A DNA stretch of 64,000 nucleotides. It comes from Loxodes magnus. Taxonomy: Eukaryota; Ciliophora; Karyorelictea; Loxodida; Loxodidae. Positions 1 through 64,000 of the stretch are shown here, one piece after another (positions within the stretch are counted from its first letter, which is position 1; each line of letters begins with the position of its first letter). The position numbers were made by a program, and so were the translations under genes. The stretch spans positions 124,001-188,000 of the forward strand of contig CAMPDV010000135.1 in NCBI GenBank assembly GCA_946699065.1. The letters run 5' to 3'. A model generated the notes under the pieces. That model was not told where the DNA came from and searched no databases. It saw nothing but the letters and a program-made list of their open reading frames with translations.

Positions 1-184
1 GGCAGTATTAAAAATATTACTTAGCAAAACTCCATGAAAGCATTTCATATAAAAGGCTTAAACAGAGTGCAACAAGTGAAAAGGAGAAGCAAATGTAGTA
101 AATAGGTTTGATTTAAGGTAGGCTAAGATATTAAATAATAAAATATAAATGAAGTTAATTAAATAATTTTTCTCAAATAAAACA

Positions 185-2002
185 ATGGAATTAGTTTCGC
201 AACAGGTATCTACGTGCTTATAAAATACTGCTTAATTAAGCGAATATATTTAAAGCACATAGCAGTTATAGTCGTTAAATCAATTGGTTCAAAAGGAATT
301 AAAAGGAATCGATGACAATATGAATTAAATTAGTGACATCCTATTGTCTATGCATGAAGTTTCGATTAAACCTTAAAGTGAATAGTAATACAATCCAAAT
401 TCTTTATTAAAAGGAGTGCAACTAATAAACGAGAATGTCCTAAAATGTCTCAATGAAGTGTAGTCTCTTTAGAAATAAACTGAAAACTAAGAAATCATAT
501 GAGCTGACTTAAATGTATCAAGAATAAACTTAGAAACTATCATAGAACAGATTGAACAAATGTGGAAAGTTCCTATTGATGAACTTTTGTTTCTTCCTAC
601 TACTCATTAGCAGTGATTAGAATTAGCACCTCATTATTAAATCATAACAATATGTGATCCCTAAGAAGCTTGAAATTCTTTCATGGAGCTAGCAAGGTTA
701 TTGAGTATAAGTTCAGCTGCCTTTTGGAAAAGTCAGCAAAATGAAAATACAATTCTCAAAAAATTGTTTTTCCCTATCTAGAGTCTTTTTTATGCGTTTA
801 ATAAGGAAAAAGCCTATTAGCATCATTTGGTACACTTTGCAACATAAGATGTTAATTCGTTTTTGTAGTTTTGCAGATTGGTTGAAAGTACAGTAGTACA
901 CAAATCATTCTAACTCTAGTCAACTAGTATTGAAGTTAATTAACTTATATGAATTCCAAGAATTTACACTTGCTTTGAAGAAAACTTATAAAAGTCCGAA
1001 GCACAAAATAAATCCAAGAATAAAATGTAGTAATACTTGGAAAAAGTGAACTCTACATGGAGTAATAATAGATAAAAGGAAGAAATTATTGTAGAAAAAC
1101 CTGAAACATAAGATGAAGCGATACAAGTTAGAGTTATAAGCAACTTTTAAATATCTGCCCTAACTAGGAGATCTAATTTTGCTGAAAGAGCTTCATATAT
1201 TACATATGGTATAGTTCCACCACCTGTCACATTCACTCCTTAAGAATCTAGAGGTCCAGGAAGAATTATTTTCCATATTCATGGAGGAGGTTGGGTTACT
1301 TTTTCGTCAGCAACTCATTTAAGATATCTTAGCAAATGGGCAAAAGAAACTGATTCGATAATTTTCAGTGTAGATTATAGATTATCTCCAGAATATAAAT
1401 ATCCATCTGCTTTAAATGACGTTTTTAACGTATATTGTTGGCTTCTAGAATATGGAGAAACTTTATTGGGTATCAAATTAGATAAAATTGTATTTGCTGG
1501 AGATAGTGCAGGTGGTAACTTAGCGTCTGTTTTGACTATTTTAGCAATCGAGCGAGGCTTACGTATACCTGATGGAATTCTTCTATGCTATCCAGCTACT
1601 TATCCAAGTAAAGATCGTTTCAGCCCAAGTTTGCTAAAAAGCTTTACGGAGCCTATTCTTTCGTATGGTTTTATGAAAATGTGTATCAAATGTTACTATG
1701 GAGATACAAATGAAGACCCTCATAATAATTACTATATCAGTCCTTTATTATGCCCTGACTCCATCATCAAGAAATTTCCTAAGTGTAGGATTTTAGCTGG
1801 TTCCGAAGATCCCTTGCTTGATGATTCTTATAAGATGCTGCAAAAGTTAGTAAAAAACGGAGTTGAAGCAAATCTAAAAGTTTTCCAAGGTTTCTCACAT
1901 GGTTGGCTTCAATTTGATATGCTATTAGGAATGAAACAGGCCAAAAAAACCACTTCAGAAAGTATAAAAGAATTAATGACTCTTTTTTATTAAAATCAAT
2001 GA
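185..2002 (+). CDS. Hormone-sensitive-lipase-like alpha/beta hydrolase
   Basis: A serine hydrolase of the HSL/LIPE type, expected to cleave acylglycerols or other esters in the cytosol or on lipid droplets. It reads as 605 residues when TAA/TAG are Gln and TGA is Trp. The oxyanion motif HGGGW begins at residue 366. The nucleophile motif GDSAGG has Ser441, and the likely acid is Asp542 in DPLLDD. The His is 572 in FSHGW. The 365 residues before HGGGW match the long regulatory N-terminal domain of HSL rather than the short bacterial hydrolases. In-frame TGA Trp codons lie at 500, 614, 671 and 950. The stop is TGA at 2000. I chose the ATG at 185; an in-frame ATG at 149 would add 12 residues. No intron is needed. 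Family assignment is secure; the substrate is inferred. Confidence 0.9.
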
Positions 2003-3026
2003 ATACCCTTATATAGTCACATCTTACTCATTTCTAAGGAATCTTCACCTTCTCATTAAGACTATCTATAAATTTAATCATAATCATATTACTTCAATTT
2101 TAATGACTTCTATAATAAGAAAAGCAGCATTAAAAATAATTAAATATATCATTAAGATTATCACATTAAAGCATCTTTTATACCAAGCATCAAATATTAT
2201 TAAATATAAAAACAATTACATAAGTATATTAAATGCCTAACAAATATAAAGCACTTATTAGGAAATCCTTAATTAAGCAGTATAGCTAACTTAACTACAT
2301 GCATCTAGATATAAATAAATTTATAAAAGATAAGGATTTCTTAGTTAAACATTGTAATCAGGTTAAAGCTATTTAGTAAGATAAATTTTTATATGAATAA
2401 ATTTATGTATTTCAGATAGATTTTCAAGATAGAAAAATTAATCAATCTTTTAATTTTTTAAATGTAAACTTCTTAAAAGTATAAAAAGAACTATGAACAA
2501 TACACTTAAATGTAAGGTATAATGAGCCTTTCAAATAAACTTCTAGCTTAATTAAAAGAATTAAGGTCTATAAATTATATTAGTAAGCTAGTAAAATCTA
2601 AGTATTAAAATATTGAAGCATTAATAATAAAAATAAAAAATCAAGATTAGTCCTTTAAGATTAATATTAGAGGTATAAAAAAAAGTTATAATCATAACTT
2701 TATTCTCTTTCTTACTTTTTTTAAATTCATTTAAACAATTCTTATTAAAATTTCTTTTCCATAAGCAATTTATACAAGCTATCGTTTAGTAATTATTTGA
2801 TTAGCCTTTCCTTATTATTTTTAATATACACTAAAATATTGCCTTAAAATATAATAAAACCAGATTAAAGTTTACCCATATAATTTTTAGAGTTTAGCTT
2901 ATAAGACTTTATGGGATTATAAATACTTGAGATATCTAAATTAATATTTATTTGACTTATTTTAAAATGTGTTTAATTATGTTTATATAAGGAAACTTAA
3001 ATGATAAATTAATAACTAATAAGCAA
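2003..3026. other. Intergenic, A+T-rich
   Basis: About 1 kb between the 3' ends of two convergent genes. I see only A+T-rich sequence with short oligo-A/T runs and no convincing coding stretch in any frame. Confidence 0.6.
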
Positions 3027-3761
3027 TCACTTTTTGATGGTCTTGCAGAGATTTTCTTTTATCCAATCTTTGACGCATTGTAATTCTTTGTCGCTTACTT
3101 AATGCTGAAGTCCATCTTCTACTGTTAAATTGTAGTTTATATCTTTCAAATATTTATGATAACTTTCGGTAGCGCTCTTACACATTAAAGTTAAATCTTG
3201 CTGTCCGTGGTATATAAATACAGGAGTGCTAGGATGTTTTATCTGTTTACTTTCAAAGGTTTCTAAGGCATAACCAGATAAACAAATGATTCCTGCCAAC
3301 TTTTCTTTGGTCTTAACTAATCCTGTGTATAAACTTAGAGCAGCACCTTGCGAAAAGCCTCCTAGCAGAATATTATGATATCCATTTTCTTTGTTTTTGG
3401 ATCTTAGTTCTTCCACTTCTTAATCTATTAGTTTAACTATCACTTCGCTACTTTCTTCCACCTAGTTAATATTGCATTTTCCTGATTATAAGTCTAAGAT
3501 ATCATATCACGAAGGCATTTTTTAGCCCCAATTTATCGTTACTGGCCTCATAGGAGCTGTAGGTAGAACTACTTTGAAGCAAGCAGGACATGGATCTTAA
3601 GAAATCGTGTCAAATACTTCGACAAAACCATATGCTGTATCTCCTAAGCCGTGCAGTCAAATAAGAGTATGAGAATGGTTTTTACATTTATGAGGAAATA
3701 GATGTAGAGTAAGACCCTCTACAAAAAGTCTTCGTCTTAGCATTTGTCCACAGTATGACAT
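3027..3761 (-). CDS. Acyl-protein thioesterase / lysophospholipase (LYPLA family)
   Basis: A 244-residue alpha/beta hydrolase, close to the usual 220-235 of APT1/2. Members remove palmitate from S-acylated proteins and cleave lysophospholipids in the cytosol. Motifs run in the family order: HGLGD at residues 37-41, PTAPxRPVT near 67-75, MPSWYD at 82-87, the GFSQG nucleophile elbow with Ser137, then Asp189 in QQDL and His220 in GLQH. The conserved Trp of MPSW is written TGA (3507-3509), which is strong evidence for TGA as Trp. Gln codons TAA/TAG occur throughout. The start is the first ATG; upstream sequence is A+T-rich. The stop is TGA at 3027-3029. It converges with the lipase gene. Function in protein depalmitoylation is inferred from the family. 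Confidence 0.92.
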
Positions 3762-5443
3762 TGCAATTTTATTTCGTATATATAATATTAAAATATTAGG
3801 TATTTAATTATTAGCCTTTATTTATTACTCTGGCACTAATTACACTATACCTTTCTAGTTTTAATCATCTTGGGACTTTAAACTTTAGCAACTCTAATCT
3901 AAATAAGCCTGCTTCTCAGATTTCTTGCAGATCTAAATTAAAAATGTTAAATATCTTCTAATCTTTAATATTAAAGCAAGCTAGCCTTCATTTGCTAATC
4001 AATAGATTATAAATCTCTCAACTATTCAAATAATCCATATACTTGAATTTTGTTTTCCTTTAATTTAATTAAATCTAGATATTTTCTCTAGGATATGCTA
4101 GTTATGTTTAGGTTAATGAGAGTATATTGATATTCTTGTCTCTAATTAAAGAAAAATTTGGTATATTTGAATTAAATAGTTGAAGGAATCAGAAGATATA
4201 TAATCATTTCTAACCTCTACTTATATATTGCATTTCCTTTCTTAAATAGAGTTTTATAGTTTTTCTATAGATTTCTCAATGAATCACTTTATATCAATAA
4301 AAATACTTTTAGTAAGAGTAGGAAGCAAAGAATTAAGCATTGGAACATAAGAATGAGTTTGCTAGTTTATTCAATATTTGCTTATAGAAAGGAAACTAAA
4401 TAAAAGGCATCTGCAATATTTAATGGCTGAAAATGAATAATTACTAACTTATTTCTTAGCAAGCAATATTTTACCATTTATAGATAAATAAGCAATAATA
4501 TCAAGCAACTCTACAAAAGCATTTCTAATATTTCGTATTGTCTAAATAGTTAAGCTTATAGAAGTCTTAAATATAATTAAATTAGAATCTAGGGAGATAA
4601 AAATAGGAGCTCAGAACTTGACTAAGTAGATGCAAACATCCTTTATATGTTTTAAAAAGAGACATTCTAAAAGCAAGTAGATTTTGCCTTAAGATGCTAA
4701 ATACTCTATTTAAATGGAAATAATCATAATTATAAATAAATGCTTAATATTTAATTAAATCTCTAAGGTAATAACTTCTTAAGTAATTAAAAGTAATAAG
4801 CTAGTTCTTAATTATATCCTTTAATTTCATTTTTACACATACTAACATAAAAGGAAATTCTAGTTCATTAAATCTATAATAGAAAATAAGTCATTCAATA
4901 AAAATAAACTATTACTGGTACAAGTAAGCTTTAGATCAACCAATTTAATCATACTATTGCTTTTTCCGTATATTCTTTTAGCTCATGCTATAGAAAATTT
5001 AAAGAGACAGATAAATTGTGACTATTAGTGGTAAATAAGAGATAAGCTAGTATAGTACAAGTTTTATATTCTAATTAAAATGAAAGACTTTAAATTCTAA
5101 GAACTATGCTAAGAATTAAGATTCCCTAAGATTAAGAAGCTAAAAGTAAAATCCTAGTCTACTTATGTCAGTCTTAACTTCCTAAAGCTTCCTTATAATG
5201 ATGGCTTCTATAAATAGTATAGCAACTTTCAGCAAATTTCAAAAAAATAAAGACATTAAAAACCAGAATTTAAGCAAGCTTCTGTAAGGAGTTCGAGTCA
5301 CTAACCATAACTCAAAATTTAAAATTTGTTTCTGAACCAAAATAAATATGTGAGCTTTAATATAGCACGAATAGTAGGAACTTTCTTAATTTTTGAAGCA
5401 TTATTTGAACACTAAAAGTATTAGAAATTAGGAGGATTATAAT
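3762..5443. other. Intergenic, no supported gene
   Basis: A 1.7 kb A+T-rich stretch. One frame starting with an ATG near 4354 runs without TGA for about 200 codons. Its composition is low-complexity Ile/Leu/Asn/Gln and shows no motif, and runs of this length are expected now and then when TGA is the only stop. I do not call a gene. Confidence 0.5.
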
Positions 5444-5767
5444 ATGATACTAAACAGGGATTAATAAAATACCAAAAAAGCGAGAAATTATGAAGAAGTT
5501 GAAAATAATGAAAACTGAAGAGCTAGAAAGTTTAAGGTAGCAGTAATCAAAGCTAATGATTTTCTATAGCAGCAAGAGTTAGATAAATTTAAGCCATCTC
5601 CTCCATCTTGTATATCTAGCAAACATAAATATAGACAAGTTAGTTTGAGGTAAAGAACTAAAAATTATTACCCATACTCTGAAAAGTTGTCAACTTATGA
5701 AAGCGATTTAAGCTGTTTACCAGATGAAATTTAGATTATAGGTAGAAGTACATATAAGGATGTTTGA
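5444..5767 (+). CDS. Small hypothetical protein
   Basis: A 107-residue reading frame with coding-like composition (Lys, Glu, Ser, Pro, Asp, Arg) and several Gln written as TAA/TAG. It has one internal TGA (5516) read as Trp and ends at TGA 5765. I recognise no domain. It contains a PSPPS segment and a basic run near residues 60-75. After the TGA at 5765 the frame stays open to 6617, but that part is hydrophobic and low-complexity, so I take 5765 as the true stop. If 5765 were Trp, the protein would be 391 residues. Weakly supported; it could be a non-coding coincidence. Confidence 0.42.
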
Positions 5768-6778
5768 GAGAGAGATGTTTATTAATTTATGTATAAAATA
5801 CTTTAAAAAGGAGACTGCCTCTAAAAATAATAATTTGATTTAGTTTTAAAATAATTAGAAGAATATCTATCTCTAATGTATTAAATACTATACTACAGAT
5901 AAGAAATTATTTTATTCAAATTGTTTAATTTGATTTGCTCTACATTATAATAGCAGATTTTAAAGCTTATTTTACATTAATTAGTTTGCTTCTCTCCTTA
6001 AATTAATTTAAGATGCGTTTTTTGGAGATCTATTTAAAGATTAATCCAGTAATTTGAATTAATTTAATACTTATTATTAGCAATCATAGTTTTAGCTTAG
6101 TATCTAAATATAGAATTATATGAAATTATTAATGAGGATAAGCTTAAGTCCACTTATTTGGATATAGTTAAATTAAATGCATGCATTTAATCGCAAAGCT
6201 ATTCAAAGATAATTCCTGCTAAATAAGTTCAGTTTCTTGCTTCAATTATAAAACTCCGTATGATCAATCATTAAAAAGGCAGCAAGATATATTAAGAATG
6301 CAATATTTTGCTTTTATAAGTTTAAATTACTAATAAATACTTTATTTATCTTCTTTAGTATAACAAAAAGATATTATTAGCTAAAATCTGCAAGCAAGCC
6401 AAGCAACTTAGATTATGGTAATTTCTAACTAAGATAGCATGCTAATTACATCATATTCATTTATTATATTTTGCTATATGTAATTAATTTTTTAGCTGCT
6501 TATTAGTTTCATTTCTATTTATAATTTACTGCTTTTCAAAGATAGTTGATAAAATTAAAACTAGATAGATAGAAAAGGTAATGAATATAGTAAAATAAAA
6601 GGAAAAAGTAAATAATTGAAGAAGCATTTTCTTAATAGTAATACAAGCCTTTGGTATCTATTAGTTTGATAAGATTAAGGTTAACTGCAGGCTGTATATT
6701 AAGTAAAGGATGAATTAGATAGATAGATATAGATTAATTTTTAGCTCTTATAATTAGATAATCTATTTTTATATTTCA
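5768..6778. other. Intergenic, A+T-rich, TGA-poor
   Basis: No recognisable gene. The frame of the preceding small ORF remains free of TGA to 6617, but the translation is Leu/Ile/Gln-rich noise. A short GATA tetranucleotide run lies near 6716-6731, upstream of the reductase start. Confidence 0.5.
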
Positions 6779-7522
6779 ATGAGATTTTAGGGAAAAAACT
6801 GTATAGTAACTGCTTCTTCTACCGGTATTGGACTTGCTATTGCCTAAAGATTTGCTCTTGAGGGAGGTAAAGTTGTAATTTCATCCAGAAAGCAAGAAAA
6901 TGTTGATGAAGCTGTTCTTTCAATAAGGTAAATGCTTGAAAAAAAGAGTTTACCAGTTTCGAATGTTATTGGTCATGCCTGTCATGTAGCTGATCCTTAG
7001 CAACGAAAAGATCTTATACAGAAATGCGTTTAAAATTTTGGAAATATAGATGTGCTTGTTAGCAATGCAGCTATTTCTACTTATACTGGAAAGACTATTA
7101 ACACACCTGAACTTCATATGAAGAAAATGTTTGAAGTGAATGTATTTTCTTCTTTTTTATTAATCTAGGAAAGCTTTCAGTTCATGAATAAAGGAGGTAG
7201 CGTATTGCTTATTTCTAGCTATGCTGGATATAATCCATAGAATCCTATTGGAATGTATGGAGTAACTAAAACTGCTTTACTAGGTCTTACAAAAGCTCTT
7301 GCAAGTGAATTCTAGGCCTAAGAAATACGTGTGAATTGTATATGTCCAGGTCTGATTAAGACTAAATTTGCATAAGCTTTATGGGAAAAAAATTCTTAAA
7401 ATATACCAGTAGGTCTTCCTGAGGATATTGCAGGTGCAGCTGCATTTGCTTGTAGTGCAGATGGAAGATTTATGACGGGAGAAAGTATGGTTGTAAGTGG
7501 ATAGATAATGTCAAGATTGTGA
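6779..7522 (+). CDS. Short-chain dehydrogenase/reductase, DHRS4-like, peroxisomal
   Basis: A 247-residue classical SDR, probably an NADP(H)-dependent carbonyl or retinal reductase. The nucleotide-binding motif TASSTGIG (residues 11-18) has the variant first half seen in DHRS4. NAA lies at 96-98, the catalytic Asn at 121, Ser147, and the YxxxK pair is Tyr160/Lys164. The C-terminus is Ser-Arg-Leu followed directly by TGA. SRL is a type 1 peroxisomal targeting signal and is also the tail of animal DHRS4, so peroxisomal location is likely. This end also shows that TGA acts as stop here, because read-through would mask the signal. The start ATG at 6779 gives a family-typical length. Many Gln are TAA/TAG; no intron. 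Confidence 0.93.
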
Positions 7523-8812
7523 TTGGTATAATCTAAATAAACGAAATAAATTATAATAATTTGATTCAATTATAAGTGTTTAATTGAATAAACATATATG
7601 CCTGCAAGCTTATTTTAAAATTAGTTTGTAAGCTGCTTAATACATCAATAAATATAAGAAAAAACTTTTTTCCTTATTAGAAATGTTTGCTACTTTATAA
7701 TATACTCCTATCCTTAATCGACATAGTTTATTGCTAGGACGGTATGTAATTATTATGGATTCTTATCTTTTTTATCTTATAAAGCTTAGAGAGATATTTC
7801 CTAAAATTAAAAAATAAGGTAATAATGATTTATAAATGATTATAATTAATCTTTTTAATTGCTATTTTTACTTCTTAGAATGTTAAATACTAATAATTAC
7901 ATATTTTTAGTAAGTCTCACTATTATAATTTAAATTAATTATACTTTGCCTTTATCATAGAAAATATAAAAGTTCTTTACTTTTAGTTTTTTAATGTCAT
8001 AAGAAAATAAAAGAGATGCTTTATAATAAATATATACTAGCTATTATAAATCAGATTAAATATATTTAATTTGAATAATAAAGTTAGATATAGTGTAACT
8101 AGTTTATTGCCTTTTATAATAAGAAAAATATATATAACCAAGGAATTATCAATATAATAAAGAAAATTATTTATCCTACCAAATAATTTGTTTGGTAACT
8201 TCCTCTTTATTGATTTTAAATTTCTTAATTGTAGATGCTTATTAAATATTATATAAATTAGGTGCATTAATGCTTAAAGTATTTAGATATGAAATAAAGA
8301 TATTATTTATCCATTTAAATTAAGTCAAATTTAGCTAAATAATATTTAGGTATATTAAGTTAAAACTCATTTGATAACTTAACTTTATAATGGATATTGA
8401 TATAAAATAAGGGGGCTATTAATTGGTAAATATGATTTAATTATTTCAAATTATGTCTAAAACTACCTATTTTAATCAATTTTGTAGATAATGCAAGAAA
8501 TTACTTATAAGGTGCTTTTACTTGATGGAAAAAATTACTATACTTTTATTTTGAGATAAAGTATTTTTAAATTTAATTGAATAACCAATTATTAAAAAAG
8601 AGAAATTACTTTTATTACTTTTAACAGTACCAAATATTATTTAGACTTACCTGATTTTTTAATAAGTTTGCATTGTTTATTTGTTGCTTATTATTTTGAA
8701 ATAATGCTTTATGGATTAAAATAACTAACTCTTTGAATTTTTATTGCTAGTAAAGCAATTAACAGTTTGTATAATTTTTGCATTAAGAAATAGTAAACTT
8801 AAAGAATTAAGT
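7523..8812. other. Intergenic between convergent genes
   Basis: About 1.3 kb of A+T-rich DNA between the reductase and the OSBP-related gene. I see no gene, RNA or repeat that I can support. Confidence 0.6.
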
Positions 8813-10397
8813 TCAGCTCTTGTGAATGGCGCTTCTTAGCTTCTTATCTACTCTCTACTATTCTTCAACTTTTTGTTTCCAAGCTTCTGCTCTGGCTTCG
8901 TTTCCGTGAGCTAACCAAATTAGATCTTCTCGGTATCTCCAATCACTGGGTAGTGGATTTTTGACAGGATAGTGTCTAATAGGCTTATGAGAATCAATGT
9001 TTCAGAATTCTTAATTATCAATCATTAAATTCTAAAGTCAATTTCCACTAATGACTCCTAGCTATTCTTTTGATTAGGAGTTTATAATCAATCCAGATAA
9101 ATCATCATCAAGCCAGCTTGACTTCTCCAAAACTTTTCCAAAATTCTTATTTTTGCCACATATTATAGTACATTATATTCCATTAGCTTCATCGACAATT
9201 GTCATTTCGCCTGAATAATAGTGTACCTGTGTAATTTAAGTCTCTAGTTCCAAGTATAACACCACCAAGTTTAACAACAGGAAGAGTATGAGTAATTCGA
9301 TGTCCATCGTGAAATTCAATGCAAAGAGTACCTTCTTGTCCCACAATTAGAGAGTTTCCGCTAAATTTACCGGTATATTCATAATGCCCAAAAAATTTAT
9401 AATTGCTAGCTTCTACTAAAAAGCAAGAAACAGGAGGATGGTGCTAAATATGCTCTCCATAAATTCTAGTTCCATCAGGAAAATATCCTTCAAAGGTTTC
9501 TCCAAGAAGTGGATTAAACGGTTTCCATTATCTAATACCCATATAAAGCCCAGAAACTGTGAAAGCTATAACAAATTTCATTCTTTAAAGAGGATTTTGA
9601 GTTTCAGCTGCTTATCTTAAAAAAATAGGAGCGAAACTTCATCGATCAGCTAAACGTTCTAATGTACTTCTAGGTTCAAAAATTCTAATAGGAAGGGAAA
9701 CTCCTACAACAGGCTTACCTTTCATAATAAACGCCATTACAGTTTTCATAACAGACATAGCTACACCTGATTACTTTTTAAGTGCTACTTTGTCTACACA
9801 TTTAAGTCCTCCCTCTTTTTATCTCTCAAGTCCTTGGAGAATATCTTCTTTGTTAACATATTTTTCCTTCATTAGGTATTCCTCAGACAGGTAAATGGGA
9901 GGCGGTGATTCTTGATTCACTGTATTTTGAAATCAAAAGGAAAAAATTCCTTTAGGGATTTTTCAACTTAAAACATGAGGATCATTTGTCTCTTCCAATG
10001 GTTAAGTAGGAATTTTAGGAGCATCATCATTATAAGGAATGAAAATATTGAAAACGTATTAAGAAGTTTCTATTTATTCCTATCCAAAAACTACTTAAAT
10101 ATCAGTGAATTTATACAGTTACTACATATCCATTATTTCCTCTTAAGTAGATTTATCTCATAAAGTATATTTCATTTTCTTAGCAAAGGGAGGATTTTTC
10201 ATTCTAACTACATTTTACAAAGATTACTATAGAAGCTTATTGACTTCCTATGTAGTCAACTATTGAGATACCTTTACATGCCATATGAAGGTGTCTGTAG
10301 ACAGTCTATAGGTTTTAGTTTACTCAATACTTTCCTTTTACTCTTCCTCCTTTTTAGAATTCAGGTCTTTCGTATTTCTATTGATTGACTGTGACAT
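8813..10397 (-). CDS. Oxysterol-binding-protein-related protein (ORP/Osh)
   Basis: A lipid-transfer protein of 522 residues after removal of one 16-nt intron (9211-9226). ORPs carry sterols and phosphoinositides between membranes at contact sites. The ORD starts around residue 205. It contains KPFNPLLGETFE at 292-303 and the phosphoinositide-binding EHIQHHPP at 315-322. The ORP C-terminal signature with LPSDWRYREDL and the basic helix after it close the protein. The first 140 residues are not an obvious PH domain. They look beta-rich and could be a GOLD-like or divergent domain. Trp is often TGA; the stop is TGA at 8813. The intron is needed to join GTRDLNYTG to EMTIVDEANG, both clearly ORP. 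Start ATG at 10397 is the first in frame. Confidence 0.92.
9211..9226 (-). other. Intron, 16 nt
   Basis: Sequence GTACACTATTATTCAG on the minus strand. Removing it restores the reading frame exactly inside the conserved lipid-binding domain of the ORP gene. Confidence 0.85.
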
Positions 10398-10686
10398 CTT
10401 AAATTAAGAATCTTAGATCTTTTAAATAAATTTTAATCTTTAAACTTCAATCTATTCATAGCAAGTCTAAATAGATATCATTACCATACAACACAAACAT
10501 TATCTCTGTACTATTAGTAATTAATTAAGTTAGATAGCATGTTTAGTGGATAGGAGTATTGAAACAAATGATTGTTAAATAGAAAGAATAAAGGAATAGT
10601 GTTGCCTAAGAATATAGAGCATCATATTTAGTGCTAGTAGCATTTATTTAAAATAGAATAATCTTCTTTGTCTCCATTAATTTAAA

Positions 10687-13600
10687 ATGTAAAAATCAAA
10701 CTGTGACGCTTGCAATTCTCAAATTTAGGCGGATCAACAGAAATTTTAGTGTAAAATGTGTGGAATAAACTCCCATAAAGAGTGTCAGGCTTCTTGATAT
10801 ACCCAGTCTAGTTATTGCGATCACTGTTTTATATAAAGAGAGAAAAAATAACGATTTCCATGTTATGTGTGTGGAAGTCAAGAAGGAGTCATGAAAAACT
10901 TTCAGGAGAACATATGAGCTCATATATAGTGTGAAAAGAACAAAAGCGATTGCTAATTCTAACTTCCAAACGAGAAATGCTGCTATTGTTAGGCTCAAGA
11001 TTCTTAATAAGTACTTTGCACTTAGTGTGGAGTAAGCACGTTCCACTTAAAATGCTACAGCAAATTTAAGCAATCCTAAGACGAATCTATCCAACTTTGT
11101 TCTTCCTGTTTAAAACAAAACGGTTTTTAAAAATAGTAATCAAAACACGATCTTCAAAAGAAAACTCAAATTGGAAATTAGTAAAATAAGCGGGAAAAAG
11201 GAAGTAAGAGTATAAGAAAAAATCCTATTTAAAACATAAAACCCAAAAAGATAGATTAATAAGTTCTAAGCAACTACTTCGATCAAGAAAATAACTTACA
11301 AGAATAGAAGCAAATTGAAGAGCAACTTCTTTAAAATGATAACCAGAACCAAAAAATAAACTCGTAAAATAATAAAAAATAAAGTTCTTAAGATTAAGCT
11401 TAGGATAACTAAATTAACTATAGTAGCTAATAAAAGCAACAGTTTATTGAGAAAATGCTCAGTAAGATATGGGATACTTTTCATATTTGACAGTCTGAAA
11501 CTAATTTTATAAAGGGAAAATATAGTCCTCCAATTAACTTCTGAAACACTTAGATGCTGTGATTCTTTGTTGACAAGCAATATCTTTATGACAACTTAAC
11601 TCCACATTGATCTCGATTCCTCTAAAATCAAATAAAAAAGCTAGAAGCATAAAAATAAAATATAACCAAAGGAACGTCTGTTCATGAATGAGAACTCATT
11701 AATTATATGTTTAGCAAGTATGATAAAAAGTAAAGCGAGTAGGAAGCTTTTGGCTTATAAGAAATGCCAGATGACAATTGCTTCGTATAGAATCTTTTAG
11801 AAGAGACTAATCAGAAGAAAGAAAATCTTGCTGATTAACTGGGTCTTATCATTTAAACTCTTTCCAGCATATAAGAATCAGATAAAACTGAAAATGATAA
11901 TGACTTTAGTGATATAGAGAATTATGAAGATTATACAAAGCAGCTCAAGTTTGTTTTCAACTAGAAGGCTATAAAAACTAGAAATGATTACCTTGATAAT
12001 TTTTAAATTTCAGAATCCCAAGAAAATTTAACTCCTTAAGGAGAAATACCCTGCTAAATATGCGGAGACACAGATTACGAAGAAGATGATACTATTTTGA
12101 TTTGCTAGTCTTGCGATTTAGGAGTTCATTTCCATTGCTATGGAGTTGATAAGATTCCCTCAGGAGAGTGGCTGTGCTAGCTCTGCTAGGAATTTCCAAG
12201 AGATTAAGAATATCGTAAAAATATGAGTTGCTTGTTCTGCACAAATAAAGGAGGACTTATGAGAAAAACAAGCTTGCTCAACGATTAATATTCTTATCCA
12301 AACTACTAGCATAGCAGCGAGAAATACATTTGAACTCATGTTACATGCTTTAACAAATCATTAAAAACACACTTGACAGGGTCTATTTAGGATTAATATA
12401 ACATGTTGTAATTATAAGTTGCAGATGTCAAGCAAAAAATTAATAAGCTACTTCCCTGCTAAATATGTAACTCAAATTAGGGAATCACATACAGATGTGA
12501 ATTTGAGAATTGTGATTCATTTTTTCATGTTGAATGTGCCAGAAAGAATAAAAGAACGATTTGAAGGAAGTTCAAGGGTTTTCAAGCAGATATTTCATTT
12601 ATTAGAATTTTCTGTGATTTGCATAAGCCACTGCTACTTAAAGTGATTTGGAAGGAAAAATAATCAGGCTTCTTAGACAGCTTGCACAACTTTATGGAAA
12701 GCTGGAATATATGAAAAAACGCTCAACCTAAGGCCTAGAAGAAGAAAAAGATACTAATGTAGAAGACGAATTAAGTACAACAGATATAAAACGCTGATAA
12801 GAAATTTTCTTTCTCAGAATAAGAAGATTAGCAGCTAATAGCTAAAGTAGAAGCTCTTCTTGAAAATATAAACAAACTTGAAAAGTAAAAGCCAATCAAA
12901 CTAGTAATTAATAAAAATGAAAACAGATCCAAAACCCGTCATACAATAGACATTATAAGCGGAACGGTTTACAATTTGATAGAGCCTGATGCTATTAAAA
13001 AAGAAAAGATAAGTATTTAGACTAAGTCAATCGAAGAATGTTATCATAGATATAAAAATAAGTTGTATACGAAACTTCAGTAAAAGTTACAAAGCTAGAA
13101 AGTATAAATTAAGCTATATGAAGCTGTAGGATCTCAAACTGTTAAGAACTTAATTAAATAATCAAACTAAACTAACGAGCATGAGGTAATGGTCCATAAA
13201 GCCCCACATTAAAGCTAAAGAATTATTCCAATACCAAATGATTAACTAGACCTCTTAGCATAGTATAGCACTCGACTTAGAGGAAATAAGAAAAAAAATG
13301 ATTAGAAGTATAATAGAATTCTATCTAAAGAGAAGCCTAGAAAAAAGCAAAAGATTAACTAATCCTCACTTAATATAAATAAAACGGAGAGTAAGGAGTA
13401 AGAAATTATATAAAAGGTTGAAGTCCCAGTTTAGTAACAGTAGGTATATTGCATTTGTAAACAACCTTACAAAGAAACTCTTCCTTCCGATCCAAATATT
13501 CCCAAAGAACTTATTGAAAAGTTAAATTGAGGCAATACAATGATAGAATGCTCAGATTGCAAAGACTGGTTTCATTTCAAATGCATTGGATATCAAGGAG

Positions 13601-13704
13601 ATTAAAAATCAGCTGAAAGAGAAAAGTACACATGCGAGCAATGCTAGAAATCTGCGCAAAAAAATGGAATTAAGAAGAATGGCAGGAAGCAAAAATTTAA
13701 TTGA
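10687..13704 (+). CDS. Multi-PHD-finger chromatin protein (tandem PHD-knuckle-ePHD modules)
   Basis: A 1005-residue nuclear protein, probably a histone-tail reader. Residues 5-142 form a first Cys/His-rich module of paired CxxC units spaced like PHD, zinc knuckle and extended PHD. Residues 456-505 are a clear PHD of the JADE/BRPF type (CQICGDTDYEEDD, then HFHCYG and WLCQLC). A zinc knuckle at about 515-555 and an extended PHD at about 585-650 follow, with FFHVEC. A separate C-terminal PHD spans about 921-988 (YCICKQ, ECSDCKDWFHFKC). The linkers are Lys/Gln-rich. No acetyltransferase, bromo or SET domain is visible, so it is a reader or scaffold. Trp codons are often TGA; the last coding TGA is about 55 codons before the TGA stop at 13702. 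No intron is needed. Confidence 0.9.
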
Positions 13705-14766
13705 ATTGTATATTTAATTCATGTGAAACTATGCTGATTTTTATTTAACTCTTTCTTTATAATCATTTTATCATCACTATAACTTTCCCTACTATACATC
13801 ATGCGCATGCTTTATTAAAGCAATTAATTGTAAACATTAAAATTTTACCTTATAGAACCATACGAAAAGTCATACTATAAAAATAATAAACGTAAAAGAA
13901 AATTAAAAATAGTAGGAGATTGATAGCTACATATAGCATATTCATAGTTAGAACTAATAAGCTAAAATAGAAAATTTAAATTAATTATTAAATGTTGATT
14001 GGAGTGTAACCAGCAAACTGAATAGAAGTATAATCTTAAATTAAACCTTTATAAAATAGAACAATTACTGAAAACTAAAGCATATAAATCTCTAAAGTAA
14101 AGCAAACGCAAGTTTTGATAATCAATCTAGTATTTGTAAAAAATAAAAAAATTTGTTAAATCACAGGGATATTTTAGAATTGGAAGAAGATAAAAATTTC
14201 TAAAATAAAAAAAACTTAAACCATGAAATCAAAAAAATTTAAGTTAATTTGATAAAAATTATAGAAGAAAATTAATCATAATAACTGCAATACTTGTGCT
14301 TTGCTGGATGCCGATAAGCAACTTGCTTATAATCATCTAAAAAAGTAAAATGATAACTGGAATAAGGTAAAATCCTTGAGATAATAAACTAATTTAAAAA
14401 ATAAATAGAATTTTACTAACATTTAGATCTTTAAAGAGTAAGCAAGAATATTAAAAGCTTATATACACGAATATAAAATATTTCAAACTATTGTTTGATA
14501 TAAAAAGAAAGATATTCTTGTGCAGCTTTATTATAGATTATAGAATTAGTCTTATAAAATTACAAATATTTAGTTTAGCTCTTACTATTTTATTACATAT
14601 CAAGTTCAATCAAATCAAGTTTAACTCTACTAAATTTAATTTTTGCTTTAAAGAAATAAAGCAAGAGTAAGATTAGATACCTTAATAAAGTATTATAGCA
14701 AGTTAGATAATATGAAAATATTAGATAGGCTAAATAAAGATAATTAGTATATTTAAAATAGTTTAA
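13705..14766. other. Intergenic, no feature seen
   Basis: About 1 kb of A-rich sequence downstream of the PHD gene. No conserved motif or structured element is apparent. Confidence 0.6.
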
Positions 14767-15183
14767 ATGTAAAGAGAACCTACATACGTTGATTATTTAT
14801 CTCAAGAAATCCCTAGAGCTTCTAATGAATTCTATAACGTTATGGAGTTGGAGTTTATTAAACTTAAGCAGAAAGCAAGTACTTGCTCGCTGAAATGCTT
14901 CCAAGACATTGATCATTTAAAAAAGATACTTAAAGAGCCAAATTTAGAATAGCTTAATATCAAAAATGCGTTACTTTGTGCTAATAAATGTTAATAGAGT
15001 GTACAAACTTGTGAGTAGTTCTGTTAAAACAAAGTTTAATAATTAGATGTTCTACATACAAAGTGCTTAGAATCGGAAAAAGAATTCGCAGAGTAGCAGC
15101 TTATTTTCTGCTTCTAAGAAAGTTTAACCAGATTTAAAGAATTTTAGGATGAAATAGTTAAAGAGTTTTCATACTTTAAGTGA
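14767..15183 (+). CDS. CX3C-motif protein, FAM136A-like (DUF842)
   Basis: A 138-residue helical protein, the same length as human FAM136A. Cys pairs spaced CX3C lie at residues 40/44, 71/75 and 82/86, with single Cys at 100 and 115. CX3C helical hairpins are typical of the mitochondrial intermembrane space, where they form disulfides (small TIMs, FAM136A). Three pairs and the overall length fit FAM136A better than the two-pair, roughly 90-residue small TIMs. No cleavable presequence is seen, as expected for such proteins. Start is the only reasonable ATG; the stop is TGA. No in-frame TGA Trp occurs. Family membership is inferred from spacing and length, not from an exact motif match. Confidence 0.7.
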
Positions 15184-16756
15184 TATAAACTGCTTGAACT
15201 TTTAATTTCTTAATCATATTTATTACTCAACTCTATTCTTAAATCCATAATTTAGCTAATTTCCTTATAAAAGATTTAAGATACATTTAATTAAGAAAAT
15301 ATGTATTTCACAAGTTCTATTATGAAAGAACAAAGTAAATGATAAATATAATAAATTAGATATACTTTAAATTTAATAGCTTTATTGGTTCAGCTACTTT
15401 AAGCATTTTCTAAGTATTAATTTAGCTTTTCTCATGATACTTCTACATACCTAGCTATTATTCTTATAATAAATAACCTTATTCAAACTATAACGTGTGA
15501 TTATCAACTAAGTTAAGCATTTAATATTAGTTTAAAGTTATAATTTTTAATTAATAGTTTTAATAAAGTTTAAATTGACTTAATAGGCTTAATGCAAAAT
15601 CTAGATTTGGACAGGAAAATGAAAAATACTAATAGCTATATAAAAAGGCATCTTATTTATATGCTTTGATGGAGAAAATCTCTAATCAACTATGCTTTTA
15701 CTTATATTAGCTTTATTTACTCCCTAAATGAATAAATTATTTTATTTTGCTATATTTACTTATTTTATTGCATAAAATGTTAAGTGTTTTTATCTAAAGC
15801 AAGCTAAATACTAAAATTCAAAAATAATAAATTAGAATAGATTCCAGTTTAACTTCTCCTTTATCTAAAGCAAGGTTTTGATTACTAGTATACTTAGTTG
15901 TTTTCTATTTTACTGCTTAATAATGCTTGATAGCCATTTAAGATATATATTTCTCTTAATTATGATTAAGATGTCTTAAATTACCAACACTAATACCTCT
16001 TTATAGAAAGAAAAGGCTCTTTAATTGTCTACAAATACTTATAAAGAATTAATATAATAGAACTATATTTAAGATGTAAGTCATTTATTAATGAAGCATA
16101 AAAAGAAGCAGAAAGTAATAGTAGAGTGGAATTTGGTTACCATAAACTCATACTAGCATACCTAAAATAAATTAAATAGTAGTTTTGCTTTATCATTTTT
16201 ATTTGCTTTCCTAAAAAAGATTATTAATCAACTCATCAGCTTTAATCAAACTAAACTGCCTCTTTTGAATTTTCTTAATATGGAATAACTAAAAGGCTAT
16301 ACTTCTCTGAATCTATTATAAAGTTAAAGATAAACTATTGGATTGACTAAATCTTTAAGTGGAATACATATTAGTGCTCTAAATTTTAGTAACAGTTTTT
16401 TAGCCTTTAATTAAAATATCTCATTGTAATGATATTTAAATATCTGCACTCATATCAAATATATTATCATACTAATACCTTGTAAAGCAAATGAGCATAT
16501 ATCCTTTAAAGTTCCTACTGTTTGCCTTTAAACTTAACTTTCATATTTCAATTTATAACTTACTTAATACCTATTAAAGCTTAATGAGTTACTATATCTT
16601 TTGAATATAATAAATCTGCCTGCTAATAACTAGATTCACAAGTTAATAAGTATTAAATATTAAGAATGATATGAAGTATAGAATATAAGTAAACTGGATT
16701 TTGAATAAGAATGCTTATAGAAAGAATCAGAAATTTAAAGATTTAAAGTTTTAAAT
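15184..16756. other. Intergenic, A+T-rich
   Basis: About 1.6 kb without a supported gene. The frame of the next gene is open upstream to 16436. The part from about 16620 looks coding, so an upstream exon or an earlier start may lie in the last 140 bases. Confidence 0.5.
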
Positions 16757-19489
16757 ATGTTAGATCAACTGCTTTAAGATAAACTATAATAGGCTAACTA
16801 ATCCAAAACTCTGTGCTTTAAACATCTACAGAATTTGATAGTCTCTAAAAACTAAAGCTCTGATATTTAAAGTAGTGCGTAGCTGATGTAATCTGATTTA
16901 TAGCAGTTAACTTTATTATATGATGAAATCATTGTTACTCTCGTTAAGTAACTGAAAGAGGAAAAGGAAAAGACTATTAAGGTTAAAAATTAGAGTTACA
17001 TAATGGAGGATAAAACTTATTGTAGTGGATATTATGAAAGTGAACCTTAACTAATAACTAACTCAAGCCCTAACTCAACATCTAGAAATCATGAGATTAA
17101 TACTTCTTAATATTTATCTAAAAATCAAGAAAAAGAATAGATAAAGCTTAGTAAAATGAACTATAGTTTAGGTAAAATAAAGAATAAATAAAGGCATTAC
17201 ACTGATTAGAGATAGTCTTCTTTAATTCTCAACACTATCAGCTCGTTTTCTGTTGAAGGGAATTCATAAATTTTCAAAAAGTTAGGAAGGAGAAATAATA
17301 TCTAAAAGTAAAGGTAGTAATTAAATGCAAGCTTAAAGCTTAAGAAGGTAGACTTGGATGAAGTTTAATAGTATAAAAAAATTCGTTAAAGCGGTTAGAC
17401 TTAGAATTAGCATTAAGGAATTTTTTAGTATAACAAGAACTAGACATAATTTTCTGAGGTATAATAAGGTAATTAATTGTAAAGAAGAAAGATAAAGCTA
17501 AGTGGAAAGTGGAAAGAAGAATCAAAGAAAAATAATGATTAATAATAAGACAATTAGAATCATTCTAAATTAGTTCAGTAAGAAGATGATACACAATAAA
17601 AATTAAAAGTATCTAAATAATAAGTCTAAGATCAAATTAATGAAAACTAGAATTCGCTTTTTACTTAGGAAAGCATTTTTTCGGATTTAGAAAACGCTGA
17701 AAGACAAAATTAAGAAGATCGCATTGTTAAATAAAATGAGATATAATAGAATGTTATCTTTTATTAGGAAAAGCAAATCATAAAAGCTTCATAAAATTTA
17801 CGGTTTGAAAAGCAGAGTTCTATAGAGCATTTTTAAGCAACAAGTAGCAGTTAAACTTCTTTGAATAGCTTTTAATAAACACAAAATTCAATATCTGGAA
17901 TAGATGAAAAACAAAAGAATAAAAATGAAATATAATAAGTATAAATTTCCTCGAAATAAAAGAAAAGTTTGCCTAATTCAACTTCCCAAAATTAGTAAAT
18001 TTAACAAAATAAAGAAGGAAAGAAAGGAAAAAGTTTTTAACCATTTTAGGTGCAAGATTTATAGTACGATTAAACTCTTTAAATTAATACAATTTTAAGT
18101 CCTCAAAAGTACACAGAACTAGAAACTCCTCAGTACGATAAAGAGAATACAATGAAAATTTTTAATCTCTAATGCGAAAGTATAAAGGGACTTAGTTAAG
18201 ATTAAATAAAGTTTAATTAGATATAAGATAAATAAAATGCTCAAATAAACCAATTAAAGGAATCACCAAAGTAAGAAGAATTTCAATTCGAGAAAGCAAA
18301 ATTTAAAATCTAAAGCTAATAAGCTTATAGAGATTTATCTGATTATGCAGATAGAAAATTCATTAATTTTATTTAAAATTTAAAGGAAATATAAGAGTTT
18401 TAGTAAAGGCAAAGCATTTAGAATGAGATATAGCAATAGTACGACAACCTGTAAGTCATATGCTTAAACTGCTAAGAATTCATTAATCTATAATGAACCG
18501 ATTCTCACCTACAATTCTGTGAGTAAATACCAAATGAAATCTTCTAAAATCCAAAGTAACTTGTATTTCTGAAACTGGAGAAGTTTGAATAGCATCTAAA
18601 TGAATTAGCTATAGATTTATGTGAAAATTAAGTTATAATTAAGTTAATAGAGCTAGTGGATACTTTGAAGTAGAAGGGAAATTTGTAAAAAGTACTAGAA
18701 GTAATTAAAAGCTTAGAAGATATACTTAGCAATTCTCAGCAAGGAACTTTTAAAATTTTGTGCTTGCATTTACTCAGCATGGCTTAAGTAAATTAATTAA
18801 TATTTTAGGACATTTATTAGCTATTTCTAGGGGAATGATAAATTGATAAGAGTTCACCTTAAAATGAAAGCAGAGAAGAATCTCCGTAGTTGCGTAATAA
18901 TAATCCTACTATGAGCAATAATAAACAGATAATCTCTGAAGATATTTTCTGGGAAAATCTTGAAGAACTTGATAAATTCAACTAGTGATAAAAGACTTTG
19001 CAACATTAAGTACAAAGTAATCACTTATAATGAAATAGAATCTAGGGCTAAGAAGATTTTTCAGTAACTCAATAGTATTACTAAGTAAAAAATACAATTC
19101 CGTAGTTGCCTTAAAAGACATAAAAAAATCATTTCCAAGAATATAATTCCGAACCAGATTATATTGAGAGTTAGTAAAATATTCTAAAATTAAAAGAGAA
19201 ATACGAAGAAGATTCTAAAATGAAGTATTTCTACAAATTATGTCTACAAATAAAGTAAAAGTAGTATCCTTCAAGCTAATGCTAGCCTGATGATTCTTTT
19301 TAAAAACTGTATTAGGTAAGTTAATAAAATAGGAGGTATAAACAAAAAATTTAGACCTTTATGAGTGGCCTCTCTACATAAAGTAGTATTATCTTAAAAA
19401 GAAGCTCATTTTATAGTGACATCTTATTAAAACAGGTGTATTTAAATAATTATTCTTCAAGCTTAAAGATTTTAAACATAATTTATTGA
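16757..19489 (+). CDS. Large Gln-rich protein with C2HC zinc finger
   Basis: A frame of 910 residues. The first about 90 residues look like a coiled coil. Residues 95-560 are very Gln/Asn/Lys/Ser-rich and probably disordered. A C2HC finger follows at 569-588 (CLNC, then HxxxC) and a helical segment at about 600-690. The rest is again Gln-rich. C2HC fingers of this spacing occur in ciliary and microtubule-associated ZC2HC proteins, but I cannot name a function. TAA/TAG codons are extremely frequent (Gln). TGA is read as Trp at 18500, 18836, 18986 and 19031; the stop is TGA at 19487. The start is uncertain: 16757 is the first in-frame ATG, yet coding-like sequence continues upstream, so a 5' exon may be missing. 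Confidence 0.75.
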
Positions 19490-20461
19490 TAGCATAACTT
19501 AATTTAATGCTACCTTATTAATATAAACTATAGAGGAAGTTATTCATAATACGCAAAGCTAATAGGCTTATATATAATATATGCCTTTCGCTTATGGACT
19601 TAATAGCATCATTAAATTGTTTAGATATAATTAAATTAGTTAATGAGGCTAAACTTATATTCAAAGAATAATAAATACGAGTTAGTTATTTAAGTTTAAA
19701 GAATACTGTAAAAAGAAATAGAATGATGGAATACTGTAAGCCTGCATTATAGTAATAGACTTATAATAAAATAATAGCTTAATTAGATTGATTACTTAAC
19801 AATAGATTGAATTATTAAAGCTAAGATACTTTACTCTTTTACTCCTATTTTATTTAAAATATTTCCCTAGTGCTTTGTTTTCTTTTAAATATAAATTAAA
19901 TAAATCCTAAAAAGTGATAAAGCTTTGAAATTATGAAGTAGCCACATAACGATATATATAATAATAATTTCTACTTGAAGTTAAAATGTTTGCAAAAAGA
20001 CTTGCTAAGAGAATAAGTAAAGAAAGTTTAACTAATAGAGCCTAGCGCTAATAATAAATGTCAAGCATATGATAGCTATTGTAATATCAATAAGACAAAT
20101 TAGAAATGTTAATTAATATCTTTAGACTTATCATACTCATTTCTTTATTTAGACTTTAAATATAAAGAATAGTTTATAAATAGTAAAGCAAAGTTAAGGA
20201 TTCTAAATTATTAGTTTTATTAATATATTTAACTATATTTAGATTATATAACATCAAAATGTTATTCTATTTATGATTGAAATAGATTCTTAATGATGAG
20301 TGCAAATTTAACAATAATTAATCTTCTCTATTAAAAAGGGCATAAGACTAAAGCTTAAAATAGTAAAGTATTCTTGTATATTGTAATGCTTATGATTTAT
20401 ATATCGAAATTCATTGAAGCTTATTAAAGATTTAAATACTTCTTATTGCTACCATACAGCA
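19490..20461. other. Intergenic
   Basis: About 1 kb of A+T-rich DNA. I see nothing that I can annotate. Confidence 0.55.
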
Positions 20462-20773
20462 ATGCAGTCATATATGTGCTTCAGGAAGTTAAATGCCTTA
20501 ATGGCTAGAATTAATGTAGATCATAAGAATTCAGAGCACATAAGAAAAAGTTAAAGAATATTTTTCTTTCATTTTGTTAATGTTTCAATACATTTGGCTA
20601 GAACGGTAGTTTAATCTTATAACTTCATTGCCGCATTTATATACCCTTAGATGATTATCATAGCAAGATATCTTTTAGCTATTTCTGCTTTAATTATCTT
20701 CATAATCATTTTTTACTTAAAATCCATATTAACTAGATTATTTCTAACTCTTAGTCTCTTATTAAAGGGCTGA
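20462..20773 (+). CDS. Possible small membrane protein
   Basis: A 103-residue frame from ATG to TGA. The N-terminal third is polar and basic. The second half is strongly hydrophobic and could form two membrane helices (about residues 45-62 and 66-86), with basic residues at the turn and the end. Codon choice is mixed rather than pure A/T. No family is recognised, and random frames of this length occur in this TGA-poor DNA, so it is only a candidate. Confidence 0.33.
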
Positions 20774-21380
20774 TTAACTGAAGTGAATAAATGTTGTATA
20801 TAGATATCTTATTTATAAGTGAGCAAGTAATCTAAATTTAGATGAACAGGTGATTTAATATCCTATAAATGAATTGCTTGCTTTAAGTTAGATCTAAATT
20901 AAAGTATGTTTAAAAGCTTTAAAAGACTGCTAAGCTGTATTGAATTCTTACTCTCTCCTTTATTAAGCTTTTTATAATCCTCTTAATAATTTAAGGATAT
21001 TCTTAGTATTAGATATGAAAGCCTTTTTCTGTTTAAGCAACTAATTGTTATTTAAATGCTTTCCTTTTTAGCTATTAATCCTTGAGACTAATAGCAAAGG
21101 GTTATAAGGTAGTAAATGCTTACATTTCTAAATTATTTCATAAAGAAACCTAAGTAAGCAGATACTATCTTCAAATTGCTTTCTAGTTTTAATACTATCA
21201 AAGATAGTTCCTTTAGTAAAATAGTTAGAAAGAAGGAAGAAAAAGTTAGAGATATAAGGAGTAATCTTATGCTATTAATTGGCTTAAATTGGAAAATAAA
21301 TAAAGGTTAAAGAGATAAAATTGATTTCATTGTAAAAATAACTTTATTTTGTCAGGTTACTTCAATAATTACGGTTCAAT
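20774..21380. other. Intergenic
   Basis: About 600 bases of A+T-rich sequence upstream of the coiled-coil gene; nothing supported. Confidence 0.55.
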
Positions 21381-22190
21381 ATGGAGAAATAAGCAGATAA
21401 CTTGCAATGCTGGAAAATTTCAGACTAAGATCTATTCACTATTACATCTCAATCCTTACTTGAAGAAGAAATGATGTCTCCTTTAATATAGAATACTAAG
21501 GATAATAAACTAGAAAGAAAATCTCTAAAATCCTTTACATACTCCCTTGGTGCAAATAATAACTATTAGGAATAATTAAAGAGCAACAAAAGCCTTATAG
21601 ACAATTTCGATGGATTTAGTTACAATCTATTTCAAAAGTATCAAAAGTATCATCCCAAGTAATAGCAGTTTTTCATCCAAAACAATCTCAGGAACAAATC
21701 TTAAAAAAATTTAAGTTTAGATTATGAAACTCAGTCACGAAACTTTAAGCAGGAGGAAGAGGATAAGACAAAATCTTGTAAGTTAAAGGTTATGTTCCTA
21801 AATCAAAAATAGTAATCACTATAAAATTAAATTAAAAGGCTAAAAAGACAGCTTCAGAAGATGTAGCAGATGAATGAACTAGAATATCATAAACGATATA
21901 AAGAAATTTATCAATAAATTTAGAAACTTTAATAGAAGGAAAGACTAGTCTAATATCAGATTCATGAATTGATTGTAATGATGAAGCATATCAATGGATC
22001 TCCTATTTCATATTTAGCTTTGAGTTAAGGAAGTTCACCTTTGAATCCTCTAACCATCTAGAAGTTATCTTTTACTAAATAGAAAAGATCATTCATTAGT
22101 AAATTGATAGTTAAGAATCTTAACGTAATAGTTTATTCAACTTTAGTAGTTATATGTGCAGTTGTGCTACATCTTTTAAAAATTGTATGA
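21381..22190 (+). CDS. Coiled-coil tail-anchored membrane protein
   Basis: A 269-residue protein. Residues 1-135 are polar and Ser/Asn/Lys-rich. A coiled coil of Gln/Leu/Lys heptads covers about 145-205. One membrane helix lies at about 245-266 (IVYSTLVVICAVVLHLL), then a few residues and TGA at 22188. This layout (long cytosolic part, single C-terminal anchor) is that of tail-anchored proteins such as tethers or SNARE-like proteins, but I see no SNARE zero-layer pattern I trust. The stop is taken at the first in-frame TGA, which follows the anchor directly. No internal TGA occurs, and all other stop-like codons are Gln. Confidence 0.7.
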
Positions 22191-23101
22191 CAGATCCAGG
22201 TAAAAACTGCTTATTTATTAATAAATTTTTGTCAATTGATGCTTTCTAAAATTACCCCATTTTATAATAAGGCTATTTAACTACTTATAAGATATAATAT
22301 TATATCTACTCTAAGCTATCTATAACGCTTAAGTTATCTTTTTTCATATCACTCCATTAAAATATTTAATAGATTTATACATTAAGTCTATACGTTTCGT
22401 AAAAGAGATCTGGCTTGTTAATTAAATAGATAATAAGTGAAGAAGTACTTTACTCTAAATAAATAATTTATTACATATATGTTGCTTACTTTTAGCATTC
22501 ATTTCATTATAATAGGGATAAAGGGTATATATTATTATTTGCTACTATATCAATTCTCATGGCTTGCATTCAAATTTTATTGAAGTATATTATTAAACTA
22601 TTACTATCTAAGCTTAAAAAAAATTTTTGCTTATACTTAATCTTGTCTTCAAGAGATAACTTTTTGAGATTTATACGTTTTAATCAAATTCGTTAATCTG
22701 AAGATCTTGAAGAAAAGTGGTAAAAGAGTATAATAGTAGAAAAGTATATTAAAAGCAAAGTGGTTGTAGATAGAGATTCTTATAAATCCTAGCAGTACCA
22801 AAAATTTAATAATTTGGATATAATAATTAAATAGCTAGCATTGCAAAAATCCTATTCTTAGCTATTTTACTCAAAGATAATAAAAAGCTAAGGACATAAA
22901 AGATGAAGCATGAAAGCAATACTGAACTTTAATTAAATTATGAATACTTTGTATAAGAGGAATTCTCTCCTTGTGTATTAAAGGGTATTATTTCTATGAT
23001 AGTTAAAGGTAGAAAATGTTATCTATTGTTCTAGAATAAAACAACGTTATTTTTGACGAAATTTAAACTTAAGTTACTCGATATTTTTTGTTTGATTATA
23101 A
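22191..23101. other. Intergenic
   Basis: About 0.9 kb. The frame of the upstream gene remains fairly open, but the translation is low-complexity and hydrophobic. I treat it as non-coding. Confidence 0.55.
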
Positions 23102-23374
23102 ATGAAAACTCCTTTGAAATTTAAAGGTTAACCACTACGCAACCAGGTTAAAGGAAATCCTAAAACAAGTTAAAAGAATGAATCTGCTGAGATAGAATAA
23201 ATATAAATGACTGAAGCAGAGCTAGCATTTTTAACAGCCAAACAAAGGAGAGAAAAGCAAAGATTTCAGCAGCAGCTCAAGACAACTCACAGAGAAAAGA
23301 TTACTAAGTTTAATTAGCTCCTAGGTAAAATGCCTGAGCATAATGACATTCCAAGAGTGACTGGTGCTGTCTGA
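23102..23374 (+). CDS. FAM32A: FAM32A-like spliceosome-associated protein
   Basis: A 90-residue protein. The C-terminal half carries the FAM32A signature: MTEAELAFL at residues 35-43, then a basic helix (TKQRRE-like, KTTHREK), then FNQLLGKMPEHNDIPRV close to the end. Animal FAM32A is about 112 residues and ends in the same DIPKV segment. FAM32A acts in the catalytic and post-catalytic spliceosome during exon ligation. The N-terminal 34 residues are basic and variable, as in the family. The stop TGA (23372) is followed by TAA TAA. It is one of the cleanest cases where TGA ends a conserved family exactly on time. It converges with the kinase gene 127 bases downstream. Confidence 0.85.
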
Positions 23375-23501
23375 TAATAAAACAGCAATTATAAATTGAT
23401 TGATTTTGTTAATAAGTAATATATTTCTGAGACTGAGATTCAAGCTGATAGAGTTAATTAAATGCATTATGTATTAATGTAAATCTTAATTATGAGTTCA
23501 C

Positions 23502-25576
23502 TCATATGAAAACCTCTGAATTTTTTCGTTCATTTTTCTGAGAAATACTTTTCGTAAGAGGAAATAAGTTTTTGCTATTTATCCAAGGATGCTTTAATAG
23601 ATCATCAATTGAAACTCTTTAGTTTGGATCCTTCGTTAGACATTTTCTCATTACGTCCTTCACAAGTAAGGAAAAATGAGATCCTTCAAAGTCAGGCTCA
23701 GTGTTGATAGTGTCTTAAATTAATCCTTTTCGAGTAGATGCCTTAAATGGCATCCTTCCTTTTAGCCTAAAATAAAATAATACATTAGATAAAGAACAAC
23801 ACCCAAACTTCATACATCTACTTGATGATGATATCCCTACATACTCAAAACTTCAGGGGCAACATAACCTAACGTTCCGCATGGCTAAGTTTATAACTCA
23901 TGAGGACTTAGCATTTTAGCTAGTCCAAAATCTGTAATTTTGACTATATATTTACTATTTTCTATAAAATAATCCTATTCTGAAAAAAGCTTTTACGAAC
24001 ACTAAGAATCTTCTTCAGTTCAAGACAAAGAAGTTTTGTGCTTATGAGGGATTTGCTAAGGCTCTTTCTCCATTACCAATATATTTTCCGGTTTAATATC
24101 TCTATGAATGATGCCACATCTTTGTAAGTACCTAACTATTTGAAGAAGCTGAATAAAAATACATTTAGCAACCTATTCATCGACTCTCTTATACTTCTTA
24201 ATAATTTGAGAAAGTTCCTAGCCTTCTACATATTCCATTACTATAAAAATATGAGTTTTAGATTCATGATGCTCATGCAGCTTAATGATGTTTTTATGAT
24301 TTATTACCTATAAAATTTGAATTTCACTTCTAACCATTTCTCGTTCAAATCCAGTAAGTTTCTACTTATCAATTATCTTTACTGCATATTACTTTTAATT
24401 ATGTTTGTTCCTGGCTAGATAAACTCGCGAGAATTTTCCTTAGCCTACCTACTATGCCAAGTCATAAATTTCAGTAATATCTACTGACAAAGTTACCTAA
24501 TTAAGCTTATTGAGCCAAGTCTCATATATTTCATAACTTTCGAATTGCAACCTAATTTCAGGATAGTTTTGCTAGTCATGAGTTATCTTGAGCTGCTAAG
24601 GATTCTAGATGCTCTACTCTATAAAGTTAGATTCTAAGAAGACGACTCTTTCTAAGTTATCCTTATTGTATACGTACAGCAAATTCTACCTTAAAATCAA
24701 TATTTTTAGGATATCATTGCATAATATTATATTCGATAGCTCCGCATTTTCTATTATTTATCCTGCGCAGATACAGGATAGGACTCCTTACTTTTTAGAG
24801 CTCGCTCATGCGGGCTATAAAAAGCTAGAGGAATTTAATGGAAGTAATAGCCTGGGATGCTACTTAATGATTTTTTTGAACTCATTAAATTGCAGATGAA
24901 GATTTTCCTTTTCATTGAAGACTTCGTTCGCAAAAGATTCGACCTCTGAGACAGTAGGAATTTATTTTAAATTCTAGTTGTTATTAATCGTAATTAGCTA
25001 TTCTGGCATTCCTTTCTGGTTTACTAGATTTACTCCCATCTCAGTTTCTAAATTATCTTGCTGGTCTTACAAATTAGAATGAAGCATTGTAATTAGCTCA
25101 TTTTTGTCTATTTAATTATCTTGCTGTAAGTCATATAAAGAGAACAGTAAGTTTGCTTTTTCATTTGAGGTTCCTCTTGCGCATATAGATATCAAGTACA
25201 TAAAGGTATCGAAATTTACTCCAGCAAACTCTTACTCATTATTAACTTCATTTTTTTTAAGTTTTTCATACAGCCTCTCTCCTCAAAGTCCAGGCAACTT
25301 AAAAAACTGTAAAAAATTAGATTTGCTTATCAGATTTAAGCTAATAGCTTAAGATTGCTGTTCAGGATTCTATACATTTTCGTTTTTTTTTTATTTCTTT
25401 TCTATCTTATAATCCAAGCTCAGAGCGTCAGTGGATTTTAAACAAAGGTCTTCAAAAATGTGTTACAAGGCATTTCTCTCTTCTTTGGTAAATCTCTTAA
25501 AAATCATAAAAGAGTTTTTAATTTGTTCTATTATAGTTTGCTGCTGCTTAGATTTGGTATAAGTTATCTTTTGCAT
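23502..25576 (-). CDS. EF-hand, PH-like and Ser/Thr protein kinase
   Basis: A 685-residue protein after removing a 17-nt intron. An EF-hand lies near residues 145-165 (loop DLQQDNQIDKNE), with a degenerate second hand near 215-235. A PH-like domain covers about 265-360, with RLQFESYEIYETWLNKL as its last helix. The kinase domain runs from about 375 to the end: glycine loop VGQGKFSRVY, Lys about 399 in YAVKII, HRDIKPEN about 489-496, DFG about 550, APE about 575. About 40 extra residues sit between HRDIKPEN and DFG. The order resembles a calcium-regulated kinase of the CDPK/CAMK group, but with the EF-hands N-terminal and a PH-like domain between. Targeting to phosphoinositide membranes under calcium control is inferred. 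The stop TGA lies at 23502. Confidence 0.88.
23767..23783 (-). other. Intron, 17 nt
   Basis: Minus-strand sequence GTATTATTTTATTTTAG. Its removal joins LYLM to LKGRMPF in the conserved kinase C-lobe and repairs the frame. Confidence 0.9.
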
Positions 25577-26597
25577 TTTAGTATTATTTTTAATATAACT
25601 TATCCAATATTATATTAAACCTAACTATCTAACCATTAATTTACTTCCTCTTTACTTCTTCCTTCTATATGTATTTCTCCTTTTCTTATAAGCCATTTGT
25701 TGCATTTCCCTTTCTATATTGTTAAGTCTTTTGCGCAAATGTTAATAGGAAATTAGTTGATTAGGCTTTTCAGTAAAAATTAATTAGAAACGTTTAGTAA
25801 ATGAGAGAAATAGATTGGTTAAGGAAGTCTAAGAGTTGAACTGCAGAAAGGAATTAAATAATAAAGAATTAAACTAAGAAGAACTAAAGAGCTACTATAA
25901 GGACTAGGCTACTAAAATATAAATAGATAACGTATTTAAAGAAAATCCTATAAGCTTAATAGCTCAATATCAATCAAACTAAACTCTAAATCTAGTATAC
26001 TATTTATCACTCATAACTTACATTTAATTTACCTTTTATAAACATATAATAATAGATCCCTTAATCTAGTGTCATGACTTGCTTTCCTTAATTTATGTTT
26101 AATAAACCAAATAATTGCCAAAACTCAGTTCATATTAGTTACTGATAATTTTAGAAAATTAGGACTAAAGAATTGCAAAAATAATATTAATTGACGTTTT
26201 ATCAGTAATTGAAGAAAATAAGTTTAAGGAATATCTCTTATTGAGGTAATATTCAAAGGATAATTAAACTTCATAGGTAAAAGTATTTAAATAAAATTTA
26301 ACCATTCAAATAGCATTCAATAAAGTGAACTTTACTTTTATTAGAATAAACAGTACTTTTTAGTTGCTATTATAGCTACCATTATATATATTAGTATATA
26401 CATTTTAGAAATTATCTAAGCATGATTAATATAATGGAAGTAAAATAGCAAGAAAGGCAATGCTATTATATTCTTGTTTAGCATTACTAGAAAAGGTATT
26501 AAATTATTGTTTGATAAAATAGCTAAAAGCTAATTTAGATAATTTAAAAATAGTAGATATCATTTATTATTATCTAATAATTATTACCTTTACATTG
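25577..26597. other. Intergenic (may include the true 3' end of the LRR gene)
   Basis: About 1 kb upstream of the kinase start, A+T-rich, with no supported gene. The LRRC9-like gene enters its right side with no TGA in its frame until 26598. Confidence 0.55.
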
Positions 26598-29500
26598 TCA
26601 ACTTTCATAGATACCATTAAGATAAATAACTACTGTCTTTTAGAGTAAAAGTATGCTATATTATTATTAAAGTTAATATAGTTTAATAAATATGCAGAAT
26701 TAGCTTAAGCATTATATTCGTGTTTAACAAAACCGAGAGTAACTTTTGATTGGTAAAATAAATAAATAAATGAAAAGATTAATCGTAAATGAGCCATTAA
26801 GCTTATGTATAGCAGTAATTTAATTATTGAGATTACTACATAGATAAATTAAATTAAAGTGTTATTTTCTATAGCTTGATCCTCTTGGAGATGCTGTTCT
26901 TTTTCCTTTAGAATTCACATTATTTCCAGTATTGCTTTACTATTACTATTACTATTACTATTACTATTATTGCTGTTGTTGTTATTGCTTATTCAATTAA
27001 TTTAATGGACTAAAGCTTATTTATTATTATCCTTTGCCTTATTGACTTGAAGGTCTTCTCATACTTTGGTTATTCTGTTATTAAGTTTATTATTGCTATT
27101 GTTATTGTTATTGCTATTGTGTATTAATAGGTGATTCACCTTATTATTTAAAGATTCCTTCAAAATTAACTGAAGTTAACTTTACTGGAATCTAGTTTTT
27201 TTGCTTTATAAATTAGTTTTATGTAGGCTGTGCGGGAATTGGAGGCTTTAATGTCTCTATGAAAGCTTATTACTCTGCCTTTTCTTTTTCCTCTGGTAAA
27301 ATTTGCTATAAAATTATAAAAATAAAATACCTAATGGTCTAGTTTCATAATCTAAGGTAGTCTTTTTACTGTTCCAATTCTATAATTTGGTTTTCTGCAA
27401 ATAGGATTAGAAGACAACGTTAAGTCTATTAAATACTTAAGATCGCACAACTTTTCTAGTTCTTAGAATTCATGAATTCTGTTATTTGCTAAAAACAACT
27501 ATCTTAGTCTTGTTATTTTTTCGAAGTTTGACAGACTTTTAATGCCATTTTCTTCTAAGTTTAAAATCTTTAGTTACTGATTATGTAAGAATGTAGTGCT
27601 ATATATAAATCTTAACTTACGGCTCTATGAACCTTATTCTGTTCTGCTTAAGATCTAGTTCCTTTAAGTTTTAAAGTTGATCCATAAAATCGATTCTTTA
27701 TATTTCATTCTTAGCTACTCTTAATGCTTAAAGCTCATTGAGATTAGCAAACTAAATTCCATAAAAGTCTTTTAAGAAATTATTGGAAACATCTAGTACT
27801 TCCAGGGATTTTAATCCATTTAAACCTCGTAATTCATTTCCTTCTTGCTTAATATAAAGAGTTTCGATTTTATTTTTAATTAATATCAGTTTTTACAGCT
27901 AGTCAAGGGCTCCAATTCCTCTAAGTGTTTACATAAAGTTGTCTGATAGATTTAATTCTTTTAAAACTGGAAACATTTAAGGAGTTATCATCTCTTCAAA
28001 GTCTTTTAACTTGCATCCACTCAAATCAAGTCTTACTACTTCCGTTCCATTTTTACCTCCTAGCTTACTTTCCAGCAATTCTTCTGTTATTCTTCCATTG
28101 TAAATATCCTTAGCTTTAGCTATTTCAGTTTAGTCGATAGGCAGTCCATCTAGCACCTTAAGTCTTCTCATATTAAAAATTGAGTATAGTCTATAATTTT
28201 TTTCCTTGGAAAGCTAATTTCCAGATAGATCTAGTATAATGAGTTTTGGAAGCTATTTAAGTTAATTAATCTACTTTAGTTCATCAAGTCGATTGTTTCC
28301 AATATAAAGTTCCATTAATTATTTTAGACTTTAAAGTCCAGAAAGGCAGTTTATTTTATTATCCTCAAGCGATAGCTGAGTTAGCTATTCCATATGATTT
28401 AAGTTTTAAATAACTGATATTCGGTTTTTACCCAAATCCAGCTTTCTTAGCTTAGTTTAAATGTGTAAATGCTCTATTAAGCTTATAAAGTTACCCTCTA
28501 AATTAAGTTCCTCTAAGTTAACCAAATTCTAAAGTCCCTTAATCTTTTCAATTTCATTATCTACCAAAGAAAGGATTTTGAGATTAAATAGAGAATTAAG
28601 ATTCTTAATTATTTGCAGATTCATATGGTTGAGAGTTAAGCATTCCACATGCTATTCCCAAGAGTTTTATAGATTATCAAGGTTGCAGCTAAAGCTAGAA
28701 GAATAACTTCTTATCAGTTCGATTGTCATTTCTGTGTAATTCTAGAGTGAATTTTCCTTTTCTTCCTTAGAAATATTTTCTTCATCAAGAGACATAAGAT
28801 TGGGAAGTTCTCGGATTACCTTAATTCTGTATTTTGGATTTAAAGAGATAGGGTTTCCTATCAAAGAAAGAGATTTTAGTTTAAGAAGGTGCTCCTATAA
28901 ATGTCTGAGACAGTCAAAGTGTTGAATTTGATTAGAATACATGATTAAGCACTAGATGCTAGGGTTATTGTTTAAGTTTTCTATTACTTCTATTTTATTA
29001 TGAGTCAAATCTAATGTCTATAGTCGTGCATTGCTCTTCAGGCCTTCTATTTACTGTATTTCGTTAAAGCTTAGAATCAAAACTTCTAAGTTGAGTAAAG
29101 ACTCCAGATTCTGAATTTTTTCGATTCCACATTTAAATAGATTAAGTTGAGTTATCTTTGTAAGAGGATCGTGCTTTCCTATTAAGGTAGTTAAATAAGC
29201 TTCACTAATCTCAATTCTCTTATCATAGTGATTTAGTTGCTAAATTAGTGCAACGTCTTGTGTTTCTTTACTTCTTGAGCAGCATATTTTAAGAAACTGA
29301 AGACCTCCTGATTTGATGCATGACATTTCTGCTCTATCTACTTCACTAGGATTAAGAGACTCACCAGAAGAAATTTAGCTAAAAGTTTGAATTTCCTTAT
29401 CTAGATCAAGTGTTTAAGCATTTTCAGCTGATAGCAGGCTTTTTTCAATTCTGCTAATATGGATGAAGTTATATTCGAATTCTACATAGTATTCTGGAAG

Positions 29501-31267
29501 GACTATGAAGTTATCGTAAATGAAGCAAACCTTTTATTTGTTGTCATCGCTCTTCATTCTGTAAATTGCCTATGCATTTTTGTAATCTGATAAGTTAATA
29601 GGATGATTTAGCAACAGTTGCTGAAGAGTTTCACTACCTTCATAAGTGTTCTAAGCATTATCTAAATAGCAACTCTATAGAAAGACTCTGCAGATAAGGA
29701 TCTTCCCAGTCATTATTTCGCTGAATTTCATACTAAAACTATTCATTGATTTAGAGTCTTTGATCCTAGCAAGGTCAGCCATAGAAACAGAGTTTGCTAA
29801 AATAATAGCTTCAGATAATCCAAGCGCGGCATATTCTTGAGGAGTTCTAAATCCTTCTTCCATTATTCTATGAAGTTCTTATGGAAGGTTAGGATCAGTG
29901 CCATAAAACAAGTATTCAAGATACTTCTTATACTATTAATCAGTTGTATCTACATTATTTTCTATGAAGTCTTCAAACCTTTACCTAAGGAATCTGTTAT
30001 GAATTCTAGTAACCCTGTTCACTTTTATTCCAAATATTCCAAATTAAACTAAAACATCTGGACTGAATCTAAGGTTTAAAAGATCAACGCAAGAAATATA
30101 TCATTTATCTGTAATTTTACCTTCCTCAAACCTTATATTTCCTCCTGTTTCAAGCTCTATCATAAACCTTGAGATATTAGACTCAGATAGATTAAAGCAT
30201 TATTACCTTAGTCTTTTAAAAGCCTGCTCTATATATCTTAACTCTTCTCTTCTTTCAGCTCATGTCTTCTTTATAATCTCAATTTGAGAATCAATTTTTT
30301 CAGTTGATTTTAGATTATTAAGTAAGATGGTAAGCGACTTATGCATTTCTTCAACCTTGAATTATCTAGTAGATAGGAGACATTTAATGATTGAGGAAGT
30401 AGTTCTTTGTATAGTCTTGATTCGCATATTATAATACATCCTTTTCTTCATAAAAGTAGCTTCAGCATATTATTTAGCTTCTTAGGATATTTTCAAAGTA
30501 TCTAAATCTTCTAATCTAGGTAAATGATAAAGTACATAAGTTTGGTAATTACATAACTAGCATAATGGATTATCTCCAAAATGTGGATCGCTAAATACTA
30601 CTGTCTTTAAGTTTTGAAGTTTGTTTAAATTAAGAATTTCCTTGAAGTTTCCTATTAGATTTCCTGCTAAATTCAGATCCTATAAGTTTTAAAGCTAGTC
30701 TAAGCTGTTTCCTATCTACTAGATTAGATTGCCTGCCATTCATAACTAATGCAAATGTTTCAAGTTATGAAGGTTTTGTATTACGCGTATTTCATTCTAG
30801 TTTAGTCAAAGAATCTCTAAAAATTGTAGAGTATCTAGTCCTTCTATAGTCTGTATATTATTACTGTCAAGAAATAGCTTCCGTAAGTTTATACAATAAC
30901 TCACACCTCTAATTTACCTTATCTTGTTTTATTGAAGATATAATTCCTTGAGTAAAGCCAAGGAATCTAAGCCTTCTATAGTAGTTAAGCTATTAAAAGT
31001 TAAGATAAGAGATTGCAAGCCTTAGAATACTCTAACAAACGACATACTGGCCAGCTCTTGTAGCACATATTCCAACACCTGAATTTTTTCGATGCTATTT
31101 AATTACTTTTAAGTATAAGCATTGAGAGACGCCTAAATATAAAAGAAAGTTACAACTGATTCAAATATTTTTTGTTCTTCTTCATTGGTAAATACTATTT
31201 ATCTCTAAACAGGCTTTTCCTTTTTTTCAATTACTTCAGAGAGTTATTTTTCTTCTTCTTATTCCAT
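26598..31267 (-). CDS. LRRC9-like leucine-rich-repeat protein with central PARP-like domain
   Basis: About 1540 residues once introns of 22 and 25 nt are removed. Residues 70-210 and about 640-1340 are SDS22-type leucine-rich repeats (22-residue units such as LKELDLKQNRI). Both blocks end with LRR-cap patterns. Between them, about 385-600, lies a domain with LFYGTDPN, EEGF, ICRVFL and a final LPEYYVEF strand. This is the order seen in PARP ADP-ribosyltransferases, but with Tyr in place of the catalytic His. Human LRRC9 has similar length and layout, and LRRC9 relatives are linked to cilia. The tail holds two poly-Gln tracts (about residues 1370 and 1415) made mostly of TAA/TAG. The far C-terminus is unsure: convincing coding ends near 26845, and the first in-frame TGA is at 26598, so a small 3' intron may be missed. 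Confidence 0.85.
26935..26985 (-). repeat. Trinucleotide tract coding poly-Gln
   Basis: On the coding (minus) strand a run of CAA, CAG, TAA and TAG codons encodes about 16 consecutive Gln. Half of it is an alternating TAG/TAA hexamer. A second, shorter mixed tract lies at about 27079-27125. Confidence 0.85.
27306..27330 (-). other. Intron, 25 nt
   Basis: A GTATTTT...TTATAG segment. Removing it joins MKLDHQ to QILPEEKEKAEQ, the expected LRR-cap continuation. Without it the downstream reading has no poly-Gln. Confidence 0.85.
27599..27620 (-). other. Intron, 22 nt
   Basis: A GTAAGTTAAG...TATAG segment. Removing it keeps the leucine-rich-repeat frame from RFIEP into LKILNLEENGI. Confidence 0.88.
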
Positions 31268-31811
31268 TATTAAAATCAACACTTTTAATTTAAATCTCCC
31301 TTCTTCCTATTTTACTCTTTTCTCCTTATCCTCACTATCTATTTACTGTCTTTCTAAAATACTATCTAATGATTTCCGTCTATACTTGTTTTTTCTACAT
31401 ATGAAGATTAGATTTTGGTTAGTTTAAAAGAAAGTAATAAAAGTGGGATAATAAAGTTAGCATTCAAAGAATTGAAGGGTAAATGATACAAGGAGGAACT
31501 ATTTAAAAGCTTAAAAGATAAATTAGAAAGATATAAGCTAATGATATCTAATAAGCATATATTAAGCTATATTAATGAGATCTACTTATACTTATATCTA
31601 GACATGTATAAGCAATAATCAAGTGTCTATCTTGAGTGCTCTCAGTTGTATGAAGATAGATGATAAGTATTATAATAATAAAAGGAAGTTTAGAAAGCAT
31701 TAAGGGAATTATCTAAAATAGTTGAATCAATAAATAAAACGATAATATTTAAAATAGGAAGTAAATCTAAAGATAAGAGCTAGCTTTAAAATTACTACAG
31801 TATAATTAAAT
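31268..31811. other. Divergent intergenic region
   Basis: About 540 bases between the starts of the LRRC9-like gene (-) and the kelch gene (+), so promoters for both should lie here. I see no distinct shared motif beyond A+T-rich tracts. Confidence 0.55.
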
Positions 31812-32807
31812 ATGAGTGAAAAAATAGGAGGAGAGCAGAGAAATAATGAATAAAAGAGGAAAATGTTTCTAAGTAAGCAAAAAGAAATAGGAAAAATACT
31901 TCGCCTGAGACAAATTTGCAAGAGAGGTAATTAAGATCTTAAAGAAATTGCTGCTCTGTTTACCAAGCTACCTTTACTTATGAGCAAGTATGAAATATGC
32001 AATAATCTGTGGTACTCTAATTAGTTCATATTTTACTAGAAAGAAAATAATTAAAAAGCTTAGCTCTATAAAATGCATTTGTTTGATAAGAAAGAGTAAT
32101 GAACTAACCTAGAGATAAGTACCATAGCTAAGGGATCTATTTTACACTAGATTGATGAAAACTCTTGCGTAATAAGTGGAGGATGGCATTAATTGCAAAA
32201 CTTTGATATTTTTAGAAGCAATAAATTTGAGAAAACCTATAGTCTGAATAATCATTCATATCATGCTCTTTGCAAGAAAAAGAATGATATCTTTCTTTTT
32301 ACAGGCTATAGCCAAGAATGCACTCCCTTTAATTTATAGCCTAATTGTGAAGTTTTCAACTGCTAGACAGGTTATTTCAAAGCTCTTATGAATATTCCAT
32401 TTCCTGTTGAATCAAGTGGTTCTGGATTTATAGGTAATCAAATTTACTTGTTTGGAGGTGGGAATGGATAGCATGACATTCCAAACATTCAAAAGTTTGA
32501 TCCTATGCTAAACAAATGAAACCTTTAAGATGATTAAAGTCGTCTAAGGCTTCCTGTTCCTTCAAATATTAGAGCAAGCTATGATTTTACCAAAATATTT
32601 GCCTTTGGTAATTCAAGATATGCTTAGCTAAAGTAAACTTTACTTTTCGATGATAGGAATTTATTTCCACATGGTGAGGGTTATAAAGGATAGGTAACTA
32701 CTAATAATCCTATTCTAATATACGATTATATTTTCTCAGTGGATACAATTATCTATACTTATGATATAAAAACGGGAAAGTGGATCCAAAACTGGGCTGC
32801 TATTTGA
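31812..32807 (+). CDS. Kelch-repeat protein
   Basis: A 331-residue protein with about five kelch-type beta-propeller blades. Visible units include SCVISGGWH near residue 118, DIFLFTGYS near 150, the clearest one NQIYLFGGGNG near 210, and KIFAFGNSRY near 265. Trp/Tyr follow each unit in the usual place. The first about 45 residues are basic and helical. A six- or seven-blade propeller would need more repeats, so some blades are degenerate or it pairs with another protein. No BTB or F-box is seen. Kelch propellers are protein-binding platforms; the partner is unknown. TGA codes Trp several times (for example 32517) and stops at 32805. Confidence 0.82.
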
Positions 32808-33037
32808 CTCTTACTTAGATTTAACTTGTTTTTATTATCAATTATCTCTCTATATCAATATACAGTCTATTTCAATCTATTCCGAATTAAGGTATTAAAA
32901 CACTAAGAACTCTACAGTTTATCAATTATTTGAAAAGGTAAAATTAGGCATAAACATTCCTAAGGAAGGTGCTTAGTTCTGCCTTTTGAAATAGTTAGAA
33001 AAATAAATTTCTTATCCTTTTATATCCAGGATATTAA

Positions 33038-35431
33038 ATGGAAATTTTATAGGATTAATGTGAGAATTTGAAAAAGCAACTTGATCTGTACTAAGAAAAA
33101 GTGAAATTCTATGAATAGGATATATAGTTAAGAACTCAAACTTGGTAGCATACAGAAACACTTCTAAAAAGTTAAATAGACTAGCTTCAGGACTAACTAG
33201 AACTGTAAACTAAAATGAATAAAGATCTATTCAACTAGATACTTGCTTATAAGGAGCAAGATCTTCTAAATTCAAGTATTTCAAAAGAAATCAGGTTTAA
33301 TAAAACTTTCACAGAAAGTAATGGACTAACTAAGCAACGAATTAGAAACAAGAGTTCTAAATTAAAGACAGACAGAGATAAGATTAACTAAGAAATGATT
33401 TATAGTTTACAGTATGAACTCAGGTAAAACTTATAACTTTTATAAAATGCTTAGAAAGAAATTCTTAAAGAGAAAAATGATAAAAAGCTTTTAGCTGCTC
33501 TAGTCTAAAAATTATAACTTGAGATCGAATTTGCTAACAAAAATAATCGCATTTACTAAGTAGACCATAGAAAGACTGAGCTTGGTGATAAGTATAAATA
33601 ACTATAATAGGAATTTTTGAATACTTAAGATGATAATAATTTGAAAAAAGAGGAAAACTTGCATTTATAGCTGAAACTATAAAAATGAGAAATAGGACTT
33701 TAAAACTTGTGTGTTTCATTAACTGCTTGATTAATTTCTGGAAAGATGCCTTCAGATATTGATATAAAAGAACTAACATCGATAAGCAATCCAAAATAAC
33801 TACCAGATTCAGAAGAACTAAGATAATTTCTTGATACCTTGAAAGAAACGCTTACCACTAGATAAATTTCTCCTACTAAAAGATTGCTAAATCAAAGTAT
33901 CTCTTAGTAAAAAAGGTTAGGAGATTTAATATAATAAAGCAAAGGATAAAGCATAAAATAATAGCAGTTTATGAGTTAAACAACTAACTCTAAGTTTTTG
34001 CCTAACTAGTACAAATAATCTTGAGAGATGCAGCAATCAGGACTAAACCCTGCAAAAGATCAAAGTTAAGAATTGTTAGGACAACAGTTGATAGATCTAA
34101 ATAAGGAACTAAGAAAACTTTAACTTGAGGTTAGCAAATAGAAAGAGCAAAATATAGATCTCACTAAATAAATAGAAATGAAAGATGCCCTACTATATGA
34201 AAAAGAGTAGTAAATATAAGAATGCAATTAAGAAATTAAATAGCTGCTATAATAGTATGATCAAACTTCGTTACTCATAGACTAATGTACAGAAACTATC
34301 AAAGAGTAGGAATTTGAACTTCTGAATAAATTTGAAGAAAAATAGCCTTCTTCTAGTAGAGTTTTTGCTAAGTATCATAAAATCTCTGAACTAATAATCT
34401 AGAAAAGCTTTCTTATAAAGCAAAATTAGGAGATGGTAAGCTAAATAGAAAACGTTAAGGTATCTTTGAGAAATATTTTAAAGAAGAATAATTTAGAAGA
34501 AGAATGTGTTGATTATCTTTTTCATCCTGTTGCCAAGTTAAGATCATGTATTCTAGTAGTGATAGCTGGATGTAGATTAAGTAATTTGATCAAAAATAAA
34601 AAACCCACAGGATTTAATAAAAATCAGGCAAAAATAAATGAGCTGTTTTTACCTTGAACTTTGAGATTAAGAATTCCCCATCTCCAGCAATTTAATTAGG
34701 GCTCTAGCAAGTTACTAACATTTTAGAGTACTAGAAGTGTATTAAAATATTAATTAGATAAAGTACTATAACTATTTCAAGATTTCAAAGAGCAGGCTAA
34801 TAAAATGACTGAACAATAGGAAAAAATGCAAAAGGAGCTCTAAGAACTGTAGAATGCTTAAAAAAATAGCAAAAATATCCAAAAAGAACTAGAGACACTT
34901 TAAAATAAAATTAATCAAAAAAATCTTGAAATTTAAGAAGTTACTTATTACAACAAAAACTTGCTTTAGTAAATAAAGCACTTATAAAATGAAACTACCA
35001 ATCAGAATGACCAAGGATAGAAGTTACATTTAATGAGCTATTAGCAATAAATAAGGTAGCAAGAAAAGATAATTAAAGAAGTCCAAGTTCATAATATTTA
35101 GTTAGAGACATAAATGAATGTACTCCATTCAGAAAACGAGCAATTAATTAGTTAAATCTAAAAATTGCAGTTTGAACTAGAAAATAAGCATAAAAATCTT
35201 CAAAAGTTATAAGATCTCATTAATAAAAAGGAAGTTGATATGTAGGTATAGCAAGAGAAAATAAAAAGTTTAACAGAGTAAAACTCTCAATTAGCTTAGC
35301 AAATTAAACATTTGACTGGTTAAACTTTATAGTTGTGCTCTATTATAAAGAGTAAATTTAGTGCTAATACTTCTCCAGCTAATTCTGATTTTATGCAGGA
35401 GTTTGAGAACTTCAGACAATTTTATGATTGA
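33038..35431 (+). CDS. Long coiled-coil protein
   Basis: A 797-residue protein dominated by Gln/Glu/Lys/Leu heptads. A first coiled coil covers about residues 5-230 and includes a cluster of TAA/TAG Gln codons. A Ser/Thr/Pro-rich linker follows at 240-330, and a second coil at 340-440. A compact non-coil segment at about 480-560 (HPVAKLRSCILVVIAGCRLSNL) is followed by a third coil to about 785. This pattern suits a centrosomal, basal-body or Golgi-tether protein, but I recognise no named family. The start ATG at 33038 is the first in frame; the stop TGA at 35429 falls only 72 bases from the convergent neighbour's stop. No intron is needed. Confidence 0.8.
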
Positions 35432-35503
35432 TTAATTCCTTTTTATGAGGTTTTTATTTTCCTATTTTTGAGTTTTAAGTTAAAATTAAAAAAATTTTAC
35501 TAA

Positions 35504-36313
35504 TCAAAATAAAAGTGCAAAGAGCCAAAAGAAGCACCCTAAAATCCAACCGCTTTCTATTATTTTTTCAAACTGCTTAGCCTAAGTTTCCATAATTATT
35601 AAATCATAATAATATGTCGTAGCTACGCATGATAATTCCTACGTTAAAAGCCCTCCAAAATAAGCAGGATAGTAATCATTACTTAGAAGAATTTATATTG
35701 AACATGAAAGTGCTCATTCATCTTGGCATGCAGAATCTTTTAATGCTTGGAGTAGATTTAACTTATCATAATCACTAGTTGTGCAACGACCTTTATGAGA
35801 GAATTAGTTTGGAACACATGAGCAAACTATACTTTAGCATTCTGTACTATTGGTACACTCTTCTCATTTTGTTGTCTTCAATAGATTCTAACTTATTTCC
35901 TTTAATTAACCATCAACGTTAGGATATATTGACTCAAAATTAGAGCAAAGATATGAAGTGTCATTATAAAAGCAGAGACTTTCCCAGTATGCTTTATAAT
36001 AATCTTAAGTTCCAGGTTTACATTCTCCATAAGTTTTATTTTAATTCACTGTAAGTTCCATATGTGGATTAATCTAAAATTTCCAATAATCCACTGAAAC
36101 ATTAAATGCTATTTGATTTAAAGAACAAGTTTCGTTTACATCACATCCTTGAAAGGTTTTTACTTTCAAATACTTACCAGTTTCGTCAATTTGGGCACAA
36201 TAGGGTAAATCTAATTCTTAGCTGTCACAAATTCATATTGGACATATGTCATTTGAATTTCTTGACTTAACAAGCTGATTTAAAAATACTGAAAGAATCA
36301 ATATCTAGAGCAT
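35504..36313 (-). CDS. Cys-rich extracellular or membrane-anchored protein
   Basis: A 269-residue protein. Residues 1-16 are a signal peptide (MLQILILSVFLNQ). The body contains more than 15 Cys and several NxT/S glycosylation sites (for example NVS, NDT, NST), which fits a secreted, disulfide-bonded domain. The last 20 residues are hydrophobic (WILGCFFWLFALLF) and end at TGA, so it is either a single-pass protein or GPI-anchored. Many ciliate surface proteins are Cys-rich, but the repeats here are irregular and I do not assign it to immobilization antigens. TGA codes Trp at several places, including ECTN-preceding and DEW positions. Function unknown. Confidence 0.75.
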
Positions 36314-36795
36314 TTTTATTAGTATATTTATTATCTAAAATCTTAATTTTTTAGGGAATCAAGTTTAATTTGCCTTATTATAAATCATAAATAGCCGTAA
36401 TTACTTTAACTTTTATGAAGATATTTTTAATATTTATTTATACTTTTTTATGAAGATACTTTCTAGGCTGCTCAGCTTCATTTTTATATACTTACCTCTT
36501 TTCTAATTTTCTAGATTGTAAGAATTATCTTAAATTTCTAGTTCAAGTCATGTCTGCAGAATCATTTAATTATTTTTCATAGTAGAAATATTTGCCTCAA
36601 CTTTTATATAATTCAATCCAACTCTATCGTAAACACAATATCAGGATCTAGTTTAAGTGCTAGTTCAATGATCTAAAATAAAGAGGAGATTAATTAGATA
36701 TATGAAAGTTAGCCTTTACATTAGCATAACTTACTTATTAGATTTTTTGTTTATTCCTTAAAGAGAAAGAGTAATGAAATAAAGATTTAATAGAA
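36314..36795. other. Intergenic
   Basis: About 480 bases between two genes on the minus strand. It holds the promoter side of the Cys-rich gene and the 3' side of HPRT; no motif is clear. Confidence 0.55.
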
Positions 36796-37492
36796 TCAGT
36801 CTTGCTTAAAGCTATTTATTCCTTTCTAGTTAATACAACACAAATGATTCAAATCTCTGAAGTTCTCATTGTAGTCAGTACCATATCCAATAATGAAATA
36901 GTTAGGTACGACAAATCCCAAATAATCTGCTTTGATAGCCTAGATTTATTCTGGGTTTCTTTTAATCATTAGAGTCACAAATTTTACAGATTTAACTCCA
37001 TTTTGCTATATAATGGCTTACTATTAAGTACTCGTTTAATGCTTTTAATGTTTTACCTGTATCAATTAGATCTTCTACTATAATAAGATCTTATCCTTTA
37101 ATCTTGTTAACGTCTAAACCTTAAATGTTTATTTTTCCAGTACTTTATGTACCCTTGTAACTTGATACTTTTATAAATTCACATTAAAAGGATCCTCCTT
37201 ATTAACTTTAATATGAAGTAATGGAATTTACAAGGTCTGTAAAAAATTTGAAAGCGCCTTTCATTACACATACCATAGTAAATGGTTTTTTACCATAATC
37301 ACTTGCTATATCAAAAGCCATCTTTTAGATTCTATCTTTTATAAGTCCCTCTGGTACTATAACTTTATCAATATATGGCTAATAAGTTGGATTTATACAG
37401 AAGCAATCCTTTGGATAGTCAATATTATCTGGAATAACCACTGACGATACTTTAATACTTTTAGTTCTCCTTAACGCTTTTAATAAAAACAT
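36796..37492 (-). CDS. HPRT: Hypoxanthine-guanine phosphoribosyltransferase
   Basis: A purine-salvage enzyme that makes IMP/GMP from hypoxanthine/guanine and PRPP. It has 226 residues after removing a 16-nt intron, close to the 218 of human HPRT. Seen in order: VPEGLIKDRIQKMA (hood), VCVMKGAFKFFTDL, SSYKGTQSTG (flexible loop), the PRPP-binding signature LIIVEDLIDTGKTL, then VKFVTLMIKR, ADYLGFVVPNYFIIGYG and DYNENFRDL near the C-terminus. All are family hallmarks, so the enzyme is probably active. Ciliates are generally purine auxotrophs, which makes salvage important. The start ATG at 37492 gives a 25-residue N-terminal extension of normal size. The stop is TGA at 36796. Confidence 0.95.
37006..37021 (-). 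other. Intron, 16 nt
   Basis: Minus-strand sequence GTAAGCCATTATATAG. It splits the HPRT gene just after the PRPP loop, and removal restores EYLIQNGVKSVKFV. Confidence 0.93.
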
Positions 37493-38397
37493 TTCTTTTT
37501 AAATAAATTCGGCAATTATTAATAACCCTATCATACCTTATAAGCAAATACTTACTAAAATCAATTAAACCTCTTTAATGCTTCATCTATCTTAATAAAA
37601 AGCCAAACAAGAATTAAGATAAGAAAGTATAACTAATTACCAAATTTGATCTAATTAATCTTCACTTAATAGAATAAAATTATTTGAGAGTGAATATTAT
37701 AAAATATAGAGCTTCATTAGCATTGCATGTATAGCCAGAGGAATATTATAATCAGCTTTTTTGCTTTATTCGAGAAAATTGCATTGAAAATTATAATAAA
37801 TCCTATCTATCTGTATTTTTCCTTCTTGCTTTCAAATTTTATTTCTTATAAAATATAATTATACTCTTTATTTAAAAAGTATAGAAAGGTATATATTTTT
37901 ATTCTTGCAATATTTAAGCCTGTAAATTGTTTAATTAATTAGGAAAGCTTAAAAGTAAATTAATAATTACCCACTAAAGTCTAACCTTTATTTACATTAA
38001 GATTTAAAGTATTACTAAGCCTCTCTAAGGAATTTTACTATATTATCTATAACTTATTTTGAAAATATAAATTAAAGCGACAAAATTTTGTTTACTTAAT
38101 GCATATTTCTTATAAAACTTGGTTTACTTTTTGCTTAGAAGATAATCCAGTGATTTCTACTATTTTTCTATAATGGTTTCATTTTAGATGCTTTAGCTAT
38201 TTATTAGAAATAATAATTTCCATATTTTATTAACTAGAATGAGACTACTTTAAAATCAAGCTAGAGCTTATCAAAAATGATCTTAACTTAATACTTTTAT
38301 CTAAATTATATTCTTCTTTCCTATATTACATTTTTCTTAATTTCAGCTATTTCCTAGTTTCTCTTAAACTTGTAAATATCAATTAGCCTAAGTTCAC
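37493..38397. other. Intergenic, divergent
   Basis: About 0.9 kb between the start of HPRT (-) and the start of a small gene (+). It is A+T-rich and no element is recognised. Confidence 0.55.
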
Positions 38398-38740
38398 ATG
38401 ATTAAAACTTCATAAAGAAGTATTAGTAGCTTAAGAGGTATTAAAGAATGATTTAAAGAGGTAAGAATAAGTAGGATATAGTGTAGATATATAAAATCAT
38501 TAGTTTAATGAGATAAAATTTAAACAGATTTTAACTTTAAAATTACGAACTCTTCGTATAGAAGGCTAAGATTACCAAGTTCTAGTAGAGATCTAAAGGC
38601 ATATAACATCTATTTCAACATAAGGATTAGTCACACTTAGCTGAAAATATGAAAAGAGTAAGTGCGTGGTGTACTGCTAAGAAGTTTAATTTTAAGGAAA
38701 TGATAAATTATTTAAAGCCTTGGAAAGTGTAATAATTTGA
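38398..38740 (+). CDS. Hypothetical 108-residue protein
   Basis: A 108-residue protein made of two exons joined over a 16-nt intron. The second exon's frame contains no ATG, so the short first exon from ATG 38398 (MIKTSQR) is needed. The protein starts with a basic helix. It continues with what look like beta strands (ILTLKLRTLRIEG, YQVLVEIQRHI, GLVTLSWKYEKSKCVVYC) and ends in a short helix. No family is recognised. The TGA stop is only four bases before the ATG of the RMND1-type gene on the same strand, the tightest spacing in the window. Exon 2 is well supported; the start is a model. Confidence 0.62.
38420..38435 (+). other. Intron, 16 nt (model)
   Basis: Sequence GTATTAGTAGCTTAAG. Its removal joins the only nearby ATG to the coding frame that lacks Met. 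It is less T-rich than the other introns, so it is less certain. Confidence 0.6.
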
Positions 38741-38744
38741 AGAT

Positions 38745-39554
38745 ATGCTTTGCTTGCAATTAACTAGAGTTTATGTTAGAAGCGCAAAAAGTGATTTAGA
38801 TTATTTCCAGCCGGTTGAAGAGATAAAGACAAAGAAATAAGAGTATCATTATATATTTTGAACTTAGTATGGAACAACAGTGTTTTGAAATTTGACTGAA
38901 CTTGAGGAGAAAAGCGTTTTGAACGAAATGAGGAAATTTGAAATAGATAACATTGAAGACTTTTAGATAGATGATCTTGCTTACACTGAACCGTAGAAAG
39001 AAGAACTAATTGAAAAGATCAACCTCAAAAATTACATAGTTCATAATCTACTTAATCTGATTTCCAGCTCTTTTGAAGAGAAACTTTCTGTCTCTTTTGC
39101 TATTGCTTAGAGTACTAAATTAAGTTACTTTGAAGATGAGATAGAAAGTAAAATATCAATACTTAAAAGACTTCCTTATGAAATGCAGCAAACAGGAAAA
39201 ATTAACTGGAGTGGAGAGAAAATTTCTAAAATGATAGGAGATGTTTTTTTGAAAAGTGCTGAAGTAAATTTTGATTTTGATATGTTGGATGAACCTGATT
39301 ATTTCTGGGAGCATGATACATGACACCCACAGTATCAAAAATTATCTCAATACCTGGAATTGCAAAAGAGAATGGATATTCTAAATTAAAGATTTTAGCT
39401 CATTAAAGACTTCCTAATAACTATCAAGGACGAGTATTCAGAAAATTATGAGGATAAACTGGTAGTCATAATTATTTGACTAATTGTTGCTGAAATATTA
39501 TATTAGGTTATATGGGAGATTATTATTAAGGACTGTCTAGGATATTTCGACTGA
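38745..39554 (+). CDS. RMND1/DUF155 family protein, probably mitochondrial
   Basis: A 269-residue member of the RMND1/Sif2/DUF155 family. The N-terminus (MLCLQLTRVYVRSAK) is basic and amphipathic, like a mitochondrial presequence. The body shows the family signature: YGTTVFWNLTE (about residues 50-60), a segment NLLNLISSSFEEKLSVSFAIAQSTKLSYFED, then DMLDEPDYFWEH and a final membrane helix at about 240-258 (LVVIIIWLIVAEILYQVIW). RMND1 is an inner-membrane protein needed for mitochondrial translation; yeast relatives act similarly. TGA encodes Trp in VFWN, in the final helix at 39477 and elsewhere. The last of these is only 25 codons before the TGA stop, the closest pair in the window. Confidence 0.88.
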
Positions 39555-40808
39555 TTTTTTATAAAACATTTAATCCTTAAGCATACTTAAATAAATTTAA
39601 GTATCATAAATCTTTCTAACTAAGTTATCTTAAACTGCTGTTAAGAAACAATAAGCATAATAAATATATTCTATCTCTCTATTTCTAATTTATTTAACTA
39701 TTTGAAAGTAATTGGATTTAAAGAGACTATCCTTATCTCTAATTTTGACTACATGTTAATACAAGTAATTACTATTTTTCTGAATTAATTGCAATAATTA
39801 TTTTCTAAGCTATATTCTATTTATACACAGGAGATAAATTTAAAATAGATTTACTAGTAAAATTAGTCAAAGTAATAATCAAAGTTTTTAAATTAATGCA
39901 CTAAATTATGAAAATTCAAGTCTTTGATAGCAATATTTCATATAGATTGCTCTATAGTAGGTATATTATCAAGACTATAATATACTTATCAAATCTTATA
40001 GATTAACTAATGCTATTTTAGAAATAGCATTAGTTAACTAGCTATTTAAACACACTTGCTTTTTAAAATTATTTATACCTGATACAGTTTCAGAAACTAA
40101 AGTTATTATCTTAAAGCCTAGAAAGATACTACTTTCAACCTCTAATTTTAATTTTTCCTATAATTTATTACTTCTCAAATAAACTTTTTCTTCAATTTTG
40201 TTATTGAACAATGAGTTTAAAAAAATAAGAAATTAAAGCTACTTGGCAAGTATTATATTTTCAGTAGAATAGCATTAAATTAATATTTCATTATCTATAG
40301 TCAACACTAAGTTAATACCTTTAATATACCTTTTAAATCTTCTTATCTTTTTAAGTTCAACTAAAGCTTTTATTTATTATTTTAGAGACTAAATTTTGTT
40401 GATTTAATTATATTTTAAAATAAAACCATAATAATATCTTGCCTTAGATTAAGTATGATAGTTTAATTATATGAAGTCATGATAAAATAAATGGATATAG
40501 TTAGTATATAGAAATAAAAAGAATGCTAATATAATTTTAGATATTTAGTATTTTCACTAATATGGCATTTAATAGCTTTTATCCCTATATTTTTTGAATA
40601 GATGTATAGATCTTATTTGATTGAATCTTTGTCTTTTTTATTTAAAAAGAGTCATGAAGATCTTGATATTTAGTGTCTGATTAAAGTGTTCGTATTTATA
40701 AAACATTTATGACTTTTGATTTCTATTTAAATCAAAGGGATAAGCTGATCAATATAAAGAAAAATTCTATTCCCAAGTTTATTTATTTGATTATCAGTTA
40801 TAGAGTGT
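39555..40808. other. Intergenic with a perfect hairpin
   Basis: About 1.25 kb between the RMND1-type and SPRY genes, which converge here. No gene is seen; a perfect inverted repeat lies at 40003-40037 (listed separately). Confidence 0.6.
40003..40037. repeat. Perfect 16-bp inverted repeat with 3-nt loop
   Basis: The left arm TTAACTAATGCTATTT is followed by TAG and then the exact reverse complement AAATAGCATTAGTTAA. It lies between two converging 3' ends, about 450 bases after the RMND1-type stop. It could form a hairpin in DNA or RNA; there is no T-tract as in bacterial terminators. Confidence 0.9.
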
Positions 40809-41629
40809 TCATGGTTAAATCTGACCAGGAATCAATACTTGTGATTTTATAATATGTACTTCTTCTCCTTTGTACCACATAGAAACAGCTGCAAACATTT
40901 AATCTGTGTCATATGAAATGTTATTGAAAGCAACTCCTGGATTTTAATCTCCATATCTAAAAGAAAGACTACGACCTATTGTGTCCACTTCCATCATTAC
41001 AATTTCTCCTATTTAAATTCCTTTAGAAGCATAATTTTATCCATGATTATTAGTAAAAATACGTCCATTGAATAACTCTATTCCATATCCCTTTCCATAA
41101 AAGTCGAAATATTATCTATCAAGATTTCAATCTCTGTCATTAGCTGTTACTCCTACTGTTATTCCAGGGTCTTAAATATACTTCAACTCAAAAAATACTC
41201 TATATTTATTGCCATATGGAAACGGTTTACTTGCTATTGCATTTCTTCACGGCCCATATGCAGTTCTTTTAACATAAGTACTATTAACAAAGACAAGAAG
41301 TCTATGCGAATATTCTCTAGAAAACTCTACTGTATATGGTTATCATTAATTCTATTGAGATATCTAAGTTTAGTTAGTTGCGTTCTGCTAACTTAGAAGA
41401 ATGATTTGCTCTAAAGAGCTAAGTTATCCTATAAATATTACCAAAACTTACCTTTAGTAGTTTCTTCGTTTCTAGCTTTAGACTTTCTAAAGAGTAGAGG
41501 AACAGAAATACTAGCTATAATAATAGCCAAAGTTAATAAAGAAATCTTTTTCCATCCTTATTACTAAGTCTTTTGCTCTTTTTCTTAATTTTCCTGATTT
41601 AATTTAGTTTTATTAAGTTAAGCATTCAT
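40809..41629 (-). CDS. SPRY-domain membrane protein
   Basis: A 265-residue protein after removing a 23-nt intron. Residues 1-25 are Gln/Lys-rich, and a membrane helix covers about 27-45 (ISLLTLAIIIASISVPLLF). A short linker leads to a SPRY/B30.2-like beta sandwich at about 85-262. SPRY features seen are YRVFFELKY, GITVGVTANDRDWN, YGKGYGIELFNG, IGEIVMMEVD, LSFRYGDQNPGVAF and MFAAVSMW. SPRY domains bind peptides; here it would be held at a membrane with the domain in the lumen or cytosol, orientation unknown. No RING or SOCS box is seen. The coding TGA in NDRDW sits at the conserved Trp. The stop is TGA at 40809. Confidence 0.83.
41429..41451 (-). other. Intron, 23 nt
   Basis: Begins GTAAGTTTTG and ends TTTATAG on the minus strand. 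Its removal links the transmembrane exon to the SPRY exon in frame. Confidence 0.85.
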
Positions 41630-42554
41630 TTTACTATTAATTAAGAGAATGGCTATCTCTTTATTTCCTAATCTTTATGTATCTTTGAATAGATATCCAA
41701 TACGATAATACACTTTATATTTTACTAATTAAGAATACTAATCATAACTAGCTTTTATGTGCTAAAGCTTTTATGATTATTTCTTTTTAATTTTTGTCTT
41801 TTGGTTGTTATTACAAATTTATGGTATATCAGCGTAAGATATAAAGCCTTTATGGATTAAATTATTAATAAACATTAGAAAATAAAAACTACTACATAGG
41901 AATGTTTAGTAATAAAGAGCTTTAATAATTAACAGCCACTTTAAAATTTAGAATGTAGCTTATACATAAGCTTTACCTATATTTTATTTAATGCTTATCT
42001 AAGTAGATAGAACTGCTTATTTATATCTTAATAGTCATAAATAGCTTTATTTAGCCTTAATAACTATTAATCTCTATGGTTTAAGTCTATTGATTTTTCC
42101 TTAAATTAGGTAAAGTTAAGTTATTCTTTATAAAAAGTGTAAATTTGATTTTAATTAAGTGTAAATAGCATTCTTTTTAGGAATAAAGCTAAAGAATATA
42201 AGAGTGGGAAAGATATAGTTAGACTATTAGAGCTAATCATTATATCTCATAACTCCTTTATCCATTACAAGCACTTCACTAGCTATAATATTCCCCTTTT
42301 TGCTCTATTTCTTACTAGGCTTACTTTTTGATTTTATAAAGTTTCTCTACTTAGTTTCAAATTATCTCTATATTAGATAATTCTTATGGTAACAGCATTA
42401 AAAGCTTAAAAAGTAAATAATAAATTGAAGAGAGAAGGATAAGAGAAAGTTATGGGATAGAGGATATGCAGAGAGGACTACAGGCTAAAGCATAGAAGTA
42501 TAAAGGAAAGTTTAAATTAAATTATTGAATAAGATTATTGTTTAACTTCATAAA
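41630..42554. other. Intergenic, divergent
   Basis: About 0.9 kb between the starts of the SPRY gene (-) and the next gene (+). A+T-rich; nothing else seen. Confidence 0.55.
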
Positions 42555-44041
42555 ATGAGCAGTGATAATAGTAATGAACATTAACAACTCAGAAATAAGG
42601 CAAAAGCTTTTATCAAAAGAACTAATCAGAAGTATAGCAGTAAGGAAAGCAAAGAAAATACTAGCTAGATGCTATAAAACTCTAAACAGAATGATTCTTA
42701 ATAAGAATTTCTGAAAGAGCTTAACTCTGCATTTGCATTACTAGAAGCTTAGCATATGTAAAATCCTTAGGAAATAGCTATGAACTCAGAATTACAGTTT
42801 AGCGAAAGTACAGTTTAAGATTCAAAAACTATAAATGAAAGCTAATAATCGAAGCCAAAGACTAAAGCTGAACTAAGAAAAATGGAAAGAATGAAGAATT
42901 AAAGTTTAAATGATAAGAACTAAGAGTATCAAGAAGATGAAAACTATTAGCATTCTATTACCAATTTAGAAATAAGTAACCAGATTAAGGATTTATCATC
43001 TTAGGAATTAGATAGCTAAAATTCAAGCTATGAATAAGATAATACAGCTGCTGTTTCTCATTAGTAGAATCATAATTAGCAAGAAGCGTCAAATTAACGC
43101 TCTAAAAGTTAAAATATATTCAAAAAACCGTAGAGAGTAAAACCTAGTAGCTTAATCAGTAAAAAAGAATCAAGGAGTAATCACTTTATGCAACCTTAAT
43201 AAGGAAGCAATAATACTCAATCTAAAAATAAATCAATATCTCCAACTCCTTTGATAAGAGAAGTAGCACTTACAAAAAATCATTAACTCCTATAGTAATA
43301 CACTAGCAATTATATCGCCAAAAATTAAGCCAACGATTTAGTATTTAAACCATCATTAAATTCTATGACTTAAATGCTAGATGTTCATGCTAAGATGGTA
43401 GATGAAAATGGGAATAAAATTCCAAGGTGATAAATTCTATATAATGCAAGAGAAAAATAAAAATAGAAGCTTGAAAGGCTTTAATAGGAGAAAAAAACAA
43501 GAATCGAAATTTAAGAAGAAGAGCAGCTTAAAGAATGCACATTTAAGCCTATGCTATATAAGCCAAGTAAACCTTATGAGACTAAATAAAGTGACTTCTA
43601 TTCTCGAATGTAGGAATGACATTAATAAAAAGAGTAGAAAATCCAAGCAATGCAAATGTAAATGCTAAATGAGGATTTATAAGAATGCAACTTTACACCA
43701 GAAATTCATGATTTTAATCTTGATCAAGGTTCAACTTAGATTCATAAAGGTGTAAATAATTTCTTGAAACGATAATAGTAAGCTTAAGCAGAAAAGCTTA
43801 GGAAACAAGAAATAAGCAAAAAATTCAATGGAGAAAATTGATAAAACTGAAGAACAAAACCTAGAAACTTTGTGTTTAACTAGCCTGTAGATAAGCAAAA
43901 TATAAAATGCTTAAAAAGGGTAAGCTTATTTAATTCATTTAGCCTATAGAATTCTAAGAAAAATCGCAAGCAAGCTTAAGCTTCATATAAGATATGCAAA
44001 ATTTTTCTCAGATTCAAGAAAGTATGGATCAGTAGTAGTGA
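42555..44041 (+). CDS. Lys/Gln-rich cytoskeleton-type protein with TFKP/FTPE motifs
   Basis: A 487-residue protein after removing a 23-nt intron. The first 270 residues are disordered, Ser/Asn/Gln-rich. The second half contains MLDVHAKMVDENGNKIPR, a charged helix, then CTFKPMLYKPSKP and CNFTPEIHDF separated by about 50 residues, each followed by FYSRMQEW- or NFLKRQQQ-like helices. Repeated C/xF(K/T)P units followed by helices are common in ciliate and ciliary microtubule-associated proteins, so an axoneme or cortex role is possible. This is inference only. Two coding TGA codons fall at GENWQNW, 60 codons before the TGA stop at 44039. I know no named homologue. Confidence 0.78.
43920..43942 (+). 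other. Intron, 23 nt
   Basis: Begins GTAAGCTTA and ends TCATTTAG. Removing it replaces a frame with no stop by PIEFQEKSQ... that ends at TGA 44039. Confidence 0.82.
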
Positions 44042-44507
44042 AAAATCACTCTAACTTACTGTTATAGTTATTATATACTCCATAATTATTTTCATAAAAC
44101 TATTGAAGAATAAGTAAATGAATAAACTGAAATAACTTTATTAAAATATGAAAAGCAATTATAAGCAGTATTAAAAAAGCATAAAGATTCATATTACATA
44201 ATTACTAAGTTTAACTATTCTAATATAGCTTAATTTTTATAAGCTATCATTAATTAGTATTAATACAATCTCTTTACTTAATTTTATTATTTTTGCTGAG
44301 CTAATTATATTATGCATTGTAATAAAGTTAGGTGCTATGGAACGCATTACCTGCTAAATTTAGTTTTAGGTAATTGATAAAAGCTTGAAAAAAATAGAAA
44401 TGCTCTTAGTATTTGCTTTAGGTAATTTAAAAGAAATTTTTTATCTTAAATGAAAAATATAGGGAGAATAATTAAATTTTTATCCAATATTACATAATAA
44501 AAATAAA
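44042..44507. other. Intergenic
   Basis: About 470 bases, A+T-rich, between two genes on the plus strand; no element recognised. Confidence 0.55.
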
Positions 44508-44723
44508 ATGGGTTGTATAATGCCTAGAAGCATGTAACCAGTATATTCTCCATAAGAGGTTAGAAAGATGAATAAATCTACAAGGCCTAACGTATGTACG
44601 AGATTCTGCTGACGTGTCTGTTGCGGACGTGAATTAAAAGAATTTGAAGAAATGGAATTATACTATAGAAAAGCTATTCTAGACGAAACATTTGAAGAAG
44701 CAGGCTTAAATGATGAAAAGTGA
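44508..44723 (+). CDS. Small MGC protein with Cys cluster
   Basis: A 71-residue protein. It begins Met-Gly-Cys, a pattern that allows N-myristoylation at Gly2 and palmitoylation at Cys3. A Cys cluster CTRFCWRVCC lies at residues 30-39; its Trp is TGA at 44610. The rest is an acidic helix (RELKEFEEMELYYRK) and a charged tail. The cluster could bind metal or be acylated. No family is recognised. Coding is supported by G/C-containing codons (CGT, GGC, ACG), unlike the flanks, and by a TGA stop after a balanced composition. Confidence 0.68.
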
Positions 44724-45340
44724 ATTTTTACAATGTTTTAATTTATTGCTCTATAAATTACTCTTATATAATTATTTTTATTATATACTTCTACTATCAA
44801 ACTTAGAATCTTTCATTTCTGCTTTGTATTTTTTAAAAGGAAAAAGTAATATAGCATTAGTTTATAGCAAGCATTAAGATATCTACTTTTATAGTCTTTA
44901 AGCTATGAATTTACTTTTGATTATTTTATTTTTAACCATTATAAGATTAATTAAAATTGATTTAACAAAGTTATCAGGAATCAGTTAAAGTTTTGAGTAT
45001 TGTCTTCATTCTCTAAGGAAATTTGAAAGCAATAGGACTTATAAGTTTGTTTAAACTAGGAGAATTGATTTGAAGTTAAATTTGGGAGTTAAAATTAAAC
45101 TTGCTGAGCTTAGATTTAGGCTTTTTAGCTTTGATTGTTTCATTTGTTATAGAGTTGCTTGTACTTTCTTATTAAGAATTGAGATTCTAATCTTTTTATG
45201 GTTAGTTAAATTTGAAGTTTTTTTTGTTGATTTTATCATTTTGTTAAAAATTTAAATTTAGATTCATGCTTATTCTCTATATTGCTTTAGTCAGTTAAAT
45301 ATCGTTTTCCATTGCCTTTCTTTTTTACATTACTTTCTTT
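44724..45340. other. Intergenic
   Basis: About 600 bases of T-rich sequence between converging genes. A short open frame at 45070-45255 is hydrophobic and I take it as chance. Confidence 0.55.
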
Positions 45341-48145
45341 TCACTTAATGCGTCTGTACTGTTTGATCTTGTTGAGTTAGTATTTTTTTATTTTCCAAGC
45401 TTAAAACGATTATAGAATTGCTTACTTTATAACTATAGCTACATGCTTATTATTTCGCTTATTTGCTTAGATGTCATTCTTTCTACTTCTAAATCTTCTA
45501 GAAATAACTAATTAGAATCCTAATTAGATCTATGACTGCTTAATTTATTATATTTGTTATGCTCTTTTAGTAAATTGTTAGCTTATGAGTTTAGGACTTG
45601 GATTTACCTATTTATCTGATTGAAATTTCCTTGCATTTATTAAGCTCATTTAATCTTATTAGAAGATCCCATAGTTGTGCTATTAGGACTGAAATAATTA
45701 ATTTTACCTGTTGAATATGGAATTTGCTTTTGTTCTTGGATCAACACTTTTACTACTTCTTATTTAGATTTCGGGACTCTATTCTCTCTCAGTATATTTG
45801 AATATTTTTTCCATAACCTTGTCTTTTTATTAATAAGCGTTAGAAACTAAGAAATGTAGGGCTTATTTTTAAACTTTATGCTAATTTAATTGCGGAAGAG
45901 TAATACCTTGCTCGATTTGTTAATTGGGAGTTGTTTTCTCTCATTATTTAAGATCTTTTAATTTTTGCTCCTTTTAAATTTTTCTCATTTCATTAATTTA
46001 GCTTTGCTCATACTGTTGAATATACTTTCCATCTATTTCATTCATACTTGTTTATTCCCTCAATGTTTGGCACTAATGACTTTAATCTTCCTTTTTTTAT
46101 TGAATCGAAGGAATTTAATTATATGAAACTTGTTGACTTTATTATTAATTATTCTAACTAAGATTGCTTTTAATATCAGCTGCTTGACTTATCTTCGAGT
46201 TTTCCATATTATTTGCTATCAATTGGCTTTGTAGTTTTTCGAATAATTATCCTGATGCTTATAACTGAAGATCGACTGCTGCTTTGATTGTACCATATGT
46301 AATGATACTTCTTTTGAGATTAGGACTTGCCGATTTCCTGTCAGTATATTTTTAATTTACTTTGTAATTTATTTTTTACAAATTTGCTTCTGCGTATGCT
46401 TGTTAGCCATTTGGAATAATAAAATGTCTTCTGAATATTTCTTTTCCAATGTTTGAAATAATAGTCTATTTTTTAGTTTTTTCCTTGAATTACTCTAATC
46501 CTTCAATTTATATCAAGCCATCTTTGATAAGTCTTTTAATAAGTTAATCAGAAAGTCCATGATTTTTTTGAGTTAGCAATAATTCTGAGTAATATTCTTT
46601 ATACTGCCCTACAATTTACAAAGCATGAGTTATTTTTTTCTCAATTATAAGAAAAATAACATTAAGATCATTATACAGCTCATATTATTTCTCTAATACT
46701 CATTTTTCCTCTTCTGCATCTAGCAATGGCTTCTGATTTAAAATAAAGAACTTTCCAAGTCAGTTTTATTACTAGAACTTTTTAACAGGCCCTAACTATG
46801 TGTTTCTGTCAATTCTATCTATTTTTTATAGAAGGTAATTAAGTTATAAAGCTGCTAGTGCTATTTATTTTTATTTTCATTACTTAGACTAGATTTGAGT
46901 AAGAAAATTCTTAGATTTTGAATGTGACTCTTAGTTTTTAAATTTGAAGATGTAATCGAAGTTCTCACTTCATAAATATGATTGCTAATCTTTCATTTAG
47001 CTTTTCATTAAGTAAAGTAGAACTTCATCCCTTTGTTATTAATACTCTACTAATTATCTGTTAAGAAGAGTCAATTACTAGCTTTTATCCTATAATTAGT
47101 TATTTAGACTTAACTTCATCATCATTATTTGGTTGTATTTTTCAATTATCTCATTTGTATCTGATGACTGGAAAAACTTGTAGAACTTATCTCATTGTAA
47201 TTGTGTATTTCTTACTTAAAGCTACTAAATTAGCTTTATCTCTGTAATATACTGCTATTCTTACTTAAGGATTTAAAGTCTTTTCCTCAGTTATTTGATT
47301 CTCTATTTATCTTATTTTTATTTAAGTTGTTTCTCTTCATAAAGCAGGTTTTGTTCATTCAGATTCTATTATAGATTAATTTTGTATTATTACCTTTCTT
47401 CTTTCTTTTAAGTATGCATTTCTAGTAGAGCATCTTTTTGCATCCTAATAGTGCTCTATTTTTGTAATTACGTTTGCTTGTTTAGATTTAGTGATCGCTG
47501 AATATTCTTAATCTACTCTAGTCTAATTTCCAGGTTCTCAATTATAGATATTATTTATTCCACTCTCTCATGAGTGATTTGGCATTCTTTCTTTAACCTT
47601 TTTTTAACATGATTATATGTACAGTTGTTTTGTTATAGTCTCACTCTATATAAAATATTACTTTTCTTCATGGAATTTTCGCATGTTTTATTCAATAGAT
47701 TCAGCTTTGGTAAAAAGATCTCAATCAATTCCTTTTTTTTCTTATTGCAGCTTAATTTCTTCTAGTTCCTTTTATAAGTGAATAAGCTGTATTTAACGCT
47801 CTTAATTTTGAATTTAGTACTTATTTAGAATTTTTTACATCAGTTTGCTGTTAAATTCGTTAGTTGTACGTACCGGCTTCTCTCCAACTTCTTAATTCTC
47901 CTGATTTGTTTTTAATCTTTTGATTGACTTTCATTCTGTAACAGTATTGGCTTTCGCTAAATACTCACTAGAGTAAAAAATAAAGCTTACCTTAATTAGG
48001 CAGACATTTCTCCTTCTTACAACTAGTTTGCTTATTACAAAGCTAGGTTGGGAGGTTCTTCTTATAGTTAAATGTGCTTAGAATAATCGACTGATAGACT
48101 TTTCATAGTCTACCTCTTAAAATGAATTTCTTATTAGTTAGACAT
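45341..48145 (-). CDS. Large coiled-coil, Gln-rich protein
   Basis: A 917-residue protein from three exons joined over introns of 23 and 28 nt. Residues about 60-190 and 260-420 are coiled coil. A helical region at about 440-560 holds ITHALQIVGQYKEYYSELLL. From about 600 it is disordered and Gln/Ser-rich with short repeats such as SKSVDPRTK. The C-terminal 40 residues (QAILQSFQAWKIKKYQ) resemble an IQ or Sfi1-type helix that could bind calmodulin or centrin. Together this suggests a basal-body or cortical scaffold, but that is inference. Frame choice is clear from the coiled-coil pattern, because the other frames give hydrophobic noise or more TGA. Stop TGA at 45341. Confidence 0.75.
47366..47393 (-). 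other. Intron, 28 nt
   Basis: Begins GTAATAATAC and ends CTATAATAG on the minus strand. It joins NAYLKERRK to NLNEQNLLYEEK and keeps the coiled coil in frame. Confidence 0.82.
47968..47990 (-). other. Intron, 23 nt
   Basis: Begins GTAAGCTTTA and ends TACTCTAG on the minus strand, in the first 60 codons of the coiled-coil gene. Its removal gives AQLSEYLAKANTV in the frame used downstream. Confidence 0.8.
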
Positions 48146-48345
48146 TAATAATATACTATTATTACCTATTCCCTTTTATCAATCATATCAGTTCGTTATA
48201 CTCTTTACTTCTTTATAGTCATTACATATGCTATCTGTATACAGAAAGCAGTATAGCCATGGATAGGAGTATGAGAAATATAAGGTTATATTAAGAGTAG
48301 CAAAAGTGAGAGGAAGGTTAAAGTTAATTAAAATAGTTAGTTAAA

Positions 48346-49194
48346 ATGCAACTTAATCAGAAAAATACTGGAGATAGTCTATTTTAAAACTAGACTGTCA
48401 TTGAATCCCCATATCGATAAAACATAATCACTCCTAATGTCAAATTCCCTTCTATTTAGAATTCATAAAGAGCTAAGTCTATTGATGATTCGCAAAGCAG
48501 ACTCTTTAATATTAAAAAGAATAGAAAGGATGTTGAAGAAGAAATAAAGCTTTTGCAGAATAGATTGAAGCTGCTTTAGATGGAAGATGAAAGGACTAGT
48601 AAAAATATATAAGAAACTTAGAAAAAGGCTGGTTATATTGAGACTTTATAAGCAAGAGCTGAAGAAAAGCAAAAAAGGAAGGAAAAAATAACGAAGGAAA
48701 GAGAGGAACATGTTTAGAAATAGAAACTGTAAATAGCTTAGAGGAAGATAGAACATTAATCTAAGCACTAAAGGTAATAAGAAATACTTGCCCAAAAGTA
48801 GTTGAATGCTTAAGAAATTAAAGATATTTCTAAATAAATCAAGCAAACTATAGAAAAGTCAAGGCAAAATGTATTTCAGTACAGCTCTAAAATAGCCCAG
48901 CTTCATTAGCATCAAAAAGAACTTCGAAAAACTAAGAGAGAATAATGGCAACAAGTTAAAGAGAAGAATAGGAGAGAATACTAGTAGAGAGTTGAGTAAG
49001 AATAGAATGAAATGTAAAAGAGGAAGGATATGCTCATATTATTGGAATAATAGGAGTTTGATCTTATAGAAAACCTCAAAAATAAATAGCAAGAGCAAAG
49101 AAGCGCCTACAAGGATTTGGAGTCAATTATTCTTTCAGGCGCAGGTCGTAATATAAGAAAATCATTGTAACTACTCCTCATAATGCCATTTTGA
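48346..49194 (+). CDS. Coiled-coil protein, 282 residues
   Basis: The first 65 residues are Ser/Pro/Asn-rich. From about 70 to 260 there is one nearly unbroken, highly charged coiled coil (Lys/Glu/Gln/Arg) with many Gln as TAA/TAG. It ends with a short hydrophobic tail (LLLIMPF) and TGA. The segment SAYKDLESIILSGAG near the end looks like a conserved patch. No TGA Trp occurs in the gene. The lengthy single helix resembles CCDC-type ciliary or trichocyst-associated proteins; I do not name a family. Confidence 0.75.
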
Positions 49195-49318
49195 TTAATT
49201 AAGCTTAAATAAAATTAAGAAAAGCTAGAAATAGTTATTAGTAATGAATGATATGAATTTAAATAAAGGCAAGTTAATATCTATATAAAATATACCTATT
49301 ATTTTTATTATCTTTATA

Positions 49319-49747
49319 ATGGAGTGTATTGCAGGTCATACATATGAACATGAATAAGGAACCTATTTTATTTTATGCACACGATGTGGTGATGTTCGTT
49401 TTCTAGAATCCCCTTGAACTTTACCTAAAATTTTTGCTGCTTCTATCGATGGAAAATTTAACATATTTACAGAGTTTACTGATGGAGTTGTAATCAAAAA
49501 CCATGGAAACCATTTTGGAAAGCACAGACTTAAAGTAGACTAGAAGACAGGAGCTATTACACCAGAATTAAGTACTGGAGTTGGTTTGTATCATATAAAA
49601 TGGTATATTAATGGATAGCTAAAAATGTGTGTAGCGACTTGTGGACCTAATTTGGAAGGACTTGAACTTACTGCTGAAGCAAAGGAATCAGGATGGATAT
49701 ATAGCGAAGGACAACTAATCCCTCCATTGAAACTTATTAGAGAATGA
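49319..49747 (+). CDS. Compact 142-residue protein, possible Zn-binding
   Basis: A globular, non-repetitive protein with balanced composition, so coding is clear. Cys pairs CTRC (residues 20-23) and CVATC (near 111-115) are placed so that they could bind one metal ion together. Most of the rest is beta-like (FNIFTEFTDGVVIKNHG, LYHIKWYINGQLKM). The C-terminal part (SGWIYSEGQLIPPLKLI) looks conserved in style. TGA codes Trp in SPWTL. I do not recognise the family. The neighbour upstream ends 124 bases away on the same strand. Confidence 0.75.
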
Positions 49748-50377
49748 TTTATTTCACTATTTATTGATCAAAATTAATCCTAAAAAGCATTAAGATATTA
49801 CTTAAATATTATAATCCTCTAATATAAAACCAATGATTTAGTAATTATTACACTATCAATCATTAATAGCTTAAAATATTATATCAACAGGATGATTAGA
49901 TCACGCTAACTATTTGGATAATTAGAAGTCTAATTTATAAACAAATATCTCCTAATAATGGCAGCATTCTATTTACTTATATATCTTATAATAGTTATTT
50001 TCCCTCTAGTATTATAGTCTAAAATGAATTTATTCTGTTTTCCTTGTGATATCTTATTAGTATTATCAAGTATTCAATTTATATAAGCAATATTAACTTA
50101 TTCTTTAACTATATTTTGTGATTTTAGTTAGTGAACAAATCTAAAATTGTATTAGTAATTTAATTTATCACAACAAACTTAAAATATTTTAGATGCTTCA
50201 GTAAAAAGCTGAAGTAAGTCAATGATTAAAAATAGAGATAATAAGGAAAATATAAATAGAAAGTAAGCTAAAATTAGGGTAAATATATATCTTAGTACAA
50301 TTTTATAAAGCTTACATAAATTCCTTCATTTACTTTTTAAGGGAATATAAGCCTATTTTTTAGTTTTTATTATAAAG
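49748..50377. other. Intergenic, upstream of eL41
   Basis: About 630 bases. It should contain the promoter of the ribosomal protein gene. No clear motif beyond A+T-rich tracts. Confidence 0.55.
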
Positions 50378-50455
50378 ATGAGGGAGAAGTGGAGAAAGAA
50401 GAGAATGAGAAGACTCAAGCGCAAGCGCAGAAAGATGAGAGCTAAGGCTAAGTGA
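50378..50455 (+). CDS. RPL41: Ribosomal protein eL41 (25 residues)
   Basis: The shortest protein of the eukaryotic ribosome. It sits as a single basic helix at the bridge between the subunits. The 25 codons give MREKWRKKRMRRLKRKRRKM and then RAKAK, almost the universal eL41 sequence; the stop is TGA. Codons are rich in G (AGA, AAG, CGC), unlike the flanks, which fits high expression. It has TGG for its only Trp and no TAA/TAG Gln, so it is readable in any code. It needs no intron. Too short for ordinary ORF filters, but the match is exact enough to be certain. Confidence 0.96.
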   Translation: MREKWRKKRMRRLKRKRRKMRAKAK

Positions 50456-50632
50456 GACATTCAAATAATTTTATTAAACTTGTTAATTCACTAATTTATC
50501 CTATAAACCTATTAGTTTTCTATTCACTGTAGCTTCTTGTCTATGAATACTAGAGACTTGGTTTAGGTAGTAATATCAAATAGAGCTTATTTAATTAATT
50601 ATTTTCTAAATAAGAAACATAATATATTTTTA

Positions 50633-52357
50633 ATGCTCAACCAAGAATCCCAAAGCACTTAAAGCTCAAACTAAATATTAAGCCAAATGTAATCTCAAAA
50701 ATCTATGTTTGGATATCAAAACTACAAGCTCTGAGGCTATAGATCAGCACCTAGGAAAATGACACGAAACTTTTACTTAGCAAACCCTTCTTAAAAACTG
50801 TAGAAAACACTTTCCTGAACTGATTTAAACTTAAACTATGCTGTTCCAATTATTTAGTCTTTAAAGAAGAAGCAATAGAGTCTGTAATATTTACCTTTTA
50901 ATGTTAAAACGTTCACAATATCTCAACTTCCTGATGACTTAATGGAGTATTTTTAAGTCTAGATGAAGAACTCTTTAACATAGTAATATGACTCTAAGGA
51001 AAATACAATTGAAAGTACTTTTTAGGTATCAAAGCAAAATGCCAAGGAAAACGATTTTCATTTTTAAGAAAGCCAACTTGAGAAATTAGAAAGGATTTCT
51101 GATATTGAGAACATTAATTCCAACGAATAATCAGTGAACAAGAAACTAAAAAAATTGTCTTTGAATACTGAAGAATCCTTAAGTTAGGAAAGTGCCTAAC
51201 TCTGAACCACTAGTACCAATCCTTTAATAAGTCCACATTTTCCTTAAATTAAACGATAATTTAACAAGAATATAAAGCAATCCCTTTCACAAGCATCTTA
51301 TAACCAAAAAATGATTAAATAGTTTGGCAAATACAACAAGCAGTTTCAAACGAATAAAAGATAGCAAAATTAGGATTCTTAATTAGATAAAATTGAAAAT
51401 ATAATGCAAAGCCAAGAAAATTTAAGGAGTACACTAAACTTAGATTCAGATTTTGAATAGAAAGAGATTGAAAGTAAAGAACCTAAGAAAATGGCTAAAA
51501 AACATAAAAAGTTTAGCATAAAGTAACATTTACGTATCTTGGAAAAAACTAAAAAAGAAAAATAAAGAAGACCTTGTAGTTAAACTTTGAAAATTGACAA
51601 ACCTTTCTAAATCATCTAAATGGATGAGGATACAGGTTTTATTAATACTTACGATGAAGTTTAAAAAAAACCTCCTTAAACTAATATTTTAAAGAATTCA
51701 ATGTGCAAACAAGTAAGATAATGCTACAAACTCGATATATTCGCTAAATACTCTCCAATATAAATACCCAAAGCAGATAATTAGTACGTTAGTAAGAGAA
51801 AGAAAGAAAAAACTTTAGAAAAAGCAACAGATCAATAAAACAAAAAAGGATCACAATTTTAGAATATATAAAAGGATATTTAAGACTTACAATCTGTTAT
51901 CTTCAATCCAATAATGAAAAATGCTCGTTTCTATAAAGAAAAATTCAACAAATATAGCATAGTTTTTAATTAAATTACTTCATTGATCTTTTATCTTATA
52001 AAATATTTCTATATTAGAATCCTTTATAGCTCTTAATAAACTATCTATAAGATTATTTTTATTTATAACTATTTAATTGCTTCAAAGTACTTTATTTAAT
52101 ACTGTGCTATCAAAACGTAAAACTATGAAAATTACATTTAATACCAGAGATAAAGAAATTAAAAAATAGTTGTTTATGATAAGCTTAGAATTAAACTAAA
52201 AGTAAATAGATTACATTAATAAAGGTATTTTAATAGAGAAATATAAAGGAAAAGCTAATAATACTATTAGAATCATTAATTAGTCTCAAAATATTTCTAG
52301 TTTTAGTTCCTATTTCATTTTCCATCATTCCAAATATTACACTCTTCACAATTATGA
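50633..52357 (+). CDS. Gln/Lys/Ser-rich hypothetical protein
   Basis: A frame of 574 residues, convincing up to about residue 442 (near 51960). It is mostly disordered (Ser, Asn, Gln, Lys). Some conserved-looking patches are YNYKLW-like turns near residue 35, IDKPFQIIQMDEDTGF near 325 and FNPIMKNARFYKEKF near 430. TGA codes Trp at three places in the first 200 residues. No domain is recognised. The first in-frame TGA after the convincing part is at 52355, giving about 130 weak residues. A 31-nt GT...AG candidate (51927-51957) would instead give a stop at 51984-51986. The true end is therefore open. Confidence 0.65.
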
Positions 52358-52415
52358 GCCTTTCAGTTAAAATTTGAGGTAATATTGATAGTAAAATAAG
52401 AAAGCAACATATACA

Positions 52416-53042
52416 ATGTAAAAGGGAACTTGAAGAAAGGATTAATTCAGCTTATTAAGATTTTAAGAGTAAAATAAAGGGGAAGAATTGGAAGATAGAT
52501 TACATTATGAAACGAGCAAAGATTGCTTTAATTAGATAAAGCTAATCAAAAGTATAGTGTATAAATCACAAATTTAATAGAGAAATACTTATTATAGAGT
52601 TAGATATTAATAGAAAAATTTAGAGCTAAGTTAAGTTTAATCAACTATTTTAGAAAAAATAGCATAAATATTAAATTATAGTAAGGTATATTAATTTAAA
52701 ATTTCTTAGAAATAAAATAGACTACTAAAGAGTTCTTTTTATATCGATAAATGTTTAATGAATTAGGAAGCATATCGTAAGAATATAGCAAAATAACTGT
52801 TAATTAGCATAAACCTTTTCACAGTGCCAAGAATCTCACTCTTATTTTAAAGACTTAAAAATGTAGATATTAGTAATATCATTTTAGTTCTCAGAAATTA
52901 AAATTAATACAGACTTTGCTTTAAATTGCTTTGCTTGGATGATTAAATAAATACACTTTTTCTGTACTAGAACTAACTATTTTTTAATTAAATAACTTCA
53001 TAACTCTCCAAAATGGCAGGCTATTTTAGGTTATCCTAATGA
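52416..53042 (+). CDS. Doubtful 208-residue ORF
   Basis: Starts with ATG, reads one TGA near the start as Trp, and ends at TGA 53040. Composition is Gln/Leu/Ile/Lys-rich with some mixed codons. No motif is seen. The frame is only modestly longer than expected by chance, so it is a candidate only. Confidence 0.25.
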
Positions 53043-55815
53043 AAAATTGTTAATTTTCTTATTAAATATTTATCTAAAGTATTAAAATAGAAAAATATAA
53101 GCATTGCAGTTAGATAAATAAGCTTAAGAAAGAGAATTTTAAGCAATTTTATCTTTCCATAAGTAAAAGAAACGTATTTGGTTTTAAGCCAAATCGCACT
53201 GATAATATTTAATCATCCTACTTTTAAATATCCTATTAGATGTAAATAAAACGCTGCTAAATTTCTTAATTTTATAGTCACATATAATTAAGCAATATCT
53301 TAGCAATTAAGAGCATTGAGAAAATTAAATGCTTATATAGTATTCAAACTAAGTGAAAGGATTTAGCTTTCTTTCTAATTATCTATTTGAGATAATGGTA
53401 ATATGAGTCTTTAAAATAACTATAGAAATCTTTTAATATAATGAATATAATGTAAGTTAAGTTTGCTTTATAGATAAGTAAGACTCTCTATTTATAGACA
53501 TAAATCGTTTACTATTTATGTTTTATTCATTGAGGTAAAGTAAAATAACCTATACATTTTTTATCGTTCTTGTTGAGCAAAACTTGGCAAAAGATTTATA
53601 TCTCCTTTGTATCTTTAGTATGACAGTAGTAAGAAATGTTTATTTTCAAATAATTGGAATCAATTATCAGAACCATATTCTGTAATTATTTAATTTAATA
53701 TAAAGCTTAGCTTTACTTTATTTAATATATGCTAGCTAGCTTTAACTTTAAATAATAAATTGAAGTCTATTTCTTACATATACTATACTTGTAAATTATG
53801 CTCAATTTATAAAGATCATTACTCATTAAAACTGAGAGTAAAATAAAAATATATAAAGATGATTGAGAAGAACTAGTTGGATATATTGATTAATTTCTAC
53901 TTAAATCATTAAAAGTATATAATAGGCATAACTCTAGGCTTTAGTTACATAAGCTTATTATATTTACAATAATCATTAAACCAAAACTCTATAATTAAAA
54001 TTTTAGCACAGTTATGTCATTATTTTGCAATGATCTCTGTCTAAAACCTCATAATTAAAGGTTCTAAAAGTAAATTCTAAAGATAACATTTCAGCAAAAG
54101 CAAGCAAGGAACATTTATAAAATGCTTAAGGAGATCAATAGTGATTTAATTAATTTAAATTTAAGTGCTAGTTTATAAGATTTGAGATAATCACTATTAA
54201 TAAGAAATTCCATTTGATAAATATAATAGTTAAAATGTAACTTTAATATCTGGGAAATCTTATTGACATTATCACAAAAAGCTGCCTGCAAAACAATAAA
54301 TTTACTTTATGATTGTGAAATAAATATGAGATTTTTAAATTTAGTAAATTATAAACTAGCAAATGGACTTAGAACGAGGGAAATATGCTAAGGAATTTTT
54401 TAAAAATCAAATTCATATTATTGTAAAAAAGGGTATAAATTATGAATGCTTGTAAAGAAATATTAAAATAAAGTCTAACTAAAATATATATACTCAAAGA
54501 AATATAAATGCACTATATAAATAAATTTACCTCTTCAGATAATCAATAATTATATCAGCGTGATAACCATTAATAAAGAAAAATTAAATTGCGTCTAAAA
54601 TAAAAGCCTATAGAGAAAAAAATAATCTGAAGGCTTAAACTTTGATTTATATTTCTGAAATAATTAATAGAAAGTTTAGTAGTGATATGATTGATAGATT
54701 TAATTAAGTTTATTCTTAAAAGCTTTATGTTAAACTTACATAAAATCCCTCTAATTCGGTTCTCGCTTACGTAAATTATAATGAGTATGAATGATAGCAA
54801 CTAGAAAAATATAGTAATTGTATTTTGAAAGTGAATTATTTAAAAAATGTTTTAAAGGTAAGTGATTATATTTATTTATCTTTCATTCTCAACTTTTTTA
54901 AAAAGCATACTCGAACTATTAAATTCGATAAATCAAAAAATAGCCTGAAATCAAAAAATCTCAGTAGTTGTCTCTTGCTATACTTCCTCTTTATAATGTA
55001 ACTGTTTTTAAAGCCATCATACTAAAAATTGTTCTAATTATTAAATTTTATTTATAAATATTTCTGAGCTTATAGAAACTTCCTAGCCTTTTAATATTTT
55101 TACCTTTCACATGATCTTTTCTTATTTTTGAAATTAATCTTGACTGAAATTTATTTTAGATGAATCTTAATTTCTTTAAATAAAATTAAAACAGGAAGAA
55201 AGAAAAATCTGTAAAGTTTTTTTACCTTCTTAGTAAGGAGGATTAAAGCTCTTTATTTTTTTGATATTTTCTTAATTTTTTAATTATTGCTATTACATTA
55301 GCCATTTACAATTCCAATATCATTCATCTAAAATTTAAAGTTGCTAGTAAATTGCTAATGACACAAATTAAGCATAATCTTAATTTAAATGAAGTATATT
55401 AAAGTATAAAATGCTATTTACTTGTAGAGATATAACACTTAAGAGAAACAGTTTTTGAGTTTATAAGTAAATAGGTAATTTTCAATTTCAAGGATAGATT
55501 GTATAGTAACTAGATTTACTAAACTAATTTATTTTAATAGTTAAAAGATTTAGTTGCCTTTTAAAAGCTAAAAAATGAATATGGCGCTTGTTATAAAAGT
55601 AGATAATTAGAATGTAGAATTCTTAGAAGTTAGAGTAAAGATAGCTATATATTATAGCAAGATTTTTAAATTAAAACTTGGAACATTAAGTTAATGACGC
55701 TAGATAGCTAATCTTTTTCTTCAATACTATAAATTCCTTCATATTAAACAATATACACATATTTTTAAAAGCATCAATTATGGAAATTCCTATTTTAAAG
55801 CTATAAAAAATTAAT
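53043..55815. other. Long intergenic region
   Basis: About 2.8 kb, the longest gene-poor stretch. It is A+T-rich with frequent oligo-A/T and TTTAAA-like words. A 66-codon frame near 54015 and a few others are too short to support. No tRNA-like clover arms, tandem repeats or mobile-element ends were found by eye. Confidence 0.55.
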
Positions 55816-58800
55816 ATGAAGTCTGTAATCATGTTGACGCTTTTATTACTAACTTTTGGTAGCGCCTTTCAAAGCCTCGAGGTTTATTTGCTTTTCAGCA
55901 GGTAGACATAAGATTTAGAAAAACACGTTTGAACTTAGTTAGTTGATTATGCTAACTATGCAGTATTTAAAAATAATTCTGAAGCATTACATTTGAAAAT
56001 TAAGAATAGAGAGATTTGAAGGGTGGAAGATATCTTAGTTTTAGAAAAAGAAGTTAGCTAGAAACTTCATGAGAGTGATGGCTTTTTGCTTTTAGACATA
56101 ACAGAAAAAAGTTAGTTTACATAGATACTGCAGATAATTGCTTAAAAATTCCAAATTCCTCTTTTAATAGCTAGTAGATTAGAAATGATACTGCTAAATA
56201 CTTCAGTGTAAATACTACCAACATTCAAGACAGAAGGAATAATTTTAAATGCATTGATGGAAAGATTTGAATTCAATAATATTATAATTATACAACAAAG
56301 CAGCTTAAAATATTAAGAGTCTCTTCATTATATAGACTAGAAAAGAATAAATCAAATATTCACTTTATAGAATTAAGAATATGAATAGTTCTATTTGCAT
56401 GATAAATTTTCCAGTGAGTTGAAATCAGCTGGTGCTCCAATATTCATACTATCCGCCGAAGAATCTTTCACTCTAGAAATTTTAGAAATATCAGAAAACG
56501 CAAAAATTACTGGAGAAGGATTCGCATGAATTCTTTCTCTATACTCTAGTTTTATTCTGAAAAAATAGAATTTACCATCTTTTGATTTACTCTAAAATGG
56601 AATTCTAGGTTTGTAAATACCAATAAATAATCCTTCTAATGAATTAGAATTGATATGGAGTTATATAAAGTTATATTTCGATTAGTTGAGCATTTCAGTT
56701 ATATAGGAGATGACAAAAAGTCAAATGTATTTGAAATAGTTTATCTTAAGATTCAATTAAAAATACTAAAATTAGTTTCTTGAAAGCTTAAATATGGTCA
56801 ATAAATAAGACTAATTGAATGTTTTGACTTAGAAAATTTATAACTTGGAATTGATTGCTTAACTTAAAAATATTACATGGCCTGGAAATACATAAGCCAA
56901 ACCTACCAATAAAGTATCATTAGCTTTTTCTTATGAAATGGCTGACTATACACCTTTAGGTGAATTTTCTTTTGTGGATTGAGCAGTACAAGATACACTT
57001 AGATGTGCTACAATAGAGATTAATAAATAGAGAAACCTTCTAAGTAATTTCAATTTTCAAGCTAATGGACTTAGCTACGGGTAAATGTGATTTGATAGAG
57101 ACTATGAAATTAGCCATTTAATTCCTGATATTGATAGGTTAGGAGTGGCTCATGTAGTAAAGTTCGTAGATCCTATTAAACCAACCTCTGATTTGTTGAA
57201 AGAGTATGACGTAGAGATTCCTTTTATTACAGTTTCAAATGAAGACTCTTTAGCCTAGACAGATTTCTAATGAGATACATATAATTATGCTCATTACTCT
57301 GAGTTTGGGGAAACAATTCTAAAATTTATTCATAAAAATCATTGGGAAAAAATAGGAGTTTATACAGAAGATATAAGTGAATACAAAGTAATAGCTGATT
57401 ATATCATAAATAACACTGACAGGTATAACATCCAAATTATTAGCAATCTTGAGTACAAAATTATTCCTTGGCTTTTAAGTGGAGATGTAGATACAAGAAT
57501 AGTCGGATATTAGCCTATTATCAAAGATATTGTAGAAAATCAAATACGTATAATGGTTCTTCTTGCTTGGGTACCAACTCAGGTAGATTGAGGATATTAA
57601 TTAATGCAAGCCGGAGCTGAAGCTGGAGACTTTGTATTTGTAGGCCACAACGCAGCAAATTATATAGTAATGAGTGATTAGGCAAAGTAATATGGGTAAT
57701 AAGTATTTGTAGATCTATTTGTTGGAAGTTGGGTTTTTATTCATCCTATAAGTTGAAAAAGCGAAGTTGGCTAGGAATAACTGGAGTCTTATAAGCAGTG
57801 TGTGGTTAATATTTTAGAAGACTGGTAATGCTATTTTTGGGACGAAGCGTATATTGTGGCACATGCTATTTAAGAAATAATCAATAAGGGAGAAGATTAT
57901 AATGATCCAAGAATAATGTAAAACACTATAAGAGGAATTGACTTTATTGGAGCTTCAGGTAGAGTAAGGTTTAAAAGAAATAAGTTTAGAGCTGATAATT
58001 TGTTTTTATTCAAAAGTTTGCAATAAATAGATTAAGATTAATATGAGTTTGTATATAATGGTTAGTACTGTCCTGGATGTGCTATCATTTGAAATTTCGA
58101 AAATTCTATTCTCTATAAAAATTCGATAAAAATTCCTCATGATCATTTTCCATAATATGAAGATTGTCCTTTTACAACTAGATATCTTTCTGACTATAAA
58201 GATGGTTTTATAGTCTAAATAAAAATATTAGCAGGTGTTACGATACTAGCAATAGTTTCATTAGCTCTAGGAATTGTGGTTTGGAGAAAAAGAAAATACA
58301 ATAAATTGACAAAGGAACATTATTCTACTTAGGAAGACGATTTTTATTTAGCTGAAATCGTTTTTAAGTGTTTCTAATAGCTTTCTGTAGGACCTGGATT
58401 AGCTTCTTTAAACAATATTTTAGATTGAATAGTCAATATGTTCTCCCTCAATATCTAAATAAGATAAGTATTCTGAATAATCTTTTGGATTTGCTTTGGA
58501 ATATAATCTTTATTCCTTTTGCTTATGATTGCTTTTATAGCTAAAATAGAAATTAAGTTTGAAAATTATTACATCCTAAGGAAGATTGGGTAGTTTTCTT
58601 TCTTTATTCTTCCTTTTATTGGAGAATTGCTTTTCATACCTATTATTTTTGTTTTAACTGATGTATTTTAATGCTTAAAAGCTGTTGATTATGATTTGGA
58701 TGGCTAATTATCCTATAATGAAAGCTTCCTTAAAAAAGATTGCTATACTAATTGTGGTTCCTAGAAGCACATTATTTCTGTAATATGTGCCGCATTTGGT

Positions 58801-59755
58801 TTATTCGTCTTTGTTCCTTTATCAATCTTATCAAGGCCACATTGACAAGACATTAATAATTTAGCTTTGCACATATAGGAAAAGCCAAATGCCATAATGC
58901 TCGAAAGCCTAGTATAAATAGTGATAATAATGCTTAATAGAATGCTTAAAACTAACTATATATAAGCATTTGGCATATCATATTCTGTAACTATCTTGCT
59001 ATATGCATTAATATTTGTTAGAATATGGCCACATACTTACGATAGAGCGAACTGTCTTCATTTCTATCTGCTGCTTTTCAACTTTGCTATAAGTTCTTTA
59101 GCTACTATTTCTTTGATTATGAAATAAGACTACAAAGACCTGTTCTTCATACTAGCATGTGCAATCGTAGCTTTTATCTTTATTGTTTTCTACTTTAATA
59201 ACAAAAAGTATAAGAAGCTATTGATTAAAGAAGAGGTTGATACTATTCATTTGTTTAGGTTTGCCTTTAGGATTAATGCTAGCATAGCATTATTGGAAAA
59301 TCATATTCAGTAGTAGTCTAAAAGATTGGGAAAATCATAAAGTTAAGATATATTTAAAATATAGGTCAAAGGTAAGCACGAACAAAGTGACTTTGTTTAC
59401 TAGCTAGTGAGTCTTAAAAGTAGAGAAACTGTACGCTAGGAAGAAGAAAATGTCTACGATAAGCAATAAGAGCGAAACATCGAAATTATAGATTTAGAAA
59501 AATAAGATGAAGACAACAATAAAAAGCAAAATGACCTTTAAGTCTAAAAGATACAAAAAAAGGAGAAGAAAGTAATGTTTTAAATCCAAGATATCTCAAA
59601 TAATGACTAGAGTTTAGATGCAACTTAGAACAAATCTTATTTAGCTAAATCAAAAAATGATATAAGCGAGTAATTATTTTTTAATATATAGAGATCGATC
59701 AGTTTTGAATAATAGTCAAATAGGAAATGTTAAAAGAAATAATTTCATATCATGA
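55816..59755 (+). CDS. Receptor with tandem ligand-binding domains and multi-span membrane region
   Basis: About 1305 residues after one 22-nt intron. Residues 1-18 are a signal peptide. Two periplasmic-binding-type lobes follow: about 25-340 and 385-760. The second is clearer, with EISHLIPDIDRLGVAHVVKF, WEKIGVYTEDISEY, IMVLLAWVPTQVDWGYQLMQAG and GASGRVRF-like ends, as in receptor-type (ANF/class C GPCR) domains. A single helix lies at about 800-822. A polar stretch follows, then about six more helices (about 860-1115). The last 190 residues are charged and cytosolic. The layout resembles class C GPCRs or ciliate periplasmic-binding-domain receptors, but there is no recognisable kinase or cyclase. 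Ligand unknown. TGA codes Trp, for example in VDWGYQ and ISWKSE. The stop TGA follows the intron. Confidence 0.82.
59670..59691 (+). other. Intron, 22 nt
   Basis: Begins GTAATTATTT and ends AATATATAG. Without it the frame runs on without TGA for over 200 codons; with it the protein ends properly at TGA 59753. Confidence 0.85.
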
Positions 59756-60522
59756 AAAATTCGAATCTTTATCTATATCTAAATTATTATTGCTTCATGT
59801 CACATTCTTTAAACATATTATCAACAAATTTTAATTCCCTTTTAGTCAAGCAACTAGTGAAAGCCTAGTTAAGCTATCTTATTAAGTTACTTTTAAAAGT
59901 CATTCTTTATATTTTTATTAATTTGAATTCAGCTATATTACAGTCAAAATTGAATCCTAGCCTATACCTTTATTAAGTGAAGAATAGGTAAATAAATAAT
60001 ATATTGATTTAGAAAAGAAGAGACTAGCAAATACTTTATTGCTTGATACAAAAAGTTAAATAATAATATTTAGACTAAATAAAACTATTTGTTTCTATTA
60101 GTGTATTTAAGAATATTGTATAAGTATAGCTTAGTCCTTTAAATCTTTATTCCTTTTATGAAAGATCTTCTCTTTGTAACAATAGAATCATAAAGTAAGT
60201 TAAAGAAAACTTATCTTTAACTAATTTATTTAATTCCATCTATAATTTATATAATTACATCAAATTTGTTCCTTACTAAGTGAGTAATAGAAGTGAAAAA
60301 GACTCATACACTTTCTGAATATTACTTATAGCCTTTATCATTTATACTTCCAAGTCTTATTTTAATAATTCTAAACGCTAGTTTAAATGGTCTTCAATAG
60401 TAACTTTAGATTGGTTTTATTTGAAATTGTAGTATTTTACAAATAAGTTAGTAAAGAAAAGATTGATAATGATAGAGTAAGCTTTAATTATTAACGTAAA
60501 GAAAGGTTTAGTTTTAAAATAA
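59756..60522. other. Intergenic
   Basis: About 770 bases of A+T-rich DNA between two plus-strand genes; nothing supported. Confidence 0.55.
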
Positions 60523-62241
60523 ATGAAGCAAAATCAATGGAAAAGATATTTCGAAATAACAGAGAGTGATGTGAAGATTTAGAAGAGACAGAAGAAAAAA
60601 GTAGCAATGAATAACTATTAATACAATGCTGAAAATCTAATTTAAGTTCCTAATATTGGGGATAAAAAACTGTTTCCTTTAAGGATGGAAATCAAAAAGA
60701 ATATTAATAAATAATTATTTAGTAATCAGCGCTTAAACACTTCTTAGAGAAAAAGCTTCACTATGTTTAATGTTAATAGTTATTCTCCTTCTCCTATTAA
60801 CTACAAGCAGTCTCTCTCAGTAAACTCTGAATAGAGTTCTCATAGATCAAGCTAGTCATACAGCCCTGATGTATAGTCTAAAAGCTTTTCTAGGTAAGAT
60901 AATATTAATAGTGACTTTTTAAACTATTAATTCTAGCCTACACATCGATTTTCGGATTAACAAGATTAGTAATAGAAAGCTTGATCTACGCTTCCTTAGA
61001 AGAAGTTTGTAATCCCAATTATTTAATAGAATTAAGATGATAAAATCCTTTTACTTGACAAACCTTTTTCAAGAGTATAGTGATAAAGAATGCAGTCAAT
61101 AGATCTATCAAACGTTTCACATTATATGTAAAACTCGAAGGCTGATCAATTTTAGCTTTTCGATAGCAGATATTAATTTTATTCTGATGCTTCTAGTCCT
61201 GTTAATTCATACGAAAGACGAAATATTGATGCTTAAAATATGGATCTTTCAAGTGACCGTATGGTAGCAAAATTTCCAGAAAATATAAATAGATAAAAGT
61301 AAAAAGTTTACTCTTTTAACAACTTCTCAGATGCTTCTTAGAGATAAAATTAATAGAATGATTTTAAAGAAAATAAACACAAAAAATGAAGAAAGCCTTT
61401 ATTAAAGGCTTAAACTAGCAAGAGTATCTGACTTAGAAACCTTTAAAAGCAGTACCAATATAAGAAACAATTTTAAGAAAGTGACAAATCTTAAAGGAAT
61501 ACTCCATAGTAGTGAAATAGAGTATAGCTAGAATTAAATCCTAACTAAACTGATCTGTAGGACAAGTTTACTTAAATATCAAATTACTATCTCAATGAAC
61601 AGTATAATTTCCAAAAAAACCTTTAGATGTAGTTATAATCAATTAAAAAGCCACTTCAGGTTTAAAAGCCAAACCAAAAATATGAATCTTTCAGAATACA
61701 GCAAAAATTTCTTAATTAAAAGAAAGACGAGATTTAGAACTTTAAAGATCACAAGTACTAAATTAATTTATTGAGTAAAGCGGATTTAACTACTAATAAA
61801 CTAAAAGGATCTAAAAATGAAGGATAAACTTATAAGTATGTAAGAAAGTTGCCTAGTTCTTATAAGTCAAAGATGGAAAAAAGCATTGAAGAACTTTAGA
61901 AGGGAACAGTTTGGAAGAATATGAAAAAAAACTTCTAAGCTTTTGGTTATTTATGCTAAATATTTGAAATCTATTCAAATTTAGTTTTAATACTTTCAAA
62001 TAAAACTTCTATCTTGCAATAGACAAAATTGTAGCAAAAACTCAAAGTTAGGAAAGGAATAATTAAAATATCTATTTTCTAACAAACCCAACAGTCATTC
62101 ATGATACTAAAGGTATCTCATTTTGATTTATTTTTCTAAATTTAGATTATTAAAATAAGAGCATCAAAAAATTAATTTTTGTATTAAAAACTATCAACTG
62201 CTATCTATATTAAACGAGAAAACCTTAATTTATACCAATGA
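60523..62241 (+). CDS. Ser/Gln/Lys-rich hypothetical protein
   Basis: A frame of 572 residues, convincing to about residue 475 (near 61950). The N-terminal 45 residues are basic. Residues 70-130 are Ser-rich (SYSPSPINYKQSLSVNSEQS) and suit phosphorylation. The rest is Gln/Asn/Lys-rich, with short aromatic patches such as FRIQQKFLNQKKDE. TGA codes Trp several times. No domain is recognised. The end is unsure: the first in-frame TGA is at 62239. A 17-nt candidate intron GTAAGAAAGTTGCCTAG at 61840 would instead stop at 61887-61889, but the unspliced reading there also looks coding. Probably a cortical or signalling adaptor, by composition only. Confidence 0.65.
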
Positions 62242-62820
62242 TAAATGAATTATACAGCTTAATGAAATTTAAGATGTTTTAATTCAATTGATAAATAATT
62301 TATTTAATTTATTCTATATATAAAATAATAAACATTCAGTTAAGTTATTATGCCTCGATATTTAGATATTATTTCTGTAAATTAATAGAAAGATTGTTAG
62401 TTCAGTAATAATAGCAACTAAAATAGGTAGTTCACTTCTATACTTAAAGCCATTATATTATTTAATATTAGCTTAGTTTTATAATCTGGGACTTAAAGAG
62501 TAAAACTAAAGCTAAATATAAGTTATTTAAAAACTTGTAATATCGTATTTCTATAAAGATTAAAGTACTTTCTTAAGCTTTTATTTTAGTATTTAAGATT
62601 AATTTAGTAAATTATATCTAATCTTATTCATATGTTTCCTTTATGCACATCTACAGTCATAAAGTTCTCTTAAAGGTTCTTAACTTAATCCCTATCTTAT
62701 TATATAAAAATGCTCTATAAAGCAATTTATAGTAAGTGAGTATAGCTTAGATAGTATGAGATAATAAAGGGATTTAAATTAAAGGTAAAAAGGAAATAGT
62801 TAAATATAATTAAGATACTC
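62242..62820. other. Intergenic
   Basis: About 580 bases of A+T-rich DNA before the glycosyltransferase; no feature. Confidence 0.55.
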
Positions 62821-63939
62821 ATGAAGTATTCTAAAATTTGTAAACATTTGCTTATTTTCATCTGCTTATCTATTCTCCTACTTCAAACCTTATTTATCAG
62901 TCAAATTATTTTCAAATGTAAGGATTAAAATTCTGCTGAAGATAACATTTAATCCAATTTTTTGGAGAGTAGAGTTGTGAAAACTTGAACTATGCAATAG
63001 ATGGAATAGTATATTTAAGAGGATAAGTCTAATAAAACTAACCTGTTTATGACTGTGACTGATGATAATCCTTTATTATAAGTGAGGAACTTTATTTGTG
63101 TCGAATCGGTATTCAAGTAAAATAACCATTCTCTCAGAGTATTTATCCTGTCTCTAAACTTAGAGCCAGCCTAATTTTAAAAGATTACAAAGTTGGGATA
63201 TGAACTTCATGTAGTTAAAATGAACCTTACTTACATTTTTTAAAAGACACCTTTAGAGACTTGATGGCTAAATAGAAAAAAAGAACTTGAAGCTAATATG
63301 TTATCAGATCTACTTAGAATGGCTTTACTTTATAAGTATGGAGGATTTTATATGGATTATGATATTTTACTTCTTAAGCCTATTATGTCATTAGCTCAAT
63401 AGTTCAAGAATTTTATGACAAGTGAGTTAGATGAAAAACATTATTGGTATATGGATTAATTAACTACCAATGTATCCACATTAGAGTGATAAAACTATAA
63501 ACTAAAAATGGAAAACTATAGTGCTTGCTTTTTTACGAAGGTTAGAATTATGTATAAACCAAATGGTTGCTTCATGCATTTCTAAAAGCATAATGAGTTT
63601 TTATATTTTGTTATGATTTTAATTTAGAAAGAATATAGTTGAGATGGACCCTGATGTGCAAATGGACCAGATTTACTTAACAGAGCCTTCAACTACTTCT
63701 AATCTATTAAGCCTTTTCTTCTTCCTAAAAATCATTTCCATATATTTTATAAAAAAGAAGGATAGCATAGATTATTCGGACTGAATACCATCGATAAATA
63801 ATAATAGCTAAAATATTATGATGCGTATGGAGTTCATTTTTAACAAGGTAGAACTTAAGGATGAAAGATAAACGAGACTTCTTTTTTCTTTCAACTCCTA
63901 CAAAACAATAGACTATTTTCAAGCCCAATTCCTATTTGA
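62821..63939 (+). CDS. Golgi glycosyltransferase, alpha-1,4-galactosyltransferase-like (DXD type)
   Basis: A 372-residue type II membrane protein. Residues 10-31 form the signal anchor (LLIFICLSILLLQTLFI). The catalytic domain shows SDLLRMALLYKYGGFYMDYD, with the DXD metal-binding pair Asp179/Asp181, and later GPDLLNRAFNYF, as in the Gb3-synthase/A4GALT family and in OCH1-type enzymes. It would move a sugar from a nucleotide sugar onto glycolipid or glycan in the Golgi lumen; donor and acceptor are unknown. TGA codes Trp in several places, including LEWQ and GPWC. The stop is TGA at 63937; if that were Trp, the frame would run off the window. Length and domain order suit a complete gene. Confidence 0.85.
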
Positions 63940-64000
63940 GTTATAATAAGGTGTCAAACTATAAAATTAGCTTTAAATATTTAACTTTATTTAATAAAAA

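Follow-up and report, generated by a model that had tools for sequence, protein, structure and literature searches.

Genes and gene ends in the window

The 64,000-nucleotide stretch of Loxodes magnus DNA analysed here (the window) carries recognisable genes on both strands. Under the standard code the longest open stretch is 250 codons on the forward strand and 117 on the reverse; with TGA as the only stop these become 609 and 877 codons. A codon HMM without a stop rule, seeded with an exon whose frame was picked for having the lowest number of stop triplets, identified 36 coding segments of at least 30 codons, and a second HMM found 50.6 in-frame TAA and 30.0 in-frame TAG per 1000 coding codons. 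One reverse-strand gene segment (26877-27302) translates with a poly-Gln run made mostly of TAA and TAG codons and includes a TTACTA tandem repeat at 26937-26969. Searches of the window with Rfam and ARAGORN gave no matches.

In the second HMM the end distribution was left free over all 64 codons. TGA took the largest share of gene ends, 11.5 of the 36.9 expected (next GTT, 4.7). When 90% of the weight was put on one codon, TGA came top of the 64, about 8 lnL over the runner-up, with TAA 10th and TAG 16th. In the window a uniform end distribution did better than any single codon, TGA included (-2.1, or -1.0 with ATG starts), because many segments stop at exon ends or have blurred limits. A second end codon besides TGA was unsupported there, TAA ranking 15th and TAG 11th of 63. 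Counts near the segment ends of the first HMM were uninformative, with TGA lying no more than five codons from 10 of the 36 ends, TAA from 16 and ATT from 14.

Three genes place this end codon against conserved protein ends. In the DHRS4-like reductase gene (forward strand, segment from 6824) TGA stands right after MSRL at 7520-7522 (p 0.78 in the blind end model); with stops masked the match runs to residue 232, where DHRS4 itself finishes (SRL), codon 233 is the TGA, and PDB chain 2zat ends (260/260) exactly one codon ahead of it. The forward-strand FAM32A homologue closes with DIPRVTGAV-TGA (DIPRV at 23345-23359, TGA at 23372-23374), its match ending at residue 109 of a 112-residue chain with three further codons before the TGA. 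The eL41 gene, also on the forward strand, consists of 25 codons (50378-50452; Pfam Ribosomal_L41 1-25 of 25) and TGA at 50453-50455. An earlier note on this DNA had held that TGA ends these three families on time, and the chain-end and Pfam-end matches bear this out.

Further TGA ends were located by the blind model. The oxysterol-binding protein gene (reverse strand, segments 9243-10439 and 8819-9235), named by a Pfam Oxysterol_BP match with the second segment under the cut-off, ends at 8813-8815 (p 0.86). On the forward strand an ANF-receptor-like gene with seven in-frame TGA inside (segment 56221-58422) ends at 58426-58428 (p 0.78), a gene of unknown family (49322-49744) at 49745-49747 (p 0.57), the RMND1-like gene (segment 38532-39524) at 39552-39554 (p 0.54) and a DXD glycosyltransferase gene (segment from 62917; Pfam Gly_transf_sug) at 63937-63939 (p 0.53). 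For the acyl-protein thioesterase (reverse strand, segment 3033-3785) the TGA at 3027-3029, eight residues beyond the end of the Pfam match, has p 0.50 and a rival end, ACC at 3039-3041, has p 0.48.

Sense readings of TGA, TAA and TAG

The residue read at internal TGA was compared among W, C and R in five window proteins, giving summed Pfam bits of 532, 507 and 499 respectively, with W best in four of the five. In the thioesterase (136.9 W, 127.0 C and 124.9 R, all domain TGA taken jointly) the TGA at 3507-3509 aligns by phmmer, with stops masked, to the Trp of MPSW (3507-3518) in acyl-protein thioesterase 1 (APT1), while a second TGA lies opposite a non-Trp residue. In the RMND1/DUF155 protein TGA at 38886-38888 falls within VFWN (38880-38891), and the DUF155 bits favour W (136.4, against 134.3 C and 127.6 R, domain TGA jointly). 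The earlier claims of Trp in MPSW and VFWN both hold up. The ANF_receptor match scored 35.7 W, 29.0 C and 28.5 R. A reverse-strand protein kinase (segment 23720-25492), which had no PDB match at 1e-40, has TGA at 23810-23812 as the Trp of DVWSLGV, the DxWSxG Trp site of kinases, and Pkinase bits of 191.5 W, 184.1 C and 183.3 R (domain TGA jointly). The NDRDW of the reverse-strand SPRY protein (41127-41141, TGA at 41127-41129), also put forward earlier as a conserved Trp, is not a Trp column and scores 31.6 W, 32.1 C and 34.5 R. For TAA and TAG, with Q, K, E and Y compared, Gln was narrowly ahead in summed bits (Q 532, K 528, E 526) and best in three of the five proteins.

A larger sample came from the best 40 of 136 kinases in the genome, with columns holding fewer than 10 other residues omitted. 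The Trp share was 0.645 in TGA columns and 0.641 in TGG columns against a background of 0.008, although for 8 of the 28 scored TGA the commonest column residue was other than Trp. The DxWSxG site was found in 36 of the 40 and its Trp was always TGG (27) or TGA (9). The residue profile of TAA and TAG columns resembled that of CAA and CAG columns. The expectation that TGA columns align to Trp is upheld in the kinases as a group but fails for the SPRY column, for the TGA of the oxysterol-binding protein alignment (opposite non-Trp residues with stops masked) and for the second thioesterase TGA. Internal TGA might instead represent pseudogene lesions, sequencing errors or selenocysteine sites, a reading that we consider hardly credible given the TGG-like profile of TGA columns, the invariable use of TGG or TGA at DxWSxG and the frequency of in-frame TGA in the coding sequence of the window (7.6 per 1000 codons in the second HMM against 4.5 for TGG, modelled ends kept separate). 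The open stretches, the blind HMM and the kinase columns bear out the earlier proposal that all three stop codons are read as sense in the window.

Gene ends across the genome and candidate UAA stops

The genome that contains the window comprises 705,730,643 bases. Among the sequences fetched from it, TGA came first as candidate end in 29 of the 31 histone-fold places, in 14 of the 16 actin-family genes and in 9 of the 11 HSP70 tails. With the 40 kinases, these sets agree with the window on the code first suggested for it, and the karyorelict code (table 27), with UAA and UAG at Gln positions and UGA as Trp and stop, is supported by these comparisons.

Four of the genes fetched, both ARP1 genes (L153 and L154) and two H3-variant genes (L074 and L077), have TAA at the expected end. 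The ARP1 chain end coincides exactly with the TAA of L153, and ungapped identity between the ARP1 pair is 202/331 before the TAA and 1/22 after it. The H3 variant L077 reads TAATAATAA; no in-frame TGA occurs in the 109 codons seen from its TAA onward. Comparison with its TGA-ended sister L075 (pN 0.021, pS 0.58) shows purifying selection on L077.

If UGA were the only stop, as a strict table 27 has it, the TAA of the ARP1 and H3-variant genes would encode Gln followed by extra tails, or would reflect unseen introns or assembly errors. We regard this as unlikely, if far from negligible. UGA is named as the sole stop in the Loxodes paper (PMC11441545), and the window requires no second stop. Longer proteins are possible for L074, L153 and L154 because an in-frame TGA follows their TAA after 5, 23 and 40 codons respectively, and a 40-base intron could span the TAA of L154. 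Set against this are the selection on L077 and its lack of a TGA in the 109 codons seen, the loss of similarity between paralogues at the TAA, and the other three genes, L153, L074 and L077, in which no 15-40-base GT-AG intron spans the TAA, a check that is weak as a control since ten candidate introns cross the end of the actin L140, a TGA-ended gene, and none that of L075. The sequence after the candidate ends also scores as UTR-like, although the two classes overlap, coding scores reaching down to -0.14 and UTR scores up to 0.32, and L153, taken as far as its next TGA, has -0.05. The 48 genes used for calibration were picked for TGA ends and are therefore uninformative on the frequency of TAA ends.

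Codon usage ahead of stops was compared in 39 genes, picked for a TGA end and taken as one per family or diverged paralogue. Per 1000 codons, TAA falls from 28.8 earlier in the gene to 9.0 in the last 20 codons (p 4.5e-4) and TGA from 5.7 to 0, whereas TAG (16.7 and 19.2) is not depleted and CAA goes from 17.3 to 26.9. The test pools codons from genes that differ in TAA use, three of the seven late TAA coming from one Rab and 55 of the 237 earlier TAA from one long window gene; with many histone paralogues included p had been 1.6e-7. A figure legend of PMC11441545 describes the same pattern for Loxodes, UGA and UAA becoming scarcer ahead of the stop but UAG not. If UAA never terminated, the depletion of TAA would be hard to explain.

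The 20 Rab tails fetched, out of 60 planned and 150 matches, comprised nine with a Cys motif and TGA, two with CCK-TAG-TGA, three with TGA but without the motif and six unclear. The two CCK-TAG-TGA genes (L167 and L168), which contrast with CCK-TGA in four paralogues, hold the only TAG at a recognisable end among the histone-fold, actin-family, HSP70 and Rab ends read. These two genes, along with the UAA end candidates of ARP1 and the H3 variants, could speak for a Condylostoma-like code (table 28) in which all three codons are both sense and stop. We think such a code very improbable here, as in both Rab cases TGA directly follows the TAG, TAG is undepleted near ends (in the small sample of 39 genes) and as a single end codon it ranks only 16th in the window.

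On balance we favour a graded code, set by the codon and its distance from the poly(A) tail, which seems to us somewhat probable on the present sequence evidence: UGA would be the main stop and also Trp, UAA a rare true stop and otherwise Gln, and UAG only Gln. The earlier statements that TGA is the sole stop and that no TAA or TAG is required as a stop stand for the window, but probably fail genome-wide, where TAA lies at the conserved ends of two ARP1 and two H3-variant genes.

tRNAs, termination and comparison with known codes

The tRNA-Trp search, limited to similar sequences, gave 126 matches; all 100 listed have the anticodon CCA and none UCA. The main array, on contig C148, holds 72 exact CCA anticodon arms, and two of its tRNAs read whole (L187 and L188) have a T27.C43 mismatch (own numbering) and a 4-bp anticodon stem. 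Matches on contig C67, of which just 29 bases were seen, have A27.C43, while the copies on C110 have 5-bp stems. A tRNA with the anticodon UUA occurs at 182 places in the genome, all 100 listed having UUA. A tRNA-Trp(CCA) with a 4-bp anticodon stem is known as a UGA reader in other organisms.

Very probably, then, this is karyorelict nuclear DNA in which UAA and UAG are read as Gln, and UGA is read as Trp by tRNA-Trp(CCA) and also terminates. The UUA-anticodon tRNA would read both UAA and UAG, assuming that it is charged with Gln and reads UAG by wobble, and internal UGA would be decoded by tRNA-Trp(CCA), whose main copies have the 4-bp stem. Eukaryotic release factor eRF1 may still accept UAA at transcript ends, which would therefore make UAA a rare second stop. 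Such a grading would be caused by an eRF1 that has Ala in place of the usual Glu55 and Phe in place of Tyr125 (human numbering). The best Pfam eRF1_1 match, L004, is not eRF1 and is presumably Pelota-like in appearance. In a published model, termination would take place at a UGA close to the 3′ end of the mRNA; there eRF1 would win over the tRNA, probably assisted by proteins bound to the poly(A) tail.

Codons that serve as sense and as stop contradict the rule of fixed meaning and show that position in the mRNA can decide, as is known for karyorelicts; the karyorelict code with UGA as Trp and stop is already in print. Should UAA be the obligatory end of some genes, the code table would be incomplete for Loxodes magnus, and gene prediction with UGA alone would wrongly extend such proteins. 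The genome would then provide a natural setting in which to test the choice that eRF1 makes among UGA, UAA and UAG, with ARP1 and the H3 variant as ready test genes.

Table 27, described for the karyorelicts Parduczia and Loxodes in PMC11441545 and PMC4967479, gives UAA and UAG as Gln and UGA as Trp or stop, the same assignments as here except for the probable rare UAA stops. Condylostoma (table 28), in the account of PMC4967479, likewise has no dedicated stop codon, reads these codons as sense by default and as stop near the 3′ end, and had no detected tRNA-Trp(UCA). Its eRF1 is inferred there to stop at all three codons, whereas UGA dominates here, UAA stops are seemingly rare and UAG carries no stop-like signal. 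The Blastocrithidia code shares the dual meaning proposed here for UAA, but there UAA and UAG encode Glu and UAA is the termination signal.

Codon meanings in the window and in same-genome kinases

Under the standard code the longest open stretches of the window run to 250 and 117 codons; if TGA is the only stop, they reach 609 and 877. A codon HMM free of any rule for starts or stops yielded 36 coding segments of at least 30 codons; its seed was a single lipase exon, read in whichever frame held the fewest stop triplets. In a second model, gene start and end were left free among the 64 codons and short GT-AG introns were allowed; ATG emerged as the commonest start (19.9), and among 36.9 expected ends TGA led with 11.5, followed by GTT (4.7). 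Rates per 1000 coding codons, with modelled end codons counted separately, were TAA 50.6, TAG 30.0, TGA 7.6, TGG 4.5, CAA 24.2 and CAG 9.4. When 90 percent of the end weight was placed on a single codon, TGA ranked first of 64, 8.3 lnL units above TTT, with TAA 10th and TAG 16th. Uniform ends were not beaten by any single-codon setting in the window (TGA -2.1, or -1.0 with ATG starts) and were beaten by TGA plus 20 percent TAA or TAG. When a second end codon was given 30 percent, TAA came 15th and TAG 11th of 63, and the window thus offers no grounds for a further stop.

Homology searches were run with stop codons masked as X. Pfam scanning of 30 of the 36 segments placed a family above its curated cut-off in 11 (two lipase/esterase types, reductase, oxysterol-binding protein, PHD, kinase, LRR, kelch, DUF155/RMND1, SPRY and glycosyltransferase) and only below cut-off in three more. 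At the thioesterase motif MPSW, which the earlier note had read through TGA, the TGA at 3507-3509 aligned to the Trp of acyl-protein thioesterase 1. A different TGA of the same alignment, and the one in the oxysterol-binding alignment, lie opposite non-Trp residues. Over five window proteins, the Pfam bits summed to 532 with TGA as Trp, 507 as Cys and 499 as Arg; Trp was best in four. The sole exception was the SPRY domain (31.6, 32.1 and 34.5 bits, respectively), and its NDRDW motif fails as a Trp example because these scores do not favour Trp. With TAA and TAG as Gln, Lys, Glu or Tyr the sums were 532, 528, 526 and 484 and Gln was best in three of the five, ahead of Lys and Glu by only a narrow margin on this small set.

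The column count was extended to the best 40 of 136 scored kinases from the same genome, aligned with stops masked. The share of Trp in other sequences was 0.645 at TGA columns, matching the 0.641 at TGG columns (background 0.008), and 20 of the 28 TGA codons scored fall where Trp is commonest. The third residue of DxWSxG is encoded by TGG in 27 of 36 and TGA in 9 of 36, the motif not being found in 4 of the 40. Gln shares were 0.074 (TAA), 0.085 (TAG) and 0.106 (CAA/CAG) against a background of 0.015, with a similar Lys and Glu admixture at TAA/TAG and CAA/CAG columns, in agreement with the claimed Gln reading.

A gene segment at 26877-27302 (-) carries a poly-Gln run written mostly as TAA and TAG; it is adjoined by LRR segments, between which introns of 22 and 25 bases are predicted. 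The cysteine-patterned protein at 14770-15144 (+), which by eye we take to be similar to FAM136A, had no Pfam match.

tRNA and eRF1 genes

A tRNA pattern with a UUA anticodon, in a body that we take to resemble tRNA-Gln, occurs at 182 places, with TTA in all 100 among the matches listed; ARAGORN called a TTA anticodon in all three loci tried. A tRNA-Trp(CCA) array lies on contig C148, where two copies read whole have a T27.C43 mismatch (our own numbering) and therefore a 4-bp anticodon stem. Its anticodon arm recurs at 126 places with at most two mismatches; among the 100 matches listed, all CCA, 72 are exact on C148 and 28 lie on C67 with A27.C43. The tRNA-Trp copies on C110 (L037, L038) have 5-bp anticodon stems. 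Passages in two papers describe a 4-bp-stem tRNA-Trp(CCA) that reads UGA and occurs in Loxodes (PMC13092985, PMC12005148).

Also on C110, tRNA-Trp(CCA), tRNA-Arg(CCT) and tRNA-Met(CAT) genes (L037, L191, L192) share 85-86 percent identity along nearly their full length and differ in their anticodon arms, as if these had been swapped. Tandem arrays of tRNA genes or tRNA-like matches occur on C148, C67, C214, C78, C103 and C158, at approximate spacings of 241 or 187 bases (Trp), 275 (UUA tRNA) and 527 or 1,753 (equal-score tRNA matches).

Two eRF1 genes, L005 and L006, lie on C196. Relative to human eRF1, L005 keeps NIKS; just ahead of it, Glu, Thr and Ser give way to Ala, Arg and a masked TAA (Gln), and the Tyr of YxCxxxF is replaced by Phe. 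These sites presumably correspond to human E55, T58, S60 and Y125, positions with a role in stop recognition. Loxodes stop choice may be sense by default with termination near the poly(A) tail, by analogy with the model published for Condylostoma and Parduczia, as outlined in PMC4967479.

Gene ends with TGA and with TAA

The conserved ends claimed for TGA in the window were recovered. The reductase match stops after SRL at residue 232, the last of the DHRS4 chain, and codon 233 is TGA; the FAM32A match reaches residue 109 in a chain of 112, with TGA after three more codons; and all 25 Pfam positions of eL41 (1-25) precede a TGA. Among all 31 histone-fold places fetched the first candidate end is TGA in 29 and TAA in two, and 22 of the 29 agree with paralogues or a known family (H3 5, H2B type 6, H2A type 7, H3 variant 4). 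Actin-family ends, from 16 of 96 matches taken as one per set of similar copies without fragments, are TGA in 14 and TAA in two. HSP70 tails (11 of 68 matches) end in TGA in nine and TAA-TGA in two.

In both ARP1 genes fetched (L153, L154), TAA immediately follows the ARP1-ending residues: in the L153 match the PDB ARP1 chain runs out at residue 341, and the next codon (342) is TAA; for L154 the comparison was with L153 alone. Of six H3-variant genes, two (L074, L077) have TAA at the position of the TGA of their sister L075. L077 reads TAA TAA TAA, and no in-frame TGA occurs in the 109 codons available from this point. Its body matches L075 at 114 of 123 positions, and the last 100 codons have a pN of 0.021 against a pS of 0.58; the gene thus lacks the look of a decayed copy. 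Identity of the ARP1 pair is 202/331 upstream of TAA and 1/22 downstream (ungapped), and similarity drops likewise at the ends of TGA-ended paralogue pairs. A coding-against-background score calibrated on 48 reference ends chosen as TGA was +0.47 before TGA (sd 0.24, minimum -0.14) and -0.16 after (sd 0.18, maximum 0.32); the 27 codons downstream of the four TAA scored -0.13, -0.15, -0.32 and -0.39, and L153 from TAA up to the next TGA scored -0.05. No GT-AG intron of 15-40 bases spans the TAA in L153, L074 or L077; one possible 40-base intron does so in L154.

Across 39 genes selected because they end in TGA, each standing for a separate family or diverged paralogue, TAA fell from 28.8 per 1000 codons earlier to 9.0 in the last 20 (Fisher p 4.5e-4) and TGA from 5.7 to 0 (p 0.03), the depletion p value being rough because codons were pooled across genes with unlike TAA use. 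TAG (16.7 to 19.2) and CAA (17.3 to 26.9) did not fall.

HSP70 matches form tandem arrays on C45 and C86. For 43 actin matches with nearly the same score, on contigs such as C266, C711 and C524, the stops listed are TAG and TAA, without TGA. Two Rab genes (L167, L168) end CCK-TAG-TGA vs CCK-TGA in four paralogues; their proteins may be one Gln longer or end at TAG.

Relation to the published code

The karyorelictean code, as claimed, is borne out by the window models, homology and the larger same-genome sample; it is almost certainly real, and is already known. TGA as sole stop holds within the window, where TAA and TAG rank low as second ends, but probably not at the ends of the two ARP1 and two H3-variant genes elsewhere in the genome. 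On balance we favour UAA as an additional rare stop, with UAG looking purely sense. A 2022 karyorelict paper reportedly states in its abstract that stop-UAA is perhaps used by a small minority of transcripts; if UAA is indeed a stop, the ARP1 and H3-variant genes would be concrete cases of that minority. Loxodes UAA-ended genes of this kind are named in no title or abstract opening found in a literature search.

The genome analysed totals 705,730,643 bases in 7,843 contigs, the window lying on C135 at 124001-188000, and published Loxodes magnus assemblies are reported as 848 Mbp (germline) and 706 Mbp (somatic) (PMC11441545). A passage of that paper gives UGA as the only stop, and one of its figure legends describes UGA and UAA as depleted and UAG as not, the same pattern as in our 39 genes (PMC11441545).
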